Shown here in pieces: positions 1 through 64,000 of a stretch of 64,000 bases of DNA. The notes beneath the pieces were generated by a model. The model was not told the DNA's origin and made no database searches. It was given only the letters and a program-made list of their open reading frames with translations. This DNA is from Streptomyces sp. NBC_01304 (lineage in GTDB: Bacteria; Actinomycetota; Actinomycetes; Streptomycetales; Streptomycetaceae), in NCBI RefSeq assembly GCF_035975855.1, contig NZ_CP109055.1:9920001-9984000 (forward strand), read 5' to 3'. How positions within the stretch are numbered: position 1 is the first letter of the stretch; each line of letters opens with the position of its first letter. The position numbers and the translations under genes were made by a program.

Positions 1-317
1 GCCGACCGCTCGGTCATCAAGGTGGCGGTCGCGTCGAGGAACCGGGCGAGGGCTTCGGTGGCGGTGCCGGACTCGATGTGGGCCGTGTCCAATACGGCGA
101 CCGCCCGTCGGCTCAACTCGTCGCGCACCGCGGCGAGGAGCGCCTCGCGCGTGCCGAAGTGCGCATACGCGGTCTGCCGTGCCACGCCTGCCGCGGACGC
201 GATCTCGGCCATGCTCGCTTCGGGACGCTCGGCAAGCGTGCGGATCGCCGCCGCCACCAGGGCTGCACGGTTCCGTCCGACCTCGGAGCGCTGACGACGA
301 CGCCTTATCTCTGACAC
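1..317 (-). CDS. TetR-family regulator, N-terminal part (runs off left edge)
   Basis: Translating the minus strand from GTG at 317 gives a TetR-type DNA-binding domain: a basic start (SEIRRRRQRSEVGRNR), a helix rich in Ala, then the HTH core MAEIASAAGVARQTAYAHF followed by GTREALLAAV. The ligand-binding domain lies beyond the window start. It is divergent from the SnoaL-like/DUF1772 pair at 357-1327, so it probably represses that pair and itself. Its first codons form one arm of a perfect 12-bp inverted repeat with the start of the divergent gene. The family call is safe; the ligand is unknown. Confidence 0.85.
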   Translation of the reverse strand, partial: MSEIRRRRQRSEVGRNRAALVAAAIRTLAERPEASMAEIASAAGVARQTAYAHFGTREALLAAVRDELSRRAVAVLDTAHIESGTATEALARFLDATATLMTERS

Positions 318-369
318 AGTTGACAATGCTAACAGCGCGCCTCAAAGATGACACATATGTCAGAGATAA
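305..369. promoter_or_regulatory. Divergent promoter region with perfect 12-bp inverted repeat
   Basis: TTATCTCTGACA at 305-316 is mirrored exactly by TGTCAGAGATAA at 358-369, with arm centres 53 bp apart. Both arms overlap start codons, because the two divergent proteins begin with the same SEI residues. A TTGACA box lies at 320-325. The symmetry could be a TetR operator pair or a by-product of the shared N-termini; the sequence alone cannot decide. Confidence 0.55.
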
Positions 370-773
370 CTGCGGCGGCCGCACGCCGCCTCCTCATCGA
401 CTACACCCGCGACATGGCCCTCTCCGACGAGGATCCGGCGCAGATCGTGGACCGCACCCTGACCGAGGACGCGGTCTGGGTGACCGGCGGCGCGGAACTG
501 ACCCGAGACAAGCTGATCGCGCATGCCCGCCCGGCCCGCAAGAACGTCCTTGCCGGTGACATGCGCGTGGACGACCTCCTTGTCGACGGCAACCGGTTCG
601 CCGCGCGCTGCCAACTCAGCGCCGACCACCGCAAGCTCGGGCGCGTGGTGATGGAGCTGATCCTGATCGGCGAGGTCGCCGCGGACGGACGGGTGCGGCG
701 CGTCAACCAGTTGGGCCGCAACCTGGACGCCGCGAACGGCACCGAGCACAGCACCGAGAACCCCACCGCGTGA
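357..773 (+). CDS. SnoaL-like / NTF2-fold protein
   Basis: A protein of about 138 residues with the pattern of SnoaL-like small alpha+beta barrel proteins: an N-terminal helix (TAAAARRLLIDYTRDM), an EDAVWVTGGAELTRDKLIAH segment, and C-terminal beta strands ending in a VNQLGR element. These folds include cyclases, isomerases and binding proteins, so no reaction can be assigned. An ATG at 348 is the alternative start; 357 mirrors the divergent TetR start. There is little room for a ribosome-binding site, so translation may be leaderless. The stop overlaps the GTG of the next gene, so the two are probably co-expressed under the TetR regulator. Confidence 0.6.
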   Translation: MSEITAAAARRLLIDYTRDMALSDEDPAQIVDRTLTEDAVWVTGGAELTRDKLIAHARPARKNVLAGDMRVDDLLVDGNRFAARCQLSADHRKLGRVVMELILIGEVAADGRVRRVNQLGRNLDAANGTEHSTENPTA

Positions 774-1327
774 AGACGCCGTCGAGCACAACCGTCCGGC
801 TCGTCCAGGGCCTCGCCCTGCTGTCCACCGGCGCCCTCGCCGGCGCCTTCGGCTACGGGGCGGCCAACCTCGTCCCCACGTTCAACGCCGTACCGCTCGA
901 CATGAGGCTGCACTTCCACGCCCAGCTGATGCAGATGAACGGCATCACCATGCAAGGCGCCATGGGCATCTCGGCACTCAGCGCCCTCACCCTTGCCGTC
1001 ATCACCCGCGGCACCGCACGGCGGTCGGCCGCAGTGGCCGGACTCCTCACCGTCGCGTCCTTCCTCATCACCCGCCTCGGCAACGTCCCCATCAACGGCC
1101 GCATCAAGGAGTGGGCGGCCACCTCCGCACCCGCCGACCACGCCGAGATCCTGGCGCGCTGGGAGGCGTTCAACTACGCCCGCACGGCCACCGCTTTCGC
1201 CGCCTTCGCCCTGCTGATCCTGCTTGCCCTGCGCCGCGGCCCCGCTGCTCAAGACACGGATGGAGCTTCAGGGACGAACGTACGTAAGGAACGGCCGTCC
1301 CTCAGGGGCGAAGGTGCTTCAAAGTGA
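770..1327 (+). CDS. DUF1772 (anthrone-oxygenase-like) membrane protein
   Basis: A 185-residue integral membrane protein with four hydrophobic segments at about residues 10-35, 60-80, 90-110 and 150-170. The family signature is visible in the third segment, with RLGNVPINGRIKEW and a later RWEAFNYARTATAFAAF. DUF1772 proteins are small four-helix membrane proteins, some described as anthrone-oxygenase-like; substrates are mostly unknown. The GTG start overlaps the stop of the SnoaL-like gene by 4 nt, so the two are coupled. The charged tail after residue 165 overlaps the 3' end of the convergent gene by 26 nt. Confidence 0.75.
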   Translation: MKTPSSTTVRLVQGLALLSTGALAGAFGYGAANLVPTFNAVPLDMRLHFHAQLMQMNGITMQGAMGISALSALTLAVITRGTARRSAAVAGLLTVASFLITRLGNVPINGRIKEWAATSAPADHAEILARWEAFNYARTATAFAAFALLILLALRRGPAAQDTDGASGTNVRKERPSLRGEGASK

Positions 1328-2120
1328 ACTCGGGCCGCGCATAAGGCCCCGCCTGCGCGGCCGTCGGATCCGCGGGAACGTCCGCTCCCGGAATGTGCGC
1401 CGCGTGATCCTCGGCGTTGTCGACGGGCGTGTACGCCAGCTCGAAGGGGGCCGGGAGTTCCCAGAATCGGCGTGAGTTGGCGGAGACCGCGTACACCGTC
1501 GTGAAGCCCGGGGCGGGCGCGGCGGTGAGGGCCGCGCGGCAGAAGCCGATGGCGTCGCGCGGACTCAACCAGGTGGCCAGGTGGCGCGGTTCGCTGGGGG
1601 CCTCCTCGAAGCTGCCGATGCGCAGGCAGAGCACGGAGAGGCCGAACTTGTCCGCGTACAGCTGCCCCAGCGCCTCGACGGCCGCCTTGCTCACGCCGTA
1701 GAGGCCGTCGGGCCGCACCGGGTCCTGCGAGTTGGTGCGGTGCGCGGTGGGGTAGAAACCGGCCACGCGGTTGCTGCCGGCCAGCACCACACGGGGAATC
1801 GCGAGCCTGCGGGCGGCCTCCAGGACGTGGTGCGTTCCCAGGACGTTGACCTGCAGCAGGTCGGGCAGCGGGGCCTCGTCCGCGATGCCGCCCAGGTGCA
1901 GCACGGCGTCCACGCCCACGAGCGCCGACTCCAGGGCCGTCGGATCCAGCAGATCGACCGTGTGGACCGCCTCGTTGGCGGTCTCCGCCTCCAGCGGAAC
2001 CCGGTCGAGCAGGACCAGCCGCCCCACCTCGCCGCGCAGCGCCCTGCGCACCACCGCGCCGATGCTGCCCGCCGCACCGGTGATCGCCACAGTCCCCGGA
2101 CCTGCCGTTCCCCGCTCCAT
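1302..2120 (-). CDS. NAD-dependent epimerase/dehydratase, uronate-dehydrogenase-like
   Basis: A 272-residue extended SDR protein. The Rossmann dinucleotide-binding motif is GAAGSIG near residue 15, LHLGGIAD follows at about 75, and the catalytic YGVSK lies at about 145 with an upstream GSNRVAGFYP. The pattern and length fit uronate dehydrogenase (uronate to aldarolactone with NAD) and its relatives better than UDP-sugar epimerases, which are longer. The GGGGGAAG upstream of ATG 2120 is a good ribosome-binding site. It converges on the DUF1772 gene and diverges from the Nudix gene. Substrate assignment is inference. Confidence 0.7.
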   Translation of the reverse strand: MERGTAGPGTVAITGAAGSIGAVVRRALRGEVGRLVLLDRVPLEAETANEAVHTVDLLDPTALESALVGVDAVLHLGGIADEAPLPDLLQVNVLGTHHVLEAARRLAIPRVVLAGSNRVAGFYPTAHRTNSQDPVRPDGLYGVSKAAVEALGQLYADKFGLSVLCLRIGSFEEAPSEPRHLATWLSPRDAIGFCRAALTAAPAPGFTTVYAVSANSRRFWELPAPFELAYTPVDNAEDHAAHIPGADVPADPTAAQAGPYARPEFTLKHLRP

Positions 2121-2294
2121 CGCGCTTCCCCCTCACAGGACTTCGCCCTCACGTCATTGCGTACGGTGTCTATCCTCGCAGCACCGGTCGTCACCGGTCA
2201 GGGCGGCGGAACAGGGTTTTCCCGGCAGGGTGAAGCGGGCAAGCCAGAGCCAGCGGTAGCAGGGCCACCGCGGGCCGGCAGAAGAGGGGGAAAC

Positions 2295-3353
2295 GTGATC
2301 GTCTGGGTCAATGGCGCGTTCGGCGCGGGCAAGTCGAGCGCCGCGACGGAACTGGTCGACCTGATCCCGAACAGCACGCTCTTCGACCCCGAGGTCATCG
2401 GCGGCGGCCTGGCGCACCTGCTGCCCGCCAAGCGCCTCGCCGCCGTGAGCGACTACCAGGACCTGGCCCTGTGGCGGCGCCTCGTCGTCGACGCCGCGGC
2501 CGCGCTGCTCGCCGAGGTCGGGGGCGTGCTCGTGGTGCCGATGACGCTGCTGCGCCAGGACTACCGCGACGAGATCTTCGGCGGGCTCGCCTCCCGCAGG
2601 ATCACCGTGCGGCATGTCCTCCTCGCCCCGGCGGAAACGATCCTGCGCGAGCGAATGGCCGCCCGGCAGACGGCGATCGAGCAGAGCGGCGAAGCCGGCG
2701 AAGACCTCGCGGCGCGCGTGACCCAGTGGTCGTACGGCCACATCGAGCCCTACCGCGAAGCCCTGGCGAACTGGCTCACGGCGGATGCGTACGTCGTCGA
2801 CACCGGCGCCCTCACGCCGCACGAGACCGCCCGACGCATCGCCGACGCCGTGCGCACCGGAGCGGCCGGCGTCAGCGACATCGTGCAGACCCCCGAACCC
2901 ACCGCCGAGACCCTCGCCGCCGGCGTCCTCCTCTTCGACGAACAGGACCGGGTCCTGCTCGTCGACCCCACGTACAAGGCGGGCTGGGAATTCCCCGGAG
3001 GCGTCGTCGAGGCCGGCGAGGCACCCGCACGCGCGGGCGTGCGCGAGGTGGCCGAGGAGACCGGCATCCAACTGGAGTGCCTGCCCCGCCTGTTGGTCGT
3101 CGACTGGGAGCCGCCCAAGCCCCCCGGATACGGCGGGATGCGCCTGCTGTTCGACGGCGGACGCCTCGACAGCGGTGCCACCGAGCGGCTGCTGCTGCCC
3201 GGACCCGAACTCCGCGGCTGCCGCTTCGTCAGCGAACAGGAAGCGGCCGACCTGCTGCCACCGGTCCGCTACGAGCGGCTGCGCTGGGCCCTGCGGGCCC
3301 GCGAACAGGGCGCCGCGCTCTACCTGGAGGCGGGCATTCCGCTCGGCACCTAG
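2295..3353 (+). CDS. Bifunctional TmrB-like P-loop NTPase / Nudix hydrolase fusion
   Basis: A 352-residue two-domain protein starting at GTG 2295 after an AGAGGGGG ribosome-binding site. The start VIVWVNGAFGAGKSS holds a Walker A motif (residues 7-14) in the context typical of TmrB-like kinases or AAA_33 P-loop proteins. A linker near residue 200 leads to a Nudix domain with a complete box at about 235-258 (GGVVEAGE, then REVAEETGI, matching GX5EX7REUXEEXGU). The first domain is expected to bind NTP and perhaps phosphorylate a small molecule; the second to hydrolyse a nucleoside diphosphate-linked substrate. Its last codon overlaps the stop of the convergent MBL gene by 4 nt (CTAG). Confidence 0.8.
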   Translation: MIVWVNGAFGAGKSSAATELVDLIPNSTLFDPEVIGGGLAHLLPAKRLAAVSDYQDLALWRRLVVDAAAALLAEVGGVLVVPMTLLRQDYRDEIFGGLASRRITVRHVLLAPAETILRERMAARQTAIEQSGEAGEDLAARVTQWSYGHIEPYREALANWLTADAYVVDTGALTPHETARRIADAVRTGAAGVSDIVQTPEPTAETLAAGVLLFDEQDRVLLVDPTYKAGWEFPGGVVEAGEAPARAGVREVAEETGIQLECLPRLLVVDWEPPKPPGYGGMRLLFDGGRLDSGATERLLLPGPELRGCRFVSEQEAADLLPPVRYERLRWALRAREQGAALYLEAGIPLGT

Positions 3354-4066
3354 AGGTGGGCGTACCCGTCGGCCGACGCCCGCAGCGCCGCGCCGCCGTC
3401 CTCGGTCACCGGGTCGCCGTGCCCGAAGCACGCGACCCGGGTATCGAGGGCCGCCAGTTCGCGGAACGAGGCCAGGGCCTGCTCCCGGTCCAGGTTGAAC
3501 ACGCCGAGCATCACCTGCCCGTCCACCGGCGAGGCCGCCACCGCATCGCCGGTGAACAGCACGCCGTGGCGCGGCAGATGCAGGGCGATGCTGCCGTCCG
3601 TGTGCCCGGGCGCGTGCACCACGCGGGCGCCGCCGCCGAAGTCGAGGACGTCGCCGTCCTCCAGGTCCAGCACGTCGGGCACGACCGGCTCGGCGGGCGC
3701 GGGCGGCAGCTGCGGCGCCACCTCGGCCCAGATCGGCAGCTCCCACTCCTCCAACACGGGCGCCGGGCCCGGCACTTCACCGCGTACGATCCGCGCGTCG
3801 AGCCGGTGCGCGAGCACCTGCGCCCCACTGAGCGCGGCGAACTCGCCGGCGCCGCCCGCATGGTCCTCGTGGAAGTGCGTGAGCACGATGCGGCGTACGT
3901 CGACGGGCCGCAGCCCGAGCCGCGTGACGGCGCCCGCGATCTGCGGCCCCGCGCCCACCGCCCCGGCGTCGATGAGCGTCAACTCGTCCTCGTCACGCCA
4001 CAGATAGGCCTGGCCGACGGGGAAACGGAGCAGGTGCAGCTCGGGAAGGATCTTGATGAGGTCCAT
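3350..4066 (-). CDS. MBL-fold metallo-hydrolase
   Basis: A 238-residue metallo-beta-lactamase-fold protein. The metal-binding HFHEDH motif is at residues 64-69, the later ligands are the His of APGHTDG and the Asp of FTGDAV, and FGHGDP lies near the C-terminus. This arrangement fits glyoxalase-II or lactonase-like hydrolases of small thioesters, lactones or nucleotides. The LPELHLLRFPVG start is usual for standalone actinobacterial members. It stands downstream of the biosynthetic operon on the same strand but is separated from it by a strong hairpin terminator, so it is probably a separate unit. Substrate unknown. Confidence 0.85.
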   Translation of the reverse strand: MDLIKILPELHLLRFPVGQAYLWRDEDELTLIDAGAVGAGPQIAGAVTRLGLRPVDVRRIVLTHFHEDHAGGAGEFAALSGAQVLAHRLDARIVRGEVPGPAPVLEEWELPIWAEVAPQLPPAPAEPVVPDVLDLEDGDVLDFGGGARVVHAPGHTDGSIALHLPRHGVLFTGDAVAASPVDGQVMLGVFNLDREQALASFRELAALDTRVACFGHGDPVTEDGGAALRASADGYAHL

Positions 4067-4081
4067 GGCGCGACACTAGGC

Positions 4082-4109
4082 AGGCCCCTCGCCGGGTGGC
4101 GAGGGGCCT
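4082..4109 (-). terminator. Strong hairpin terminator at end of biosynthetic operon
   Basis: AGGCCCCTCGCC (4082-4093), loop GGGT, then the exact complement GGCGAGGGGCCT (4098-4109): a perfect 12-bp GC-rich stem. It lies between the stop of the MtnA-Apt gene and the start of the MBL gene, both on the minus strand, so it probably ends the long operon. Confidence 0.8.
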
Positions 4110-4203
4110 TCGCTGTGGGCGGATTGGTTCAGCTTGCGGAGTACGCGTCAGTCGGTGACGCAGGTGGCCGAGCGGGCCGTGGGGCTGAAATGCAGTTCGC
4201 GCA

Positions 4204-5718
4204 TCACGTGACGTCGTGGACGCAGAAGACCTCGTGGGGAGTCAGCCGGCCGCGTCCGCCGAGCCCGCCGAGTTCGACGATGGCGGCGAGTCCGCCGATG
4301 TGTCCCCCGCTGCCTTTGACCAGCTGGGCCGCGGCTTCCAGCGTGCCGCCGGTAGCGAGTACGTCATCGATGATCAGGACACGTGCACCGGGAGCCAGCG
4401 CGTCGGACTGCATCTCCAGGCGATCGTTCCCGTACTCAAGGCCGTAGCTGACGGAGACGACCTCGCCGGGGAGCTTGCCGGGCTTGCGGGCAAGGATCAG
4501 GGGGGCACCGGCCCGCTGCGCGACGGCGCTGCCGATCGGGAACCCGCGGGCTTCCAGGGCCAGTACGCAGTCGAACCGGCCCTGAAACTGCCGCCATATC
4601 GCCGTGGCCGTATCCCGGACCAGCGCCGGATCCGCGTAGAGCGGGCCGAGGTCCTGGAAGCTGACGCCGGGTGTGGGAAAGTCCGCCACGACCTGGATGC
4701 GTGCGGCGACGCGCTCCGCCAGTTCGCCGCCGGGCCTGAGTGTCCGTGATTCGGTGACGACGGCCGTCACCAGGTCCGCAGGGGTGACGTCGAACGCCGG
4801 GTTGAAGGCTCGGGTGCCCACCGGTGCCATGAGCTGTCCGGCGTGGTGCGTCACTTCCTCGTCGGCGCGCTCCTCGATGCGGATGCCGGCGCCGTCCAGC
4901 ACGGTCACGTCCACGGTGGACTCGGGCGCGACGACGACGAAGGGGATCCCGGCGCGTTGCGCGGCAATGGCGAGGGGGTAGGTGCCGATCTTGTTTGCCA
5001 CATCGCCTCGGGCGGTGATGCGGTCGGCTCCCACGATCACGCAGTCGACCATGCCCGTGGCGATGGCAGCCGGGCCGGCCGAGTCCACGCACAGGCGGTG
5101 CGGAATACCCTCTTCCGCGAGTTCCCACGCGGTCAGGCGCGCGCCCTGGAGCAGCGGGCGGGTCTCGCCGGCGATGACCTCCTGCACCTGGCCGGCCGCC
5201 GCCAGTTCGCGGATCGTGCCCAGCGCCGTACCCCAGGCGACGGTGGCCAGCCGCCCGGTGTTGCAGTGGGTCAGGATCCGCAACGGCCCCGGTCCGCACT
5301 GCTCGCGCAGGAATCGCGCGGCCCTGGCGGACGCATCGCGGTTCGCCTGTTCGTCCTCGTCCAGCATGGTGAGCGCCTCGTCGAGCACGGCGTCGGCACC
5401 TTCTGGGAGCCGGGTCAGTGCCCGTCGTACGCCCCAGGCGAGGTTGACCGCCGTGGGGCGCGCGGTGGCGATGCGCTCGGCCTGTACCTGGACGGCGGGC
5501 CGGTCGAGCAGGCCGTCCACGGTGTGGTGGCGGGCGGCCAGCGCGACGCCGAGCGCGCCGGCCACTCCGACGGCAGGTGCGCCGCGTATCGCCAAAGTCT
5601 CTATGGCATCGACGAGTTGATCGACGGTGGTCAGCCGCATGATGCGTCGTTCATGGGGGAGAGCTCGCTGGTCGAGGGTGCGAATGGTGCCGCTGTCCCA
5701 GGTGATGGAGCGTTCCAC
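4204..5718 (-). CDS. mtnA-apt: Fusion of methylthioribose-1-phosphate isomerase (MtnA) and adenine phosphoribosyltransferase (Apt)
   Basis: 504 residues with two enzymes in one chain. Residues 1 to about 330 match MtnA (IRGAPAVGVAGA, HCNTG with catalytic Cys152, VGADRITARGDVANKIGTY with Asp232), which isomerises 5-methylthioribose-1-phosphate to the ribulose form. Residues from about 335 match Apt: FPTPGVSFQDLGPL and the PRPP-binding loop IIDDVLATGGT at 449-459, which converts adenine plus PRPP to AMP. MtnP makes both substrates (methylthioribose-1-phosphate and adenine) in one reaction, so the fusion pairs the two exits of that reaction. It is the last gene of the operon, downstream of the SARP gene. 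Each domain is full length, so this is not an assembly artefact of a truncated gene. Confidence 0.93.
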   Translation of the reverse strand: MERSITWDSGTIRTLDQRALPHERRIMRLTTVDQLVDAIETLAIRGAPAVGVAGALGVALAARHHTVDGLLDRPAVQVQAERIATARPTAVNLAWGVRRALTRLPEGADAVLDEALTMLDEDEQANRDASARAARFLREQCGPGPLRILTHCNTGRLATVAWGTALGTIRELAAAGQVQEVIAGETRPLLQGARLTAWELAEEGIPHRLCVDSAGPAAIATGMVDCVIVGADRITARGDVANKIGTYPLAIAAQRAGIPFVVVAPESTVDVTVLDGAGIRIEERADEEVTHHAGQLMAPVGTRAFNPAFDVTPADLVTAVVTESRTLRPGGELAERVAARIQVVADFPTPGVSFQDLGPLYADPALVRDTATAIWRQFQGRFDCVLALEARGFPIGSAVAQRAGAPLILARKPGKLPGEVVSVSYGLEYGNDRLEMQSDALAPGARVLIIDDVLATGGTLEAAAQLVKGSGGHIGGLAAIVELGGLGGRGRLTPHEVFCVHDVT

Positions 5719-5742
5719 CAGGGTGGTCCTTTCCGTTCGGTG

Positions 5743-6564
5743 TCAGGCGCTGAACAGGTCCAGTGACAGTGCCCGGCCGCGTGAGGGCGGCGTGGTCAGT
5801 TCGGGGTCGGCGTTGAGGATGGCGCTGTGAATGCCGCGCAGCCTCGGTGAGGGGTCGATGCCCAGGTTCTGATTGAGGGACCCTCGCAGCAGGTGGTAGG
5901 CATCGAGGGCCTGGGCTGCTCGGCCGGAGCGGTACAGGGCGAGCATGTACTGCGCGTGGAAGTTCTCGTGCGCCGGATACTCGGCGGCCAACTGGCTGAG
6001 TTCGGGGAGGAGTTCATGGTGCATGCCGAGGCGCAGTTCGGCCTCGATGCGCTGGTCGAGGAGGGTGAGGCGCAGCTCTTCCAGTCCCGTGACGCGGGCC
6101 TGGAGGTAGCTGCCCAGTTCGACGTCGGTGAGGGCCGGACCGTGCCAGAGCTGGAGTGCCGCGCGCAGGGCGAACCGCAGTCTGCGCTCGTCGCCTGCGG
6201 CTTCGGCGCGGCGTGATTCCGCGACGTGCCGTTCGAGGTGGTGGAGGTCGACGCTGCCCGGAGCGGCGTGCAGTTGATAGCCGCGATGCTGGGTGGTCAG
6301 AGCCTGCTTGGCGCCCTCGTGCGAGCCGATCGACGGGGATGCGGCCAGTGCGTGCCGGATGTGCATGATGCGGGTGTGGAGGCTCTGGACGGCGCTCCGT
6401 GGGCCGTGGTTGCCCCACAGTTCCTCCAGGCACATGGCCATGGAGACCGGAGTGTTGTTGTACAGGACGAACAGCGCTAACAGCTGGCGCGTCTTGGGGG
6501 CCGAGGGGAGCCGGCAGGCTCCGGCGTCATTCATGACAAGTGGGCCTAGTGCCCTGAATTCCAT
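5743..6564 (-). CDS. SARP-family transcriptional activator (cluster-specific)
   Basis: 273 residues, the usual size of a small SARP. The N-terminal winged-helix domain (MEFRALGPLVM to about residue 95, with TRQLLALFVL and RGYQL) is followed by a bacterial transcriptional activation domain (HARHxxL-type helices, MLALYRSGRAAQALDAYHLLR). The ATG at 6564 is preferred over the TTG at 6576 because GGGAGA sits 7 bases upstream of it. SARPs bind heptad direct repeats overlapping the -35; one such array lies upstream of speH at 19799-19827. The gene lies directly upstream of mtnA-apt and probably activates the whole operon. Confidence 0.88.
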   Translation of the reverse strand: MEFRALGPLVMNDAGACRLPSAPKTRQLLALFVLYNNTPVSMAMCLEELWGNHGPRSAVQSLHTRIMHIRHALAASPSIGSHEGAKQALTTQHRGYQLHAAPGSVDLHHLERHVAESRRAEAAGDERRLRFALRAALQLWHGPALTDVELGSYLQARVTGLEELRLTLLDQRIEAELRLGMHHELLPELSQLAAEYPAHENFHAQYMLALYRSGRAAQALDAYHLLRGSLNQNLGIDPSPRLRGIHSAILNADPELTTPPSRGRALSLDLFSA

Positions 6565-6869
6565 TGGTTCTCCCAAAACGGGCCATAGCGCTTTCTTGGA
6601 TCTGGCGCATTGCCGATGGCGGGTGTGGTGCGGCTCGCTGCTCTTTCTCTTTCGGTTGACCGGGCAACAGTCAGTAGCATATTCATCCGACGGTCGCCAT
6701 GGTCAAGAGTTTGTTCGCGCCACGGGTATGGCTCGTTTGAGTCATGACAAGGGAGTGGCGTCCCGCAAGTTTCGCGAAAGGTGTTCCGGCATGCGGAAAT
6801 TGCCGCCATTGCGGCTTGGCCTGCGGTGATGTGAAACGGGCGAAGTGGCCCTACCTGATTTCGCGTCGG
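6565..6869. other. 305-bp intergenic stretch upstream of the SARP gene
   Basis: No convincing gene is visible on either strand. On the minus strand TTGACC (plus 6701-6706) and TATGCT (plus 6676-6681) are 19 bp apart and could form a promoter for the SARP/mtnA-apt genes. Base composition is less GC-rich than the flanking genes, as expected for a regulatory region. Confidence 0.4.
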
Positions 6870-7015
6870 TTACAGATGCGTACAGAGGAACTCGTCCACG
6901 GAGATGAATTGCAGGGAATCCGCGGCTTCAGTCCATGGCGTATCGCGTGACCCGCGTCGATTCCGTAGGTGATGTCCCTGATAAATCGCATCACGCGATG
7001 GAGCAGCTCTGTCAT
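6870..7015 (-). pseudogene. Tiny ORF with apparent frameshift, between MFS and SARP genes
   Basis: ATG at 7015 follows a good GGAAGGA ribosome-binding site. The frame reads MTELLHRVMRFIRDITYGID and continues AGHAIRHG, then would run out of frame to 6851 (54 residues). Codon third-position GC is high up to about 6932, then becomes high in a different frame that reads TEAADSLQFISVDEFLCTHL and stops at 6870. A single inserted base near 6930 would join the two into a product of about 48 residues. It could be a decayed gene, a sequencing error, or a genuine short peptide with recoding. No family is recognised. It lies 60 nt after the MFS stop on the same strand. Confidence 0.4.
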
Positions 7016-7074
7016 GAGAATTCCTTCCCATCTTTGATACTGCGTGGTGTCTATGGGCGTGCGCTGTTCACGTA

Positions 7075-8319
7075 TCAGCTGTGTGTCCCGCTGCGGTACT
7101 CGGCTTTTGCGTGCTGAGCGTCGACCGTCTCGTGTTCCGCGCCCCGGACGGCACCTACTGGGCGGCTCGGCCCGGCGAGCAGTGTCAGTACCGCGATGGC
7201 GGCGGTGAGCAGGAAGGCCGCGCTCAGGCTGAAGCGGTCGGCGACGACCCCCAGGGCCGTGGGGCCGATGATGGTGCCGATGCCGAGGAAGAACACCGTG
7301 GAGCTGAAGCCGGTCGACGGGCGTTCGGGGAAGACCTGGTAGCTCCAGACGGCGAGCAGACCCGAACCGGCCATGAAGGCCGGGCCGTAGAGCACGGCCG
7401 AGGCCGCTACGGCGGGGATCGCCCCGGGCGCCACGCCCAGCAGGGCGATGGCGACGGCCATGGCGAGGAAGAGCAGCATCTGGGTGCGGCGCTGTCCCAG
7501 GCGCTGGATGAGGGAGCCGGTGAACACCCCCGCCGTGCCCGCCAGGCCCATCAGGGTCCAAAAGAGCGGACCGGTGGGGTCGTTGTCCTTGAGGTCCTGG
7601 GACACGGCGTCCACGGCGAAGGTCCAGTAGACCGCGCCGATCAGTCCGTAGGACAGTGCTGTGGCGTACAGCGGTACGGCCGGCCGCCGGGCGAACCAGC
7701 GCAGACCGAGGCGCTGTTGGGGTGTGCGCGGAGCGTGGTGGTGCGATCCGCCGGGCAGGATGCGGGCGTTGTAGAGGGTGACGGCGAGTGCGGCCACGGC
7801 GAAGGCCGTCCACGCGTACTGCCATGTGGGGCCCTGGGCGACGATGGCCAGAGGTCCGGCGATGATGACCGCGAATGCCGTGCCGCTGGGGATCAGTGCC
7901 ATGACCCGCTCGCGCTGGTGGACGGGGACCATGCGGTCCACGGCGTCGGAGTAAGGGGCCCAGGCGAACCCTGGGCTCAGTCCGGCCATGACCAGCCCGG
8001 CGATCAGCATCCCGGTCCCGTGTGCGTACGCCACAAGGAGCATGCCCGCCGCCGCCGACATGCCGCCGCAGATGACCAGGGGGCGGGGCCCCCATCGGGT
8101 GGAGAGGACGCCGACGAGCAGCAGGGCGATCAGGTAGCTGACGTAGGTCGCGCTGCCGATGACTCCGACCAGGGAGACCGACAGGTCGAACTGGCGGCGT
8201 ATCTCCGGCAGGAAGAGGCCGTATCCATAGCGGGCGAACCCGAAGGTGACGCCCTGGGCCGCGACGCCTGCCATGCCCACCTTCCAGGCGATGGACAGTC
8301 GAGGATTGCGACGGCTCAT
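7075..8319 (-). CDS. MFS transporter (YbfB/YjiJ-type)
   Basis: 414 residues with about 12 hydrophobic segments. The start GVAAQGVTFGFARYGYGLFL, RWGPRPLVICGG after the second helix pair, and FGLSPGFAWAP-like loops are typical of the YbfB/YjiJ branch of the major facilitator superfamily. It stands in the middle of the biosynthetic operon, directly downstream of the TetR gene, so export of the cluster product or an intermediate is the natural inference. Transport direction and substrate are not visible. The final 25 residues are hydrophilic and cytoplasmic. Confidence 0.85.
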   Translation of the reverse strand: MSRRNPRLSIAWKVGMAGVAAQGVTFGFARYGYGLFLPEIRRQFDLSVSLVGVIGSATYVSYLIALLLVGVLSTRWGPRPLVICGGMSAAAGMLLVAYAHGTGMLIAGLVMAGLSPGFAWAPYSDAVDRMVPVHQRERVMALIPSGTAFAVIIAGPLAIVAQGPTWQYAWTAFAVAALAVTLYNARILPGGSHHHAPRTPQQRLGLRWFARRPAVPLYATALSYGLIGAVYWTFAVDAVSQDLKDNDPTGPLFWTLMGLAGTAGVFTGSLIQRLGQRRTQMLLFLAMAVAIALLGVAPGAIPAVAASAVLYGPAFMAGSGLLAVWSYQVFPERPSTGFSSTVFFLGIGTIIGPTALGVVADRFSLSAAFLLTAAIAVLTLLAGPSRPVGAVRGAEHETVDAQHAKAEYRSGTHS

Positions 8320-8374
8320 CGTGGCATCACGCCTTCTGTGTGGGGGAGTTTGCTGATCCGGACAGGTGGGTGTC

Positions 8375-8998
8375 CTACGGGGTGTCCTGAACGCCCTCCG
8401 CGCGGCCGGTCCGGGGCCAGGAGTCCAGGAGCCGGTCCACCGCTGTGCGCGCCTTCGCGATGGAGTCCTCGACGGTGCCCAGCGCCTGGGTGGTGCTGGC
8501 GCCCTCGTAGAGGATGAGGAGCGTGTCGACCAGTTCCTCGGCGCTCAGGAAGCCCGCCTGGTCGACGAGTTGGGCGAGCTCGGTGCGCAGGGCCGCCTTG
8601 TGCCCCGTCACGATGGCGCGTGCCGGGTGCTCGCGATGGGCCAGCTGAGCGGTGGCATTGGCGAACGAGCAGCCCCGGAAGCCGGGTTCGGTGTGGCAGG
8701 TGGCCAGCGCCTCGAAGACCGAGCGGATTCGGGCCAGGGGGTCCGGCCCGGCCGCGGTCAGGGTCTCGGCCAGCAGACGTCGCCAGCGGATGTCGCGCTG
8801 CTCGAGGTAGGCGACGATCAGGGCGTCCTTGCCGCGGAAGTGCTTGTAGAACGTCATCCGTGCGACGTCGGCCGCTTCGATGATCGCGTCGACTCCCGTG
8901 GCGTCCAGCCCCTGCGCGTAGAAGAGGTCGTCGGCAGCGGTGAGCAGGCGTTCGCGGGCGGAGGGCCGGGGGGCCTGCTCGGAGGGGTGGAGGATCAT
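8375..8998 (-). CDS. TetR/AcrR-family repressor
   Basis: 207 residues from ATG 8998. The HTH domain spans about residues 15-60 (ARERLLTAADDLFYAQGLDA, then ADVARMTFYKHF and GKDALIVAYL), and the C-terminal domain is of the TetR_C type. Downstream is the MFS gene; upstream are two copies of a palindrome-containing motif at 9011-9024 and 9036-9049, one of which overlaps the adoK stop. The arrangement suggests that TetR represses its own promoter and the exporter from inside the operon, so export can be induced by a ligand separately from biosynthesis. Confidence 0.87.
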   Translation of the reverse strand: MILHPSEQAPRPSARERLLTAADDLFYAQGLDATGVDAIIEAADVARMTFYKHFRGKDALIVAYLEQRDIRWRRLLAETLTAAGPDPLARIRSVFEALATCHTEPGFRGCSFANATAQLAHREHPARAIVTGHKAALRTELAQLVDQAGFLSAEELVDTLLILYEGASTTQALGTVEDSIAKARTAVDRLLDSWPRTGRAEGVQDTP

Positions 8999-9010
8999 GA
9001 CGGTGACTAT

Positions 9011-9049
9011 ACGGAACGTTCTATGCACATGATAGACGGAACGTTCTAT
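9011..9049. promoter_or_regulatory. Paired TetR operator candidate
   Basis: ACGGAACGTTCTAT occurs exactly twice, at 9011-9024 and 9036-9049, 25 bp apart. Each copy centres on the palindrome GAACGTTC. The pair fills the 47-bp gap between the adoK stop (9046-9048) and the TetR ATG. Two dyads about two to three helical turns apart are common for TetR-family autoregulation. Confidence 0.65.
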
Positions 9050-10059
9050 CCGTGTGTGGATCCGGCGACGGACGGCGGCCGTGCTCCCTCCGTCCACCCG
9101 AAGTCCCTCAGCCGGGGAGCGACTGCGCCGTACGTGGTGCGCAGCAGCGAGTCCACGCGTTCCGGCACGACCTCATACGTCTGTGTGCCCGCCGCCTCCA
9201 GTGCGAGGGCGGCCATGGTGGATCCGGCCCGGGCGGAGCGGCCGGCGTCCAGGCCGCAGCTCAGTCCCGCCAGGTAACCGGCCCGAAAGGCGTCCCCGGC
9301 ACCGGTGGGATCCACGACCGTGACGACGGGCACGGCGGCGACCTCGGTGGCGGGCCTGTCCGCCGCTTCGATGCGGCACCCCCGCTCGCCCAGCGTGGTG
9401 ACCCAGGTGCCGACGCGGCCGAGCACCTCGCCGCGGGTCCAGCCGGTCTTCCGGAGAAGGAGCGCATCCTCGTACTCGTTCGTGAACAAGTGGTCGGCGC
9501 CGCTGACGAGTTCGCGGCACATCGCGCCGTCCAGCCGGGCCAGCTGTTGCGAGGGGTCGGCGGCGAAGCGGATGCCCAGAGACCGGCATGCCCGGGTGTG
9601 CAGCAGCATCGCCTCCGGATCGTCCGCCCCGATCAGGACGAGACCCGGGGCGTGTTCGCGCAGGACGGTGGTGAGGTCTATCCCGGAGGCCTCGGCCATG
9701 GCTCCCGGATAGAAGGACGCGAGCTGATTGCCCTCCTGATCGGTCGTGCAGGTGAAACGGGCCGTGTGCTGTGTGGTCGAAACCCGCACCGCCGCGAGGT
9801 CGACGCCCCGGGCGGTGAGCCGGCGACCGTAATCGGCGAAATCGGGGCCGACGGCGCCCACGAGTAGGGCTCGGTGGCCCAGGGCGCCCAGTCCGAACGC
9901 GATGTTCGCCGCGACGCCGCCCTGGCGCACCTCCAGACCGTCCACCAGGAACGACAGCGACAGATGGGCAAGGTGCTCGGGCAGCAGCTGTTCCGCGAAC
10001 CGCCCGGGGAACGTCAGCAGATGGTCGGTGGCGATGGATCCGGTGATCGCGACCTTCAC
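9046..10059 (-). CDS. adoK: Adenosine kinase (PfkB/ribokinase family)
   Basis: 337 residues from GTG 10059. The whole chain matches actinobacterial adenosine kinase: TGSIATDHLLTFPGRF at the start, the SLSFLVD strand, GGVAANIAFGLGALG, FAADPSQQLARL, LFTNEYE, and the anion-hole/catalytic DPTGAGDAFRAG. It phosphorylates adenosine to AMP. In this operon it would recover adenosine from S-adenosylhomocysteine, the other waste of SAM-dependent methylation, complementing Apt, which recovers adenine from MTA. The start codon is one base after the metK stop, so the two are translationally coupled. Its own stop codon lies within a TetR operator copy. Confidence 0.9.
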   Translation of the reverse strand: MKVAITGSIATDHLLTFPGRFAEQLLPEHLAHLSLSFLVDGLEVRQGGVAANIAFGLGALGHRALLVGAVGPDFADYGRRLTARGVDLAAVRVSTTQHTARFTCTTDQEGNQLASFYPGAMAEASGIDLTTVLREHAPGLVLIGADDPEAMLLHTRACRSLGIRFAADPSQQLARLDGAMCRELVSGADHLFTNEYEDALLLRKTGWTRGEVLGRVGTWVTTLGERGCRIEAADRPATEVAAVPVVTVVDPTGAGDAFRAGYLAGLSCGLDAGRSARAGSTMAALALEAAGTQTYEVVPERVDSLLRTTYGAVAPRLRDFGWTEGARPPSVAGSTHG

Positions 10060-10060
10060 T

Positions 10061-11287
10061 TCAGCGCTCCGCGGCCTTGCGCAGCGCGTCCACGCGGTCG
10101 GTGCGCTCCCAGGTGAAGTCCGGGATCGCACGGCCGAAGTGGCCGTACGCGGCGGTCTGGGCGTAGATCGGGCGGAGCAGGTCGAGGTCGCGGATGATCG
10201 CTGCCGGGCGGAGGTCGAAGACCTCGGCGATGGCGTGCTCGATCTTGTCCACGTCGACCGTGGCGGTGCCGAAGGTCTCCACGAACAGACCGACGGGCTC
10301 GGCCTTCCCGATCGCGTACGCGACCTGGACCTCGCAACGCGAGGCGAGACCCGCGGCGACGACGTTCTTCGCGACCCAGCGCATAGCGTAGGCGGCCGAG
10401 CGGTCGACCTTGGACGGGTCCTTGCCCGAGAAGGCGCCGCCACCGTGGCGGGCCATGCCGCCGTAGGTGTCGATGATGATCTTGCGGCCGGTCAGGCCGG
10501 CGTCGCCCATCGGGCCGCCGATCTCGAAGCGGCCGGTCGGGTTGACCAGCAGGCGGTAGCCCTCGGTCTCCAACTTGATGCCGTCGTCGGCGAGTTGGGC
10601 CAGAACGGGCTCGACGACGAACTCGCGGATGTCGGGCGCGAGCAGCGAGTCCAGGTCGATGTCCGACGCGTGCTGCGAGGAGACGACGACCGTGTCGAGG
10701 CGGACGGCCTTGTCGCCGTCGTACTCGATGGTGACCTGGGTCTTGCCGTCGGGGCGCAGGTAGGGGATGGTCCCGTTCTTGCGCACGTCGGACAGGCGCT
10801 TGGAAAGCTTGTGCGCCAGGTGGATCGGGAGCGGCATCAGCTCGGGCGTCTCGTCCGAGGCGTACCCGAACATCAGGCCCTGGTCGCCCGCGCCCTGCTT
10901 GTCGAGCTCGTCTCCTCCTTCACCTGCGGCGGCACTCTCGACCCGCTTCTCGTACGCGGTGTCGACGCCCTGCGCGATGTCCGGGGACTGCGCGCCGGTG
11001 GACACCGAGACGCCGCAGGAGGCGCCGTCGAAGCCCTTCTTCGAGGAGTCGTAGCCGATCTCGAGGATCTTGTCGCGCACCAGCTGCGCGATCGGCGCGT
11101 ACGCCTTGGTCGTGACCTCGCCGGCCACGTGCACCAGGCCGGTGGTGATCAGCGTTTCCACGGCGACCCGGGAAGTCGGGTCCTCCCGCAGAAGCGCATC
11201 GAGGATGGTGTCGCTGATCTGGTCAGCGATCTTGTCGGGGTGACCCTCGGTCACGGACTCCGAGGTGAAAAGGTAGGAAGAAGTCAC
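10061..11287 (-). CDS. metK: S-adenosylmethionine synthetase
   Basis: 408 residues, full length for MetK. Visible signatures are [20 protein letters not shown] at the N-terminus, the [12 protein letters not shown] loop, and the [19 protein letters not shown] phosphate-binding segment. It makes SAM from methionine and ATP. GTG 11287 is preceded by AAGGG. Streptomyces normally carry one housekeeping metK elsewhere; a copy embedded here, between MtnP and AdoK, closes the cycle from salvaged methionine back to SAM for the pathway. Residues 113-128 ([12 protein letters not shown]) are a small acidic insertion seen in actinobacterial MetK. Confidence 0.96.
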
Positions 11288-11321
11288 GGGGTGCCCTTCA
11301 GCTGTTCGATGGGAGTGCGGG

Positions 11322-12113
11322 TCAGAGCGCGCCGGGCCGCAACGACGCGCAGGCGCATTCGCGCTCCTCGGCGAGCAGCGGGACCAGTTCGTCGAGCACG
11401 CCGTGCAGTCGCCCCAGGCTGGTCGCGAAGGCCTCCATGACTTCGTGCTGGGTCACCCCGTTGCCCTCCTCGACACCGGCATCGAGATCGGTGACCAGCG
11501 ACAACGGCGTGTAACACAGCCCGAGTTCACGAGCGAGGACGACCTCGGGATGCGCTGTCATGCCGATGGTCGACCAGCCCTGGGCCGCGTACCACTGGGA
11601 CTCGGCCCGCGTGGAGAACCGGGGCCCTTCGATGACGACCTGCACACCACCGTCGACCGGCGGCCAACCGCACTTCTCGGCCGCCTGCAACGCCGTGCGG
11701 CGACCTGTTGGGCAGTAGGGGTCGGCGAACGAGGCGTGGGCGACGCGGGGGCAGTCGAAATAGGTCTGGACGCGGCTCGTCGTACGGTCCACGAGCTGAT
11801 CGGGTACGACGAGACTGCCGGGCGGAATCGACGGGGTCAGGCTGCCCACCGCGCCGACGCCGATGATCTGCTGGACACCGGCCGCCTGCAGCGACCACAC
11901 ATTCGCGCGGTAGTTGATCCCGTGCGGGGCGTACTGGTGGTGGCGGCCGTGCCGGGGCAGGAAGGCGACCTCGCGGCCGCCCAGCCGGCCGATGGTGAGT
12001 GCCGCACTGGCCTTGCCATAGGGAGTATCGGGAAACTCTTCCCGAGCGTCCGTGAACAGCGAGTACAGGCCGGACCCGCCGATGATCCCGATCTGTGGCC
12101 GGGACTTGGTCAT
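11322..12113 (-). CDS. mtnP: 5'-methylthioadenosine phosphorylase
   Basis: 263 residues of the MTAP branch of nucleoside phosphorylases. GIIGGSGLY near the start, the phosphate/ribose loop [33 protein letters not shown], and [18 protein letters not shown] with the purine-site LVTDLDAG. It cleaves MTA with phosphate to adenine and 5-methylthioribose-1-phosphate, feeding both halves of the MtnA-Apt fusion. A methylthioinosine preference cannot be excluded, since the LVTDLDAG region differs between subtypes. ATG 12113 overlaps the stop of the aminotransferase gene. Confidence 0.9.
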
Positions 12114-13327
12114 GTCAACTCCTGTGATGGATGGGGCAGGGCGGACCTGGTTTCCGGAGGCGACGCGATCGCCCGGGCCGCCCTGGTGAGCAGATCGAGG
12201 TCCTTGCAGAAGGCGAAGCGTGCGAGCTCCCGGTACGGCTCGGGATCCCCGGCGAACGCACTGGTCGGGATCGCCACGACACCGCAGCGTGCGGGCAGGT
12301 CCCGACAGAACCGGGCGCCGTCGCCCCGCCCCGCCGTCGCCACGTCGGCCTGGAGGAAGTAGCCGCCCTCCGCACGGATCACATCGAGACCGGCCAGGCG
12401 CAGGCCCTCAGCCAGCACATCGCGCTGCTGTTGAAGGCGCTCCCGCAGGCCGGCGACCCAGCCCTCCTCGTGATCGAGTGCCCAGGCGACGGCGCCCTGC
12501 AGGGGAGCCGCACCCGCGAAGGTCAGGTACTGCTTGACCGACCGCAACGCGCGGATCAGGTGGGCAGGACCGCACGCCCAGCCCACCTTCCAGCCAGTGA
12601 GGCTGAAGGTCTTGCCCGCGGAGGACACGGAGATGGTTCTCTCGCGCATACCGGGCAGGCCGGCGAGCGGGACGTGCAGGGCACCGTCGAAGGTCAGGTA
12701 CTCATACACCTCGTCGACCACCGCGATGAGATCGTGTCGCCGGCAGACCTCGGCGATGATGTCCGACTCGTCTCGGGTGAAGACCTTGCCCGTGGGGTTG
12801 TGCGGGGTGTTGAGCAGCAGGACGCGGGTGCGGGACGACAGAGCCCGGTGCAGGTCCTGCGGATCGAAGACGAAACGCCCGGCGCTGGGGCGCAGCGGTA
12901 CCCGACGGCACACCGCGCCGGCCAGTTCCGCGGCCGCCTGGTAGGAGTCGTAGCAGGGGTCGAAGACCACGATCTCGTCGCCCGGGTCGCACAAGGCCAG
13001 CACGGCGGCGGTGACGGCCTCCGTGGCACCGGTCGTCACGACGATCTCGTCGACGGGGTCGTACGAGCTGTCATGGCGTCGAACACGCTGGCGGGCGATG
13101 GCCTGCCGCAGGACCGGCGCGCCCGCGAGGGGCGGGTACTGGTTCACGCCGGAAGCCAGTGCCTGCCGGGCCCGGCTGATCACTGACGCCGGGCCATCGG
13201 AATCGGGGAAGCCCTGGCCGAGGTTGATCGCGCCCGTCCGCTGTGCCAGTTCGGTCAGTTCGGTGAACACGGTCGTGCCCCATGCGGCAGTGCGCCGGGC
13301 GGCGCGCACCGTGACATCCGCGGTCAT
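12110..13327 (-). CDS. mtnE: PLP aminotransferase, probable KMTB transaminase (MtnE role)
   Basis: 405 residues of aminotransferase class I/II in the KAT/YbdL group (FTELTELAQ followed by GAINLGQGFPD). PLP-binding residues are visible: NTPHNPTG at about 173-180, Asp205 in VVDEVYEY, and the Schiff-base Lys239 in SSAGKTFSLTGWKVGW. YbdL-type enzymes transaminate 4-methylthio-2-oxobutyrate to methionine, which is the last step of the salvage cycle. Position between mtnC and mtnP supports this role. A biosynthetic role on another keto acid is possible but less likely. ATG 13327 overlaps the mtnC stop (ATGA). Confidence 0.85.
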   Translation of the reverse strand: MTADVTVRAARRTAAWGTTVFTELTELAQRTGAINLGQGFPDSDGPASVISRARQALASGVNQYPPLAGAPVLRQAIARQRVRRHDSSYDPVDEIVVTTGATEAVTAAVLALCDPGDEIVVFDPCYDSYQAAAELAGAVCRRVPLRPSAGRFVFDPQDLHRALSSRTRVLLLNTPHNPTGKVFTRDESDIIAEVCRRHDLIAVVDEVYEYLTFDGALHVPLAGLPGMRERTISVSSAGKTFSLTGWKVGWACGPAHLIRALRSVKQYLTFAGAAPLQGAVAWALDHEEGWVAGLRERLQQQRDVLAEGLRLAGLDVIRAEGGYFLQADVATAGRGDGARFCRDLPARCGVVAIPTSAFAGDPEPYRELARFAFCKDLDLLTRAARAIASPPETRSALPHPSQELT

Positions 13328-14043
13328 CGGCCGATCTCCTCGGCCAGGTCGAGCAGGTTGCGATAGCGAGGATGGTCCGCAGCGGGCGAACGGTCCGGGC
13401 CGTTCGGCGAGCCACACTCCTCCGGCCGTGCCACCCATGCCGTGCGCCACCCCGCGGCCCGCGCGGAGTCGAGCTCCGGCACGCTGTCCGAGGCGAACAG
13501 CACTCGGGCCGACGGGGTTTCGATGCTGCGGGCAATGCTCCGGTACGAGGCCGTGGACAGTTTGCCGCCGGCGGAACTCGTGTCGAAGTAGCCGGTGAGC
13601 CACGCGCGCAGGTCGCCGAACTGCGTATGTGCGAACAAGTCCTGCTGCGCCTGGACGGAACCGGACGAGTAGATGTAGATCCGCGCCTCACGCCCGCGCC
13701 AGGTGCGCAGTGCGGGAAGCGTGTCGCCGTACACATGCCCCGACAGGTCGCCGTTGACGTACCCCTCGTGCCAGATCAGTCCCTGCAGGGCCTTGAGGGA
13801 CGCGTGCTTGCGGTCGGAGTCCGCCCACTCGACCAGAGTGGCCACCGTGGCCTCGTCGTCGCCGCCCGCGGGGCGGCCGCAGCTGCGGTCGACCTCGTCG
13901 AGGAGCGCACGCGTCTGCCTTTCGTCGCCGTGCCGCGCCACCCACTGCGCCAGCCGGGCCCGCGCATAGGGGAAGAGCACGGCGTGGACGTGTTCGACGG
14001 CGCTGGTGGTGCCTTCGACATCGAGCACCACTGCGTCGGTCAT
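13324..14043 (-). CDS. mtnC: Acireductone synthase / enolase-phosphatase E1
   Basis: 239 residues of the HAD superfamily, MtnC type. Motif I is DVEGTT (Asp8, Glu10), followed by LFPYAR; GLIWHEGYVNGDLSGHVYGD, IYSSGSVQAQQ and GYFDTSSAGGKL are family hallmarks. It enolises and dephosphorylates 2,3-diketo-5-methylthiopentyl-1-phosphate to acireductone. ATG 14043 overlaps the mtnD stop, and the order mtnB-mtnD-mtnC matches the order of reactions apart from the last two. Confidence 0.94.
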   Translation of the reverse strand: MTDAVVLDVEGTTSAVEHVHAVLFPYARARLAQWVARHGDERQTRALLDEVDRSCGRPAGGDDEATVATLVEWADSDRKHASLKALQGLIWHEGYVNGDLSGHVYGDTLPALRTWRGREARIYIYSSGSVQAQQDLFAHTQFGDLRAWLTGYFDTSSAGGKLSTASYRSIARSIETPSARVLFASDSVPELDSARAAGWRTAWVARPEECGSPNGPDRSPAADHPRYRNLLDLAEEIGR

Positions 14044-14630
14044 GTCGCAGCCCCCACCGCCGCGTTGAGGTCATCCAGCGTCGGGAAGCGGCTCGCGATG
14101 CTGTCGGGCAGAAAGTTCCCGACCCAGCCGTCCTCCTCCTGGAAGAAGCGGATGGCAGTGAAATCAGGGCTGTTGCCCATGTCGAACCAGTGGACGGTGC
14201 GCGCAGGCACCGAGATCAGGTCGCCGGCAGTGCACACCATGGCGTAGACGAAATCCTCGACGTGCAAGTAGAAGCAGCCGGAACCCTCGACGAAGAACCG
14301 CACTTCGTCTTCCGTGTGGAAGTGCTCTTCGAGGAACTTGGTCCGTGCCGCACGCGCCCGCGCGGGCCACTCGGGGTCACCGGAGTCGGGCCGCAGCCGG
14401 GCCACGTCGACCAGGCGGTAGCCCCCCTTGTCGGAAATGCGGTCGACGTGGGGCCGGTAGGCGTCCAGGATCGCCTCGGCGTCCGCCCCCTCGGCCAGAT
14501 CGCGGGGGGCCTCCCACTGCTCGAACTGGACGCCGATGCCGTCCAGTTCCGAGCGGATGCGCTCGGCGGACCGCGTGCGCAGCTGCACCGACCGCGGCTG
14601 GTCCACCGGGATCACGTGAAGGTGGGTCAC
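14040..14630 (-). CDS. mtnD: Acireductone dioxygenase
   Basis: 196 residues of the cupin-fold ARD family. Metal ligands are visible as His103, His105, Glu109 (EEHFHTEDEVRFFVEGSG) and His147 (RTVHWFDMG). With Fe(II) this enzyme yields 4-methylthio-2-oxobutyrate plus formate; with Ni(II) it yields the off-pathway methylthiopropionate and CO. Salvage needs the Fe form. ATG 14630 overlaps the mtnB stop by 4 nt. Confidence 0.95.
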   Translation of the reverse strand: MTHLHVIPVDQPRSVQLRTRSAERIRSELDGIGVQFEQWEAPRDLAEGADAEAILDAYRPHVDRISDKGGYRLVDVARLRPDSGDPEWPARARAARTKFLEEHFHTEDEVRFFVEGSGCFYLHVEDFVYAMVCTAGDLISVPARTVHWFDMGNSPDFTAIRFFQEEDGWVGNFLPDSIASRFPTLDDLNAAVGAAT

Positions 14631-15292
14631 CGTATGTCCTCACTCTGTTCGGTGGCGTTGCCGGCCAGCAGAAGGAGCCGGCACAGCATCTCGACGCATT
14701 CCATGCGGTTGGTGGCCTCGGTGAGATCGCGCCCCCAAGTCGTCACGCCATGACGGGAGATGAGCAGTGCGGGCACCGCCGGGCCCGCTCCCGTGCCCAG
14801 ATGGGCCACGACATCCCGGGCGATGCGCGGGACGTCGGCCCAGTTGGCGAAGACCGGCACCGAGACGTGCGAGGCGTCGGGTACGCCGAGCCCTTTGGCC
14901 AACTCCCAGTCGATGAAGTCGACCCGGCCCGCGGCGTGGCCGTGCGAGGCCACCGTGGTCGCGTACGGGGCGTGGGTGTGCACGACCGCACCGGCGCCCG
15001 GAACCGTCCGGTAGACGGCGAGGTGGATGGAGGTCTCGGCCGACGGGCGCGCCTGCTCATCGGCGAGCGGCGCGCCGTCGGCGAGCGAGACGGCGACGGT
15101 GTCGGTGCGCGACATCGTGCCCTTGGCGCGTCCACTGGCCGAGATGAGGACGTGGTTCCCGGCCCGCACCGACACGTTGCCGGCGGTACCCGGCATCCAG
15201 CCGCGCCGGAACAAGTCACGGCAGACGGCGGCGATGTGGCCCCGCTCGGGTTCAACGCCGGCCCGCAGCGGCGCCTCGGCGGTCTGGTTCAT
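14627..15292 (-). CDS. mtnB: Methylthioribulose-1-phosphate dehydratase
   Basis: 221 residues of the class II aldolase/adducin family. Zinc ligands are His105 and His107 in VVHTHAPYA and His181 in ISRHGVTTWG; GTAGNVSVR near residue 36 is the phosphate-side loop. MtnB dehydrates 5-methylthioribulose-1-phosphate. ATG 15292 has AGGGGAG upstream and is preferred to the longer 15337 start. It is the first of the Mtn genes in the transcript, just after the Rieske gene. Confidence 0.93.
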   Translation of the reverse strand: MNQTAEAPLRAGVEPERGHIAAVCRDLFRRGWMPGTAGNVSVRAGNHVLISASGRAKGTMSRTDTVAVSLADGAPLADEQARPSAETSIHLAVYRTVPGAGAVVHTHAPYATTVASHGHAAGRVDFIDWELAKGLGVPDASHVSVPVFANWADVPRIARDVVAHLGTGAGPAVPALLISRHGVTTWGRDLTEATNRMECVEMLCRLLLLAGNATEQSEDIR

Positions 15293-15306
15293 CTGCGCTC
15301 CCCTGC

Positions 15307-16434
15307 TCACGGTGCTCCGAATGCTTTGGTGAACCAATCGTGGAAGGCTTCACCGATGTGATGCTCATGCGGCACGAGGACTCCGCCGGGCTCGTACACA
15401 CGGGACTTCATGTTGACCTGGCAGCGCTCACAGGCATCGAAGTCCTGCTGGTTGATGCGGTGGAACAGCTCGACCGAATGGTCCAGCTCCGGCCCGGAGT
15501 CCGGCACGTCCTGGGCGTACAGCCAGTCGCACTCGACGATCGTCCGGTCGACCGCGACGGGGAACATCCGGTGGAAGATCACGTGGTCCGGCACGAAGTT
15601 GATGAAGACCTGCGGGTTGATGGTGACGCCCCAGTACTTGCGGTCCTGCTCCTCCGTGACGCCGGGAAGCTTGCCGAAGCCGCCGGTGCCGTCCACGGTG
15701 AACGCCTCGGCGTCCTCACCGAAGCTGATGCCGCGGCCCACGTAGTGCTGGGCGGCGTATCCCTTGGCGTACTCGGTCACCACGCCGACGAACTCCGGGT
15801 GGATGGAGGCGCAGTGGTAGCACTCCATGAAGTTCTCGACGACGATCTTCCAGTTGGCCTTCACCTCGTAGCTGATGCGTCGGCCGACCTTGAGGTCGGG
15901 AATGGCCCAGCTGCCGACGGCCTCCTCATCGCCGAACCGCTCCGTCACGGTGCGGCTGACCGTGTCCTCGAACGACGGCGGCTCCTCGGCGAGACAGACC
16001 CATGCGTAGCCGAGGTACTCGCGCACATGGACTTGCTTGAGCCCCCATTCGAGCGGGTCGACGTCGGGCATCTTCGCGATGTGCGGGGCGGTGACGAGCC
16101 GGCCGTCGAGGCTGTACGTCCAGGAGTGATAGCTGCAGCGGAAGTTGCGCTTGACCTGACCGAACTCCTCCGGGCAGAGACGGGTGCCGCGGTGCCGGCA
16201 GACGTTCAGGAACGCGCGCAAGGTCCCGTCGTGGGACCGGACCACGATCACGTTCTCCTTGCCGACCTGGGCCGTGCGGTACTTGCCCGGCGCATCCAGG
16301 TCGGAGAGATGGGTGAATCCGTACCAGAACTGGTGGAAGAGCCGGTCCTGCTCCAGGTCGAAGATCTGCGGGTCGCTGTAGTAGCGCCCGGGGAGCGTCG
16401 CCATCAGGCTGGGCGGCAGGAGGGGAGCCGTCAT
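15307..16434 (-). CDS. Rieske non-haem iron oxygenase, quaternary-amine-oxygenase-like
   Basis: 375 residues. The Rieske [2Fe-2S] ligands are Cys79-x-His81 and Cys100-x2-His103 (NVCRHRGTRLC, FRCSYHSW). The mononuclear iron motif is ENFMECYHCASIHPEF with His207 and His212. The residue that usually bridges the two metal centres as Asp is Glu204 here, as in carnitine monooxygenase and choline/glycine-betaine-type Rieske enzymes. That suggests oxygenation next to an onium centre. Within a SAM-consuming cluster, a sulfonium or an N-methylated intermediate is a plausible substrate. No ferredoxin or reductase gene is in the operon, so electrons must come from elsewhere. Confidence 0.87.
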   Translation of the reverse strand: MTAPLLPPSLMATLPGRYYSDPQIFDLEQDRLFHQFWYGFTHLSDLDAPGKYRTAQVGKENVIVVRSHDGTLRAFLNVCRHRGTRLCPEEFGQVKRNFRCSYHSWTYSLDGRLVTAPHIAKMPDVDPLEWGLKQVHVREYLGYAWVCLAEEPPSFEDTVSRTVTERFGDEEAVGSWAIPDLKVGRRISYEVKANWKIVVENFMECYHCASIHPEFVGVVTEYAKGYAAQHYVGRGISFGEDAEAFTVDGTGGFGKLPGVTEEQDRKYWGVTINPQVFINFVPDHVIFHRMFPVAVDRTIVECDWLYAQDVPDSGPELDHSVELFHRINQQDFDACERCQVNMKSRVYEPGGVLVPHEHHIGEAFHDWFTKAFGAP

Positions 16435-16479
16435 GTCGTCCTCTCTTGGGTGTCGGTGCGTGGTGGCCCTGGGCCGGGG

Positions 16480-17199
16480 TCAGGTGGGGGACTCGGCCGA
16501 CCACACGATGAGCGCGTCGTACAACTCGTCGCCGGCAATGGGGCACAGCCGGCTGGAGGTCAGCCGCAGTCCGGCCGCGCCGACGGCGGCAGCGACCAGT
16601 TCCTCGGTCAGATAGGTGTTGTCATGGCCGGCTGAGGCGATGTACGGCTCGCTGCGGATCCAGTCCGCGCCGATGGCCTTTCCGCCGGCGCGCAGATGAC
16701 CGCTCAGCCGCTCGAAGCACGCGAGGTAGCCGTCGGTGGTGGGGGACAGGCCGAAGAGGCCGAACTCCGTGATGAGGTCGAAGCGTTGCTCGGCGAAGCT
16801 GTCGGGCCAGGCGCGCATGGCGTCGAAGACGTGGTAGCCCGCCATGCGGGAGCGCATGCGGGCGAGGTGCCCGACGTCGCGACCGTGCCGCTCGAGTACC
16901 TGCTCGAAGGCGCGGGGAAGTTCCTCGCCCTCCACCACGTCCCGCAGCACGGCGAGGGCTTCGGGGGATGCGTCCGAGCTGTGGATCGACCGGATGTCCG
17001 ACAGGGCGATGGACCAGAACAGCGTGCAGGGCCCTGCCCCCAGATCGAGCCAGTCGCCCTTGGCGTCGGACGCGGCCAGGGTGTCGAGGATGTCTTCGGT
17101 CCCCATGCCCGGACAGAAGTCGCCGTGGAAGAAGTCGGCGAAGTATCCGCGGTAGTGGGCGAGTTGGGTGGGGTCCAGGTCCAGCAGGCGGTCCGTCAC
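16480..17199 (-). CDS. NNMT/PNMT/TEMT-like class I SAM-dependent transferase
   Basis: 239 residues from GTG 17199, which overlaps the preceding stop (GTGA). The N-terminus (LAHYRGYFADFFHGDF) resembles the HYxxYFxxF region of nicotinamide and phenylethanolamine N-methyltransferases. Motif I is LDLGAGPCTLFW at 51-62, the acidic end of strand 2 is Asp76, LRAGGKAIGADW is the post-II loop, and the family ending is YDALIVW. It should bind SAM or decarboxylated SAM and act on an amine or aromatic nitrogen. Given the MTA-salvage genes around it, it may transfer the aminopropyl chain instead of a methyl group; this is inference. Confidence 0.75.
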   Translation of the reverse strand: MTDRLLDLDPTQLAHYRGYFADFFHGDFCPGMGTEDILDTLAASDAKGDWLDLGAGPCTLFWSIALSDIRSIHSSDASPEALAVLRDVVEGEELPRAFEQVLERHGRDVGHLARMRSRMAGYHVFDAMRAWPDSFAEQRFDLITEFGLFGLSPTTDGYLACFERLSGHLRAGGKAIGADWIRSEPYIASAGHDNTYLTEELVAAAVGAAGLRLTSSRLCPIAGDELYDALIVWSAESPT

Positions 17200-18059
17200 G
17201 AGTCCTCCCGGCGGTCGGTGGCGGAGGAAGCGGGGCGCAACAGCGTGATCATTCGCGCCGATCCCGGCGTCCACGGGGCGCCGGTGTAGTCCCGGGCCGT
17301 CCGATCGATGTACAGGTCCGCGCGGTCGGCCATCGCTTCCACCTCGGGGCGCCGGTAGCGGCGCAACCGGATCGAGGACTGCCACTGCTCCTGTACGCGG
17401 TCGCCCTCGCCCCGCCGGTAGAGATAGTCGATCCGCATGTGGGTCCCCTCGTCGTGCTGCACGCGCGAGCGCTCAAGCCAGCCGGAGGGCGCGATGTCGC
17501 GGCGCCACTCGGTCACCGGCAGTCCGTCCGGGAGCGCCGGGTCGAAGTAGTCCGGAAGGGCCGAAGTCCCCTGTCCGCCCGGCGCGTTGTCGGGGCCGAA
17601 GCTGTGCAGGTCGAGCAGGAGCGAGCCGCCCGGGGCCAGGTGGTGGGCCAGGCGCCGCAGGGCACGCTCGGCGTCCTGGTGGCTCTCCACCAGTTGGAAC
17701 GCCTCTTGGGGCACGATGATCAGATCGAAGCGGCGGCCGAGGTCCAGCTCCCGCAGGTCCGCCTGGACGGCGGTGACCAGGGCGTTCGCCCCGGCTGCCG
17801 CGATGCGGTCCCGGACCCGTCGGACCATGGCGGGTTCGAGATCGACGCAGACCGTCTCGCGGCCGGCGGCGATGAGCCAGTCCGTATTGCGCCCGGCCCC
17901 GCAGGGAATCTCCAGGATCGATGTGGTGGTGTCGGTGACCAGGCTTTGCAGGAAGGCCTGGTCCACCGTGGTCCGGTACTCGACTTCGTAGTACCGGGCC
18001 CGCTGTTCGTACCCGGCCTCGGGGACGGGCCCGCTGGTGGCAGTGGAGGGAGTGGCCAT
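17196..18059 (-). CDS. Class I SAM-dependent methyltransferase
   Basis: 287 residues. Motif I is ILEIPCGAGRNTDWL at about 48-62, CVDLEPAMV follows with Asp73, then FDLIIVPQEAFQLV and LAPGGSLLLDLHSF. The fold is the small-molecule methyltransferase type; a Pro in EIPCGAG is less common. The C-terminal third (QEQWQSSIRLRRYRRPEVEAM) resembles substrate-binding strands of N- or O-methyltransferases. ATG 18059 starts one base after the preceding stop. Together with the NNMT-like gene it supplies two SAM-binding enzymes for the pathway; which one acts first cannot be seen. Confidence 0.8.
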   Translation of the reverse strand: MATPSTATSGPVPEAGYEQRARYYEVEYRTTVDQAFLQSLVTDTTTSILEIPCGAGRNTDWLIAAGRETVCVDLEPAMVRRVRDRIAAAGANALVTAVQADLRELDLGRRFDLIIVPQEAFQLVESHQDAERALRRLAHHLAPGGSLLLDLHSFGPDNAPGGQGTSALPDYFDPALPDGLPVTEWRRDIAPSGWLERSRVQHDEGTHMRIDYLYRRGEGDRVQEQWQSSIRLRRYRRPEVEAMADRADLYIDRTARDYTGAPWTPGSARMITLLRPASSATDRREDS

Positions 18060-18060
18060 G

Positions 18061-19182
18061 TCAGTGGGCTCCCGCCGGTGCGGCCGCGTCTGCGTGGACC
18101 ATGTGCCGCTCGATCTCGTGATGCGTGATCCGCCCGCCGTCAGTGATCATGCCGCTCGCCGCGGTGGGTGCGGGCACGCCCTCGTACAGGGAGTTGCCGA
18201 GCTCGATGAGGTAAGGGGTGATGAGCGGACTGACGGCCCGGGCCGCGGTGTGGGGAACGGAGCCTGGCATCGCGTCGATCTTGCAGTGCAGGACACCGAA
18301 CCGTTCGTAGACCGGGTCGGTGTGAGTGGTCTGGCTGTGGAACGTGGGGAGGTATCCACTGCCGTAGCCGACGGTGACGTCCACGATCATCGAGCCCGGC
18401 CTCATCCGGCGGACCAGGTTCTCGTCGATCATCGGCGGGGTGTCGTAGGTCGAGATCAGAATCGCTCCGACCACCAAGTCGGCCTGCTCCACCTCCCGTT
18501 CGAGGGCGTCCGGAGTGTTGAGGCGGCAGGTGACACCCGGCACGGACGCGGCGAAGCGGCGCAGACGTTCGCGGTTGGTGCCCAGGACGACGACCTCGGC
18601 GCCCAGTGCGTGTGCCGTACGGGCGGCCGCCGCACCGGCATTGCCGTAACCGATGACGAGGACACGTGGCGGCTTCACGTAGGAGACGTCCGCCAGCAGC
18701 ACGCCCGAGCCGCCCATGTGGCTCTGCAGGTGGTAGGCCGCGAAGAGAACGGCGAGCTTTCCCGAGATCTCGCTGTCGGGTACGGCCAGCGGGAATATGC
18801 CTTCGGGGGTCTTGAAGAATTCGTATGCGTAGGCCTGGGTCTCCGTTTCCAGGAGCCTCGAGGTGAGTTCCGGATTTCCTTCGGCGTGGAAGAAGGCGCC
18901 GAGGCGCAGTCCCTTGCGCAGGTACTTGTACTCGTCCGGTCCGGGCGCCTTGTACTTGAGCACGAAGTCGCTCTCCCGCCACGCCTGCTCGGTCGTGACG
19001 ATGTTCGCGCCGGCCTCTTTGTAGGTCAGGTCGGACGCGCCGGTCTCCGCGCCTGCTCCCTCCTCCACGAGCACGTCGAATCCGGCGTTCCTGAACTCCG
19101 TCACCTGGTCGGGCAGGATGATGACGCGCTTCTCGCCGGCTCGCGTCTCCTTGAGTACGGACACCCTCTTGCTCGTGGCCAT
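18061..19182 (-). CDS. Alanine dehydrogenase/PNT-family enzyme with altered active site
   Basis: 373 residues, the length of alanine dehydrogenase. Lys/Arg and His of the Ald pyruvate site are retained: Arg19 in KETRAGEKR, Lys78 in KYKAPGP, His99 in FFHAEGN. The NAD loop is VIGYGNAG (176-183). The catalytic Asp that Ald carries in VDIAID aligns with Gly272 here (VDVTVGYGSG), so normal alanine oxidation is doubtful. It may act on another amino or keto acid, or form a carbon-nitrogen bond reductively as some relatives do. Second gene of the operon, between speH and the methyltransferases. Confidence 0.75.
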   Translation of the reverse strand: MATSKRVSVLKETRAGEKRVIILPDQVTEFRNAGFDVLVEEGAGAETGASDLTYKEAGANIVTTEQAWRESDFVLKYKAPGPDEYKYLRKGLRLGAFFHAEGNPELTSRLLETETQAYAYEFFKTPEGIFPLAVPDSEISGKLAVLFAAYHLQSHMGGSGVLLADVSYVKPPRVLVIGYGNAGAAAARTAHALGAEVVVLGTNRERLRRFAASVPGVTCRLNTPDALEREVEQADLVVGAILISTYDTPPMIDENLVRRMRPGSMIVDVTVGYGSGYLPTFHSQTTHTDPVYERFGVLHCKIDAMPGSVPHTAARAVSPLITPYLIELGNSLYEGVPAPTAASGMITDGGRITHHEIERHMVHADAAAPAGAH

Positions 19183-19257
19183 GCTTCCCCTTTCACTGCA
19201 TGAGTCGGGCGTGCTCAGTTGGCTCGTGCTTGCCTGATCAAGTCAGGGAGACGTGGG

Positions 19258-19665
19258 TCAGGCGGGGTTGATTCCGCGCTTCAGTTCGGCCACCTGCACC
19301 TGCTCCGGGTTGAATGCCTTGCGCAGCACGGGAATGGCCTTGCGCGGGTCGGAGTCGCCGCAGGTGAAGATGTCGATCGCCGCATAGCCGTTCTCCGGCC
19401 AACAGTGGATGGACAGGTGCGACTCGCTGAGCACGGCAACCCCGGTGAGGCCTTGCGGTGCGAAGCGGTGCAGCTTCAGTTCGAGCAGGGTGGCGCCGCA
19501 GGCGTCGACCGCGTCACGCAGCGCCGCGGAGACTATGTCCTCGTCGTCGAGGTGCTCCGCCCCCCAGAGGTCGAGAGTGATGTGGATGCCTGCGTAGGAA
19601 AGCCCGTAGTCGTCCATGCGGTACTCACCGGGCAGCTTCTCCACGGACTCGGGTGCGACCGTCAT
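19258..19665 (-). CDS. speH: S-adenosylmethionine decarboxylase proenzyme
   Basis: 135 residues of the bacterial class 1B type. The autocatalytic site is Glu81-Ser82 in LSESHLSIHCWPE; Ser82 becomes the pyruvoyl group, and His87 and Cys102 (FTCGD) are the processing and proton-donor residues at the family spacing of +5 and +20. The product, decarboxylated SAM, is the aminopropyl donor in polyamine synthesis and leaves MTA when used. It is the first gene of the operon, with an AGGAGG ribosome-binding site. No spermidine synthase was recognised in the window. Confidence 0.95.
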   Translation of the reverse strand: MTVAPESVEKLPGEYRMDDYGLSYAGIHITLDLWGAEHLDDEDIVSAALRDAVDACGATLLELKLHRFAPQGLTGVAVLSESHLSIHCWPENGYAAIDIFTCGDSDPRKAIPVLRKAFNPEQVQVAELKRGINPA

Positions 19666-19784
19666 GTGTTGCTCCTCCTGTTGCCGGGGCGGGGCCAGTC
19701 AGGCGCAGATGCAATGGACGCACTGACTTCCGCAACGCGGAATCGAAATTCCGTTCCTGCGCTGCGGTATCACTGAAGCAGGGG

Positions 19785-19827
19785 GGCATAATCGGCAGCT
19801 CTCTTCTCGCTAACGACCCGCTCTCGA
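19785..19827 (-). promoter_or_regulatory. SARP-box promoter of the biosynthetic operon
   Basis: Read on the minus strand, the heptads TCGAGAG (19827-19821), TCGTTAG (19816-19810) and AAGAGAG (19805-19799) recur every 11 bp. The last is followed by exactly 8 bp and then TATGCC (19790-19785) as the -10. This is the published geometry of SARP promoters, where heptads replace the -35. It predicts a 5' leader of about 110 nt before speH. Confidence 0.65.
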
Positions 19828-19831
19828 TGGC

Positions 19832-19853
19832 CCCGGCAAGGCACGTTGCCGGG
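19832..19853. other. GC-rich inverted repeat in the speH/DUF302 divergent region
   Basis: CCCGGCAA (19832-19839) and TTGCCGGG (19846-19853) form a perfect 8-bp stem with a 6-nt loop. It lies just upstream of the SARP heptads and could insulate the two divergent promoters or bind a regulator. Confidence 0.35.
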
Positions 19854-19937
19854 CCGCTCGCCTTGCGTGCTCCGTCAGACGGGAAGACGCTGCCGTACGG
19901 GAATCCAGGCACCCATCACACGAGGGAGGCCCACACC

Positions 19938-20324
19938 ATGAGCTACGACCGCACCGTGCGCCTGCGCAGTGAGTTCACCGCCACCGTGAAGGCCGTCCGG
20001 GAGGCACTGGCCGAGCAGGGCTTCGGGGTGCTCACCGAGATCGACGTACAGGCCACCCTCAAGGCCAAGCTCGGTCATGAGATGGAGGACTACCTGATTC
20101 TCGGTGCCTGCAACCCGCCGTTGGCGCACCGGGCGTTGGAGGCCGATCGCGCCATCGGGCTGCTGCTGCCGTGCAATGTCGTGGTGCGCACCGAGGGCGA
20201 TTCCACCGTCGTGCAGGCGCTCGACCCGGCCGCCATGGTGGCCTTCACTGGGCTGCCCGCCCTCGAGCCGGTCGCCGCCGAGGCCACCCGGCGGCTCGAT
20301 GCGGCGCTGGCCTCGCTGACCTGA
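19938..20324 (+). CDS. DUF302 domain protein
   Basis: 128 residues. The DUF302 pattern is clear: FTATVKAVREALAEQGFGVLTEIDVQ, then DYLILGACNPPLAHRAL, then an IGLLLPCNVVVR strand and DPAAMV. DUF302 proteins are small alpha+beta proteins of uncertain function. ATG 19938 is 9 bases after GAGGGAGG and is preferred to longer readings. Divergent from speH, with about 270 bp between them. Confidence 0.85.
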   Translation: MSYDRTVRLRSEFTATVKAVREALAEQGFGVLTEIDVQATLKAKLGHEMEDYLILGACNPPLAHRALEADRAIGLLLPCNVVVRTEGDSTVVQALDPAAMVAFTGLPALEPVAAEATRRLDAALASLT

Positions 20325-20369
20325 CGCCGGGTCGAAGTCGGCCTGAAGTCGGGCTGTGGGCCTGGCAGT

Positions 20370-21059
20370 TCAGGTTCCCGGCTGCCCGTTCGCCCGGACA
20401 AGGCCGGTCTCGTACGCGGTGACCACCGCCTGCACCCGGTCGCGGAGCTGGAGTTTGGCGAGGATGCGGCCGACGTGTGTCTTGACGGTGGTCTCGGAGA
20501 GGAAGAGGCGTCCGGCCAGTTCGGCGTTGCTCAGGCCCTGGGCCAGGAGGCGCAGGACCTCGAGTTCGCGCGGGGTCAGCGATTCCAGGTCGCGGTGCAG
20601 GCCGGTCGCCTCCGGGTCGGCGGCAGCGGCGGTGCGGGCGTGGCGCTCGACCAGGCGGCGGGTGATGGCCGGGGCGAGGAGCGCGTCACCGGTGCGGACC
20701 ATGCGTACGGCGGCGACCAGGTGCTCGGGGGTGACGTCCTTGAGCAGGAAGCCGCTGGCCCCGGCCGAGAGGGCCGCGTACACCAGATCGTCGAGGTCGA
20801 ACGTGGTCAGCATGATCACGCGGGGTGCGTCGGCGGCGCCGGTGAGGATGCGGCGGGTGGCCTCCAGGCCGTCGAGGCCCGGCATTCTGATGTCCATCAG
20901 GACGACGTCGGGGCGGGTGCGCCGGACCGCGTCCACGGCCTCTGCGCCGTCGGCGGCCTCGGCGACCACGTCGATGCCGTCGGCCTTGAGGATCAGGCGG
21001 AAACCGGTGCGGACGAGCGCCTGGTCGTCGGCGACCACTACGCGCAGGGGGTCGGTCAC
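20370..21059 (-). CDS. LuxR/NarL-type response regulator
   Basis: 229 residues: receiver domain (VVVADDQALVRTGF; phosphoacceptor Asp56 in VVLMDIRMPG; conserved Lys in GFLLKDV) and C-terminal LuxR HTH (LTPRELEVLRLLAQGLSNAE, then SETTVKTHVGRIL). GTG 21059 overlaps the histidine kinase stop (GTGA). With the kinase it probably controls the divergent ABC transporter at 22578-25705. Confidence 0.93.
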   Translation of the reverse strand: MTDPLRVVVADDQALVRTGFRLILKADGIDVVAEAADGAEAVDAVRRTRPDVVLMDIRMPGLDGLEATRRILTGAADAPRVIMLTTFDLDDLVYAALSAGASGFLLKDVTPEHLVAAVRMVRTGDALLAPAITRRLVERHARTAAAADPEATGLHRDLESLTPRELEVLRLLAQGLSNAELAGRLFLSETTVKTHVGRILAKLQLRDRVQAVVTAYETGLVRANGQPGT

Positions 21060-22351
21060 GTCGTCTCCAGGGGGATGCGGGCCTCGACCCGGTAGCCGCC
21101 GGTGAGGCGGCGGCCGGTGTGCAGGGTGCCGCCGTAGACGGTGAGGCGCTCGCGCAGGCCGAGGAGTCCGTGGCCGTTGCCGGTCGCCGCGGCGGCGGAG
21201 GGGCTGCCTCCGGAGTCGGTGATCTCGACGTGCACGTGGTCGTCCCGGTAGGCGAGGGTCACATCCGCGCGGGCGCCGGTGGCGTGCTTGACGGTGTTGG
21301 TCAGGGCTTCCTGGACGACCCGGTAGGCGGTGAGCTCGATGCCGGAGGGCAGGTCGCGCGGGGTGCCGGTGGTGGTGAGGGTGACGGGGACGCCGGTGTG
21401 GCGTACGCCCGCCACCAGGGACTCCAGTTGGTCGAGGCCGGGTTGTGGGGCGAGGTCGGCGGTGCCCGCCGGGTCCGTGGCGTCCTCGGCGTTCATCGTC
21501 AGCAGGCCCATGGTGTGCCGCAGTTCGGCCAGAGCGGACCGGCCGGCGGCCTCGACGGCGAGGAGGGCCTCGTGGGCCTCGGCGGGGTCGATGTTCATGA
21601 CCTTGCGGGCGGCGCCGGCCTGGATGGTCATCATGCTGACGTTGTGCGTGACCACGTCGTGCAGCTCGCGGGCGATCCGGGCCCGCTCCTGCTCGGTCGC
21701 GCGGCGCAGCTTCTCGCTCTGCTCGCGTTCGAGGGCGGACATCCGTTCCTGGCCCTCGGCGGTCCGCAGCTTCCAGGTGCGCAGTCCGTGGGCGGCGAAG
21801 ATGAGCGGGATGAGGATGAGCAGCGGGACGTACTGGGTGGGGACGATGGGCGGGCGCGCCATCACGCCCATGATCCGCGTGTGGTCGTCCGTGCCGACGG
21901 CCGTCACGGTCACGGCGAGCGTGGCCAGGGTGGCCGGCCGGTAGGGGCTGTAGGCCGCGGCGGTGTAGGCGGCGATGACGACCGCGTAGAAACTGAGCCG
22001 CTGCGCCTCGGGCGGGGTGAGCGCCGCGGCGCACGTCACGAGCCACAGCACGCCGAGCGGATATCTGCGGCGCAGGACGAGGGGCGCGTACGCGAAGACG
22101 GTGAGCAGCACCGCCACTACCAGGCTGCCGCTGCGGGAGAGCTGCCCGAACGGGCCGATGCCGCCCGCCGAGTCGTGGATCAGATCGGCGCCGTTCTCCG
22201 CGGCCCAGTACAGGACGTCCAGGCCGACGGCCAGCGCGAGCAGCGCGTCGAAGACCAGGCCGCGCCGGGTGGGGCAGGGCAGCGGACCGGTCGGGCGGCG
22301 CAGCAGCGCCATCCCGTCCCGCAGCCGGTCTGCCACTGACGCCATGTTCAC
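21056..22351 (-). CDS. Sensor histidine kinase (HisKA_3/NarL type)
   Basis: 431 residues. Five or six membrane segments in the first 180 residues, a coiled linker (EREQSEKLRRATEQERARIA), the H-box RELHDVVTHNVSMM with the phosphorylated His, and a C-terminal ATPase with NTVKHATGA and GHGLLGLRERL. No sensory domain outside the membrane helices, as in intramembrane-sensing kinases linked to ABC transporters. Co-transcribed with the response regulator. Confidence 0.93.
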   Translation of the reverse strand: MNMASVADRLRDGMALLRRPTGPLPCPTRRGLVFDALLALAVGLDVLYWAAENGADLIHDSAGGIGPFGQLSRSGSLVVAVLLTVFAYAPLVLRRRYPLGVLWLVTCAAALTPPEAQRLSFYAVVIAAYTAAAYSPYRPATLATLAVTVTAVGTDDHTRIMGVMARPPIVPTQYVPLLILIPLIFAAHGLRTWKLRTAEGQERMSALEREQSEKLRRATEQERARIARELHDVVTHNVSMMTIQAGAARKVMNIDPAEAHEALLAVEAAGRSALAELRHTMGLLTMNAEDATDPAGTADLAPQPGLDQLESLVAGVRHTGVPVTLTTTGTPRDLPSGIELTAYRVVQEALTNTVKHATGARADVTLAYRDDHVHVEITDSGGSPSAAAATGNGHGLLGLRERLTVYGGTLHTGRRLTGGYRVEARIPLETT

Positions 22352-22395
22352 CGCTCAATTGTCGCCGACCGCGCGGGTGCCCCACATCCCTCCCA

Positions 22396-22412
22396 GTGAT
22401 CACGGTGATCAC
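22396..22412. promoter_or_regulatory. Tandem palindromes between histidine kinase and ABC genes
   Basis: GTGATCAC occurs at 22396-22403 and again at 22405-22412, one base apart, and the whole is itself palindromic. It lies in the divergent region between the sensor kinase and the ABC transporter and is a candidate binding site for the response regulator. Confidence 0.5.
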
Positions 22413-22577
22413 GTCACGTACGCCTGTCGACTACTTCTCAAGGAGGACCCCATGGGCCCCTCGTCCGTGCGCCGTACCGGATATGGCTCGGGCTGCCGAC
22501 GCGGCACCGGCCTGCCCGCTCCTAGCGTCGAACGGGCCGCCCGACCGGGCAGCCCGCACGGACCGAAGGAGACCCTC

Positions 22578-23291
22578 ATGCCCAGCACACCGGTGATCGA
22601 GTTGTGCGAGGTGAGCCGCAGATACGACGCGGCCGCCGAGGGGCCGCCCGCACTGTGCGACGCCTCGCTGACCGTGCACCGCGGTGAGGCCGTCGCGATC
22701 CTCGGGCCGTCGGGCAGCGGCAAGTCCACGCTGCTCAATCTGATCGCGGGTCTCGACCGGCCGGACACGGGCACCGTCACCGTGGACGGCGTTCGCGTGG
22801 ACAGGCTCGGCGAGGCCGCGTCCGCCCGCTACCGGCGCGCCAAGATCGGCATGATCTTCCAGTTCTTCAACCTCCTCGACGACCTGACCGTCGCGGACAA
22901 CGTGGCCCTGCCCGCCCAACTGGCCGGCATGTACCGCGCCACCGCCCACCGCCGCGCGGCGGAGCTCCTGGAGACCCTGGGCATCGACCGGCACGCCCGC
23001 GCCTACCCCGGCCGGCTCTCCGGCGGTGAGCGCCAGCGCGTCGCGGTGGCCCGAGCCCTGATCAACCGGCCGCCCCTGCTCCTCGCGGACGAGCCGACCG
23101 GCGCCCTGGACTCGGCCTCCGGGCAGGACGTACGCGGGCTGCTGAGCGAGCTGCACGCCGACGGTCAGACCGTCGTCCTGGTCACCCACGATCTGGCCCT
23201 GGCCCGGACCTGTGCGACGCGCACCATCGAGGTGGTCGACGGCCGGATCGCCGCGGACGGCATCAACGTACCCGCAGAGGCCGTACGTTGA
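22578..23291 (+). CDS. ABC transporter ATP-binding protein (LolD/MacB type)
   Basis: 237 residues: Walker [10 protein letters not shown] near 44-52, Q-loop MIFQFFNLL, signature [15 protein letters not shown], Walker [13 protein letters not shown], and the H-loop VTHD. GAAGGAGA precedes ATG 22578. It pairs with the FtsX-like permease next door, whose TTG start overlaps its stop. Such pairs export or sense antimicrobial peptides or lipoproteins. Confidence 0.94.
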
Positions 23292-25705
23292 GCGCGCTGA
23301 GCCAGGTGGTCCGCTCCGGCGCGGGACGCCGCCGGGTGCAGAGCATCGTGATCGCGTTGGCCGCGATGATGGCCGTGGCCGCATCCGTCCTCGCGGGATC
23401 GCTGCTCGTGGCCTCCAGCGGCCCCTTCGACGACGCCTTCGCCCGCCAGCACGGCGCGCATCTGTCCGTGCAGTACGCCGCGGGGGCCGGTGGCGAAGCA
23501 CAGTTGCGGGCCGGCGCCGAAGCGGCCCAAGTGGCCGCATCCGCAGGCCCGTTCCGTACGACGACGGCTCTGTCGGTGGTGGCGGAGGCGACGGTTCCTC
23601 CGGTGCCGGGAGTGCAGGCTCCCTCGGTCCAGGGGAAGGCGACGGCCGCCTCGGGGCCGGACAGCGGGGCTCCCGAACTGCCCATGACGATCGTCGGGCG
23701 GGCCGGGCCCGACGGCGATGTCGACAAGCTCGCCCTCACCGACGGACGCTGGGCGAACCGGCCCGGCGAGATCGTCCTCGCCGCCACCTCCGGAGGCTTC
23801 CCGGTCGTGGGCGCGAAGGTCAACTTCCCCGGCCTGCCCGGCAGTCCGTCCCTGAGGGTGGTCGGCACGGCCCGTTCGGCCACCGGGACCGCCGAAGCCT
23901 GGGTGACCCCGGCGCAGATCGCCGCGCTGACACCACCCGGCCGGGCGCCCGGACTCCAGATGCTCTACCGCTTCGACCGCGCCGACACCGCCGCGCAGAT
24001 CGCCGCGGGACGAAAGGCCGTGACCGCGGGCCTCCCGGCCAAGGCGGTGGCCGGATCGCAGTCCTGGCTCACGGTGAAGAAGCACGTCGAACGCGACACC
24101 GCGCTGTACGTGCCCTTCCTCATCGCGTTCGGCGTCCTCGGTCTGGTCATGTCGGTGCTCATCGTCGGCAACGTGGTCGCGGCCACCGTGGGCGCCGGGC
24201 TGCGTCGGATCGGCATCCTCAAGGCGCTCGGCTTCACTCCGGCCCAGGTGGTGCGCGCCTACATCGGGCAGGCGCTGCTCCCGGCGACGCTCGGCACGGC
24301 CGTGGGGGTGCTGGCGGGCCATGTGCTGGCGATCCCGATCCTCGCCGAGGCCGAAAACGCCTACGGCACCTCCGAGTTGGGCATCGCCCCCTGGATCGAC
24401 GCGGCCGTGATCGGCGGCGTCCTCGGCCTGGTGACGGTGACCGCATGGGCCAGTGCGGCCCGGGCAGGGCGGCTGCGTACCGTCGACGCCCTCGCCGTGG
24501 GCGCCGCCCCGCGTCCCGCGCGCGGCCGCTGGGCGGTGCGGCTGACCGGGCGCCTCCCGCTGCCCCGTCCGGTCGGCCTCGGCCTGGCCCGGCCCTTCGC
24601 GCGGCCCGCCCGCACCCTGGCCATGGGGACCGCGATCCTGTTCGGGGCCGCCGCGGTCACCTTCACCGTGGGCCTCGGCTCCTCCCTCGGCGAGATCATG
24701 ACGGCCCGCGACCACGGCGCCGCCGACGTGACCATCGGCGTCCTCGGCCCACGCCACGGCCCGGGCGCCGCCCGCGACACGAAACCGGCCGCCGACCCGG
24801 GCAAGGCGATCGAGGCGCAGCCCGGCACCCGCGCCCACTACGGCACGGCGACCACCTGGGCCACCGTCGCCGGGGCCTCCGGGAGCACCACCGTCACCGC
24901 GTTCACCGGCGATGCCTCGTGGGGCGGCTACGCCATGGTCTCCGGCCGCTGGCTCACGAAGCCGGGCGAGGCCGTTGTCCCGACCCCCCTCCTGACCACG
25001 ACCGGCAAGCACGTCGGCGACCGCCTCACCCTCAACGGCCGCAAGGGCCCGGTCACTTTGCGCATCGTCGGCGAGGTCCTCGACCCCCGCTACGACGGCA
25101 TGCAGATCTTCACCGACGCCGCCACGCTGCACACCGCCGAACCGGACCTGACACCCACCGCCCACCACATCGCCCTCAAATCCGGCACGGACGCGGCGAG
25201 TTACACGGACACCCTCAACCGGGACCTGCGCCCCCTCGGCCTGACCGCGCAGGTCGGCAGCTCCGAGGGCAGCAGCGAAATGGTCGTCACCCTCAACGCC
25301 CTGTCCGCCCTCCTGACCCTGATGCTCGTCGCCGTCGCCGCCCTCGGCGTCCTCAACTCCGTCGTGCTCGACACCCGCGAACGGGTCCGCGAGCTCGGCA
25401 TCCACAAGGCGCTCGGGATGACCCCACGACAGACCATCACCATGGTCCTCACCTCGGTCGTGGCAACGGGCCTGACCGGGGGCGCCCTCGGCGTGCCGCT
25501 CGGCGTGTTGCTGCACCGCTGGATCATGCCCGCGATGGGCGAGAGCGCCGGCCTGACCCTGCCCGAGTCGGTCATCTCGGTCTTCCAGGCACCGCAGTTG
25601 CTGCTTCTCGGGCTCGGTGGTCTGGCCATCGCGGTACTCGGCGCGCTGTTGCCGGCGGGGTGGGCGGCGCGGGCTCGGACGGCTGTCGCGTTGCGGACCG
25701 AATAG
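23288..25705 (+). CDS. FtsX-like ABC transporter permease
   Basis: 805 residues with the MacB/FtsX layout: a membrane anchor at residues 17-40, a large extracytoplasmic domain, three membrane helices at about 275-400, another at about 440-470, a second extracytoplasmic domain, and three helices at the end. Two FtsX core repeats are recognisable (GLRRIGILKALGFTPAQVVR and GIHKALGMTPRQTITMVL). The start is TTG at 23288 overlapping the ATPase stop. Likely regulated by the divergent two-component system. Confidence 0.9.
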   Translation: MSALSQVVRSGAGRRRVQSIVIALAAMMAVAASVLAGSLLVASSGPFDDAFARQHGAHLSVQYAAGAGGEAQLRAGAEAAQVAASAGPFRTTTALSVVAEATVPPVPGVQAPSVQGKATAASGPDSGAPELPMTIVGRAGPDGDVDKLALTDGRWANRPGEIVLAATSGGFPVVGAKVNFPGLPGSPSLRVVGTARSATGTAEAWVTPAQIAALTPPGRAPGLQMLYRFDRADTAAQIAAGRKAVTAGLPAKAVAGSQSWLTVKKHVERDTALYVPFLIAFGVLGLVMSVLIVGNVVAATVGAGLRRIGILKALGFTPAQVVRAYIGQALLPATLGTAVGVLAGHVLAIPILAEAENAYGTSELGIAPWIDAAVIGGVLGLVTVTAWASAARAGRLRTVDALAVGAAPRPARGRWAVRLTGRLPLPRPVGLGLARPFARPARTLAMGTAILFGAAAVTFTVGLGSSLGEIMTARDHGAADVTIGVLGPRHGPGAARDTKPAADPGKAIEAQPGTRAHYGTATTWATVAGASGSTTVTAFTGDASWGGYAMVSGRWLTKPGEAVVPTPLLTTTGKHVGDRLTLNGRKGPVTLRIVGEVLDPRYDGMQIFTDAATLHTAEPDLTPTAHHIALKSGTDAASYTDTLNRDLRPLGLTAQVGSSEGSSEMVVTLNALSALLTLMLVAVAALGVLNSVVLDTRERVRELGIHKALGMTPRQTITMVLTSVVATGLTGGALGVPLGVLLHRWIMPAMGESAGLTLPESVISVFQAPQLLLLGLGGLAIAVLGALLPAGWAARARTAVALRTE

Positions 25706-25721
25706 GCGGGCGGAGGCGCGC

Positions 25722-25751
25722 GGCCCGGCTCGCGTGATTGCGGGCCGGGCC
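25722..25751 (+). terminator. Hairpin after the ABC permease
   Basis: GGCCCGGC (25722-25729) pairs perfectly with GCCGGGCC (25744-25751) across a 14-nt loop, 17 bp after the permease stop. Related GGGCCGGGCCG runs follow, so alternative foldings are possible. The rest of the 25706-25939 gap shows nothing else. Confidence 0.5.
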
Positions 25752-25939
25752 GGCTGCGCATCCTTGAGGGCCGGGCCGACTGCGTGGCCGCGTACTCCCG
25801 TAGTTGGTGTGGCGAGAATTTCGCAGGCGGGGGCCTCCGTAGATCTCCGCGACTGTCTGAACGGGCCTCGGTGTTGGGCCTGGCGACGTCCGGAGGCCGG
25901 GGTGAGCAGTGTCGCCCCCGAAGAACCCCTACCCGAGCC

Positions 25940-27295
25940 TCAGTTGGCCGCGTACTTCTGCAGGAACAACGCTTCCGTCACCGAAAGCCGCTCCAACTCC
26001 TGAGGCGACACGCTCTCGTTCACCGCGTGGATCTGCGCCTCCGGCTCGCTCAGCCCGATCAGCAGGATCTCCGCCTGCGGGTAGAGGGAGTTGAGGGTGT
26101 TGCACAGCGGGATGGAGCCGCCCTGCCCCGCGTACTGCATCTCCTCACCGGGGAACGCCACCGCCATCGCCTCGGCCATCGCCGCGTACGCCGGGCTCTT
26201 GGTGTCCGCGCGGAACGGCTGGCCCTGCCCGATCTGCTCCATCCGCACCTGTGCGCCCCACGGGGTGTGCGCCTCGATGTGGGCCCGCAACAGCTTGGTC
26301 ACGGCGGCGGCGTCCTCGCCCGGCGGCACCCGCAGGCTGATCAGGGCGCGGGCGCTCGCCTGCACCGACGGCGTCGCGCCGACCACGGGCGGGCAGTCGA
26401 TGCCGAGGACCGTGACGGCCGGGCGGGCCCAGATCCGGTCGGCGATCGTGCCGTCACCGATCAGCTCCACGCCGTCCAGGACCTTGGCGTCCTTGCGGAA
26501 GTCGTCCTCCGGGTACTGCAGCCCGTCCCAGCTCTGCCGGTTGTCGAGACCGTCGACGGTCGTCGATCCGTCCTCGGCGCGCAGCGAGTCCAGTACGCGG
26601 ATGAGCGCGCCGAGCGCGTCGGGCGCAGCCCCGCCGAACTGGCCGGAGTGCAGATTGCCCGCCAGGGTGTCGACCTCGACGCGCAGCATCGTCATCCCGC
26701 GCAGTGTCGCGGTGACGGTGGGCAGACCGACGCGGAAGTTGCCGGCGTCGCCGATGACGATCGTGTCGGACTTGAGCAGCTCCGGGTGCGCCTCGGCGTA
26801 CTCCTCCAGACCGCCAGTGCCCTGCTCCTCCGAGCCCTCGGCGATGAACTTCACGCTCACCGGCACCCCGCCGTTCGCCTTCAGGGCGCGCAGCGCGAGC
26901 AGGTGCATGATCACGCCGCCCTTGCAGTCGGCCGCACCGCGCCCGAACCAGCGGCCGTCGCGCTCGGTCAGCTCGAACGGTGGGGTCTGCCAGGCCGCTT
27001 CGTCGAGCGGCGGCTGCACGTCGTAGTGCGCGTAGAGCAGCACGGTCGGCGCACCCTCGGGGCCCGGCAGCAGGCCGTACACCGACTGCGTGCCGTCCGG
27101 GGTGTCGAGCAGCGCGACGTCCTGGAAGCCCTCGGCGCGCAGGGCGTCGGCCACCCAGTTCGCGGCGGCCTCGCTCTCGCTCTTCGGGAACTGTTCGAAG
27201 TCCGCGACCGACTTGAACGCCACCAGTTCGGTCAGCTCGGCCTTCGCGCGGGTCATCAGCGAGGCGACGGTCTCTGCGATCTCGGTCGGCGTCAT
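25940..27295 (-). CDS. M20-family dipeptidase
   Basis: 451 residues of the M20/M25/M40 metallopeptidase family. The zinc-binding start of the catalytic domain is LLYAHYDVQP, the bridging Asp lies in GRGAADCKGG, the catalytic base Glu in FIAEGSEEQG, and the dimerisation domain (LRVEVDTLAGNLHSGQFGG) is intact. It should hydrolyse dipeptides or acylated amino acids in the cytoplasm. ATG 27295 gives the family's usual start (MTPTEIAETV). Divergent from the reductase gene. Confidence 0.9.
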   Translation of the reverse strand: MTPTEIAETVASLMTRAKAELTELVAFKSVADFEQFPKSESEAAANWVADALRAEGFQDVALLDTPDGTQSVYGLLPGPEGAPTVLLYAHYDVQPPLDEAAWQTPPFELTERDGRWFGRGAADCKGGVIMHLLALRALKANGGVPVSVKFIAEGSEEQGTGGLEEYAEAHPELLKSDTIVIGDAGNFRVGLPTVTATLRGMTMLRVEVDTLAGNLHSGQFGGAAPDALGALIRVLDSLRAEDGSTTVDGLDNRQSWDGLQYPEDDFRKDAKVLDGVELIGDGTIADRIWARPAVTVLGIDCPPVVGATPSVQASARALISLRVPPGEDAAAVTKLLRAHIEAHTPWGAQVRMEQIGQGQPFRADTKSPAYAAMAEAMAVAFPGEEMQYAGQGGSIPLCNTLNSLYPQAEILLIGLSEPEAQIHAVNESVSPQELERLSVTEALFLQKYAAN

Positions 27296-27434
27296 GGGCA
27301 CGCTCCTGGTGGGTGCGACGTTGTCTGTGTGTATGCGTGTGCGGCGTGGATGTTCGTACACCGAATACGCTGCCGATCTTCCCATAACGGGGGCGGGTCG
27401 GCGCCCGCCGTAGGATGCGGTGGACGCGACAGTG

Positions 27435-27478
27435 GACGTGTCACCGAACACGTCGGCAGACGTGTCGGTGGACGTGTC
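27435..27478. repeat. Repeated GACGTGTC octamers
   Basis: GACGTGTC occurs at 27435-27442, 27459-27466 and 27471-27478, with the near-complement ACACGTC at 27448-27454; spacing is in multiples of 12. The array sits between divergent genes. If the longer frame (from 27420) were translated it would encode Asp-Val-Ser repeats. Either a regulator-binding array or a coding micro-repeat. Confidence 0.45.
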
Positions 27479-27545
27479 AGCGGATGTGACAAGACGTGAC
27501 AACAGCAGCGGCGCAAGGCCAGCTGGATCGGAGCGGCAGCCCATC

Positions 27546-28862
27546 GTGAGCAGCGAGAACCCGAGCGAGTACGCAGGCGACGAGGCCCCTGACGCGGCGG
27601 CGGAGCAGCCCGACGCCGAGGTCGCGGAGGTCTCGGAGGTCGCGGAGGGCGTCACCGACGACGGGACCGGCGAGATGGACGAGGCCGGCGAGATGTGGGA
27701 CGTCGTCGTGGTCGGCGCCGGACCCGCGGGCGCCTCGGCCGCCTATGCCGCGGCCGTCGCGGGCCGCCGTGTGCTGCTCCTGGAGAAGGCCGAACTACCC
27801 CGCTACAAGACGTGCGGCGGCGGCATCATCGGCCCCTCGCGCGACGCCCTGCCGCCCGGCTTCGAACTGCCGCTGCGCGACCGCGTACACGCCGTGACCT
27901 TCTCCCTCGACGGCAAGTTCGCCCGCACCCGCCGCTCCAAGCAGACGCTCTTCGGCCTGATCAACCGGCCCGAGTTCGACCAGCAGCTCGTCGAGACCGC
28001 CCAGAAGGCGGGCGCCGAACTGCGCACCGGCGTCACCGTCTCGCGCGTCGAGCAGCACGGCCCCGCGGTGCCCGACCGGCGCACCGTCGCGATCGTCCTG
28101 TCCGACGGCGAGACGGTCCTGGCGCACGCGGTCGTCGGCGCCGACGGCAGTGCCAGCCGGATAGGAGCACACGTCGGGGTGAAGCTCGACCAGGTGGACC
28201 TCGGCCTGGAGGTCGAGATCCCGGTGCCGGACTCCGTCGCGGAGGACTGGGCGGGCCGCGTGCTCATCGACTGGGGCCCCATGCCCGGCAGTTACGGCTG
28301 GGTCTTCCCCAAGGGCGACACCCTCACCGTCGGCGTGATCTCCGCGCGCGGCGAGGGCGCGGCGACCAAGCGCTATCTGGAGGACTTCGTGGGACGGCTC
28401 GGCCTCGCCGGGTTCGAGCCGTCGATCTCGTCCGGGCATCTGACCCGCTGCCGCACCGAGGACTCGCCGCTCTCGCGCGGCCGGGTCCTGGTGTGCGGTG
28501 ACGCGGCGGGGCTCCTCGAGCCGTGGACCCGGGAGGGCATCTCGTACGCCCTGCGGTCCGGGCGGCTCGCGGGGGAGTGGGCGGTACGGATCGCCGAGGC
28601 GGGCGACGCGGTGGACGCGCGCCGGCAGGCCCTGAACTACGCCTTCGCCATCAAGGCGGGGCTCGGCGTGGAGATGAGCCTCGGACGGCGGATGCTGACC
28701 GCGTTCGAGCGCCGCCCCGGTCTGCTGCACGCGGCGATCACGGGTTTCAGGCCCGCGTGGAACGCCTTCGCACGCATCACGCGGGGCTCGACCTCGCTCA
28801 CCGAGATCGTCCGGGACCATCCGATGGCGCGGCGGGCGCTGTCTCGGCTGGACGGGCGATAA
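27546..28862 (+). CDS. FAD-dependent geranylgeranyl-reductase-family oxidoreductase
   Basis: 438 residues from GTG 27546; a frame open back to 27420 would add a repetitive Asp-Val-Ser segment. A low-complexity acidic N-terminus (about 45 residues) precedes the FAD Rossmann motif DVVVVGAGPAGASAA, then YKTCGGGIIGPS, VVGADGSASRIG, and the second FAD motif CGDAAGLLEPWTREGISYAL. The family reduces prenyl double bonds (menaquinone or lipid chains) in actinobacteria. It ends at 28862, about 65 bp from the convergent nitroreductase gene. Confidence 0.85.
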   Translation: MSSENPSEYAGDEAPDAAAEQPDAEVAEVSEVAEGVTDDGTGEMDEAGEMWDVVVVGAGPAGASAAYAAAVAGRRVLLLEKAELPRYKTCGGGIIGPSRDALPPGFELPLRDRVHAVTFSLDGKFARTRRSKQTLFGLINRPEFDQQLVETAQKAGAELRTGVTVSRVEQHGPAVPDRRTVAIVLSDGETVLAHAVVGADGSASRIGAHVGVKLDQVDLGLEVEIPVPDSVAEDWAGRVLIDWGPMPGSYGWVFPKGDTLTVGVISARGEGAATKRYLEDFVGRLGLAGFEPSISSGHLTRCRTEDSPLSRGRVLVCGDAAGLLEPWTREGISYALRSGRLAGEWAVRIAEAGDAVDARRQALNYAFAIKAGLGVEMSLGRRMLTAFERRPGLLHAAITGFRPAWNAFARITRGSTSLTEIVRDHPMARRALSRLDGR

Positions 28863-28928
28863 CTTCGCAACTCCGGCTCAGGGAGGGGTGCTTGGGGCTG
28901 CGGGGCTTGCCGGAACCCGCAGACCCGC

Positions 28929-29411
28929 CTACTTGTCGACGGTGATCCGGAACACCGGGTGGTCGGCGGCGCAGGCGATGACCTCCTCGTCGGTGGACTT
29001 GGCGGTCACGCCCTGGAAGTACTGGTTGACCTCCCAGCCCCACTTCTCCAGATAGCTGCGCAGGATCGGCAGCTTCGCGGCGCCGTCCGCCTCGTCGAGC
29101 TCGACCGCGGTGAAGGTGCGCACCTTGCGGCCCACCCGCAGCTCGCCGCCGCCGGCGACCCGCATGTTGCGCACCCACTGGGAGTGGCCGCGGGCGGAGA
29201 CCAGGTACTGCACGCCGCCGTGGGTGTGCAGGTTGACGGGGATGCGCTGCATGTTGCCGCTCTTGCGGCCCCGCACGGACAGTTCGGCGGAGCCCATCAG
29301 GCTGACGCCGTGGCGGGCCAGCCAGCCGACGAAGTTGTTGAAGCGGTTCGCGGTGCGGCCGGCCTGCAGGTAGTAGGGCTGGGGCGTGGGCTGCGACGGG
29401 GACTGCGACAT
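28929..29411 (-). CDS. Deazaflavin (F420)-dependent nitroreductase-family protein
   Basis: 160 residues of the Ddn/split-beta-barrel family. The RTANRFNNFVGWLARHG start, RGRKSGNMQRIPVNLHTHGG and YLVSARGHSQWVRNMRVAG are the F420-site signatures. Such proteins reduce quinones or other electrophiles with F420H2. ATG 29411 diverges from the TetR gene at 29599, with two palindromic operators between, so it is probably repressed by that TetR. Confidence 0.88.
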   Translation of the reverse strand: MSQSPSQPTPQPYYLQAGRTANRFNNFVGWLARHGVSLMGSAELSVRGRKSGNMQRIPVNLHTHGGVQYLVSARGHSQWVRNMRVAGGGELRVGRKVRTFTAVELDEADGAAKLPILRSYLEKWGWEVNQYFQGVTAKSTDEEVIACAADHPVFRITVDK

Positions 29412-29481
29412 GGTGACCTCCGCTGAGTGATGTGAGTACCGAGCCTGTGTGAGCACCGGCGTGAGCACCGCCCCAAACTGT

Positions 29482-29545
29482 GAGCACTGCTCTCGCTTGA
29501 GAAGAGTGTTCCACGGGGCGGTGCGCCAAAGCAAGAGCAGTGCTC
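29482..29545. promoter_or_regulatory. Paired palindromic operators of the TetR/nitroreductase pair
   Basis: GAGCACTGCTC at 29482-29492 and GAGCAGTGCTC at 29535-29545 are near-identical 11-bp palindromes, 53 bp centre to centre. A weaker half site GCACTGCTC lies at about 29574. They sit in the divergent promoter region and fit a TetR operator set controlling both genes. Confidence 0.65.
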
Positions 29546-29598
29546 TCGAAAGTTGTCGGCGCTCACGTTTCGGCGCACTGCTCTGGCAGACTGTCCGC

Positions 29599-30333
29599 AT
29601 GACTGCCGCACAAGGAGCCACCCAAGGAGCCCGGGCCCGCGCCCGCGTAGAGGTCACCGCCGCCATCAAGGACGAGGCCCGCAGACAGCTCGCCGCCGAC
29701 GGCGCCGCCAAGCTCTCCCTGCGCGCCGTCGCCCGCGAGCTCGGCATGGTCTCCTCCGCGCTCTACCGCTACTTCCCGAGCCGCGACGACCTGCTCACCG
29801 CACTCATCGTCGACGCCTACGACTCCCTCGGCGAGGCCGCCGAGTCCGCCCGCACCGAAGCCGCCAAGACCACGCGGGGCAGGGGCGCCCCGGCCGAGCA
29901 CTGGGTCGCGGTCTGCCGTGCCGTACGTGCGTGGGCGCTGGCCCATCCGCACGAGTACGGCCTCATCTACGGCTCGCCCGTGCCCGGCTACACCGCCCCG
30001 CAGGCCACTGTCGGCCCCGCCTCACGAGTCGGCCAGGTCCTGATCTCGATCGCCCGGGACGCCCATCGCAGCCCCGACGGCCTGGCCGTCGCGAAGCTGC
30101 CCCCGACGGTGCACGCAGAGGCCGAGCGGCTCACCGCCGACATCGCCCCCGACCTGCCACCGGCGACCGGCCTGGCGCTGGCGCGTGCCTGGTCGCAGCT
30201 GTTCGGGATGGTGTCCTTCGAGCTGTTCGGCCAGTTCAACCGCGTGATCGAGGACCGGGCGGCGTTCTTCGGGCATGCGGCGGGGCAACTGGCGTACGAG
30301 GTGGGGCTGGTGGGGCCGGGCGTCCGCGGATGA
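29599..30333 (+). CDS. TetR-family regulator (TetR_C_33-like)
   Basis: 244 residues. The HTH domain is at about 20-70 (IKDEARRQLAADGAAKLSLR, then LGMVSSALYRYFPSRDDLL), with a C-terminal domain carrying WALAHPHEYGLIYGSPVPGY, the signature of one common actinobacterial TetR subgroup. Ligand unknown. It probably represses itself and the divergent nitroreductase through the palindromes at 29482-29545. The stop overlaps the next ATG (ATGA). Confidence 0.9.
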   Translation: MTAAQGATQGARARARVEVTAAIKDEARRQLAADGAAKLSLRAVARELGMVSSALYRYFPSRDDLLTALIVDAYDSLGEAAESARTEAAKTTRGRGAPAEHWVAVCRAVRAWALAHPHEYGLIYGSPVPGYTAPQATVGPASRVGQVLISIARDAHRSPDGLAVAKLPPTVHAEAERLTADIAPDLPPATGLALARAWSQLFGMVSFELFGQFNRVIEDRAAFFGHAAGQLAYEVGLVGPGVRG

Positions 30334-30809
30334 GCAACGCGAGATCTGTGGAGGTCGACGCCCTCGTCCGCCGGCTCACCGACGAGGACCGCGCGGCGAT
30401 GGGTCTGCTCGACCTGCGGCAGCTTCAAGTCGAGCAGGCCGGTGTCAGCGAAGAGATCGCTCGACAGATGCTGCTGCCGAGGCACGGCGTCGTGTCCTGC
30501 CTACGCATGTGGCACGTCACCATCGGCGACATGGAACAGGATTGGCGGACCAACAACTCCTACATGGTCTACGAGTACTTGAACGACCTGACCGTGCGGG
30601 ACAAGTTGGAGGGGTACGTCGAGGCGCTGCCCGACCCGGTCGCCGCGAAGGTCCGCCGTACGCTCGACGCGTTGGACGAGCGATACATGAACGTCACCAC
30701 GGCCGACGGCGGTGCCGAACTGGCCTACTACTGGCGGGCCTTGGCGGATGGCCGCGAGACCCGTTGGTGGTGGCTGCGCAAGCCGGTCACCCTGCCAAGG
30801 GGTTGGTGA
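30330..30809 (+). CDS. Hypothetical protein coupled to TetR
   Basis: 159 residues, no family recognised. The ATG overlaps the TetR stop, so it is translated from the same message. It is soluble, without membrane segments, rich in Trp and Tyr (MWHVTIGDMEQDWRTNNSYM, ELAYYWRALADGRETRWWWL) and with a LDLRQLQVEQ helix near residue 28. The coupling suggests a function linked to the TetR regulon. Confidence 0.7.
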   Translation: MSNARSVEVDALVRRLTDEDRAAMGLLDLRQLQVEQAGVSEEIARQMLLPRHGVVSCLRMWHVTIGDMEQDWRTNNSYMVYEYLNDLTVRDKLEGYVEALPDPVAAKVRRTLDALDERYMNVTTADGGAELAYYWRALADGRETRWWWLRKPVTLPRGW

Positions 30810-30826
30810 ACGAGCAGCGTCGGCCG

Positions 30827-31786
30827 TCAGCTTGCCCGGATGAGGAATCGCTGGTCGGCCGCGCCGGTGCACCGTTCCTCGACCGCTTCGGCGCCGTCTG
30901 CGGTGTCGTTGCCGGCGATGCCGACGCAACGCGTGCTGGTGGTCGGGCGGAGCCGGAAGGCCTTTGAGCCGGCGGCGACGGGTTCCAGGCGGAAGAGTGT
31001 GGCCTGGGCGCAGTCGGTCCGAGGTTCGAGCATGCCCCTCACCGGGCCGTCACTCATGATCGTCAGGCATCCTTTCCCGTGTTCGGGATGATGCCACTGG
31101 ATGCGGTACAGATCTTCCCCGACCGGCTCGACGTAGGTGCGCGGCACGGTGGCCTGCGAGCACAGCAGTTGGACGGCAACGGCGCTGTCGTAGGCGCCGT
31201 CGCGGTCACGGCCGTCGGTCAGGCAGAGGTCGGGCGTCCGGGCGGGGCGGATGGTGACCCAGCCGTCGGCGGGCGTCGCGGCCGCAGGTGTCCCCGTTCC
31301 GTGCGAGCCGCTGGGCAGTAATCGCCATGCGCCCAAGGCGAGCAGGGGGAGGGTGAGCAGGGCGGCGAGCATGATTCTCGGGCCCTTGGCCCAGCGCGGC
31401 CGCCATGCCGTGGGGCGCTTGATCTGTGCTTGCGGGGGCCGCGGCTCAATACCGGTCCCGGTCCTGCTATCGGTCCTGGTGCCGGTATCAGCAGCGAGCG
31501 CCGCCGCGATCCGATCCCTGGCACCCAGCCAGGAACCGACCTGCGTCTCGTCTCCGCAGGCGCGCACGAAAGAGGCCAGGACGTCGGGGCGAGGAAGGTT
31601 GGTCCGCCGCAGGGTATCGGCCAGTGTGCTGCGGGCCAGCACACTGCCGCTTCGGCCGGCCCGTTTCTCCAACTCGCGATAGGTGAGACCCGAACGCTCT
31701 TTGAGTCTTTGCATCAGCACGACCAGGTCGGCAGCGGTCTGGGCGGTATCCGGCGACAACTCCTCCAGGTTTCCCACGCAGGCCAT
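30827..31786 (-). CDS. Membrane-anchored HTH protein with ricin-like beta-trefoil
   Basis: About 319 residues from ATG 31786; a longer reading to 31870 adds 28 residues. The N-terminal 90 residues hold an XRE-type HTH (AADLVVLMQRLKERSGLTYR, TLADTLRRTNLPRPDVLASF). A Pro-rich linker leads to one membrane helix (IMLALLTLPLLALGAW), then an exported domain whose repeated pattern (TPDLCLTDG, GKGCLTIMSD, TRCVGIAG, with paired Cys) is that of a ricin-B beta-trefoil. The layout implies cytoplasmic DNA binding coupled to extracellular sugar or polymer sensing. It overlaps no neighbour; the 31787-31981 gap shows nothing clear. Confidence 0.75.
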   Translation of the reverse strand: MACVGNLEELSPDTAQTAADLVVLMQRLKERSGLTYRELEKRAGRSGSVLARSTLADTLRRTNLPRPDVLASFVRACGDETQVGSWLGARDRIAAALAADTGTRTDSRTGTGIEPRPPQAQIKRPTAWRPRWAKGPRIMLAALLTLPLLALGAWRLLPSGSHGTGTPAAATPADGWVTIRPARTPDLCLTDGRDRDGAYDSAVAVQLLCSQATVPRTYVEPVGEDLYRIQWHHPEHGKGCLTIMSDGPVRGMLEPRTDCAQATLFRLEPVAAGSKAFRLRPTTSTRCVGIAGNDTADGAEAVEERCTGAADQRFLIRAS

Positions 31787-31981
31787 CGTGCTGGCGGCGT
31801 GACAGGCGGGGCAATGCTGGATTGCGCCTCGTACCGCTGTCCGAAACGCCGGCCGGACCTGCCTCCGCATGTCTCAGGCTGTGGCCCCGCCTTCGGCGAA
31901 TCCACAGCCACCGACCATCCCGTCATGCGTACATCGGCCCCGAAGCAGTTGGCATGGGCTCGCTCCGCCGGGCCACGGAGC

Positions 31982-32416
31982 TCAGCCCGCTGCCTGCTTC
32001 GCCGGACGTGGTGTTCCTGTCGGTGGGGCGGGGGCCCGCAGGAGGTCTCGCCAGTCGGCAGGCCAGTTGGCCAGTGCGAGGATGCCCATGATGACGAGGT
32101 GGGTCGGCGCGGCCCAGCTTTCCACCGCCGGGTCGTGGTTGACCATGTGGGTGGTGGCCGCGCCGGTGAGCACGAACATCAGCGCCGTGGCACCCAGGAA
32201 GCGCGCCCGCTTGTCGGGGATCACCAGCAGGACGGCGGCCACAGCTTCCAGGGCACCGACCAGGAAGCGCATCCAGGACGGGTATCCCCACTCGGCGAAC
32301 TTCACGGAGTACGCCGAGCTGAATATCGTGTCGCCCGGCCAGAACTTGGTTACGGCGCCCAGAGCGAACTCAAAGGCGAGGAACCAGTACAGGCCGGTCA
32401 TGAGGCGTTTCGACAT
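31982..32416 (-). CDS. DoxX-family membrane protein
   Basis: 144 residues with four hydrophobic helices (LYWFLAFEFALGAVTKF, WMRFLVGALEAVAAVLLVIP, RFLGATALMFVLTGAA, HLVIMGILALANW). The FALGAVTKFWP start is typical of DoxX-like proteins. These are often linked to quinone or thiosulfate redox functions. GAAGGGAAAGAG lies upstream of ATG 32416. Forms a loose group with the VOC and CMD genes upstream on the same strand. Confidence 0.8.
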   Translation of the reverse strand: MSKRLMTGLYWFLAFEFALGAVTKFWPGDTIFSSAYSVKFAEWGYPSWMRFLVGALEAVAAVLLVIPDKRARFLGATALMFVLTGAATTHMVNHDPAVESWAAPTHLVIMGILALANWPADWRDLLRAPAPPTGTPRPAKQAAG

Positions 32417-32616
32417 CTCTTTCCCTTCGGAGGGGTGGGCAGGACGATGGGTCTCGGGCTTCTTCGTGTTCTCGACGGCGCGCACATGCTCGCGCCTGTG
32501 GCTGTAGGCAAGTCGTCGTATGCGACGCGGGCGGTGAGGTCGTCGGCGTAGGAGGGCGACCCGGCTCTTCCAGGCCGCCCCCGCCGACCCGCACTGCTGT
32601 GAGACGACGATCGCGG

Positions 32617-33030
32617 CTACTCCGCGTAGGGCTGGTCGGTTCCTTGGGCGCTGTGGCCGAGACTCCAGATGTAGCCGTCCGGGTCGGCGAAGGTGGCGCC
32701 GTATCCGCCCCACGGCAGAGCGCCGGCGGGCTTGAGGACCGTGGCGCCGGCCTTCTCGGCCTCAGCCATGATCTCGTCGACCCGCGTCTCACTGCGGACG
32801 ACGTAGGTCATGACCAGTCCGCTGAAGCCACTGCCTTCCTGGGCCGTGCCCACCTGGTCTGCCAGGCCTTCGCGGCTGTAGAAGCCGACCGGCGAGGCGC
32901 CGTCCGATGCGAAGAACACCGAGATGCCGAAGTCGCTCTGGATCTTCCAGCCGAGCCCCTCGGTGTAGAACTGCTTGGCCCGGTCCATGTCCCGGACACC
33001 GAGAAGGATCGAGCTGACGTGTGCCTTCAT
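32617..33030 (-). CDS. VOC-family (glyoxalase/bleomycin-resistance fold) protein
   Basis: 137 residues with two beta-alpha-beta-beta-beta halves. ILLGVRDMDRAKQFYTEGLG at the start, GTAQEGSGFSGLVMTYVV in the middle, and FADPDGYIWSLGHSAQG at the end are the VOC pattern; the Glu metal ligand of true glyoxalase I cannot be confirmed. Function unknown; it may be a dioxygenase-like or binding protein. Confidence 0.87.
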   Translation of the reverse strand: MKAHVSSILLGVRDMDRAKQFYTEGLGWKIQSDFGISVFFASDGASPVGFYSREGLADQVGTAQEGSGFSGLVMTYVVRSETRVDEIMAEAEKAGATVLKPAGALPWGGYGATFADPDGYIWSLGHSAQGTDQPYAE

Positions 33031-33156
33031 GTCTTGACTCCCTGTTCATGGGTGGTTGTTGGGGAATCCGGGCAGGGCCCGGACGCCGGCCCGGCGCGGG
33101 TGTTCGCCGGTGAATCCGTGGGGTCTGGCCGGAGGTGTGACACGGACCTGCGGGAA

Positions 33157-33678
33157 TCAGTCGTCGGGCCGAACCAGCGGCCAGTCGACCGGCACCTGTC
33201 CCGCGTCGGCGAGGTGGACCAGCAGCGTGGCCAGGGCGACCTCCGCGACGATCTCCACCACATGGGCGGGTTCGATCCCCATGCCGGGCTCGGGCTCCCC
33301 TCCCTTCAGCAGCGCCGCGGTGAGGGCCAGCGCGGCGGCCGCCTGCGGATCGCCGGACTCGCCGCGACGGGCACGCTCGGCCTCCTCCTCGCTCAGCCCG
33401 GAGACCTTCGTGCCGACGTAGGTGTGCGCCGACAGGACGTACTCGCACGAGTGGTGCTGAGCGACGAACAGGTCGACCCGTCGCCGTACCGCGTCGGGCA
33501 GGCATCCGCGCTCCCGCAATGCGAGCCCGAAATCCAGGTAACCCCGCAGGACGGCCGGATTGTTGGCCATCGCCCGCGACAGGTTCGGGGTGAGCCCGCA
33601 GGCGCTCTGCGCGAGGGCCAGCAGTTCTGCCGTCTCACCGGTGGCGGTCTCGGGGTCGATCAGGGGAAGTCCGTTCAT
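33157..33678 (-). CDS. Carboxymuconolactone decarboxylase-family (AhpD-like) protein
   Basis: 173 residues, all alpha. The family signature is partly present (RRRVDLFVAQHHSCEYVLSAHTYVG), but only one Cys of the usual CxxC redox pair remains (Cys in HSCEY, with Leu-Ser after), so peroxidase activity of the AhpD kind is uncertain. Divergent from the AfsR-like gene at 33753 and upstream of the VOC and DoxX genes, which suggests that regulator controls them. Confidence 0.8.
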   Translation of the reverse strand: MNGLPLIDPETATGETAELLALAQSACGLTPNLSRAMANNPAVLRGYLDFGLALRERGCLPDAVRRRVDLFVAQHHSCEYVLSAHTYVGTKVSGLSEEEAERARRGESGDPQAAAALALTAALLKGGEPEPGMGIEPAHVVEIVAEVALATLLVHLADAGQVPVDWPLVRPDD

Positions 33679-33752
33679 GAGGAGGATCTTGGGCGCCCGG
33701 GTTGATAGATTCGCGATGCGTCCGCAATGGGTGCGCTATCGGGGGGAGTTCG

Positions 33753-36611
33753 GTGCGGTTCTCGATCCTCGGTCCGGTCGAGATATCGGACGATGACGGG
33801 CCCCTGGCCGGGACCGCGCCCCGCCATCGCGCTGTCCTGGGGTACCTGCTGCTGCACGCTGGAACGGTCCTCAGCGCCGACCGGTTGATCGACGCGGTCT
33901 GGGGCCTGACGCCGCCCGACACGGCGCGGGCGCAGGTGCATGCCGCGGTGACGGCGATCCGCCGGGTCCTGCGCGGCACCGGGACGGCGGAGGTCCTGGA
34001 GACCCGGCCGTCCGGCTACGTGATCGTTCCGCGGCCCGGGCAGCTCGACTCGAGGGAGTTCGACGCCGCCGTCGCCGATGCGTCCGCGGAGGAACCCGAG
34101 AAGGCCGCCGTGTTGCTGCGCGAGGCGCTGACGATGTGGCGCGGTCAGCCGTTCGCCGACGTCAACGCCGACTATGTCGCCGATGCGCGGGCCCGGCTGC
34201 TGGAGCGCCGCCTCGCCGCAGTCGAGCACCTGATGGAGCTGGAGCTGTCGCTCGGCCGCCACCGGGAGGTTCTCGACGAGCTGTCGGCCGAAGCGGCAGC
34301 CCACCCCTTACGAGAGCGGCTCTGCCGTCACCTGATGCTCGCCCTGCACCGGGCGGGCCGCCAAGGCGACGCCCTGGGTGCGGGCCGCCGGTTCCGCCGC
34401 AGGCTCGCCGAGGACCAAGGGCTGGACCCGGGACGGGCCTTCGTCGTCCTGGAGCAGTCCATCCTCAATGACGATCCGGGCCTGCACCTCACGCCGAGCC
34501 CGCCCCGACCGGCACCCGCCATGGTGAGGCGCGCGAACTTCCTGCCCTTCGACATCCCGGACTTCGCCGGGCGCGACGACGAACTCGACCGCCTCGGCGC
34601 CGCGTCCGGCGTGGTGACTCTCGCGGCCATCGACGGGATGGCCGGCATAGGGAAGACCGCGCTGGCCGTCCATGCCGCGCACCGACTGGCCGACGCCTAT
34701 CCGGACGGGCAGTTCTTCGTCGACCTGCACGCGCACACCGCCGGGCAGGCACCGCTGGAGCCCGAGGCGGCGCTGGAGGTGCTGCTGCTCCAACTCGGCC
34801 TGCCGGCCGAGGCGATCCCGTCCGGCCTGGTCGGCCGCTCGGCGCTGTGGCGGTCGGGACTGGCGGGCCGGCGCGTCATCACCGTCCTCGACAACGCGGC
34901 CAGCGCCGACCACGTCCGGCCGCTGCTGCCGGGGGCGACGGAGAGCCTGGTCCTCATCACCAGCCGACGGCGCCTGTCCGACCTGGACGGCATCGAGGCG
35001 CTGACGGTGGATCTGCTGCCTGCCAGGGACGCCGTCGAACTGTTCACCCGGATCATCGGGGAGCGGGCGCATGCCGAGCCGATCGCCGTCCTCGACGTGC
35101 TGCAGCTGTGCGGGTTCCTTCCGCTGGCCGTCCGGATCGCGGCGGCGCGGCTGCACAACCGGCCGCGCTGGACCGTCCAGTACCTGGCGGGCCGGCTGCG
35201 CGACCAGAAGCGGCGGCTGACCGAACTGTCGACCGCGGAACGCGGATTGACCGCCGCCTTCGCCCTGTCCCACCAGTACCTCGACGAGGACCAGCAGCGG
35301 ATGTTCCGCCTGCTCGGTCTCCATCCCGGGCACGACGTGGATCCCTACGCGGCGGCGGCTCTGGCGGACACGACGCTGGACCGGGCCGAGGATCTGCTGG
35401 AGGACCTGCTCGACGCGCACATGCTGCAGCAGCACGAACCGGGCCGGTACACCTTCCACGGACTGCTGCGCGAGCACGCCCTGGCCACCGCGGCGGCGAC
35501 GGAGTCCGAGCAAGCCAGGCACGACGCACTGACCAGGCTGTTCGACCACTACCTCTACACCGCGCGCACAGCCATGGACAAGATCCACCCCTACGGTGCC
35601 GGCCAGCGTCCGGTGATCCCGCGACCGGACACCCCGCTCGTCGACCTGGCGGATCCGGCCGCGGCGACCGTCTGGCTCGAAACGGAACGTGCCAACCTGA
35701 TCGCCTCGGGAAGCCACACCGCCGAGCACGGCTGGCCCCTCCACACCGGGCACCTGGCATCGATCCTGCGGCCCTACCTCGGCCATGCCCACCAATCCGA
35801 CGCCCTGGCCGTGCACGCCCAGGCCCTGCAGGCGGCCCGGACTTGCGGCGATCGGGCACGCGCCCTCACCGACCTGGGATGGGAGTGCTGGCGCCTGGGC
35901 CGGTACACCGAGGCCATCACACACTCGCAGACCGCGGTTCAACTGGCCCGCGAGAGCGGGGACCGTCTCCTTGAATCACGCGCCCACAACACCCTCGGCA
36001 ACGTCCTGTGCAGGCAGCGCGACTACCCCACCGCCCGCGATCACCTCGAAACCGCGCTCACGCTCTGCCGCGACAGCGGCAACCGGATCGGCGAAGCGCA
36101 CGTCCTGGGCAACCTCGCCGCCGTCTACGAGCGGCAGGGCCTGCTCGACGCCGCGCACCGGCATCTGACCGACGCGCTGGCCCTGCACCGCCTACTCGGC
36201 AACCGTGGCGGCGAGGCCTCGGTCCTGAACGGCCTCGGCGGCATGCACCGCCGGACGGGCAGCTACGAGGAGGCCCGCGCCCACTACCAGCGGGCCAAGG
36301 ACCTTTACCACGACCTCGGTTACGTCAGCGACCAGGCCGAGACACTCAACGGCCTCGGCGACGTGGCCCGGGCGGCCGGCGAACCCGCGCGCGCCCTCAC
36401 TGAACACCTGGCAGCCCTCGGCCTGGCCCGCGACCACGGCAACCTCCCCGAACAGGCCCGCGCCCACGACGGCCTGGCCCGCGCCCACCAGGCTCGGAAC
36501 GACACCGGCCAGGCCCACGCCCACGCCCTCCAGGCCCGCGAGCTCTACACCGCCCTGGCGGTTCCCGAAGCCGAGGACATCGCGGAACTCATCCGGGAGC
36601 TGGCTCCCTGA
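33753..36611 (+). CDS. AfsR-like SARP-NB-ARC-TPR regulator
   Basis: 952 residues in the AfsR layout: winged-helix SARP domain (VRFSILGPVEI to about 90), BTAD domain (about 95-245), NB-ARC NTPase with P-loop GMAGIGKT at 295-302 and SLVLITSRRRLSDL sensor, then TPR repeats from about 690 to the end (ARALTDLGWECWRLGRYTEA, LNGLGDVARAAGEPARALTE). GTG 33753 has GGGGGGAG upstream and starts exactly at the conserved SARP N-terminus. Such proteins integrate a signal through NTP binding and TPR contacts. Divergent from the redox genes at 31982-33678. Confidence 0.92.
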   Translation: MRFSILGPVEISDDDGPLAGTAPRHRAVLGYLLLHAGTVLSADRLIDAVWGLTPPDTARAQVHAAVTAIRRVLRGTGTAEVLETRPSGYVIVPRPGQLDSREFDAAVADASAEEPEKAAVLLREALTMWRGQPFADVNADYVADARARLLERRLAAVEHLMELELSLGRHREVLDELSAEAAAHPLRERLCRHLMLALHRAGRQGDALGAGRRFRRRLAEDQGLDPGRAFVVLEQSILNDDPGLHLTPSPPRPAPAMVRRANFLPFDIPDFAGRDDELDRLGAASGVVTLAAIDGMAGIGKTALAVHAAHRLADAYPDGQFFVDLHAHTAGQAPLEPEAALEVLLLQLGLPAEAIPSGLVGRSALWRSGLAGRRVITVLDNAASADHVRPLLPGATESLVLITSRRRLSDLDGIEALTVDLLPARDAVELFTRIIGERAHAEPIAVLDVLQLCGFLPLAVRIAAARLHNRPRWTVQYLAGRLRDQKRRLTELSTAERGLTAAFALSHQYLDEDQQRMFRLLGLHPGHDVDPYAAAALADTTLDRAEDLLEDLLDAHMLQQHEPGRYTFHGLLREHALATAAATESEQARHDALTRLFDHYLYTARTAMDKIHPYGAGQRPVIPRPDTPLVDLADPAAATVWLETERANLIASGSHTAEHGWPLHTGHLASILRPYLGHAHQSDALAVHAQALQAARTCGDRARALTDLGWECWRLGRYTEAITHSQTAVQLARESGDRLLESRAHNTLGNVLCRQRDYPTARDHLETALTLCRDSGNRIGEAHVLGNLAAVYERQGLLDAAHRHLTDALALHRLLGNRGGEASVLNGLGGMHRRTGSYEEARAHYQRAKDLYHDLGYVSDQAETLNGLGDVARAAGEPARALTEHLAALGLARDHGNLPEQARAHDGLARAHQARNDTGQAHAHALQARELYTALAVPEAEDIAELIRELAP

Positions 36612-36715
36612 CCGTCATCCCGCACCGCCGCCGCAGGGCGAACCACGCCCGACAGCACTCACGTGAGCACTTCGCCTGGTTCGGCGACCGGACGGCCCGG
36701 TGTCCGCCACGACGC

Positions 36716-37162
36716 TCAGGAAGCAGGACGAGGCCCCCCGGCCCGAAACCGCTCCACCCCCACGATGTGCCGCACCTTGACCGGCCGCACGATCACCGCG
36801 ACCCGTTCCTCTCCCGGCATCAGCCACTCGAAGCGCTCGCTGCCCAGGTACTTCCGGGCCAGGCGGTCCATCTGCCCGCGTGCCTCCTCGCCCTCGATGA
36901 AGCGGGCCACCTCGCCGCTGATCTGTACGCGGTCGAAGGGGTCGGTGGCGTCGGCGTGGGAGAGGTAGACGCGGGGGTCGCGGCGCAGGTTTTCCTCCTT
37001 GACCCGGCCCACGGAGGTGTTGAACATCAGCTCCCCGTCTCCCTCAAGGTCCACCCACATCGGGCTGACCTGCGGCGCCCCGTCGGCGAACACGGTGCCG
37101 ACGTACCAGATGTTGGGGGCCACAAGGCGGGCGCGGACGGCTTCGTCGAAGATCGCAGTCAT
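36716..37162 (-). CDS. PPOX-class F420-dependent oxidoreductase
   Basis: 148 residues with the split-barrel flavin/F420-binding fold: NIWYVGTVFADGAPQVSPMW, MFNTSVGRVKEENLRRDPRV, then RVQISGEVARFIEGEEARGQ. The family binds F420 or FMN and reduces quinones, biliverdin or unknown substrates. A single-gene unit between the AfsR-like and SARP genes. Confidence 0.88.
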   Translation of the reverse strand: MTAIFDEAVRARLVAPNIWYVGTVFADGAPQVSPMWVDLEGDGELMFNTSVGRVKEENLRRDPRVYLSHADATDPFDRVQISGEVARFIEGEEARGQMDRLARKYLGSERFEWLMPGEERVAVIVRPVKVRHIVGVERFRAGGPRPAS

Positions 37163-37218
37163 CCGAGCAGGCTAACAATCAAGAGAGGGGAGGCAGTTAG
37201 GGGCGTAGGCCCGTCGCG

Positions 37219-38025
37219 TCAGGCCGCCGGGGCCGCGCCGCCGCCCCCGAGCAGCACCGGTGTCGAGCCGCCCCCGAGCAACGCCGGATCCTGCCGCAAC
37301 ACCCGCTCGTGCAAAGCACGCAGCGCGGGCCCGGGATCGGCGCCCATCGCGTCCGCGATGCGGGATCGCGCCTCCTCGTAGGCGAGCAGCGCGTCCGAGG
37401 AACGGCCGCTGCGGTACAGGGCGAGCATCAGCAGCCATACGGGGCGCTCGCGCAGCGGGTGGGCCGCGACCTGGTGGACCAGTTCGTGCAGGCACTCGTG
37501 GTAGCGGCCGAGTTCGAGCTCCGCCTCGATGCGGGCCTCCAACACCATCAGCCGCTTTTCCGCGAACCGGCGCCGCTCGGCTGCCAGACAGGGCCCCGCG
37601 AGGCCCTCGGCGAAATCGCCCTGCCACATCGCCTCGGCCTGTCGCACCAGCAGCCCGGCCCGCCGAAGATCCCCGGCGTCCCGCGCGGCGACCGCCTCAC
37701 GCAGGACGGCCCGCCGGTCCCGCAGGTCGTCGATGGCCGCCCCGGTCAGCCGGTAACCGGTGCCCGTCCAGGCCAGTTCGGGCCCGGCGTCGGCGAAGGC
37801 GCGGCGCAGACCGGAGACGTACTTCTGGACGAGATTGCGTACGTGGGCCGGTAGTTCGTCGCCCCACACGGCCGCCACCAGCGCGTCGTACGACATCGCC
37901 CGGCCGTCCTGCAGGAGCAGCACCGCGAGGACGGCGCGCTGTTTCGGCGGGCCGAGGTCCACGGGTGTGCCGTCGCGGAACGCCCGCAGCGGGCCCAGCA
38001 GTTCGAAGCGCATCCCCTCACCCAT
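37219..38025 (-). CDS. SARP/AfsR-type transcriptional regulator
   Basis: 268 residues: a winged-helix domain (MRFELLGPLRAFRDGTPVDL, KQRAVLAVLLLQDG, RNLVQKYVSGLRRA, GTGYRL) and a BTAD (RYHECLHELVHQVAAHPLRE, LMLALYRSGRSSDALLAYEE). The tail repeats PALLGGGSTPVLLGGGG, which is low complexity. ATG 38013 (MRFELL) is an alternative start. Divergent from the MMPL gene, its likely target. Confidence 0.88.
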   Translation of the reverse strand: MGEGMRFELLGPLRAFRDGTPVDLGPPKQRAVLAVLLLQDGRAMSYDALVAAVWGDELPAHVRNLVQKYVSGLRRAFADAGPELAWTGTGYRLTGAAIDDLRDRRAVLREAVAARDAGDLRRAGLLVRQAEAMWQGDFAEGLAGPCLAAERRRFAEKRLMVLEARIEAELELGRYHECLHELVHQVAAHPLRERPVWLLMLALYRSGRSSDALLAYEEARSRIADAMGADPGPALRALHERVLRQDPALLGGGSTPVLLGGGGAAPAA

Positions 38026-38131
38026 GGGCCGAGCCTAACCCGGTGTGAAGCCCCACAGTTGTTGATCTTCCAGGGGGCCTTCCAGTGGCTCTTCCAGCGC
38101 CTGGTCAGCGGCCCGGCCGAACGTGGGCGGC

Positions 38132-40432
38132 ATGTCTTCCCCAAGTTTCCCGCCCCGCCCATCGCCCCAAGGCCGCCCCACCGCCCTGACTCGTCTAGGT
38201 CATCGCCTCGTACGGCACAGCCGCGCCGTACTGATCACCGTCCTGCTCGTCTTCCTCGGTCTCGGTGCCTACGGGGCAGGCGCGCAGGCCGACTTGGAGC
38301 TGTCGCGCTGGGATGCGCCCGGCACCGAGTCCGTGGCCGCCGCCGACGTGCTGCGCGAGGAGTTCGGCACCGGAAACCCGAACCTCGCCCTGCTGGTCAC
38401 CGCACGCGGCGGCAACGTAGACGCACCGAAGACGGCCCAAGGCGCGCGGGCCCTCGCCGACGAGGTGCGCGGACTGCCCGGCGTCACGGACGTGGCCTCG
38501 TACTGGAGCGGCAAGAGCCCGGCCCTGCGTAGCTCCGACGGCGCCGGCGCGCTCATCCTGGCCCGGCTCGAAGGCTCCGCCACCGACACCCGCGAGCGGC
38601 TCGCAGAGCTCCCACCCCGGCTTACCCGCACCACACCCGAACTGACCGTCGCGGTCGGCGGGCAGGAGGAGATCTCCCGGCAGGTCGGCGAGCAGGCCCG
38701 GCAGGACTTCCTCCGTGCCGAACTGCTCGTCCTGCCAGGGGTGTTGCTGCTGCTGATCCTGCTGTACCGGCGAACCGTCGCCGCGTTGCTCACCGTCGGC
38801 GTCGGACTCCTGTCCGTCGTCGGGACGCTCGCGGGGCTGCGCGCCCTCGCGCAGGTGACCCAAGTGTCCACGTTCGCCGCCAACTTGGCGCTCGTGCTCG
38901 GCCTCGGACTCGGGATCGACTACAGCCTCTTCGTCATCAACCGCTACCGCGAGGAGAGGTACGCGGGTCGCCCACAGAGCGATGCCGTGGTCCGCGCCAC
39001 GGCCGCCGCCGGGCGAACCGTGCTGTTCAGCGGGGTCACGGTGGCCGTGTCGCTGTCCGCGCTGCTCGTCTTCCCGTTCTTCTTCCTCAGTTCGTTCGCG
39101 TACGCCGGTGTCCTCGTCGTGCTCACCGCCGTCGGCGGAGCGCTGCTCTTCCTGCCCGCGGCCCTCGCCCGTTGGGGCCACCGCGTCGAGCGCGCGAAAC
39201 CGGCGCGGGAGAGCGGGTTCTGGCATCGGACCGCCCTGGCCGCGATGCGCCGGCCGGCCGCCGCGGGCACGGCCGTCCTCGGTGTCCTGCTGCTGGCCGG
39301 ATCGCCGCTGCTCGGCCTGAAGTTCGGGCTGCCCGACGAGCGGACCCTGCCCGCGGGCGCCTCGTCCCGCACGACCTCCGAACGCGTCCACGCCGCCTTC
39401 CCGGCCGAGCCCACCGACACCCTTCAGGTCGTTCTGCGCGCGCGGGCCGACACGAAGGCGTACGCCGCCGACCTCTCCCGGATCTCCGGAATCTTCCAGG
39501 TTGACGCCCCCGAGGGAACGTACCGACGCGGCCACCTGACACCGACGCCCCCGCAGCCCGGCCTGACCTCCGCGAGCGGCCTGCCGCGCCTCGCCGTCGT
39601 GCCCACGCAGGCCGCGATGTACGCGGATGTGCCCGCCCTGGTCGAACGCGTCCGGGACACCCGCGCCCCCGTCCCCGTACTGGTCGGCGGCTACCCGGCC
39701 GAGACCAGCGACTTCCGCTCCGTCCTCCTGGAGCGGCTGCCGCTCGCGGTCGGGCTCGTCCTGGCGGCGACGTATCTGATCCTGTTCCTGATGACCGGCA
39801 GCGTGCTGCTGCCCGCCAAGGCGACGCTCCTCAATCTGCTCAGCCTGTCGGTGATGTTCGGCTGCCTGGTCTGGGTCTTCCAGGACGGGCACCTGTCCGA
39901 CCTGCTCGGCTTCACTCCGACCGGGTCGATCGAGCCGAGCATTCCGGTGTTGATGTTCTGTGTCGCGTACGGCCTTTCAATGGATTACGAGGTGTTCCTG
40001 CTCGCCCGGATCAAGGAGGAGTACGAGGCCACCGGCGACACCGGGCGGGCGGTCGGCGAAGGGATCCGGCGCAGCGCACCCCTGATCACCGCGGCGGCCG
40101 CGATCCTCGCGCTGTCGTTCCTGGCCTACGCGAGCGGGGGAGTGGTCTTCCTCAAGGAGCTCGGCGTCGGCGCGGCCCTGACGATCGTCGTCGATGCGAC
40201 CTTGATCCGCGTGGTGCTGCTGCCGGTGGCGATGCGGCTCGCGGGGCGGGCCAACTGGTGGGCGCCGAAGCCGCTGCGCACACTGCACCGCCGCTTCGGC
40301 CTGAGTGAGGCGCCGCGCCCCGCCGAGCAGGACGTACTCCACCGGAAGTATGAAAACCCGCAGTTGTCCACACCCCCACCAGCCGCTATGGCGCCCGGCC
40401 CGCTCGCCATAGCGGGCGGGGGTGACCGGTGA
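38132..40432 (+). CDS. MMPL-family RND-type exporter
   Basis: 766 residues with two MMPL halves. Each half has one membrane helix, a large extracytoplasmic loop, then five helices (first at about 30-50, cluster at 190-340; second at about 360, cluster at 530-710). Conserved GLGIDYSLFVINRYREER and AYGLSMDYEVFLLARIKEEY carry the proton-relay Asp pairs. Actinobacterial members export lipids or drugs. The last 30 residues (from about 735) are Pro/Ala-rich and lie beside the integrase; the 3' end contains an inverted repeat and may have been altered by integration. ATG 38132 is preferred to the GTG at 38123. Confidence 0.92.
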   Translation: MSSPSFPPRPSPQGRPTALTRLGHRLVRHSRAVLITVLLVFLGLGAYGAGAQADLELSRWDAPGTESVAAADVLREEFGTGNPNLALLVTARGGNVDAPKTAQGARALADEVRGLPGVTDVASYWSGKSPALRSSDGAGALILARLEGSATDTRERLAELPPRLTRTTPELTVAVGGQEEISRQVGEQARQDFLRAELLVLPGVLLLLILLYRRTVAALLTVGVGLLSVVGTLAGLRALAQVTQVSTFAANLALVLGLGLGIDYSLFVINRYREERYAGRPQSDAVVRATAAAGRTVLFSGVTVAVSLSALLVFPFFFLSSFAYAGVLVVLTAVGGALLFLPAALARWGHRVERAKPARESGFWHRTALAAMRRPAAAGTAVLGVLLLAGSPLLGLKFGLPDERTLPAGASSRTTSERVHAAFPAEPTDTLQVVLRARADTKAYAADLSRISGIFQVDAPEGTYRRGHLTPTPPQPGLTSASGLPRLAVVPTQAAMYADVPALVERVRDTRAPVPVLVGGYPAETSDFRSVLLERLPLAVGLVLAATYLILFLMTGSVLLPAKATLLNLLSLSVMFGCLVWVFQDGHLSDLLGFTPTGSIEPSIPVLMFCVAYGLSMDYEVFLLARIKEEYEATGDTGRAVGEGIRRSAPLITAAAAILALSFLAYASGGVVFLKELGVGAALTIVVDATLIRVVLLPVAMRLAGRANWWAPKPLRTLHRRFGLSEAPRPAEQDVLHRKYENPQLSTPPPAAMAPGPLAIAGGGDR

Positions 40433-40491
40433 GCGCAACGCACACGCCCACTGTCCAGAGGCTTGCGGCATCCGGGGAGGGCGCCGCAAGC
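40383..40491. repeat. Two perfect inverted repeats at the element boundary (attachment-site candidate)
   Basis: CCGCTATGGCG (40383-40393) mirrors CGCCATAGCGG (40405-40415) at the MMPL 3' end, and GCTTGCGGC (40461-40469) mirrors GCCGCAAGC (40483-40491) just after it. Both lie between the chromosomal MMPL gene and the integrase, where the left attachment site should be. They could also act as terminators. The core cannot be fixed without the other junction, which is outside the window. Confidence 0.4.
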
Positions 40492-40575
40492 CCCGCAGGC
40501 CATGGGCAGACCAGAAGCACACCAGATGACCTTTTCGGGGCAAATAAGGCTGATGTAAAACCGCACGCTTGTTCC

Positions 40576-41598
40576 ATGCAACTCCCCGACATCTGGGACT
40601 GCTGGAAGAACGACACCGAAAACGACTACGCCGCCCGCACCATCGACGGCCGCATCCGCGTAGTCGAACGCATCTGCCGCCACCACCAGCTCACCGATCC
40701 CCACCAGCTCACCGAAGCCCACATCCGCGCCTTCTTCACCGAACGCGGCACCAAGCCCAGCACCCGGCGCACCTACCTGACCGCCGTGAAATCCTTCGCC
40801 ACCTGGGCAGGCATCCCCGATCCCACCGCGAAGATCAAACGCCCCAAGCGTGCGAGGCGCCGCCCCAAGCCCGTCACTGAAACCCAGCGACTGCAGCTCC
40901 TCGACTACCTCAAGACCCACAACCGGCCCATGTACGTCGCCGCCTTACTCGCCCTCTACGCCGGGCTCAGGGCCTTCGAGATCGGGCAGCTGCGCGGCGA
41001 ACACATCCTCCCCGACCCCGACGGCACCGGCGGAATCCTCACCGTCCACGACGGCAAAGGCGACAAGACCGAAGACGTACAGGTCGACCAACTCCTCATC
41101 GACGAACTCGCCCCCGAGATCGCCGCGGGCGGATACGTCCTGGGCCGCTACGTCACCGGCAACACCGTCACCAGCAGATTCCTGTACTGGGCCAAAGCCA
41201 AAGCCGGTGTACCCGCCTCCATCCACCAGCTCCGCCACTGGTTCGTCACCTGGACCTACCGCGTCAAAAAGGACCTGATTGCCGCCCGCGACCAGGCCCG
41301 CCACGACTCGGCCGGCACCACCGAGGACTACATCGAATCCGACCGTGGCGTTGCCCGCGCCACCGCCCGCGCCCTCCCCGGCGCCTCCCTCTCAGGCACC
41401 ACCGCCCACGTGCCGGTCATCGAGCAACTGGGCTCCGAAGCCGTCGAATTGCTGCGTCAGCAGTTGACCGTCGACCCGGAAGCGTTTCTCGAGAAAATGG
41501 CGCGCCTGCATGCCCGTTTCCGGCACCAGGAGCAGCAGATGGCAGCGATGCGGCAACTCATGTCAGCCATCCCCCAACTCCCGGAAGACACCCCATAG
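40576..41598 (+). CDS. int: Tyrosine recombinase/integrase
   Basis: 340 residues from ATG 40576. N-terminal SAM-like core-binding domain (DDTENDYAARTID-type, TYLTAVKSFATWAGI), then the catalytic domain: Arg132 in YAGLRAFEIGQL, Lys in HDGKGDKTEDV, His217 and Arg220 in HQLRHWFVTW, His243, and nucleophile Tyr252 in EDYIESDRG. About 85 residues follow the Tyr, including a predicted coiled coil (EKMARLHARFRHQEQQMAAM), longer than usual. It marks the left end of the element and reads inward. An in-frame upstream extension to 40429 is unlikely to be translated. Confidence 0.93.
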   Translation: MQLPDIWDCWKNDTENDYAARTIDGRIRVVERICRHHQLTDPHQLTEAHIRAFFTERGTKPSTRRTYLTAVKSFATWAGIPDPTAKIKRPKRARRRPKPVTETQRLQLLDYLKTHNRPMYVAALLALYAGLRAFEIGQLRGEHILPDPDGTGGILTVHDGKGDKTEDVQVDQLLIDELAPEIAAGGYVLGRYVTGNTVTSRFLYWAKAKAGVPASIHQLRHWFVTWTYRVKKDLIAARDQARHDSAGTTEDYIESDRGVARATARALPGASLSGTTAHVPVIEQLGSEAVELLRQQLTVDPEAFLEKMARLHARFRHQEQQMAAMRQLMSAIPQLPEDTP

Positions 41599-41652
41599 GT
41601 GGGGCTGCGTCACCGGCACCGAGACCACAACCATCTCCAGAAGGCGCAACCG

Positions 41653-41892
41653 TTGACCCGCATCATCACCGCCACGGTCCTCCTCGACGGCACCGACCGC
41701 ATCCACGCGCACATCAACCCGCCGTGGACCGAACCAGACGGGCGGCCCGTCGCCTCAGCGCTCGGCCTCGACCTCGACGGCCTGTCCGTGATGCTCAACC
41801 CTGACCAGAACGTACGGGGCGCGCAGATCCTCGCCCTGCAAGAAGCCGTCGGGCAGTTGGCGAATGCGCACGGCAAGGAGATCAGCCGGTGA
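41653..41892 (+). CDS. Small phage-type hypothetical protein
   Basis: About 79 residues from TTG 41653 (AGAAGG upstream); GTG 41599 is the alternative. The sequence (LTRIITATVLLDGTDRIHAH, then LGLDLDGLSVMLNPDQNV) has no recognised family. The stop overlaps the next GTG. First of a chain of nine coupled genes to 44605. Confidence 0.55.
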   Translation: MTRIITATVLLDGTDRIHAHINPPWTEPDGRPVASALGLDLDGLSVMLNPDQNVRGAQILALQEAVGQLANAHGKEISR

Positions 41893-42311
41893 CCGCCCGC
41901 CTGATCGACACCGGCCCGATCTGCTATCTCTCGCCCGGCACCGGCCTGGTGTGGCGGCCCTGCCGCACGTGGGAGACCGAGCACGGCGATGTCGTGTCGG
42001 TGGTCACCGAGACTTCGGAGCCGACGCGCAGCATTGAGTCCGCGGCCGACGAGATCCGCCGGGGCCTTACCAGCGCCCGGCCGTGGGCCGACCCGGTCCG
42101 GATTATCGAGCACTGGCCCACGGGTACGGGCGCCCCCGACGAGGAGCACTACGCCGAGCAGTTGCCGGTCCCCGGGGGCGGCATCCGGTGGGAACACCGC
42201 ACCCCGCACGCGCTGGCCGAGTTGCTCGGCCCCACCTTCGAACTCACCAAGCCCGACGCCACACCTGTTGACGGCATTGGCCCTATCCCGACTGGACGGA
42301 ACCCCTGGTGA
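41889..42311 (+). CDS. Phage-type hypothetical protein
   Basis: 140 residues, soluble, acidic. Contains VWRPCRTWETEHGDVVSVVT and PRSIESAADEIR-like helical segments; no family recognised. GTGA overlap on both sides couples it to its neighbours. Confidence 0.6.
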   Translation: MTARLIDTGPICYLSPGTGLVWRPCRTWETEHGDVVSVVTETSEPTRSIESAADEIRRGLTSARPWADPVRIIEHWPTGTGAPDEEHYAEQLPVPGGGIRWEHRTPHALAELLGPTFELTKPDATPVDGIGPIPTGRNPW

Positions 42312-42760
42312 CCACCCCCGAACTCCATGCGGCCCTGACCAACGGCGCCGAGGGCGTCTACCACCAGGTGGCGGCCGTCCTGCTCCTGACCGGACACGAC
42401 CAGTGGCCCGACCGCCTCGACCGCGCAGGCTTGGTGCTGTGGGACGACGACCGGCAGTACGCGGCCGTGAAATGGCGCGACGTCCTCGACCGCCTCGACG
42501 GCCCCCCACGCCGCGCTGCCGACGACGGGCCGTGGGATGAAACCTATGACGAGCTGATCTGCTCCGGATCCGCGGCCCGCATCCTGCGCCTCGCCTGCGC
42601 CCTCGGCGCCGGCATGCCCATCGACCTGCGCGACGCCCTGTCGAGCCTGGACGACATCAACAAGCTGTTGGTCCTCGACGCGGTCGCGCACGCGATGGGC
42701 GGCCACCAGTGGGCCGACACCCTCCACATCCACCCCCACGACATCGAGGCCGAGCTGTGA
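42308..42760 (+). CDS. Phage-type hypothetical protein
   Basis: 150 residues, mostly helical (HQVAAVLLLTGHDQWPDRLD, ARILRLACALGAGMPIDLRD). No recognised domain. The GTG start overlaps the previous stop. Confidence 0.6.
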   Translation: MTTPELHAALTNGAEGVYHQVAAVLLLTGHDQWPDRLDRAGLVLWDDDRQYAAVKWRDVLDRLDGPPRRAADDGPWDETYDELICSGSAARILRLACALGAGMPIDLRDALSSLDDINKLLVLDAVAHAMGGHQWADTLHIHPHDIEAEL

Positions 42761-43167
42761 GCAACCCGTACCAGCGCTTCCACGAGCAGGCCGCAGACGA
42801 TCCGCGTGTCACCGCAGATGTGTTCGCGCTCATCCACCCAGAAGGGCACGTCACCTTCGAGCAGGGCACCGCGTACGGCGTCGCCACGGTGGTCGACCCG
42901 CATCACGGGGCGATCAGTGGGTTCATGCTGTACGACGCGACCGGACGTGCCGTGATGCGCGGCTACGGAGCGGATGTGGCACTCGCCATGCCCGAGAAGT
43001 ACGCGCCGAACCCGCTCGCGGAACGGATCATCCCGATGCTGGGCGGCCCGGTGCAGCCGTGGCGCGGACATGTGGCCCTCTTCGCCTGGAACGGCGTCGA
43101 TGAAGCCCGTGGTCTGAATGCCGAGCAGCAGGAACGCATCCGGGCCGTGGCCGGTGAGCAGCCGTGA
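42757..43167 (+). CDS. Phage-type hypothetical protein
   Basis: 136 residues from GTG 42757 (overlap with previous stop). Mixed alpha/beta; FALIHPEGHVTFEQGTAYGV and LGGPVQPWRGHVALFAWNG. No recognised family. Confidence 0.6.
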   Translation: MSNPYQRFHEQAADDPRVTADVFALIHPEGHVTFEQGTAYGVATVVDPHHGAISGFMLYDATGRAVMRGYGADVALAMPEKYAPNPLAERIIPMLGGPVQPWRGHVALFAWNGVDEARGLNAEQQERIRAVAGEQP

Positions 43168-43556
43168 AGCTGCCCGACGTGCTCACCCCGGATCCGGACA
43201 CCGGCGCCTACCTCCTCGGCGAGCATGCCGGTAGCCGCTGGTATCTGAAACAGATGATCTTCACGTGGCGGATCGTCGGATGCCCGATCACGGAGAACGG
43301 ATGGCCCGAGGAGTATGCGTGGGACTACCCCAGCCACCACGTAGCCCTCACCGCCATCACGATGTTCGACCCGGAAACGATGAACGAACCCCCCGGCTAT
43401 GTGAAACGCAAGGGGGACGTCCGCAAGGCGCCCCGCAGCGACGATCATCCGCGCTACAACCGGGCGCGCTGCCTGCACGGCCACTACCAGGCGGACCGGG
43501 ACTGTCCCTGGCCCGGATGCCCCACCAACCCCCACACCCGCCAGGAGCAGCAGTGA
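43164..43556 (+). CDS. Phage-type hypothetical protein with C-terminal Cys/His cluster
   Basis: 130 residues. The N-terminal 90 residues carry several Trp (WYLKQMIFTWRIVG, GWPEEYAWDYPS). The C-terminus has CLHGHYQADRDCPWPGCP, a Cys/His pattern that could bind zinc. GTG start overlaps the previous stop. Confidence 0.6.
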   Translation: MKLPDVLTPDPDTGAYLLGEHAGSRWYLKQMIFTWRIVGCPITENGWPEEYAWDYPSHHVALTAITMFDPETMNEPPGYVKRKGDVRKAPRSDDHPRYNRARCLHGHYQADRDCPWPGCPTNPHTRQEQQ

Positions 43557-43720
43557 CCTATCCCGAGGGCCTTGAGGTCACGATCACGTTCGAGCGGCCC
43601 GACGGGCGCCTCGTCGGGTCCGCGACGGTACGCGTCCGTGAGGGTGAGACGAACGATCAGGCCATCGAGCGGGCCGCCGCTCTCGCCCGGCAGCAGCGCC
43701 TCGACGAGGTACCGCAGTGA
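43553..43720 (+). CDS. Small phage-type protein
   Basis: 55 residues (TYPEGLEVTITFERPDGRLV, then ETNDQAIERAAALARQQR): a short beta hairpin followed by one helix. Coupled to both neighbours by GTGA overlaps. Function unknown. Confidence 0.55.
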   Translation: MTYPEGLEVTITFERPDGRLVGSATVRVREGETNDQAIERAAALARQQRLDEVPQ

Positions 43721-44070
43721 CCGTGCCCGGTCCGATGACCCCGGAGCAGATCCGTGACGGCCTGGTGAAGGTCTTGCACGACGCAGCGGACGCGATCGCC
43801 GACACCCCGGCCGACTACTGGTCGATGACCGTGCCGCCGCAGGCCCCCGAGCCGGAACGCAGACGCTGCCACATCACCCTTGTGCTCGTCGAAGCGGCCC
43901 GCGCACTGTCGCTCCTCGCCGTCGGCATGAGCCTCGACCACGGAACACCCAGGGACATCGTGTGCCGTCTCCAGCATCAGGGCGTGAGCATCCTGGCCGG
44001 ACAGAGACTGCACCACCTCGCCGAATGCGCACACGCCCACCTTCAGGAACACGACCAGGAGCCACAGTGA
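43717..44070 (+). CDS. Phage-type hypothetical protein
   Basis: 117 residues, largely helical (PEQIRDGLVKVLHDAADAIA, LVEAARALSLLAVGMSLDHG, AECAHAHLQEH). No recognised family. GTG start overlaps the previous stop. Confidence 0.6.
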   Translation: MTVPGPMTPEQIRDGLVKVLHDAADAIADTPADYWSMTVPPQAPEPERRRCHITLVLVEAARALSLLAVGMSLDHGTPRDIVCRLQHQGVSILAGQRLHHLAECAHAHLQEHDQEPQ

Positions 44071-44510
44071 AGGAAATCGTCCGTGTCCGTGCGGCCGACG
44101 ACAACCACCAGGTCGTGACCGTCGAATCCGGGCCCGGCGAACGCCCCTCATACCGCCGCACACCCTGCTCGGCCCGGCCCGGCATGCCCGCCTGCCCGTG
44201 GCGCCTGGACGCCGTACCGGGCGAGTACCCGGCCGAGGCATACCGCCTGTCAGCCCCGACCACCTACGACCTGGCACGCCGCACGTTTGGATGCCACCAG
44301 GCCCCGCACGAACGCGCCCAGACATGCGCCGGATTCCTACTGCGCGGAGCGTCCGACAACCTCGGCGTGCGCATGTGGCGTGAGGACCTGTCGAGCGTGC
44401 ACTCCGACGTCCCTCTGTACGACAACTACCGGGACATGGCCATCGCCAACGGCGTCGACCCCGACGACCCCGCCCTCACCCCGTGCAGGGGAGACAGGAG
44501 CATGCCGTGA
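44067..44510 (+). CDS. DUF6283-family protein
   Basis: 147 residues. The DUF6283 pattern is visible: PSYRRTPCSARPGMPACPWR, GEYPAEAYRLSAPTTYDLAR, FGCHQAP and TCAGFLLRG, with conserved Cys that may bind a metal. The family is widespread in actinophages and Streptomyces elements; function unknown. Coupled to the gene before by GTGA. Confidence 0.75.
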   Translation: MKEIVRVRAADDNHQVVTVESGPGERPSYRRTPCSARPGMPACPWRLDAVPGEYPAEAYRLSAPTTYDLARRTFGCHQAPHERAQTCAGFLLRGASDNLGVRMWREDLSSVHSDVPLYDNYRDMAIANGVDPDDPALTPCRGDRSMP

Positions 44511-44605
44511 AAGACGTGCCCTCACGCCTGTGCGAAAACCCGGCCTGCCGCAGAAACGTTCCCCTCGACCCACCCGGCCCCTGCTACTGCGGCTGGACCG
44601 AATAG
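44507..44605 (+). CDS. 32-residue zinc-ribbon-like mini-protein
   Basis: GTG 44507 overlaps the DUF6283 stop. The product (VKDVPSRLCENPACRRNVPL, then DPPGPCYCGWTE) has two Cys pairs, C-x4-C and C-x-C, spaced for one zinc. The PGPCYCG ending recurs in the 29-residue protein at 58186-58275. Confidence 0.5.
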   Translation: MKDVPSRLCENPACRRNVPLDPPGPCYCGWTE

Positions 44606-44651
44606 CTCCGCGGCGGGACTAAAGTCTCGAGGCCGGCAGGACCGAAAGTCC

Positions 44652-44864
44652 TTACAGGTCGGCGAGGGCGTCGAGCATGGTTCGCCGGTCGATGACGATG
44701 AGACGTTCTCCGTCGGCGAGCGGACGCACTTCGGGATGCGTCTCAAGGGCGGTGCCGATGATGGCGCAGTCTCCGGTATCGAGCTCGAACACGTCGGGGC
44801 AGTTGCCGCCCGAGAGGGAGCCTCGCTGCGCGGGAGTCGTGCCGATCCGGTGCTGGATGTCCAT
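44652..44864 (-). CDS. Small phage-type protein
   Basis: 70 residues from ATG 44864, or 77 from 44885 (MDIQHRIGTTPAQRGSLSGG, then CPDVFELDTGDCAIIGTALE). A compact beta protein without a recognised family; similar small genes accompany Streptomyces regulators. Converges on the plus-strand gene block ending at 44605. Upstream of it lies the hairpin-repeat region. Confidence 0.6.
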   Translation of the reverse strand: MDIQHRIGTTPAQRGSLSGGNCPDVFELDTGDCAIIGTALETHPEVRPLADGERLIVIDRRTMLDALADL

Positions 44865-44890
44865 GGCCGCCAGTGTGCCCGGCAACAGTG

Positions 44891-44918
44891 AAGGCCCCCA
44901 ACCGGAGTTGAGGGCCTT
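44891..44918. terminator. Hairpin terminator candidate
   Basis: AAGGCCCCCAAC (44891-44902) pairs with GTTGAGGGCCTT (44907-44918) around a CGGA loop with one mismatch. It separates the CRISPR-like repeats from the gene at 44652-44864 and would stop minus-strand transcripts coming from 45117 onward. Confidence 0.55.
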
Positions 44919-44925
44919 TCACCCC

Positions 44926-45052
44926 CGCGTAGGCGGGGCCGAAGTCTTGCCTGCCAGGGACGCGCCCGGACAACCCCCGCGTCGGCGGGGAAACCGGTGT
45001 TCCGATGCGATCAAACATCAGACGGCTCACCTCCGCTTGCGCGGAGAACCGG
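44926..45052. repeat. Three CRISPR type I-E-like hairpin repeats, irregularly spaced, no cas genes
   Basis: Units at 44926-44954, 44968-44996 and 45024-45052 each have a 6-bp stem and 4-nt loop in the same place: CCCCGC-GTAG-GCGGGG, CCCCGC-GTCG-GCGGGG and CTCCGC-TTGC-GCGGAG. The third keeps pairing through compensatory changes. The second and third end in AAACCG and GAACCG, as I-E repeats do. Gaps are 13 and 27 nt, not the usual 32, and no cas gene is near, so this is not a normal array. It may be array decay or a phage RNA that mimics repeats. Confidence 0.5.
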
Positions 45053-45116
45053 TCATGCCCGGGAGCGACCCGGACGACTTCGACGCTAACAGCCCGGGAC
45101 GCGGACTGTCAGCCGG

Positions 45117-45461
45117 TCAGTCCGTCTTCGCCCTGCTCTTCGCTTGAGCGTTCCGCCCGTCCTGGTCCAGGGTCTCGGTGAGCTTCTTGACCGCAGTGGT
45201 GGCCCGGTCGGTTGTCTCGTTGAGGTCTTCAAGCACGTCGTGCAGGCTCTTCGGTCCGGGAGTCTTCTTGCGGGTCATGTCCCACTCCTCGATGTCGTCC
45301 AGGTCATACACGGGCCCCATGTCGAGCGTTTCGAGCGGTGCCGGCGCGCCGGGGCGGCGCAGGGCGCGGGCGGCGGCCTGTTTGGTGAGGTCGAGTACTT
45401 TCGCGGCTTCGGAGAGGCCGCCCAGGCGCAAGGGGCGGCCATCGGGTTTGGGGATGGTCAC
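45117..45461 (-). CDS. Small HTH protein with helical tail
   Basis: 114 residues from GTG 45461, which overlaps the upstream stop. The first half (LRLGGLSEAAKVLDLTKQAA, then GPVYDLDDIEEWD) fits a MerR/AlpA-like winged HTH; the second is a charged helix (LHDVLEDLNETTDRATTAVK). It may be an excisionase or small regulator. Transcribed toward the hairpin repeats. Confidence 0.6.
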   Translation of the reverse strand: MTIPKPDGRPLRLGGLSEAAKVLDLTKQAAARALRRPGAPAPLETLDMGPVYDLDDIEEWDMTRKKTPGPKSLHDVLEDLNETTDRATTAVKKLTETLDQDGRNAQAKSRAKTD

Positions 45462-45628
45462 CGGCGGGTCCGTACGGCGGCGGTGGCGGCCAGGGCGCAC
45501 CAGGCGAGAGCGCAGGCGCCCCATGCCGTCCAGTAGGCGGGGTGGGCATCGGAGACGCGCAGCGTGGTGGCCGCGGCGGTCAGGGCGCAGGCGGTGCCGG
45601 TCCACAAAGCGATGCGGGAAGCGCTCAC
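45458..45628 (-). CDS. Small membrane protein
   Basis: 56 residues from GTG 45628, with AAGGAG upstream. Two hydrophobic helices (IALWTGTACALTAAATTL and WGACALAWCALAATAAV) and a basic end (TRR). No recognised family. Coupled to the HTH gene by a GTGA overlap. Confidence 0.55.
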   Translation of the reverse strand: MSASRIALWTGTACALTAAATTLRVSDAHPAYWTAWGACALAWCALAATAAVRTRR

Positions 45629-45711
45629 GAGGGGCTCCTTGGTGGGATGCTGGTTTCGCAGGAGGCACCCGGCCGCCACAGTGCTAGTGCGGCGGACGCG
45701 GGGCCTCCTGT

Positions 45712-45804
45712 CTAGCTCTTGGGGAAGAGCCAGGCCAGGAGGGAGATAAAGGTGCTGATGATCGAAACGATCAGCGCGTAAAGGCCGATCTTTCGTTCGT
45801 CCAC
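45712..45804 (-). CDS. 30-residue single-span membrane peptide
   Basis: GTG 45804 with AGGGAGGGGC upstream encodes VDERKIGLYALIVSIISTFI followed by SLLAWLFPKS and TAG. A short charged start, one membrane helix and a basic end resemble type I toxin peptides or small phage membrane regulators. The reading is well framed by an excellent ribosome-binding site. Confidence 0.5.
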   Translation of the reverse strand: MDERKIGLYALIVSIISTFISLLAWLFPKS

Positions 45805-45940
45805 CTTTGCCCCTCCCTGTCGGGGGCGGTACTCCCTGTTCTCCCGCCCTGTTGATACCAACCATACCTCAGATGCGTTCACGTCGTGAACCTATTTCAG
45901 GCCAGGTGGATGTGGCCTCCACCACATCGCCGGCCGCGGC

Positions 45941-46147
45941 TCACCCCTCGGCGCGCTTCCCGCCGTCTCTCCAGCACTTCCACCACGTGTGCACGTCCCC
46001 GCCGTACATCGTCCCGGTACAGCAGTGCCCGGCCCGGCACCATGCGCACACCACTTGCTTTTCGTCGTGGCCGATGTCATCGACGACGTGACGCCCGCAG
46101 CCGCGTGCGCACCGGTACCGCACCTGTATGTCCTCGTCGTCCCACAC
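45941..46147 (-). CDS. Small Cys/His-rich protein
   Basis: 68 residues (YRCARGCGRHVVDD, then CAWCRAGHCCTG and WWKCWRDGG). Several CxxC and CxxxC pairs suggest a zinc-binding fold. Starts three bases after the stop of the gene at 46150-46356. First of a coupled minus-strand series read from 47347. Confidence 0.6.
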   Translation of the reverse strand: MWDDEDIQVRYRCARGCGRHVVDDIGHDEKQVVCAWCRAGHCCTGTMYGGDVHTWWKCWRDGGKRAEG

Positions 46148-46149
46148 GG

Positions 46150-46356
46150 TCAGTCCATCCCGTTCGCGGCCAGCGCTACGGCGATCGCCCGGTCCGCGTC
46201 CAATGCTTCGACGTGGCAGACGTTGCCGGATATCTCGTCGTCCGCGTCCAGGTGCACGGCCTCGTGCAGGCCCTCGAACACGACCAGCGCCGTATATCCG
46301 GCGGCGCAGTCCCAGTCCGCGCCGACCACCGTGTACCGCTGCAGCTTGCCGCTCAT
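46150..46356 (-). CDS. Small phage-type protein
   Basis: 68 residues (MSGKLQRYTVVGADWDCAAG, then DADRAIAVALAANGMD). The ATG overlaps the stop of the next gene upstream (ATGA). The alternation of strands and an acidic helix resembles several neighbours; no family recognised. Confidence 0.6.
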   Translation of the reverse strand: MSGKLQRYTVVGADWDCAAGYTALVVFEGLHEAVHLDADDEISGNVCHVEALDADRAIAVALAANGMD

Positions 46357-46514
46357 GCCGCTATCTCCATGCCCCGCTCATCAGTTGCTATCCAGGTCCC
46401 GCCGGTCTCGCAGAACACTTCCTCGGCCGTCTCAAGGGCCTCGTCCTCGCCGGGCGCCCGCACGTCGACCTCGTACGTACACGTTTCGGTGATCCGCACC
46501 GTGTAGATCCGCAT
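46353..46514 (-). CDS. Small phage-type protein
   Basis: 53 residues from ATG 46514 (MRIYTVRITETCTYEVDVRA, then EDEALETAEEVFCETGGTW). This beta-strand plus EALETAEE helix pattern is common among small actinophage genes that modify or bind host proteins; function unknown. It overlaps the stop of the gene upstream. Confidence 0.6.
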   Translation of the reverse strand: MRIYTVRITETCTYEVDVRAPGEDEALETAEEVFCETGGTWIATDERGMEIAA

Positions 46515-46723
46515 CAGGCGTTCACCTGGCACGGGTCCCAGATCACGGCCGTCCAGCTGTCCCAAATTCCTGGAAACGCCGCCAGGTGGTCCTCCATGCG
46601 CCGGACAGCCTCATCTATGTCCTGCGCCCACGTGAAGGTGTCGAGCTGGTGCCCGGTCTCCTGATCGGTCAGGACGACTTCAAAGCGGACGGGCTCAGCC
46701 AGGACGGCGGGTTCGATGCTCAT
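46514..46723 (-). CDS. Small phage-type protein
   Basis: 69 residues (VRFEVVLTDQETGHQLDTFT, then AVRRMEDHLAAFPGIWDSW). Same strand-helix layout as the 46353 gene, so the two may be distant relatives. ATG 46723 is three bases after the next stop. Confidence 0.6.
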   Translation of the reverse strand: MSIEPAVLAEPVRFEVVLTDQETGHQLDTFTWAQDIDEAVRRMEDHLAAFPGIWDSWTAVIWDPCQVNA

Positions 46724-46726
46724 GGG

Positions 46727-46915
46727 TCAGGCTCCAATCTCAAGCGTCAGCAGGTCAAAGGCGTACTCGGTGAACGGCTCCCCGGGAAACCGGACAACCG
46801 CTTCCCGGCCCGTCTCCTCGGCGTTGTCGATGATGTCGACGACGTACCCGACAGGCCCGTGCGGGCCGTCCGCGATGCGCCGTACCGCACGCCCGGCGTA
46901 GTCCTGCTCGTTCAT
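46727..46915 (-). CDS. Small phage-type protein
   Basis: 62 residues (YAGRAVRRIADGPHGPVGYV, then EETGREAVVRFPGEPFTEYA): a small beta-rich protein. ATG 46915 overlaps the upstream stop. No family recognised. Confidence 0.6.
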   Translation of the reverse strand: MNEQDYAGRAVRRIADGPHGPVGYVVDIIDNAEETGREAVVRFPGEPFTEYAFDLLTLEIGA

Positions 46916-47121
46916 CGGCCGCTCTCCGTCGGCAAAGTGCGGGTGAGCTCGCCCGGCCCGTACAGGCCCGGCTCGGGATCGCCGCCCGGGTTGTCGATGA
47001 GGGCGACATAGCGCATGTGGCCGGAAGCGTTGACCGCGCCCAGGACGCGACCGGGGCGGCCGTCACGGACCCGGTAGACGTGGGTGGGCTCGGGGTTGTG
47101 GAAGTAGGGCAGTTCAGACAT
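46912..47121 (-). CDS. Small phage-type protein
   Basis: 69 residues (YFHNPEPTHVYRVRDGRPGR, then GHMRYVALIDNPGGDPEPGL). Beta-rich; no family recognised. Confidence 0.6.
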   Translation of the reverse strand: MSELPYFHNPEPTHVYRVRDGRPGRVLGAVNASGHMRYVALIDNPGGDPEPGLYGPGELTRTLPTESGR

Positions 47122-47134
47122 GGCGGGGAATCCT

Positions 47135-47347
47135 TCAGGCGCAGTCGGCGGCGAGCGAGGCGGTCAGCTCGGCACTGGGGTTGGTGTCGGCGGCCGGGGC
47201 GATGATCCGGGCCCCGGTCAGGCGGCGGGTGGCGTGCACGGCGTGGGTGGGGCACAGGAGCATGGCCGACATTCCGTAGCGCACCAGCCAGGCGGAGGTC
47301 TCGTTGCAGCGGGTGTCACGGCACTCGGTCTTGTCGAGGTTGATCAC
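47135..47347 (-). CDS. Small protein with Cys/His pairs
   Basis: 70 residues (LDKTECRDTRCNETSAWLVR, then LLCPTHAVHATRRLTGARII). C-x4-C plus C-x2-H suggests a treble-clef-like zinc site. GTG 47347; AAGGAAG lies about 12 bases upstream. First gene of the minus-strand series after the terminator at 47391-47415. Confidence 0.6.
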   Translation of the reverse strand: MINLDKTECRDTRCNETSAWLVRYGMSAMLLCPTHAVHATRRLTGARIIAPAADTNPSAELTASLAADCA

Positions 47348-47390
47348 GGCGGTGGGCTTCCTTTTTCTGCGCGAATTTTCGGGAGTTGGG

Positions 47391-47415
47391 AGGGGGCCCG
47401 GCGTGCGGGCCCCCT
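47391..47415 (-). terminator. Perfect hairpin terminator
   Basis: AGGGGGCCCG (47391-47400), loop GCGTG, CGGGCCCCCT (47406-47415). It follows the stop of the 47423-47614 gene on the minus strand and separates it from the next series. Confidence 0.75.
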
Positions 47416-47422
47416 GGGGAGG

Positions 47423-47614
47423 TCAGGCGGCGTAGACGCGCAGGCCCCACATGTCGGCGTACGCGGCGTGGCAGTCCTCGCAGCGCCACTGGCCGTTGGC
47501 CTCGTCCCACACCCAGCCGAGGTCTTCGCACTCGTCACGGAAGGCGTAGTACTCGCAGTCGTCACCGCACTGGACGATTTCGATGTCGTTTGCGGCGCGG
47601 GTGATGAGGAGCAT
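47423..47614 (-). CDS. Small Cys-rich protein
   Basis: 63 residues from ATG 47614 (MLLITRAANDIEIVQCGDDC, then CEDLGWVWDEANGQWRCEDC). Cys pairs suggest metal binding. Its leader is the inverted copy of the leader of the 47803 gene. Confidence 0.65.
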   Translation of the reverse strand: MLLITRAANDIEIVQCGDDCEYYAFRDECEDLGWVWDEANGQWRCEDCHAAYADMWGLRVYAA

Positions 47615-47616
47615 TT

Positions 47617-47797
47617 CGGTCCGTTCCGTTCGCTTGCTTCGTTGCACTCAGCTTACGGCACCACTTGCGCCGTCCGCAAGCTGAGAAGTGCATTTCCGGA
47701 GAATGCGACGGCCGTCACAACTGTTGCGCTCGACTTGCATTGCGGACTCGCCATGTCGTAAGCTGAGTGCAACGAAGCGAGCGAACGGAACGGACCG
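47617..47797. repeat. 41-bp near-perfect inverted repeat carrying duplicated divergent promoters
   Basis: 47617-47657 and 47757-47797 are reverse complements with one mismatch, 99 bp apart. Each arm contains the transcript leader of the adjacent divergent Cys-rich gene and a TAAGCT -10-like box; TTGCAT (plus) and TTGCGG (minus) lie 18 bp from those boxes. The rest of the interval between the arms differs. Confidence 0.8.
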
Positions 47798-47802
47798 CAG
47801 CA

Positions 47803-47967
47803 ATGAACGCCATCACCGAGATTTACGAGCGTGAGATCGAGATCATCACCGACTGCCTCGGATGCTGCGGCCCCACCACTTCGTGCGCCTGGTGCCCCGA
47901 CTGCCATGACTGCAACGACAACTGCGCCACCGACGACGCCAACACCGCCGCCTACCTCGGCTACTGA
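47803..47967 (+). CDS. Cys-rich mini-protein
   Basis: 54 residues (MNAITEIYEREIEIITDCLG, then CAWCPDCHDCNDNC) with seven closely spaced Cys, a zinc- or metal-binding pattern. Expressed from the right arm of the 41-bp inverted repeat, divergent from the gene at 47423. Confidence 0.65.
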   Translation: MNAITEIYEREIEIITDCLGCCGPTTSCAWCPDCHDCNDNCATDDANTAAYLGY

Positions 47968-47976
47968 AAGGCCCCC

Positions 47977-48069
47977 ATGAACTGCCTGATATGCGGCGCG
48001 CACTACCAGCTCGACCCGTACGCCGCCTGCCCCGAACTTTGTCCTGACTGCCAGTCCACCACTGACTGA
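47977..48069 (+). CDS. 30-residue zinc-ribbon mini-protein
   Basis: ATG 47977 gives MNCLICGAHYQLDPYAACPE followed by LCPDCQSTTD and TGA at 48067. CxxC and CxxC knuckles 17 residues apart form a textbook small zinc ribbon. It starts nine bases after the previous stop with AAAGG upstream. Confidence 0.6.
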   Translation: MNCLICGAHYQLDPYAACPELCPDCQSTTD

Positions 48070-48095
48070 CCGCCCCACCGGAAGGAACACCCCCC

Positions 48096-48386
48096 ATGGA
48101 CACCGCCACCATCACCCGCCACGGCCACACCGACGACCACTGCCACTGCGAGCGCCCCCGCGAAACCGGCCCGCTGCGCCCCGCGGCCCGCGTCCGCTAC
48201 GAGGGCTCCATAACCCGCTACCGGGGTCGCCGCTTCCGCGCCTACGCCTGCCACTGCTGGCGCTGCTGGGACATCGGCGAGCTGCGCTACAAGCTCATCA
48301 GCGTCCACGGCGACTCCCTCGGCTTCGACGACACCGAAGAGCCCACGGCGCACTGCGTGCGCCGCTCCTCCCTCATCCGCCTCTAA
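48096..48386 (+). CDS. Small His/Cys-containing phage-type protein
   Basis: 96 residues (ITRHGHTDDHCHCERPRETG, then YACHCWRCWDIGELRYKLIS). Cys/His clusters suggest metal binding. GGAAGG lies upstream. Followed by a strong terminator. Confidence 0.6.
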   Translation: MDTATITRHGHTDDHCHCERPRETGPLRPAARVRYEGSITRYRGRRFRAYACHCWRCWDIGELRYKLISVHGDSLGFDDTEEPTAHCVRRSSLIRL

Positions 48387-48392
48387 CGCGCC

Positions 48393-48422
48393 GTGCCGCC
48401 CGCTGTCAGTGGCGGGCGGCAC
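48393..48422 (+). terminator. Perfect 11-bp hairpin terminator
   Basis: GTGCCGCCCGC (48393-48403) and GCGGGCGGCAC (48412-48422) with an 8-nt loop, 6 bp after the 48386 stop. Confidence 0.75.
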
Positions 48423-48506
48423 CATCAATCTCCGGGGTCCGGCATCCAACACACCTTGGCGGGTTGCTGCGCCGGGCCCCGGCCAACCATCCGAAGGGAA
48501 CCTCGC

Positions 48507-48815
48507 ATGCGTCTGCCCCTGAGACTCGGCGCCGACCGCGTATGGCGCACCGAAATACGCGTCAGCCACCACCTGACCGGCCCCCAACTGGTCCGCTGGC
48601 TGGCCTGGTCCCACGAATACCGCTCCGACGACCTACCGCCCCGCCTGACAGGCCCCGCCATGCTCGCCGCGATCCGCGACCAGATCGCCGCCAAGGGATG
48701 GGAAAACCTCGACGGCTGGAACGACGACCTCAACCCCGAGGAAGAGTCCAAGCTCATCAACTGGGCCCACGACACACTGCGCCGCCACTGCCCCGACCTC
48801 GACTTCACCCACTGA
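48507..48815 (+). CDS. Phage-type hypothetical protein
   Basis: 102 residues from ATG 48507 (GAAGGGAA upstream). HHLTGPQLVRWLAWSHEYRS and PAMLAAIRDQIAAKGWENLD are helical; no family recognised. Single long open frame with strong Streptomyces codon bias. Confidence 0.65.
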   Translation: MRLPLRLGADRVWRTEIRVSHHLTGPQLVRWLAWSHEYRSDDLPPRLTGPAMLAAIRDQIAAKGWENLDGWNDDLNPEEESKLINWAHDTLRRHCPDLDFTH

Positions 48816-48825
48816 CGGAGCCCCC

Positions 48826-49215
48826 GTGACCGACACCCCCACCGCCGCCACCTACACGCGCCGCGCCCAAGCTCTGCGCCTGCTCGCCGACCTCATCACC
48901 GACTACCCCGAACTCCGCGAAGCCGACCTCGCCTCATTCGCCGGATCCCACCCTCTCGACGAATTCCTCGACGAAGTCGACGTCGCCGAGCTCCGCGACG
49001 CGGCCGGCGCCTGGGCCGACGAGGCGGCGGCGCAGGCCCGTTGGGACGAGGCGCAGGCGCGGGCGGCCATAGCGGGGGCGAAGAACGTTGCGGCGCGTTG
49101 TGTGTGCGGCTGCAGCGGCATCAACCATGAGCGGCGGATAACGCGGGACGGGCGGATCCCGTGCGCGTCTGAGGGGTGCCGGTGCGAAGACCTCGCCTTC
49201 CAGGCGTCCGTGTAG
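48826..49215 (+). CDS. Phage-type hypothetical protein with C-terminal Cys cluster
   Basis: 129 residues. A helical N-terminus (TYTRRAQALRLLADLITDYP) is followed by a zinc-finger-like end (RCVCGCSGINHERRITRDGR, then CASEGCRCEDL). The C-terminal pattern of CVCGCxxxxH is common in small actinobacterial proteins. Confidence 0.65.
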   Translation: MTDTPTAATYTRRAQALRLLADLITDYPELREADLASFAGSHPLDEFLDEVDVAELRDAAGAWADEAAAQARWDEAQARAAIAGAKNVAARCVCGCSGINHERRITRDGRIPCASEGCRCEDLAFQASV

Positions 49216-49272
49216 GTCCAGCGCAACACTGCCCGTACGCTGAGAGCGACATCACAGCGTCCCGGGGCAGGA

Positions 49273-49743
49273 ATGACCAGTAACGACGACACCTTGAATC
49301 AGACCCAGATCGCGGAGGTCTGGCAGTGCGCACGCACTGCCGTCCTCCGCGCCCGCGATGACCTCGGCGAACCCGCCGACCCGCAAGCGCCGCGCCCACG
49401 CTGGACCAAAGCCACCGTGGTCCGCGTCGGCCGCATCAAAGGATTCCTCGACGACGAGGGCAAACCCACGCCGCGCCACGGCAACAAGCCTCCAGTCCCG
49501 TACCCCCACCAGTCGCCCACCAGCGGCAAGCTGCGCGTGTTCTACCCAGACGCCGCAGCCATGCTCGGAATCTCACTGAACACGCTTCATGCGTGGGTGA
49601 ACCGCGGAAAGCTGAAGGCCGACGAGAAGGCAGGCCGTTACCCGGCGTTCCATCTTCCGACGCTGCGCCGCTGCGCGAAGAGTGAGGGACGCCACCTCGA
49701 CGAGAAGGCCCGGCGACCTGCGGAAACACCCGAGAGCGTGTAA
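49273..49743 (+). CDS. HTH (excisionase/MerR-like) DNA-binding protein
   Basis: 156 residues with two possible HTH units: TQIAEVWQCARTAVLRARDD near the start and AAMLGISLNTLHAWVNRGKL near residue 100, the latter ending in YPAFHLPTLRRCA as in helix_turn_helix_17/excisionase proteins. Probable role: a regulator or recombination directionality factor of the element. A TAAGCTGAG motif begins at its stop codon and drives the next gene. Confidence 0.72.
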   Translation: MTSNDDTLNQTQIAEVWQCARTAVLRARDDLGEPADPQAPRPRWTKATVVRVGRIKGFLDDEGKPTPRHGNKPPVPYPHQSPTSGKLRVFYPDAAAMLGISLNTLHAWVNRGKLKADEKAGRYPAFHLPTLRRCAKSEGRHLDEKARRPAETPESV

Positions 49744-49749
49744 GCTGAG
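49741..49749 (+). promoter_or_regulatory. Recurring TAAGCTGAG promoter-like motif
   Basis: TAAGCTGAG at 49741-49749 matches the -10 region found in both arms of the 41-bp inverted repeat (plus 47759-47767 and its complement). CTGCGG lies 17 bp upstream here. It precedes the Rad52-like gene and may be an element-specific promoter signal. Confidence 0.45.
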
Positions 49750-49860
49750 AACTACGAAAACGGATGCGGAGTCCGCTCGTTAACCCGAGCAGACCGCGCA
49801 CAAGACAGGGTGCCGGCCCCGACTGGACATCTGAACCGGCACCCCACGAAAGGACCCAGC

Positions 49861-50424
49861 ATGACCGAGCCTTCCACCCCCCAGCCTACGGGCCGCGGAC
49901 TGAACCCCGTACAGCTCGACTACCTACTGCGCCCCATCGACCCGAACCGAGTCTTTGAGACGCAAGGCCAGTCACACCTGAAAGCGTGGGACATCCGCCG
50001 TCACCTGAACCGGTTCTTCGGCTTCGGCGGCTGGTCGTACACCACCAGCGCCGAGCTGGTCGCCGAGCACCGCAAGGACGACCACCAGAAGAAGAACTAC
50101 AAGACCGGCGAACCGTACGGGCCGAAGTTCACCGCGTGGACAGTCGTCTACCGGGCCAAGGTGCGCCTCATCGTGCGAGACCCGCACGGCAACGAACTCG
50201 CCCACTTCGAGGAGTACGCGGCCGGAGATGCGGTGAACCAGCCCAGTCTCGGGGACGCGCACGACATGGCGATGAAGACCGCCGAATCGCAGGCCCTCAA
50301 ACGCTGTGCCGTCAATCTCGGTGACCAGTTCGGACTGTCCCTGTATGCCGACGGCACCACCGCCGCCACCGTGCAGGCGACCCTCGACAGGGCCACACCC
50401 AAGCCGGAGCAGGCTGCAGCATGA
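49861..50424 (+). CDS. Rad52/Rad22-type single-strand annealing protein
   Basis: 187 residues. The Rad52/22 core is visible: LLRPIDPNRVFETQGQSHLK, RHLNRFFGFGGWSYTTSAEL, YRAKVRLIVRDPHGNELAHF, GDAHDMAMKTAESQALKRCA and NLGDQFGLSLY. Phage versions anneal complementary single strands during recombination-dependent replication. A clean ATG start after AAAGGACC and the following small genes suggest the early replication/recombination module. Confidence 0.9.
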   Translation: MTEPSTPQPTGRGLNPVQLDYLLRPIDPNRVFETQGQSHLKAWDIRRHLNRFFGFGGWSYTTSAELVAEHRKDDHQKKNYKTGEPYGPKFTAWTVVYRAKVRLIVRDPHGNELAHFEEYAAGDAVNQPSLGDAHDMAMKTAESQALKRCAVNLGDQFGLSLYADGTTAATVQATLDRATPKPEQAAA

Positions 50425-50642
50425 GCCCCAAGGAAATGCGCGACCAGCTCGCCCACCTCGGACACAGCACGTATGCCACCGCGTGGCCGGACAGCTGGCT
50501 GCTCCACCACCACAAAGGCGTCTTCATCCTCGAACTGCGCCACCACCCCGACCGCTGGACTCTCTATGACATGCGCCTGGGCCGCTCCTACGCGCAGCCC
50601 GTCACCGGCCCGGACGATGTGATCAAGCAGGTATCCGCGTGA
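50421..50642 (+). CDS. Small phage-type protein
   Basis: 73 residues (SPKEMRDQLAHLGHSTYATA, then LLHHHKGVFILELRHHPDRW). ATG overlaps the Rad52-like stop; its stop overlaps the next start. May assist recombination, but no family is recognised. Confidence 0.6.
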   Translation: MSPKEMRDQLAHLGHSTYATAWPDSWLLHHHKGVFILELRHHPDRWTLYDMRLGRSYAQPVTGPDDVIKQVSA

Positions 50643-50863
50643 CTGACCCGAGCACCCTCGCGGACGCCGCCCACATGGTGGCGGCGTCCGCCGAGACGGC
50701 CCGGCCACAAGCCCAGATGGACGGCGACCGCTGGATGCCGGTCAAGGCTGATACGTACGCCGAGCTGGTCGCCACCGTGGCCCGGCACGAACGCCTCATC
50801 GCACAGCTCTGCACCCATGCCGGCCTCGACTCCGAGCCGGAACCACCGACACTGCGCCCGTAG
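50639..50863 (+). CDS. Small phage-type protein
   Basis: 74 residues, mostly one long helix (LADAAHMVAASAETARPQAQ, then YAELVATVARHERLIAQLC). Coupled to the gene before by GTGA. It precedes the RelE-like ORF and could be its partner, though it lacks a recognisable antitoxin DNA-binding domain. Confidence 0.55.
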   Translation: MTDPSTLADAAHMVAASAETARPQAQMDGDRWMPVKADTYAELVATVARHERLIAQLCTHAGLDSEPEPPTLRP

Positions 50864-50912
50864 TCAGTGCCTCCCGCTACCCTCAAAGCCACGACTACCA
50901 AAGGGCCCCGTG

Positions 50913-51203
50913 ATGAACCCCGTCTACAACGTGATCTTCTCCGAGCAGGCCGCCCGGATACGCGACAGCCTCCCCGCCGAACGGCAGGAACTGCTGACCC
51001 GGGGCCTGGCCACCCTGTCCCGGGACCCCCGCACGAAGGTGTCCTCGCCGATCGGCGGCGACGAGAACACGCGCAGCGTGGCCCTGACCCACACCCTCGC
51101 CCTGGAGTACGTCATCTCTGACGGACTGCTGATCGTCCTGGTCGTGCACATCGTCGACACCTCCCACGTCCTCATCGACGACGAGGACAGGCAACCAGCC
51201 TGA
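50913..51203 (+). CDS. RelE/ParE-fold-like small protein
   Basis: 96 residues from ATG 50913 (AAAGGGCC upstream). YNVIFSEQAARIRDSLPAER, LATLSRDPRTK, and the strand pair ALEYVISDGLLIVLVVHIVD follow the RelE/ParE layout: one strand, two helices, three strands. Toxic activity is not implied without an obvious antitoxin. It overlaps the next gene by one codon. Confidence 0.6.
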   Translation: MNPVYNVIFSEQAARIRDSLPAERQELLTRGLATLSRDPRTKVSSPIGGDENTRSVALTHTLALEYVISDGLLIVLVVHIVDTSHVLIDDEDRQPA

Positions 51204-51766
51204 TGCCGACCCGCACTCCCCAACGTCTCGACCAACAGGCGCAGGACGTCCTCATACGGCTCCTACGCCTGGGCGTAAATCTCGAGGCTGCTCTCACGGA
51301 CTTGAAGCTGCATCCGGCCGATGTGTGGCACACCGCCGCCACCAGCCCACGCCTCGCGGTCGCGTTGGCGGGACGCGATCCGGACGACCTCGGAGAGCAG
51401 GGCCGCATGGAACGCGCCCACTACCTTTATCTGATCGCGCTCGGTCTGCCTGCCGCCCGTGCGGAACAGGCCATCGGGTCGATGAACGCCGGGAAGTGGC
51501 GCGGCCAGGACCCCAACTTCGCCCTCGCCTGCAAAGTCGTCGCCAAAGCGTCCCAGGCTTACGCGCAGCCGAAGCGCCCACGGATCACGCCGGACGCGAT
51601 CGAACGGTTCCTTACCGAGCTGCGTAAGGGCGGCATGGTCAAGGACGCCTGCGCGTTGGCCGGGGTCACCCCAGCCGCCATGTACCAACGCCGCAAACGT
51701 GACGGCGACTTCGCCCGCGTGTGGAATCAAGCGGCCCGGGACGGCGCTGCGGCAGAAAAGCAGTAG
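51203..51766 (+). CDS. HTH protein, terminase-small-subunit-like
   Basis: 187 residues with two HTH regions: near the start (GVNLEAALTDLKLHPADVWH) and near residue 145 (GMVKDACALAGVTPAAMYQR, then RKRDGDFARVWNQA). The second matches phBC6A51-type and small-terminase helices. Could be a DNA-packaging or replication initiator-like protein; no large terminase follows in the window. Confidence 0.6.
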   Translation: MPTRTPQRLDQQAQDVLIRLLRLGVNLEAALTDLKLHPADVWHTAATSPRLAVALAGRDPDDLGEQGRMERAHYLYLIALGLPAARAEQAIGSMNAGKWRGQDPNFALACKVVAKASQAYAQPKRPRITPDAIERFLTELRKGGMVKDACALAGVTPAAMYQRRKRDGDFARVWNQAARDGAAAEKQ

Positions 51767-51844
51767 GGCCCGGGGCCGCTCGATGCGGTGAAAGCACAGC
51801 GCCCCGAAACCGAATGGGTTCCAGGGCGCGGCATCATCAGCTGT

Positions 51845-52186
51845 GTGACCAACGAAGATGCTGAACAGCAGCCTACGCCCAAGCCCGTACCGAGGCCCTC
51901 GACTTGGCACGGCACCACCCAAGACAGTGACACGTTCGGACTGGATCCGGGCACTGGCGCAGCGATCGGAGGAAGCATGGCCGGAGCTCTGAGCCTGGGC
52001 GGGGTCGTGTGGAAGGGCAAACGCGACCGCGCCCACGATGCTGAGCAGAAGCGTCTCGACCGGGAGGAAGCTCAGCGGCAGCGTATGCATGAGGCGGAGC
52101 AGAACCGCCTTCAGCGCGAACACGAGGTGCGCCTGGAACGCTTGCGCCTTGAAGCGGCCCGGGGCACCGACGAGCCCGAGGAGTAG
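51845..52186 (+). CDS. Coiled-coil protein with a hydrophobic segment
   Basis: 113 residues from GTG 51845, or 132 from 51788. A hydrophobic stretch (AAIGGSMAGALSLGGVV) precedes a long charged coiled coil (AHDAEQKRLDREEAQRQRMH and EAEQNRLQREHEVRLERLRL). Possibly membrane-associated; function unknown. Confidence 0.5.
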   Translation: MTNEDAEQQPTPKPVPRPSTWHGTTQDSDTFGLDPGTGAAIGGSMAGALSLGGVVWKGKRDRAHDAEQKRLDREEAQRQRMHEAEQNRLQREHEVRLERLRLEAARGTDEPEE

Positions 52187-52196
52187 CAGGGGCTAG

Positions 52197-53261
52197 TCAG
52201 AAGTGCGGCGGTGACGGTACCGGCGGCGCCGCGTGCAGGCGGGCCGGGGGCGGCGGCCATCGCACTTCCATGGAACCTGTGATCTTGCTGGAGCCGTCGG
52301 CGAACAGGGCACGCAACTGCAGCTGCCCGTTGCCCTTGACCAGATGCTGGTAGTCGGGGGCGCCGGGATGCCAGATGTCCTGCCACGCCAACCGGATCGA
52401 TGTGCCGGTGGTGGGGGGCATGCGGCGGAAAGGCCAGCGGCCCTGCAGCGTGTTGATCTCGTAGGCGACCGCGTCCGGCACGGCAGGCCAGACGAGGGTG
52501 AAGCCGTTCTCGTCGCCGCTGGACACTCGCGGATAGTCGAGCACACCCGGCTTGCGGACGGTGATCGTTGCGGCCGGTGACTTCCCCGAGGGGCGTTCGG
52601 CGAACAACTCCAGCGTGACGGCCTGCCCGTCCTTCACTGGCCATGAGGCATCGGCGAGATACCACATGGCCTGTCGCGGCTGACCCGGGCCGCCTTCGTA
52701 GATTTCGGCCGCCCGCCAATCGGTGGTGCCTTCCCGCTGCAGCCGTCCCGAATAGCCGGTCACCGTCTCCGGTTCATGGAGCGGGGGGAAGAAGTAGGCG
52801 AGCGTGTACGAGTACCGGTCGTTGTGCTGCGCGTAATGGTCGTCGTAGCCGACGATGAGCGGGCTGGTGCTGGCAGGCAGGACCGGGAACTCCACCGGCT
52901 GCAGGGCCGCTGTCGCGCCGTGCGCGTCGACCGCGGCCGTCTGCCCCCACACGCTCTGTCCTGGGCTCACATGAAGCTTGTCGGCCAGGTCTTTCGCCGA
53001 CACGGTCAATTCGGTGGCCGGTGTGCTGGTCTCCAGCCACGTCCCCGACAGGGATGCCGTCATCCGCAGCAGATAGTGATCCGGCACCGCCACCTCCGGC
53101 TCACCCGGGTCAGCGCGTGGCGGAGCCCAGGCGAATTCCAGATTGGCCAGCGCATCAACCACCGGGACACCTGCCGCTAGATCGTGGGGTGTTGAACACC
53201 CCCAGCGTATGCGCGCCCACCCCCACCATGCGGGCCCGCGATAGGGCCGCCCAATCGTCAT
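52197..53261 (-). CDS. Fibronectin-III-like repeat protein
   Basis: Up to 354 residues; the true start may be inside (a GTG near 53170 starts at VPVVDALANLEFAWAPP). At least two beta-sandwich domains have FN3-type edges: DHYLLRMTASLSGTWLETST and FTLVWPAVPDAVAYEINTLQ. No signal peptide. It lies alone on the minus strand between plus-strand genes, which suggests an independently expressed cargo or tail-decoration gene. Confidence 0.55.
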   Translation of the reverse strand: MTIGRPYRGPAWWGWARIRWGCSTPHDLAAGVPVVDALANLEFAWAPPRADPGEPEVAVPDHYLLRMTASLSGTWLETSTPATELTVSAKDLADKLHVSPGQSVWGQTAAVDAHGATAALQPVEFPVLPASTSPLIVGYDDHYAQHNDRYSYTLAYFFPPLHEPETVTGYSGRLQREGTTDWRAAEIYEGGPGQPRQAMWYLADASWPVKDGQAVTLELFAERPSGKSPAATITVRKPGVLDYPRVSSGDENGFTLVWPAVPDAVAYEINTLQGRWPFRRMPPTTGTSIRLAWQDIWHPGAPDYQHLVKGNGQLQLRALFADGSSKITGSMEVRWPPPPARLHAAPPVPSPPHF

Positions 53262-53285
53262 ATCAACGCCGCTACCCTGGCGGAC

Positions 53286-53942
53286 ATGCTCATCGCCTCA
53301 GTCAAACCCCGCACCATGGGCGGCACCACCAACACCGGCCTACTCGCCTACGCCCTGCACCGTGCCGGCTACCCCGTGGCGTGCTGGGATGCCGACGAGT
53401 CCCTGCAGTTGTCGGCATGGGGGCGGGACGCCGGTGACTTTCCGTGCGAGGTGACGAAGGCGGATACGCAGTTCTTCGCCGAGGAAATCTATCCGCACAT
53501 GGATCGGGACACAGTGCACCTCGTCGACGCCGGGCACGCCGAAAACCATGGGGACATTGTCGACTCGGTCCTCGAAGTCGCCGACCTCGTCATTGTCACC
53601 GTGTCGCCGACGAGCACCGACTATGCCCGTCTCACACGCCCGGAACGTGGCACACCACTAGCGAAGATGATCAAACGGTCCGCACCGATGCGGGACACCG
53701 GCAAGGCCCCCGCAACGCATGTGCTGCTGAACCGCTGCCAGGCGTCTTCCGGTTCGCCGGACAAGTACGCGGCCAAGCTGCGGGCTGACGGCTGGCAGGT
53801 CCTCACCACGCGTATCGGGCGCCGGGAAGCGATCGCATCGGCGGTCGGCTTCCCCTGCGACAAACCCGAACGACGCCACCCCTACGACGCGTTGGTCACT
53901 GAACTTGCCCGTCTCGGATATCTGAAAGACCCCACCGCATGA
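53286..53942 (+). CDS. ParA-like P-loop ATPase with degenerate nucleotide loop
   Basis: 218 residues in the ParA/MinD fold: first strand MLIASVKPRTMGGTTNTG, then AYALHRAGYPVACWDADESL, LVDAGHAENHGDIVDSVLEV, and VIVTVSPTSTDYARL. Where ParA proteins have KGGVGKTT, this one has MGGTTNT (residues 11-17): both the signature lysine and the P-loop lysine are replaced. It may bind without hydrolysing, or use another residue. It is followed immediately, with ATGA overlap, by its likely partner, as in partition modules. Confidence 0.72.
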   Translation: MLIASVKPRTMGGTTNTGLLAYALHRAGYPVACWDADESLQLSAWGRDAGDFPCEVTKADTQFFAEEIYPHMDRDTVHLVDAGHAENHGDIVDSVLEVADLVIVTVSPTSTDYARLTRPERGTPLAKMIKRSAPMRDTGKAPATHVLLNRCQASSGSPDKYAAKLRADGWQVLTTRIGRREAIASAVGFPCDKPERRHPYDALVTELARLGYLKDPTA

Positions 53943-54823
53943 ACGCGAACCTTCCCGCCGTCCGCAGCATCGTCGGGCTTGTCGACATCACCGAGTTCAT
54001 CGGCGACAAGAACGACCGCGAGACAGGGCTGACTCCGCGCAGCATCCCGCGCCCGCCCGTTGAGGAACTGGACGCGACCGGGGCGCTCAAGCCGAAGGAA
54101 CGCAAGACCCTCGCAGACTGCGAGGCGGCGCGGGAGCATCACGGCACCGCCCGATGGATGATCGGCATGGCCCTGGAATCCATCAACAAGCGTCGCCTGT
54201 ACCGGGGCGACGACGGCGACGGAACCTGGGACGAGTACGTACGCGAGGCGTGGGACATGGCCCCGCAGAACGCCCATTGGCACATCAAGGAATGGCGGAT
54301 GCGCGCCGTGGTCTCCAAAATTTTGGAGAAAACCCCGCCGGACAGCCACGTGCGCGCCCTGCTCCCGCTTGAGGGAACGCTGCACCAACGGGCCATCGCA
54401 GCCCGCTACAAAGAGCTGGTCGACTACGCCGCCGAGCATCAGCTGAAGGTCACCGAGCGGGTAGTGAGCCGTCTTGTGGTGCGCCTCGTCGAGGACCCTG
54501 ACGAAGAGCTGGAAACCTCGGTACGCGCCGCTCTGGAATCCCCTTCACCACGGGTTGAACCAGAGCACACGGCACCAGCCGAGCCGACCGATGCTGAACC
54601 CCCAACTGATCTCAGCGGGATGGCGGAAGCTATCCGTAACCATCCCGTCTGGACGGCAGGGGATCCGGCCCAGGACGGCGAAGAGCAGGTCGCGGCAGGC
54701 CAGTGGTCGATGGACGAGGTGCTGATCCGGCGCTTCGAGAAGTGGGTCAACCTCAGGATCGCGGCGACGGGCGAGCACGGGGACCGTATCGCCATGGAGG
54801 CGTTGCGGAGCTTCGGCGCCTGA
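53939..54823 (+). CDS. Partner of the ParA-like protein (ParB-like role)
   Basis: 294 residues, soluble. The N-terminal third has SIPRPPVEELDATGALKPKE and EHHGTARWMIGMALESINKR; the middle (WDMAPQNAHWHIKEWRMRAV) is helical; the end is acidic with many Glu and Pro. No ParB nuclease or HTH motif can be certified, but the overlap with the ParA-like gene makes it the natural DNA-binding or adaptor partner. Confidence 0.6.
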   Translation: MNANLPAVRSIVGLVDITEFIGDKNDRETGLTPRSIPRPPVEELDATGALKPKERKTLADCEAAREHHGTARWMIGMALESINKRRLYRGDDGDGTWDEYVREAWDMAPQNAHWHIKEWRMRAVVSKILEKTPPDSHVRALLPLEGTLHQRAIAARYKELVDYAAEHQLKVTERVVSRLVVRLVEDPDEELETSVRAALESPSPRVEPEHTAPAEPTDAEPPTDLSGMAEAIRNHPVWTAGDPAQDGEEQVAAGQWSMDEVLIRRFEKWVNLRIAATGEHGDRIAMEALRSFGA

Positions 54824-54864
54824 AACGGATAGCAATCCGCTAGGCGTGCTTGTCATACTGGAGT

Positions 54865-54878
54865 GGTATAGAAATACC
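54865..54878. promoter_or_regulatory. Palindromic promoter element GGTAT-N4-ATACC
   Basis: GGTAT (54865-54869) and ATACC (54874-54878) flank AGAA in an AT-rich patch just before the ribosome-binding site of the gene at 54891. TTGTCA lies at 54850-54855. A candidate operator controlling the gene below. Confidence 0.4.
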
Positions 54879-54890
54879 GGAGAGGGGGCC

Positions 54891-55430
54891 ATGGTGAACA
54901 CGTCGCTGTACGACAGTCACGGGCCGATACGGGCCATCGCGGAGACGTCCGCGAAGGACTACACCGGCAAGAACATGCGGATCCGCCCCGGGGGAGCCAT
55001 CCACGCATGGAGTGCCGCCACATGGCGCGGCGTCCGTGTTCCGGCCCCCATATGCCACGTCGGATCATTCGCCGACGTCCGTGAACGCGGCACTCCCGAA
55101 TGGCAGACCGTCACCTGCGGACGGCCCGGATGCCGCGACATGCAAGGCTTCACCGGCCGCCAGGTCGCCGCCGCCATCGCCCTGCAGAACATGTCCCTGC
55201 ACCGCACCCTCACCTACGCCGACGGCACATCCGAGACGTTCCACACGACCGCCTACCAGCTGCGCATGGACCCCAATGAGCGCGTACGCGACGGCCTGTA
55301 CCAGGTGACCGCCACCCATGTACGGGACGCGGTCGCGGAGTTTGACGCGGCCTTCGGGGTCGCCGCCTACGCCGAGCAGATCGCTACCGAACGCGCCCAG
55401 GCCCGCGGCCTCCTCTTCGACGTCGCCTGA
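54891..55430 (+). CDS. Phage-type hypothetical protein
   Basis: 179 residues from ATG 54891 (GGAGAGGGGG upstream). HVGSFADVRERGTPEWQTVT, CGRPGCRDMQGFTGRQVAAA and VRDAVAEFDAAFGVAAYAEQ; two Cys in CGRPGC might bind metal. No recognised family. Has its own palindromic promoter, unlike its neighbours. Confidence 0.65.
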   Translation: MVNTSLYDSHGPIRAIAETSAKDYTGKNMRIRPGGAIHAWSAATWRGVRVPAPICHVGSFADVRERGTPEWQTVTCGRPGCRDMQGFTGRQVAAAIALQNMSLHRTLTYADGTSETFHTTAYQLRMDPNERVRDGLYQVTATHVRDAVAEFDAAFGVAAYAEQIATERAQARGLLFDVA

Positions 55431-55435
55431 CTGCC

Positions 55436-55585
55436 GTGCCCGAGACGACCGCCGACACGTCGTGTCCGATCTGCCTCGACCTGTTGCGCACCAGCTGCAC
55501 CCAACCCGAGGTACGCGGCGAAGCCTGGTGGGATGCCGTCTGGCTACACCTGATCGCCGACCACGGGACACCCGACCCCGCGTAA
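55436..55585 (+). CDS. 49-residue zinc-finger-like mini-protein
   Basis: GTG 55436, 6 nt after the previous stop, reads VPETTADTSCPICLDLLRTS and continues to WWDAVWLHLIADHGTPDPA. C-P-x-C near the start and two spaced His later suggest a C2H2-like small fold. Confidence 0.45.
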   Translation: MPETTADTSCPICLDLLRTSCTQPEVRGEAWWDAVWLHLIADHGTPDPA

Positions 55586-55659
55586 AGGGACGCTCGGCCC
55601 TGATGCGCAGGCCAAACGACCCCCACTCTTTATGCCGGCCGGACCGTAGCTTCGAAGGT

Positions 55660-56136
55660 ATGAACCACACGACCAACTACCAGGGATGGACCCTTCCCGG
55701 CCATCAGCCGGCATCCGAGGTTCCTGCGGTGGCCGCGCATCTCGGCCCGCGGGCGCGCAAGCATTTCTTTGAGGCGACGGCGTACCTCATGCAGGGCGAG
55801 ACCGTGTCGGGCGTGTGGGAGGGTGCGGCGTGGGGTGACGACAACGGCAAGGATCACAGCGCGCTCGGTGTCCTCGTCGTCACCGACCGGCGCCTGATTG
55901 CCTGCGGTGCCGGTCTTGGGGTGCGGGTGAACCGGCAGATGCTTCTAGTTGATGTGACGGGCGCTGACTTCCGTCGCGATGCGCTGCGGCTGACCGAGCT
56001 GTCGGGTGCCATGGTGGTGACCGGCCGTGGGGGGTACGAGTTGAAGTTCGCGCCGAGCGCGGGTTCGCATGTGGCCCAGCAGTTGGCCGGGTGGATTCTG
56101 GCGTTGCGGCATCACGTGGAGTCGACCCGCCGCTAG
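55660..56136 (+). CDS. Bacterial PH-like domain protein
   Basis: 158 residues from ATG 55660 (GAAGG upstream). ALGVLVVTDRRLIACGAGLG, LLVDVTGADFRRDALRLTEL and AMVVTGRGGYELKFAP form the seven-strand core of bPH domains, followed by a C-terminal helix. Often membrane- or stress-associated; function here unknown. Confidence 0.65.
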   Translation: MNHTTNYQGWTLPGHQPASEVPAVAAHLGPRARKHFFEATAYLMQGETVSGVWEGAAWGDDNGKDHSALGVLVVTDRRLIACGAGLGVRVNRQMLLVDVTGADFRRDALRLTELSGAMVVTGRGGYELKFAPSAGSHVAQQLAGWILALRHHVESTRR

Positions 56137-56230
56137 TGGGCGACGGGTGTTCGGCCACCGGTGGAATATTGATGGTTGTCGATGATCCACCATTTGCTTG
56201 AACGCTAAACGGTGGTCGCCCGTACGTACG

Positions 56231-56431
56231 TCAACGACCCTGCCACCACCGCGACGGTTGGATCCGCGTCCCGCCCTTTCGGTAGCGCGGCTTTAGGTAG
56301 CGCGGGTCGTGGTGTCCATCCGGATGTCCCGGCTCTTGATCAGTTTGAAATTGCTCCGGATCCTGGCAGTCGACGCCGCTCACCTGTAGATACTCGGCAC
56401 AGGACAGCATCGGAATCTGCCGCCGGTTCAT
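56231..56431 (-). CDS. Small protein, paralogue of the next gene
   Basis: 66 residues (MNRRQIPMLSCAEYLQVSGV, ending GTRIQPSRWWQGR). ATG 56431 overlaps the upstream stop (ATGA). The N-terminus and the GTRI(Q/R)PSRWWQ ending match the adjacent gene at 56428-56619, so they are a tandem duplication with a diverged middle. Confidence 0.65.
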   Translation of the reverse strand: MNRRQIPMLSCAEYLQVSGVDCQDPEQFQTDQEPGHPDGHHDPRYLKPRYRKGGTRIQPSRWWQGR

Positions 56432-56619
56432 GCGGAGGCTGCGCGTCGCTGGAAGGGCCGCTGCCACCAGCGCGACGGCCGGATGCGCGTCCCGCGCCCG
56501 CCCATCCGGTGGTGGTGTTCCTCCGGCGGTGCCGTACTGAAGTCAGGATCCGTCGCACAGTCGATGTCGAAGACGGCCCGGAACTCTTCACACGTGGCGT
56601 ACAGATCGCGGCGGTTCAC
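56428..56619 (-). CDS. Small protein, tandem paralogue
   Basis: 63 residues from GTG 56619 (NRRDLYATCEEFRAVFDIDC, ending GTRIRPSRWWQRPFQRRAASA). GTGA overlap with the gene upstream. At DNA level 56241-56273 and 56462-56494 are near-identical direct repeats 221 bp apart. Confidence 0.65.
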   Translation of the reverse strand: MNRRDLYATCEEFRAVFDIDCATDPDFSTAPPEEHHHRMGGRGTRIRPSRWWQRPFQRRAASA

Positions 56620-57101
56620 TCGGCACTCACGGGCGCTCGCATCGTCTCAATCTGTGCCTCGCTGAACCACTGCAGGGTGAGCTCAGGCTCATGCCCGTAT
56701 CGGGCCTGGAAGTCGTCGGGTACGTACAGGGCCACGATCCAGCCGTCCCACACGTCGGCGACATCGCTGCGGTAGCCGCCGAATGTGCGGCGCCTGGTCG
56801 TCAGACGCTGGCCTTCCAGGAGCAGTTCGCCGACTGTCAGAGGAGTGGCCGCTACGGCGGTATCCCACTCCTTCGCATCAGTTGCTTCCGGTTTGGCGAA
56901 GTCGAAGGTTCCGTGCAGATAGAGCTCGGCCATCGGGGCGTAATCCACCGTCGCCATGTACTCGGGGCCAGCACCGCCTGACTGGCTGGACAGGTGGAAG
57001 CCTTCTCCTCTGCGCCAGCCGATACCCGGACGCCTGACTAGCTCCAGTCCTTTGAGGTACGGGGCCGCGTACAGGCCCTCGCGGTTCAGCAGTCCAGCCA
57101 T
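56616..57101 (-). CDS. Phage-type hypothetical protein
   Basis: 161 residues from ATG 57101 (GAGGG six bases upstream). GYRSDVADVWDGWIVALYVP and ELTLQWFSEAQIETM; beta-rich, perhaps a host-takeover or immunity-like protein, but no family recognised. It overlaps the 3' end of the 57086 gene by 16 nt. Confidence 0.6.
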   Translation of the reverse strand: MAGLLNREGLYAAPYLKGLELVRRPGIGWRRGEGFHLSSQSGGAGPEYMATVDYAPMAELYLHGTFDFAKPEATDAKEWDTAVAATPLTVGELLLEGQRLTTRRRTFGGYRSDVADVWDGWIVALYVPDDFQARYGHEPELTLQWFSEAQIETMRAPVSAE

Positions 57102-57541
57102 GTCCATCCCTCGCTCTCGTCCTTGATGTTCACCGGCTTGCCACTGGCCGTCGTACCTACCGCAGTCACCACTACCTTCCACGATCCCTCCGTGCAGGGT
57201 CCTCCTGTTTGGAGGTTCGCCGACATCTGACCCCCGCTGATCTCCTGGTCATCGTCGAATACGGTCACGGCCCGACCGCCTTCGAGCTTTTGCAGGCGGA
57301 GTGTCACATGCACTTCTCGCGGGGGCCGCAAACAGCTCACCACCCCCGTGCCCTGGACCAGACCGGCGGGCGTCAGGCGGGGATCGGGCGCACTGGTGAC
57401 ACGGCAAGAGTCATCGTCACCGCCGCGCTTGCCGTCGGTGCTGCTGCTGCCGCCTCCTGAGTACGCGTAGGCGCCGAAGATGAACAGACCTACGAGGAGC
57501 AGGCCGCCGCCCGACTTCTGCTTCGCCTTTGTGTCCGCCAC
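57086..57541 (-). CDS. Small exported or membrane-anchored protein
   Basis: 151 residues with one hydrophobic helix near the start (GGGLLLVGLFIFGAYAYSGG) and a Ser/Gly-rich, Asp-rich linker before a beta-rich exported domain with three Cys (DSCRVTSAPDP, VVSCLRPPREVHVTLRLQKL, GGPCTEGSW). Likely a bitopic membrane protein. No family recognised. Confidence 0.6.
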   Translation of the reverse strand: MADTKAKQKSGGGLLLVGLFIFGAYAYSGGGSSSTDGKRGGDDDSCRVTSAPDPRLTPAGLVQGTGVVSCLRPPREVHVTLRLQKLEGGRAVTVFDDDQEISGGQMSANLQTGGPCTEGSWKVVVTAVGTTASGKPVNIKDESEGWTWLDC

Positions 57542-57554
57542 ACAATCACTCCTT

Positions 57555-57761
57555 TCAAGAGACCTGGATCAGTAGCCACACGAACACCGCCCACAGGCCG
57601 GCCACCACGAGCAGTACGAGGCATCCCCAGAAGATGGCCGGGCCGCTGACGGCGGCGGCCTCCTTGTCGGCCTTCGCCTGCTCCTCGTCTGCTTCACGGT
57701 GCGCCTGCTCGTTGCAGAGGTGGCAGCCGGGTTCGTGCTGGTGGGGTATGTGATCGCTCAT
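57555..57761 (-). CDS. Small single-span membrane protein with N-terminal Cys/His
   Basis: 68 residues (MSDHIPHQHEPGCHLCNEQA, an EADEEQAKADKEAA helix, then AIFWGCLVLLVVAGLWAVFV). The CHLC motif plus His-rich start may bind metal before the membrane span. Confidence 0.6.
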   Translation of the reverse strand: MSDHIPHQHEPGCHLCNEQAHREADEEQAKADKEAAAVSGPAIFWGCLVLLVVAGLWAVFVWLLIQVS

Positions 57762-57994
57762 CGCAGCTGGTTCCCTCTCGGGAAAGGGGCAGAGGTATGC
57801 CCCGCTCGCAGGTGCCGAATGCCGTCGGATGGTTCCTGCGAGCGGGGCGGCCCCGCCTGCACCGCCGGGGGTAGGTCCGTGACGACCAGGCGGCACAATC
57901 GGGGAGTGTGAGGGCCGGGGACCGTCCTGTCGGCGTAGGAGAGAACGGCCCCCGGCAGCGCAGGCCCGGGAAGCCCACTCCCGGGGTGTTGCGC
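57762..57994. ncRNA. Gene-free stretch with three consecutive hairpins
   Basis: GCCCCGCTCGCAGG (57799-57812) with CCTGCGAGCGGGGC (57835-57848); a 12-bp stem with one mismatch (57914-57925 with 57945-57956); and CCCGGGA (57965-57971) with TCCCGGG (57979-57985). Three strong stems in 233 bp without a gene suggest a structured RNA or stacked terminators following the 57995 gene. Confidence 0.4.
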
Positions 57995-58189
57995 TCATCC
58001 CGCCGTCGGAGCTGGACTTCCGTCGGGCGGGGGCTTGGGGGCATCGGGGCACACGCAGCGGGCGTGGGTCTCCGAGTGGCAGTTGTCGCACGGCGCCGTG
58101 TGAATGCGATAGATGTACACGACCGTCTTGCTCTCGTACTTGCACCACGATGAGTTCATGCGCAGCTCCTGCGGCGTTCCGGATGTCAT
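57995..58189 (-). CDS. Small Cys/His-rich protein
   Basis: 64 residues (YIYRIHTAPCDNCHSETHAR, then CVCPDAPKPPPDGSPAP): CxxC, H and CxC positions fit a zinc-binding knuckle with a Pro-rich tail. ATG 58189 overlaps the upstream stop. Confidence 0.6.
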   Translation of the reverse strand: MTSGTPQELRMNSSWCKYESKTVVYIYRIHTAPCDNCHSETHARCVCPDAPKPPPDGSPAPTAG

Positions 58190-58275
58190 GGCTGCCTGCC
58201 GCAGTAGCAGGGACCGGGATCGTCCGGAATGCAGCGGCGGCAGTGACGGCAGACGACTGAAGCGACCTGTTTCAT
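58186..58275 (-). CDS. 29-residue zinc-ribbon mini-protein
   Basis: ATG 58275 with AAAGGGG upstream reads MKQVASVVCRHCRRCIPDDP and ends GPCYCGRQP. CxxC and CxC pairs with a PGPCYCG ending also found at 44507-44605. A longer reading from 58443 is open but lacks a convincing site. Confidence 0.5.
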   Translation of the reverse strand: MKQVASVVCRHCRRCIPDDPGPCYCGRQP

Positions 58276-58404
58276 GACCGGCCCCTTTCTCGGCGCCACA
58301 CGCGATTCGTGCACGTCGGCCGCCACGTCAAGCCCACTTTGAGCCGTGATCGTAAGCAGCTGCGACGAGACAGACGCGGCTGATTTCACTTCCCCCACAT
58401 TCTT

Positions 58405-58417
58405 TGACTCAAAGTCA
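58405..58417. promoter_or_regulatory. Palindrome TGACT-N3-AGTCA upstream of the mini-protein genes
   Basis: TGACTCAAAGTCA at 58405-58417 is symmetrical (5-bp arms, 3-bp centre) and lies between the DUF6415-type gene and the minus-strand mini-protein genes. A possible regulator site; the flanking sequence is AT-richer than average. Confidence 0.35.
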
Positions 58418-58439
58418 GCCCACTGGCCGAAAGTACTGT

Positions 58440-58769
58440 TCACGGCAGTACCCCGCTGATGTGTGCCAGTGCCCGCGCCACACGCGCACTGGCCTGTGTG
58501 TGCCAGGCGAACTCCGCATCGGACATGTGGATCGGACCCGACCGGGCCAGGCTGTTCGCCTCCATCAACAGGGCACGGTTTTCCAGACGCTGGCGTCCGT
58601 CCAGCTGCTCGCCCAGGGCTTTCAGATCGGCGAGCAGGCGCATAGCCCTCGGGGTGACCTGGGCCCGGTCGGGGACACTGAGGCGCACGGCCAACACCCA
58701 GTCGATGTCACGCCGCAACTGCTCGACATCAAGGTCTGTACTCGTCTGCTCGTCGCTCACGATGCTCAC
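58440..58769 (-). CDS. DUF6415-like helical protein
   Basis: 109 residues, all helical (DLDVEQLRRDIDWVLAVRLS, RAMRLLADLKALGEQLDGRQ, FAWHTQASARVARALAHISG). This pattern matches DUF6415, a family common next to XRE regulators in Streptomyces. It lies just downstream of the XRE gene on the same strand. Function unknown. Confidence 0.65.
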   Translation of the reverse strand: MSIVSDEQTSTDLDVEQLRRDIDWVLAVRLSVPDRAQVTPRAMRLLADLKALGEQLDGRQRLENRALLMEANSLARSGPIHMSDAEFAWHTQASARVARALAHISGVLP

Positions 58770-58832
58770 CGCGGTTGCCCCTCTACGCCGTCCCTTGGTG
58801 GAGACACGACCTTAAAGGCGTACGGATACGGC

Positions 58833-58882
58833 GACAGGTACAGCCGCTACCCCCTCACCGAGGGGTACAGACTGGACCTGTC
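58833..58882 (-). terminator. Nested hairpin downstream of the XRE gene
   Basis: GACAGGT (58833-58839) pairs with ACCTGTC (58876-58882), enclosing an inner stem TACCCC (58848-58853) with GGGGTA (58862-58867). It directly follows the XRE stop on the minus strand. Confidence 0.5.
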
Positions 58883-58888
58883 GTGACC

Positions 58889-60121
58889 TCATGCGGCGAG
58901 CGGGGCGCCGATCTTCTGCCGCAGATAGCGGGCATCCGCACGCAGCAACTTCGGGCCCCGCGTCTCCAGCTCACCGACGATGCCCCGAGTGAACAGGTTG
59001 TAGCGGATGGTCTCCGGCGACTCTTCGTGCGCCATCTTCAGCAGGGACACGGCCGCTACATCGTTCTTCGCCAGATGGTGAGCGCGTGCGGCCTCGATGA
59101 GATGGAAGCTGCGGCGGGTCGCCGACGGGATCGTCTCGACGTCCACTTCGGTTGCCGCGACGGCCGGGCCGGACTGCACGAGATCCGTGTTCATCGTGAT
59201 CGCGTACGCATCCACCGTCCCCCGGCCGAAGATCAGCCACGGATGCGTGTACCCGGACCCCAGCTTTTTCGCAGCGTCGTCGGCCTGGTCCCAGAACCGT
59301 TCCGCGTCTCCCTTACGACCCACCTTCGCGAACGACAGAGCTCCGGCGAGATGCAGCAGACCCCACAACGCCTGTTCCTCCGGCGAGCGGTCCCGGTCGA
59401 GAAGACCGGCCGCTTTCATCGCCAGGTCCACGCGGGCCTCATGGCGTTCGCCGGCATCCCGGAAAACATGGTTCATGTACCAGGCCGCTGCTGCGATGGC
59501 GCGTGGACTGTCAGCATCCTGGGCGGCTGCCATGGCCCGATCGCCGGTGAGCATCACCAGTTCCGGCACCGGCTGGAACGACAGGTACAGCTGAGTGAGA
59601 TGGTAGGTCTGGGCGAGCTGGACCAGCACCTTGCGACGCTCGATGCCGTCGAGGACGTGGGAGGCGTGCTGCAGGTCCGCCAACAGGTCGGGCAGCAGCA
59701 TCGAAATCCGTGTGCGGTGATCGTAGGGGCCGTGCCACAACTTCCACGCCTCATGTACCCGGGACGTGAGCTCAGCGACCGTGGGCGGCGCCGTGTCGGG
59801 CGGGGTGAGGGTGAACGTGGTCAACGCTTCACGGACAACGGGCAAAGCTTGGTGGGCGGCCTTGGTGTACGTGGAGGCAGACAATCGTTCATCTCCCGTG
59901 AGCTCCGCCAGATCGGACACGTTCAACACGTCTGCCAGCGACAACAGCATGGGCAGGCGCGGAACGCCGAGACGGCCGTTCTCGATTCCCTTGACCCACT
60001 CGGAGCTGCGTCCGACCAGGCCGCCGAGGACGGGACGAGTCATGCCGCGGATTTCACGCGCACGGCGAACGCGGTCCCCAAATGTGCGAGGGGGGTTCGG
60101 AGGTTCATGCTGCTCGGGCAT
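58889..60121 (-). CDS. XRE-family regulator with C-terminal TPR-like domain
   Basis: 410 residues. HTH_3 domain at about 12-70 (FGDRVRRAREIRGMTRPVLG, RSSEWVKGIENGRLGVPRLP), then a helical repeat domain (YLSFQPVPELVMLTGDRAMA, EEQALWGLLHLAGALSFAKV, SFHLIEAARAHHLAKNDVAA). This architecture is common in Streptomyces and resembles peptide-sensing regulators. Terminator-like hairpins lie on both sides, so it forms its own unit. Confidence 0.85.
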   Translation of the reverse strand: MPEQHEPPNPPRTFGDRVRRAREIRGMTRPVLGGLVGRSSEWVKGIENGRLGVPRLPMLLSLADVLNVSDLAELTGDERLSASTYTKAAHQALPVVREALTTFTLTPPDTAPPTVAELTSRVHEAWKLWHGPYDHRTRISMLLPDLLADLQHASHVLDGIERRKVLVQLAQTYHLTQLYLSFQPVPELVMLTGDRAMAAAQDADSPRAIAAAAWYMNHVFRDAGERHEARVDLAMKAAGLLDRDRSPEEQALWGLLHLAGALSFAKVGRKGDAERFWDQADDAAKKLGSGYTHPWLIFGRGTVDAYAITMNTDLVQSGPAVAATEVDVETIPSATRRSFHLIEAARAHHLAKNDVAAVSLLKMAHEESPETIRYNLFTRGIVGELETRGPKLLRADARYLRQKIGAPLAA

Positions 60122-60190
60122 ACTGGCTCCTGTTCTGACCTAGACACTCAGAACGGTACAGCGGGCCTTAACTCCGGGTCATCGCTTCGC

Positions 60191-60224
60191 ACTTCGCCTC
60201 CTGAACGCAGTCAGGAGGCGAAGT
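60191..60224. terminator. Perfect 14-bp hairpin terminator
   Basis: ACTTCGCCTCCTGA (60191-60204), loop ACGCAG, TCAGGAGGCGAAGT (60211-60224), with CGTTTT following on the plus strand. It lies between the minus-strand gene at 60231 and the XRE start, and probably ends the tail-gene transcript. Confidence 0.75.
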
Positions 60225-60230
60225 CGTTTT

Positions 60231-60563
60231 CTACTGCTGTCGGGTGGGCCAGTGCCAGGTACCCGGCTCGAACTTCGGCCCCCGGTCAGGGGTGTCCGTG
60301 CAGTGCACCCACGTATCGGGGCGGCCTGGCCGGCTGGTGCCCTGATGCTCCGATACGGCCTCGGTGTGCTGGCCGGTCATGGTCTTGATGAACAACACCT
60401 GTTGCGCGTCGGATGGGTCGTGGCTGCCGATTTCGACGGCCACGACCTCAGCGGCCCGGCACGTCGGCGGATACACGCCGTCCGCCGATCCTCGAGATAC
60501 GTAGTGGACATCCGAGCCGATGTAAACGGGGCGGGGCGGGAGTGGCCCGGGGTTGTCGTTCAC
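60231..60563 (-). CDS. Phage-type hypothetical protein
   Basis: 110 residues (PVYIGSDVHYVSRGSADGVY, AAEVVAVEIGSHDPSDAQQV, GTWHWPTRQQ). Beta-rich and Trp-ended; no family recognised. Ten bases after the tail-type gene and probably in the same transcript. Confidence 0.6.
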   Translation of the reverse strand: MNDNPGPLPPRPVYIGSDVHYVSRGSADGVYPPTCRAAEVVAVEIGSHDPSDAQQVLFIKTMTGQHTEAVSEHQGTSRPGRPDTWVHCTDTPDRGPKFEPGTWHWPTRQQ

Positions 60564-60573
60564 TGGGGGCCTT

Positions 60574-63500
60574 TCATTCGGGGGTGTTGTCGGACACGTT
60601 GGTCATGTCCTCGGCGTACAGGTCGGATTGGGTGGACTGGGCTGCGCTCCACCGGTTGTGGCGGATCTCCACGGCGGGGGATTTCACGGCGTGGATGACG
60701 TTCGTGCCCCAGTTGCCGGCGGAGTGGTTGTCGAGGATGCGGATGTTGGTGGCGGTCAGGGTGATCGGTACCGGGTCGACGACAGGCTGAGTGCCTGTCG
60801 GATCGGGCGCGTACCGGGAGTAGGGCTGGTTGATGGAGATGGCCGCGTACTGGCATCCGGTGCGCCCGGTGTCCTGCAGCGTGTTCTTCTCGATGAGGAC
60901 GTTGTTGACGGTGTTGAACGCGGCCTTCGTGCCCAGGGAGTGGACGAGGATGCATCCCTTGGTGCCGTCGTCCAGCGTCCCGACCTTGGGGTGATCGTGG
61001 CTGGACGCGAACTGGTTGCCCCGGATGATCACGCCGTCGCAGTGCATGATCCGTACCGCGGCGCCGAGGTAGTCGGTGACCGTGTTGCCCTCGATCAGGA
61101 TGCTTGTGTGCCGGGGAGTAGCGGCGGGGTAGGTGTGGGCGCCGACGAATACCCCGTACGGGCCTGCGGTGTTGGACGGGCCGACCCAGCAGTCCCTGAC
61201 CTTGAGGCCCGTGGTGGGGGTGCCGTCGGCGGCCCCACCAGCTCCGGAGCCCTTGAAGCTGTGGTCGATCTGGATCGCTTCGACGTAGGGCCAGCCTTCG
61301 TTACGCCAGTGCGTTCCGGGCGCCCAGGGGAAGTCGTGGGTCTCGTCGCCTGGGATGTAGCCCTCGAAGCGGCATTTTTCGACGAGAACATTTTTGTTGC
61401 CGGTGGAGTCGATGACGTGGTTTTCGAACTGGTTGAGAAATCGGACGTTGCGGAACGTTCCGGAGGCGGCGTGGGACAATGTGACCATGGTGTAGCCCCA
61501 GTTATGGGCTGCGGCCACGGCCCCGTTGCCGTCGAACGTGCCTCCCTCAATGACCCAGCCGGAGTCGCCGTCGTAGCCGCCGAAGGTGTCGTTCTTGTCG
61601 AAGTTCGCGACGACCATGTAATGCCCTTGGCGGCGGATCACCGCGCCGTCGTCGAGGAGCATGTGCACCCCGGTACGGATCTTGAACATTGGTGTCCTGC
61701 CGCTGCCAGGCTGGTCCTTGACGCAGTACACGCCGTCCGGGACACGGACCTTGCCCCGGCCCTGGGCGTGGACGGTATCGATCGCCTTCTGGATGGCGCG
61801 CGAGTTGGCCTCAGCGACCGCGTCCGTGACGGTGTCGCCCGCAGTGGCGCCGACGTCGTTGATCCACACGTCCTGATCGGAGTCCGCCTCATTGTCGGAC
61901 ACGTTCGTCATGTCGTCCGAGACGATGGAGTCGCCGGAAAGGACCGACTGCCGCCACCGGTTGTGCCGGATCTCCACGCCCGGAACGTGCGCCGACGAGA
62001 TGACCGCAGTGCCCTGGTGGCGGGCCACATGGTTGGACATGACGTGCACGTTCCGGCACGTCTGGCCGACCAGGAACAGGCGCACGCTGCCGTCGGCGTT
62101 GTAGTGCCGCCACGGCTCATTGATGCTGATGGCCGCGTACTGGCAGTTGGGGTTGCCGCTGTCCTGGATGCGGTTTTTCTCGATCCGAATGTTGCTGGTG
62201 GGATGGGATTCCCAGCCGGTGAAGTACGGAGAGTGCACGATGATCGCGCCCTTGCTGCCCTCATCGATCCGCCCCAGCTTCGGGTGATCGTGGCTGGATG
62301 CGAGCACGTTGTTGCGGATCAACGCACCGTCCACACCGATGAGTCGCACACCCGCGCCGAGGTAGTCGGCGACCGTGTTGTTCTCCACCGTCACGTTGCG
62401 GTAGGTGGGCCCGTCCTTGATGCCGGCCGCGTGCCCGCCGACGAACACGGGCCACGGGCCTTGGGTGTCTGAGGGGCCCGTCCAGCAGTCGCGGACGGTC
62501 AGTCCGTCGGTGGGGGTGCCGTCGTGCGCACCGCCTGCGCCTCCGGCCTTCAAGGCGCGGTCGATTTGGATGGCTTCGATGTAGGGCCAGCCGTGCGTGC
62601 CCCACACGGTGCCCGCCCACTCGCCCGAAGTGGCCTCGTTGGGCGGCAGGTAGCCCTCGAAGCGGCAGTCTTCGACGAGTAGGTCTTTGTTGCCGGTGGA
62701 GTCGACGGCATGGTTGCCGTACACGTTCAGGAAGCGGACGCCGCGGATCGTGCCGCCGCGTGAGTGGGAGAGTTCGAAGGTGGGGGAGTTCCAGTTCTTG
62801 GCCTTCATCATCGAACCGTTGGCGTCGATGGTTCCGCCCTCGATCGTCCAGTACGAGGGCCCGTCATACCCGCCGAAGGTGTCGGTGGGCCCGAAGGTGA
62901 CGACCATGGGGTACGGGGTGAATGCCCGCTGAATGACCGCGTCGTCGTCGAGGAGCAGGTGGACGCCCGTCTTCATGACCAGCATCGGCGTGCCGTACGT
63001 GCCGCCGCGTGAGGCGATGGCGAAGTTCCCGGCCGGGACCCGCACCGCGCCTTGGCCGCGTGCGGCGATTGTGTCGATGGCCTTCTGGATCGCGGCCGTG
63101 TTCGCCTGCGCGATCTCTAGCGTCGGCTGGTGGGTGTCGACAGCCCCGAAGTCGGTGATCCACACATCGTGATCGGGCAGGGGCGGTGTCACCCGGGATG
63201 CGTACTCGTCCTGCAGCGGATACGGCACCAAAGTGTGGCCGACGGCCTTGCCTTCCATCTGCGCCACGGTGTGCGTCGCCGCGCCCTCGGCGTTGCGGTA
63301 GCGGAACTCGAAGTGCACCGTCCGCGACCGGCCCGGCGGGATCCACATCGAGGCGTCCACCGTGCGGGTCTTGCGCCAGTCGAAACCGCCCGACCACACC
63401 GTCTGCGTCTCGTCCCAGCCGGGTACCGGCTCGTCGTCGTACCAGAAGCGGGTGTGGAAGACGGCGACGCCGTATTGGGGGATGTGGGCGTGGACGCGGA

Positions 63501-63822
63501 ACATGAGCAGGATTTCGGCGCGCATCGGCGCACACGAAGGGTTGTTGACCACGATCGGCTTGAATGTCGCGGTGCGGTGCGCTTTCGGTTTGACGTAGCC
63601 CCAGCCGCCTGCGGATTCCCAGTCCTGGTCGATGACGCCCATATCCCCGGGGGGCAGCCACAAGCCGTGCGGGTCGGCCATCAGCCCGTTGTCCTCGACC
63701 AGCTCGCCCGGATACGGCCACACTCCGGGGGCGGGGGCACGCAGCTGGAAATCGGCTGTCTCGTTGATCGTGAACGTGTTGGAGACACAGAGCTGGATCT
63801 GTGCGTTGTCCATCTGCGCCAT
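60574..63822 (-). CDS. Tail-associated-type protein with two tandem beta-helix domains
   Basis: 1082 residues from ATG 63822. Residues 1-215 form an N-terminal domain (FHTRFWYDDEPVPGWDETQT, SMWIPPGRSRTVHFEFRYRN). Then two homologous right-handed beta-helix halves follow (about 217-645 and 648-1082), each starting DVWI(T/N)D with (A/S)AIQKAIDT and ending HNRW with DDMTNVSDN or EDMTNVSDN. Pectate-lyase-3-type beta helices in phage tails recognise or cut surface polysaccharide. A longer in-frame reading to 63966 is possible. It lies next to a partial gene with a similar N-terminal domain. Confidence 0.82.
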   Translation of the reverse strand: MAQMDNAQIQLCVSNTFTINETADFQLRAPAPGVWPYPGELVEDNGLMADPHGLWLPPGDMGVIDQDWESAGGWGYVKPKAHRTATFKPIVVNNPSCAPMRAEILLMFRVHAHIPQYGVAVFHTRFWYDDEPVPGWDETQTVWSGGFDWRKTRTVDASMWIPPGRSRTVHFEFRYRNAEGAATHTVAQMEGKAVGHTLVPYPLQDEYASRVTPPLPDHDVWITDFGAVDTHQPTLEIAQANTAAIQKAIDTIAARGQGAVRVPAGNFAIASRGGTYGTPMLVMKTGVHLLLDDDAVIQRAFTPYPMVVTFGPTDTFGGYDGPSYWTIEGGTIDANGSMMKAKNWNSPTFELSHSRGGTIRGVRFLNVYGNHAVDSTGNKDLLVEDCRFEGYLPPNEATSGEWAGTVWGTHGWPYIEAIQIDRALKAGGAGGAHDGTPTDGLTVRDCWTGPSDTQGPWPVFVGGHAAGIKDGPTYRNVTVENNTVADYLGAGVRLIGVDGALIRNNVLASSHDHPKLGRIDEGSKGAIIVHSPYFTGWESHPTSNIRIEKNRIQDSGNPNCQYAAISINEPWRHYNADGSVRLFLVGQTCRNVHVMSNHVARHQGTAVISSAHVPGVEIRHNRWRQSVLSGDSIVSDDMTNVSDNEADSDQDVWINDVGATAGDTVTDAVAEANSRAIQKAIDTVHAQGRGKVRVPDGVYCVKDQPGSGRTPMFKIRTGVHMLLDDGAVIRRQGHYMVVANFDKNDTFGGYDGDSGWVIEGGTFDGNGAVAAAHNWGYTMVTLSHAASGTFRNVRFLNQFENHVIDSTGNKNVLVEKCRFEGYIPGDETHDFPWAPGTHWRNEGWPYVEAIQIDHSFKGSGAGGAADGTPTTGLKVRDCWVGPSNTAGPYGVFVGAHTYPAATPRHTSILIEGNTVTDYLGAAVRIMHCDGVIIRGNQFASSHDHPKVGTLDDGTKGCILVHSLGTKAAFNTVNNVLIEKNTLQDTGRTGCQYAAISINQPYSRYAPDPTGTQPVVDPVPITLTATNIRILDNHSAGNWGTNVIHAVKSPAVEIRHNRWSAAQSTQSDLYAEDMTNVSDNTPE

Positions 63823-63824
63823 GT

Positions 63825-64000
63825 TCAGGCCGCCTGGGGGAAGGGGACGAAAGCGATGCCGCACGGCCGCATCTCGATCGCCTGGATCCGTTGGATCACG
63901 TTGCCCTCCGCGTTCCTGTAGCGGAGGGCGGAGTGGATGGTGCGGGTCTGGCCGGGTTCCGCCCACGTGGAGCCGTCCACGATGAACGATTCACGCCACG
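63825..64000 (-). CDS. 3' end of a neighbouring gene, cut by the window edge
   Basis: Reading in from the edge, the last 57 codons before TGA at 63825-63827 give EPGQTRTIHSALRYRNAEGN and end RPCGIAFVPFPQAA. Part of this matches the N-terminal domain of the next gene (PPGRSRTVHFEFRYRNAEG), so the domain is duplicated between adjacent tail-type proteins. The stop lies two bases before the next ATG. Confidence 0.7.
   Translation of the reverse strand, partial: WRESFIVDGSTWAEPGQTRTIHSALRYRNAEGNVIQRIQAIEMRPCGIAFVPFPQAA

Follow-up and report, generated by a model that had tools for sequence, protein, structure and literature searches.

A conserved Streptomyces gene cluster that joins a probable S-adenosylmethionine decarboxylase to genes for MTA recycling

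Gene content and organization

The window, a 64,000-nucleotide stretch of the genome of Streptomyces sp. NBC_01304, contains a cluster in which speH, a gene for a class 1b S-adenosylmethionine (SAM) decarboxylase by family score, stands together with genes for MTA recycling (Table 1). Every named gene of the cluster lies on the minus strand within positions 4204 to 19665, and family scores bore out the preliminary description, which had placed the MTA-cycle, speH, Rieske, transferase and AlaDH-like genes in one minus-strand series. With the starts as chosen, intergenic gaps across the 12 genes from speH to pfkB range from -4 to +75 bases, and we therefore read these genes as a putative single operon; tetR and the MFS, SARP and mtnA-apt genes follow downstream on the same strand. 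The likely starts of the NNMT-like, aminotransferase and pfkB genes are internal to the longest open reading frames (comparison with orthologues points to a GTG start for the NNMT-like gene), and the mtnB start is a chosen one, its open reading frame beginning at 15337. The cluster's gene set includes no ligase, NRPS or PKS, and no obvious acceptor-forming gene was seen in the cluster.

Table 1. Genes and a candidate regulatory site of the cluster, with positions in the window
Feature	Position	Strand	Evidence
speH, class 1b S-adenosylmethionine decarboxylase proenzyme	19258..19665	-	PF02675, TIGR03330 above cut-off
AlaDH/PNT-family dehydrogenase, remodelled active site	18061..19182	-	PF05222+PF01262; TIGR00518 below cut-off; Asp270/Asp198 to Gly
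Class I SAM-dependent methyltransferase-fold protein (Methyltransf_25 type; MT25)	17196..18059	-	PF13649 59.5 bits
NNMT/PNMT/TEMT-family methyltransferase-fold protein	16480..17199	-	PF01234 35.1 bits, cut-off 25
Rieske oxygenase alpha subunit, group V type (E-C-x-x-C)	15307..16434	-	PF00355+PF00848; ECYHC, Rieske ligands
mtnB, methylthioribulose-1-phosphate dehydratase	14627..15292	-	TIGR03328 above cut-off
mtnD, acireductone dioxygenase	14040..14630	-	PF03079, metal ligands
mtnC, enolase-phosphatase (acireductone synthase)	13324..14043	-	TIGR01691 above cut-off
mtnE-type class I/II aminotransferase (KMTB to methionine)	12110..13327	-	PF00155; PRK07777 and methionine-aminotransferase models below cut-offs
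mtnP, MTA phosphorylase	11322..12113	-	TIGR01694 and NF005876 above cut-off
metK, SAM synthetase	10061..11287	-	TIGR01034 above cut-off
PfkB-family kinase, possibly adenosine kinase; accessory	9046..10059	-	PF00294
TetR-family regulator	8375..9097	-	PF00440; orthologues in both other clusters
MFS transporter, presumed exporter	7075..8319	-	PF07690/PF06779; orthologues in both other clusters
SARP-family activator, one TTA codon	5743..6576	-	PF03704
mtnA-apt fusion: methylthioribose-1-phosphate isomerase and adenine phosphoribosyltransferase	4204..5718	-	TIGR00512 and NF002636 above cut-off
15-base element upstream of speH, candidate regulatory site	19808..19822	-	Alignment of upstream regions, three species

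Every step from MTA to methionine is represented. MtnP (NF005876, 377 bits; cut-off 306), MtnA (TIGR00512, 376 bits; cut-off 279), MtnB (TIGR03328, 164 bits; cut-off 137), MtnC (TIGR01691, 203 bits; cut-off 128) and MtnD (PF03079, 100 bits; cut-off 27, with no NCBIfam model matching) all score above their cut-offs, as do the Apt part fused to MtnA (NF002636, 183 bits; cut-off 125) and MetK (TIGR01034, 550 bits; cut-off 309). The aminotransferase is assigned only from its similarity and gene position: its best model, PRK07777, gives 540 bits, 13 below the cut-off of 553, Rv0858c and YbdL are the nearest relatives of solved structure, and a relative (58%) sits between mtnC and mtnP in genome G158. 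Motif residues were found in MtnA, MtnB, MtnC and MtnD, the motifs being those we take to mark these enzymes; for the Rieske oxygenase, the CntA motif alone came from the literature. Second copies of metK, mtnP, mtnA and apt occur elsewhere in the genome, and the cluster mtnD is the sole match in the genome to its protein (E ≤ 1e-10), so the cluster copies of the four genes look dedicated and the only complete MTA cycle predicted for this genome passes through the cluster. The mtnA-apt fusion has counterparts 76% and 73% identical in the orthologous clusters of two other species. What had been listed as adoK is a kinase gene of the PfkB family, possibly for adenosine kinase, and appears accessory, with no counterpart in either orthologous cluster (Streptomyces sp. 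B-S-A12 and S. sioyaensis).

The SARP and transporter genes reported earlier are both present, together with a TetR gene missing from the earlier gene list. A TTA codon lies at nearly the same place in the SARP gene in all three species, and this presumed cluster activator is therefore probably bldA dependent. The 15-base element upstream of speH is common to the three species and has one exact match in the window, the motif being derived from that same alignment; inexact copies, 8 including the exact one versus 10.3 expected, are at chance level, and we claim no regulon for it.

Conservation and modularity

Apart from the kinase, the gene set is syntenic in B-S-A12 and S. sioyaensis, and the 15 shared genes are under purifying selection (dN/dS 0.055-0.439), both methyltransferase genes evolving faster (up to 0.44) than the speH, AlaDH-like and Rieske genes. 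The gene set is therefore not a product of chance, and the proposal that a SAM decarboxylase and complete MTA recycling share one conserved cluster holds across the three species. Among 43 flanking open reading frames queried, none outside the set was common to all in the same place; some shared genes were found, but at other places. We take S. sioyaensis to be linked to altemicidin and considered altemicidin-type SAM chemistry for that reason.

The cluster seems rare, present in a few Streptomyces, and speH and the AlaDH-like and NNMT-like genes are almost confined to it. A SpeH match (E ≤ 1e-15) occurs in 2 of 246 Streptomyces genomes; the second, in the only other genome of the sample with a match (G172), is 37% identical and adjoins a Trp-dioxygenase-like gene and an amidohydrolase gene, with none of the cluster core within 15 kb around it. 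The AlaDH-like protein is matched in 2 of 246 and 3 of 378 genomes, one of them divergent, and across 376 Actinomycetota, with the five best candidates scored per genome, the other 375 remain below 288 bits versus 753. The NNMT-like protein is matched in a single genome of the 246. Rieske matches (E ≤ 1e-40) are found in 125 of the 246 genomes, and at none of the 29 loci listed from other genomes (L003-L031, ∼60% identical) does a second gene of the cluster lie within 1.5 kb; we rejected the Rieske gene as a lone marker of the cluster.

Each half of the cluster also occurs by itself. MtnD is matched in 48 of 246 Streptomyces genomes, and no genes of the Rieske, transferase or AlaDH type lie within ∼1.5 kb at the 29 other mtn loci listed. 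In G158, an mtnA-apt fusion (as an open frame) and an mtnB-D-C-AT-P cassette, with the same recycling genes and sub-order as here, lie in an AurF/ATP-grasp/LysE neighborhood, and the 46 kb searched gave no matches to the speH, AlaDH-like, MT25, NNMT-like or Rieske genes. Conversely, a divergent locus in G121 holds relatives of speH, the AlaDH-like gene and both methyltransferase genes (shuffle z 17 and 14) and lacks mtn genes. The NNMT-like gene there is truncated, speH lacks the processing His and homopolymer-rich sequence is adjacent, so that this relative may be decayed or misassembled. Since G121 keeps these four relatives, they seem to belong together as a unit, one member of which should use decarboxylated SAM. 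The preliminary description had named mtn loci without the Rieske, transferase and AlaDH-like genes as the finding that would show the two sets to be independent; taken literally, such loci do exist, as does the G121 core without mtn genes, and this weakens its reading. Judged by gene neighborhoods, the speH core and mtn recycling can thus exist apart, and come together as two modules in the three full clusters. That the two sets are unrelated and adjoin by chance is very improbable: each is found elsewhere without the other, but gene order is identical in three species, and in the window the genes form one run with 4-base overlaps and one regulator/transporter set.

SpeH and its companion enzymes

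SpeH looks like a true AdoMet decarboxylase. It is the genome's only PF02675 match and scores 133.4 bits with TIGR03330 (cut-off 75.65). Alignment with the T. maritima AdoMetDC shows conservation of the pyruvoyl Ser, the processing His and the Cys (SESHLSIHCWPE and FTCG), and a Phe and a Glu that we take to be SAM contacts are both conserved. The two enzymes also share both prolines of the central region; a conserved Pro is described as separating class 1b AdoMetDC from arginine decarboxylases (PMC10407285), and it is kept in SpeH whichever of these prolines is intended. The closest kin of SpeH are SpeE-coupled enzymes, mostly of Alphaproteobacteria, and speE lies within 300 bases of the speH relative in all 18 best-ranked non-Streptomyces loci (L066-L083) versus none of the three Streptomyces clusters. 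Neither a PF01564 member nor a spermidine synthase was found by tblastn in the window or in the B-S-A12 and S. sioyaensis regions. Elsewhere in the genome there are two PF01564 matches (102.6 and 24.7 bits), the stronger 33% identical to SpeE.

We considered whether SpeH might be a neofunctionalized homologue with arginine, ornithine or another amino acid as its substrate, with MTA coming from elsewhere. Non-SAM SpeD homologues have been described, including one from Actinomycetota, and the search for them targeted cases of absent spermidine synthase or doubled speD (PMC10407285); the cluster, too, is without speE. We nevertheless regard this as unlikely, given that the diagnostic Pro, Ser, His and Cys and the presumed SAM-contacting Phe and Glu are all kept, the nearest kin are SpeE coupled, and, were SpeH not to act on SAM, the full MTA cycle next to it would depend on a different source of MTA. 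A polyamine module, in which a SpeE-like protein elsewhere makes spermidine, the cluster enzymes modify it and mtn is ordinary salvage, would fit the two PF01564 matches, one of them clear, and polyamine synthesis is usually accompanied by MTA salvage (PMC6302742). However, 244 of 246 Streptomyces genomes lack a SpeH match (E ≤ 1e-15), so an enzyme of this kind is not the general supplier of SpeE-like proteins in the genus, and the SARP gene with its TTA codon, the transporter and the patchy distribution suggest specialized metabolism; we think such a module rather improbable.

The NNMT-like protein scores within the NNMT/PNMT/TEMT family (Table 1), and a Foldseek search with its predicted model returned NNMT-named proteins in 48 of the 50 matches listed; at a pLDDT of 63 for this model and 45 for that of MT25, the substrate pockets are unreadable in either. 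The motifs PFNxxGN and RxxYYxxC, reported for AZE synthases (AzeJ/VioH; PMC11794875), are missing from both proteins. This bears on the idea that SAM itself is the source of MTA, through 3-amino-3-carboxypropyl transfer or cyclization to azetidine-2-carboxylate or ACC, with SpeH on a side path. AzeJ/VioH and aminocarboxypropyl transferases are methyltransferase-fold enzymes with such chemistry (PMC11794875, PMC10491745), but besides the missing motifs, the aminotransferase resembles YbdL/Rv0858c, with no ACC synthase by name among its 31 solved-structure matches (E ≤ 1e-30), and all three clusters have kept speH, of which G121 also holds a relative. We consider this origin of MTA quite unlikely.

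His96 and Asp270 are essential in alanine dehydrogenase (PMC4691113). In the AlaDH-like protein, with residue numbering verified on the housekeeping enzyme, His96 is retained and Asp270 is replaced by Gly in all four members aligned; Asp198 is also Gly, so that the catalytic Asp and the NAD-binding Asp are both lost. The protein scores 267.3 bits with TIGR00518, under the equivalog cut-off of 391.85 for L-alanine dehydrogenase. Opine synthases of the N5-(carboxyethyl)ornithine synthase type, which join a keto acid to an amine reductively, are related to the AlaDH family, and we infer the role given below from this relation and the residue losses. The Rieske protein has its Rieske ligands and carries ECYHC at residue 204, marks of group V, the quaternary ammonium enzymes. 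This motif, with the bridging Glu and the Cys-x-x-Cys of the iron site, corresponds to E205/C206/C209 of CntA, the Cys pair being reported for some group V enzymes (PMC10952381). The protein falls far below the glycine betaine monooxygenase model (NF058607, 209.9 bits; cut-off 670), and no reductase partner was seen in the cluster.

Proposed pathway and relation to known systems

From the gene families, their order and conservation, the missing spermidine synthase and the active-site changes, we infer substrates, a transferase assignment, a reaction order, export and a product. With moderate confidence, we hypothesize that the cluster turns decarboxylated SAM into a small N-methylated aminopropyl compound, which is oxidized and exported, with dedicated MTA recycling. 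MetK would form SAM and SpeH decarboxylate it, after which a methyltransferase-fold protein, potentially the NNMT-like one (slightly favored over MT25), would place the 3-aminopropyl group on an amine or N-heterocycle, releasing MTA; the remaining methyltransferase-fold protein would carry out N-methylation. The AlaDH-like protein, probably with NADPH, may reduce the C=N that arises when an alpha-keto acid condenses with an amine, in analogy to the reaction of alanine dehydrogenase with ammonia. Oxidation of the N-methylated, perhaps quaternary, nitrogen compound would fall to the group V Rieske oxygenase, and export of the product to the MFS protein. SARP and TetR would control the cluster. 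MtnP, MtnA, MtnB, MtnC, MtnD and the aminotransferase would convert MTA back to methionine, and Apt would convert adenine back to AMP.

Counting against this pathway, the cluster is without any known aminopropyltransferase-family (PF01564) protein; both methyltransferases could simply methylate, with a PF01564 protein elsewhere using decarboxylated SAM.

A fuller version, which we offer tentatively, as possible rather than probable, has an NNMT/PNMT-family (or MT25) aminopropyltransferase, an AlaDH-derived NADPH imine reductase and a group V Rieske oxygenase yield an exported N-methylated aminopropyl zwitterion, with sulfur and adenine refunded by a salvage module that also travels between unrelated clusters in Streptomyces. 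SAM thus seems to be spent as a carbon-and-nitrogen building block for a small molecule by a cluster with its own sulfur and adenine recovery genes: such use costs one methylthio group and one adenine per turn, and genes for winning both back are part of the cluster itself. If the core of the proposed pathway is right, a methyltransferase-family enzyme using decarboxylated SAM would be a second solution to aminopropyl transfer, and mtn cassettes within clusters may flag hidden SAM-consuming chemistry, providing a search handle. The cluster is small enough for expression as a whole set.

In agreement with the preliminary description, we found no cluster with this full set in open-licence PMC papers. 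Nearest in chemistry are polyamine synthesis and methionine salvage (SpeD/SpeE, Mtn), as outlined in PMC6302742, where AdoMetDC makes the aminopropyl donor and Mtn enzymes recycle MTA by the same reactions; here, in place of a spermidine synthase, there are two methyltransferase-fold proteins, an altered AlaDH, a Rieske oxygenase, a SARP and a transporter. In microcin C (MccD/MccE, with the nucleosidase Mtn as helper), the aminopropyl group of SAM is placed on a natural product and MTA removal aids the reaction, as it can speed SAM-spending enzymes such as MccD (PMC10491745), but that E. coli peptide-nucleotide relies on a PLP-domain decarboxylase, in contrast to the pyruvoyl SpeH and full recycling pathway here. 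The muraymycin/caprazamycin linker (Mur24 type) likewise brings a methionine-derived aminopropyl group into a natural product with release of MTA, through a PLP-dependent transfer of the aminocarboxypropyl group of SAM; the scheme described does not include a pyruvoyl SpeH (PMC10491745). The Streptomyces fluorometabolite pathway uses salvage-type phosphorolysis and isomerase steps in product formation (PMC6302742, PMC7408626), and there the salvage-type enzymes build the product, whereas here they would form a complete methionine-regenerating cycle.

Gene content, borders and regulation of the cluster

The genome is 11.0 Mb in size, and the cluster lies within C1:9920001-9984000. The preliminary description placed the full set of MTA-recycling genes, metK and the accessory genes in one minus-strand series with speH, and family matches, intergenic gaps and motif residues confirm this arrangement. 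The genes from speH to pfkB are separated by gaps of -4 to +75 bases, 4-base overlaps accounting for 5 of the 11 (figures that depend on the start codons chosen in the analysis), and MtnA, MtnB, MtnC, MtnD and the Rieske protein carry their motif residues.

Features of the cluster and other loci, with the minus-strand series in order from speH (positions are those of the window unless a contig or locus is named)
Feature	Position	Strand
Whole series	19665 down to 4204	minus
speH		minus
AlaDH-like		minus
Methyltransf_25-type	17196-18059	minus
NNMT/PNMT/TEMT-type	16480-17199	minus
Rieske oxygenase		minus
mtnB		minus
mtnD		minus
mtnC		minus
Class I/II aminotransferase		minus
mtnP		minus
metK	10061-11287	minus
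PfkB kinase		minus
tetR		minus
MFS		minus
SARP		minus
mtnA-apt fusion		minus
ORF beyond mtnA-apt	770-1327	
15-base element, ~150 bases upstream of speH	19808-19822	
Response-regulator and ABC-transporter ORFs beyond speH	20475-23291	
Second, large SARP-type regulator with TPR repeats	33702-36611	
MMPL protein gene, further on	38123-40432	
Large right-handed beta-helix protein gene, near window end	60574-63966	
Chromosomal metK copy	C1:8897685-8898881	
Housekeeping AlaDH	C1:8461398	
AlaDH-like match in Streptomyces sp. B-S-A12	C48:179033	
Other SpeH match (G172, L170)	6707-7135	

A scan for speH in one genome per species, from which 80 of 81 loci were kept, included two Streptomyces. Both Streptomyces relatives, B-S-A12 and S. 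sioyaensis, carry the complete set, with the gene order unchanged from speH to metK, followed by tetR and MFS and then SARP and mtnA-apt, the last two lying on the opposite strand in S. sioyaensis. The PfkB kinase is the sole member of the set that lacks a match in either cluster, and S. sioyaensis has what appears by eye to be an isocitrate-lyase-like gene after metK. All 15 genes common to the three species are under purifying selection (dN/dS of 0.055-0.294 against B-S-A12 and 0.106-0.439 against S. sioyaensis).

We compared 43 window ORFs outside the set with 40-kb regions of these two relatives, and none was matched in the corresponding place, so that the cluster borders look sharp. The ORF beyond mtnA-apt shares 74% identity with S. 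sioyaensis DNA that lies 0.8 kb ahead of speH, at the other cluster end, and has no counterpart in the B-S-A12 region; we rate it as a weak candidate for a gene associated with the cluster. The response-regulator and ABC-transporter ORFs are 33-46% identical to B-S-A12 genes that lie 7.5-10 kb beyond mtnA-apt, again at the opposite end. Inspected by eye, the B-S-A12 flanks hold DNA-processing genes, and the S. sioyaensis flanks a transposase-like ORF.

The SARP gene contains one TTA codon in each of the three species, within the same QLLALF stretch (the second Leu in the window and B-S-A12, the first in S. sioyaensis). In view of what is established about TTA codons, this suggests that the SARP is bldA-dependent. 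One TTA codon each is also found in B-S-A12 mtnC and the S. sioyaensis aminotransferase gene. The 15-base element is common to the three species, and two further SARP-type ORFs outside the set give 29-34% matches to the cluster SARP.

SpeH and the AlaDH-like protein

Arginine and ornithine decarboxylases are described as having arisen from SpeD (PMC10407285), and the main rival reading of SpeH is that it is such an enzyme. Compared with Thermotoga maritima AdoMetDC, however, it keeps the pyruvoyl Ser, the His68 and Cys83 equivalents and all central-region prolines. A quick tree of 81 rows groups the three Streptomyces SpeH (SH-aLRT 93), with alphaproteobacterial rows nearest by path; their exact position is poorly supported, and several long branches were flagged. 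speE lies within 300 bases of speH at all 18 loci from L066 to L083, and across the 80 speH loci tblastn places it within 3 kb in 41 and further off in 7; it was not found in the DNA taken for 32, which include both Streptomyces, an alphaproteobacterial locus (L085), a locus with 2 bases of downstream DNA (L095) and at least 22 cyanobacterial loci. A Pfam check of ORFs downstream of speH identified SpeE at three of four loci; at the fourth, where the wrong ORF had been picked, tblastn puts speE 167 bases away. Given the kept active-site residues, the tree placement and the speE-adjoining kin, we read SpeH as a probable true AdoMetDC whose customary neighbor, speE, has been lost.

We aligned the AlaDH-like protein with the genome's housekeeping AlaDH, which has Arg15, Lys75, His96, Asp198, Asp270 and Met301 at exactly these numbers. 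The Arg, Lys and His are kept, while Asp270 is replaced by Gly, likewise in B-S-A12, S. sioyaensis and the divergent partial relative in genome G121, and the Asp198 position holds Gly or Ala. In Mycobacterium tuberculosis AlaDH, His96 and Asp270 are reported as essential and Asp198 as contacting NAD (PMC4691113). Judged by these two replacements, the AlaDH-like protein is not an ordinary alanine dehydrogenase, and we infer that it prefers NADP and acts on another amine. Carboxyethylornithine synthase is probably a member of the same family.

Rieske oxygenase, TRANSFERASES and the two methyltransferase-fold proteins

The Rieske protein has ECYHC at residue 204, which corresponds to the CntA bridging Glu and Cys-x-x-Cys, a pattern described for some of the group V enzymes acting on quaternary ammonium compounds (PMC10952381). 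It did not reach the curated family score for glycine betaine monooxygenase. The NNMT-like protein passes the PF01234 cutoff of 25 in all three species (29.5-36.6 bits), and NNMT is the first structural match of its predicted model, which is mediocre. AZE-synthase motifs are absent from both methyltransferase-fold proteins. Elsewhere in the genome PF01564 is matched twice (102.6 and 24.7 bits), the first match being 33% identical to the SpeE query and 4.6 Mb from the cluster. Since the product of speH needs a user and the cluster contains no PF01564 protein, one of the two methyltransferase-fold proteins is the likeliest aminopropyltransferase, an argument by exclusion.

Recycling genes, separable modules and rarity

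A genome-wide copy search covering metK, mtnP, mtnA, apt and mtnD found three other metK copies (97, 86 and 86% identical to that of the cluster), second copies of mtnP (61%, plus a further 30% relative), mtnA (51%) and apt (46%), and a single match for mtnD. The cluster thus provides the only copy found for one step and doubles those covered by housekeeping genes, a pattern that fits dedicated supply. Its metK is closer to the chromosomal copy (97% identical) than to the metK genes in the two orthologous clusters (87-90%), as though that copy had converted or replaced it. In another genome (G086, L159-L160), a PfkB kinase gene (57%) is paired with metK next to what by eye is a MetF-like gene, and mtnB and mtnD lie ~5 kb off; this suggests that the window pfkB may serve adenosine from methylation.

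The preliminary description had tied the recycling genes to the Rieske, transferase and AlaDH-like genes. mtnD is present in 48 of 246 Streptomyces genomes, and at all 29 other-genome loci listed mtnB lies within ~1.5 kb of it; within that reach none has speH or an AlaDH-like, Methyltransf_25-type, NNMT-like or Rieske gene. The mtn cassette turns up in different clusters: in G158 (L220 and L161), an mtnA-apt fusion with no stop between and mtnB-D-C-aminotransferase-mtnP lie among AurF, FemAB-like, ATP-grasp ligase and LysE genes; a second B-S-A12 fusion (L158, contig 19; 56% identical) accompanies mtnB, D and C near radical-SAM, haem-oxygenase-like, alanine-racemase and 2-hydroxyacid dehydrogenase genes; and in G137 mtnA-B-D-C-P adjoin an NRPS-like ORF (by eye). 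Loci of the kind that the preliminary description named as refuting its reading, with mtn genes but without the Rieske, transferase and AlaDH-like genes, do exist in the literal sense, yet in the full clusters the two modules share a gene run, regulators and borders.

G121 has an AlaDH-like gene (40%), then a Methyltransf_25-type relative (local score 123 versus a shuffle mean of 36, z 17) and the beginning of an NNMT-like relative (100 versus 31, z 14), with a speH relative ~3 kb away across an M20-peptidase gene. No mtn or metK genes were found in its 54 kb by tblastn at E ≤ 0.01, a search that also missed the Methyltransf_25-type relative, whose identification rests on the shuffle test. The G121 speH lacks the processing His and the NNMT-like frame stops within homopolymer-rich sequence, so the locus may be decayed or misassembled; the sequence there (L175, near 1950-2200) looks to be of low quality. 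G121 offers weak but independent support for speH, the AlaDH-like gene and the two methyltransferase-fold genes as a biosynthetic core.

SpeH is matched at E ≤ 1e-15 in 2 of 246 Streptomyces genomes, the non-window match being 37% identical and in a different neighborhood. Its neighbors there are MFS-like (by eye), tryptophan-dioxygenase-like and amidohydrolase genes, and the locus may be a further SAM-decarboxylase cluster. The NNMT-like protein is matched in one (E ≤ 1e-15) and the AlaDH-like protein in two (E ≤ 1e-60); at E ≤ 1e-85 the latter occurs in 3 of 378 genomes (those of the window and B-S-A12, plus the divergent G121), and among 376 Actinomycetota, with the five best candidates scored per genome, the window's own protein scores 753 bits and no other exceeds 288. 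The Rieske family is common by contrast (125 of 246 Streptomyces genomes at E ≤ 1e-40). As the preliminary description had supposed, open-licence PMC literature yielded no described cluster with this gene set; that literature takes in few subscription journals, and such a cluster may be described there. The cluster is real and rare and has clear borders, and its functional reading is strong but partial. Every part comes from a known family, and the novelty is the combination of genes.
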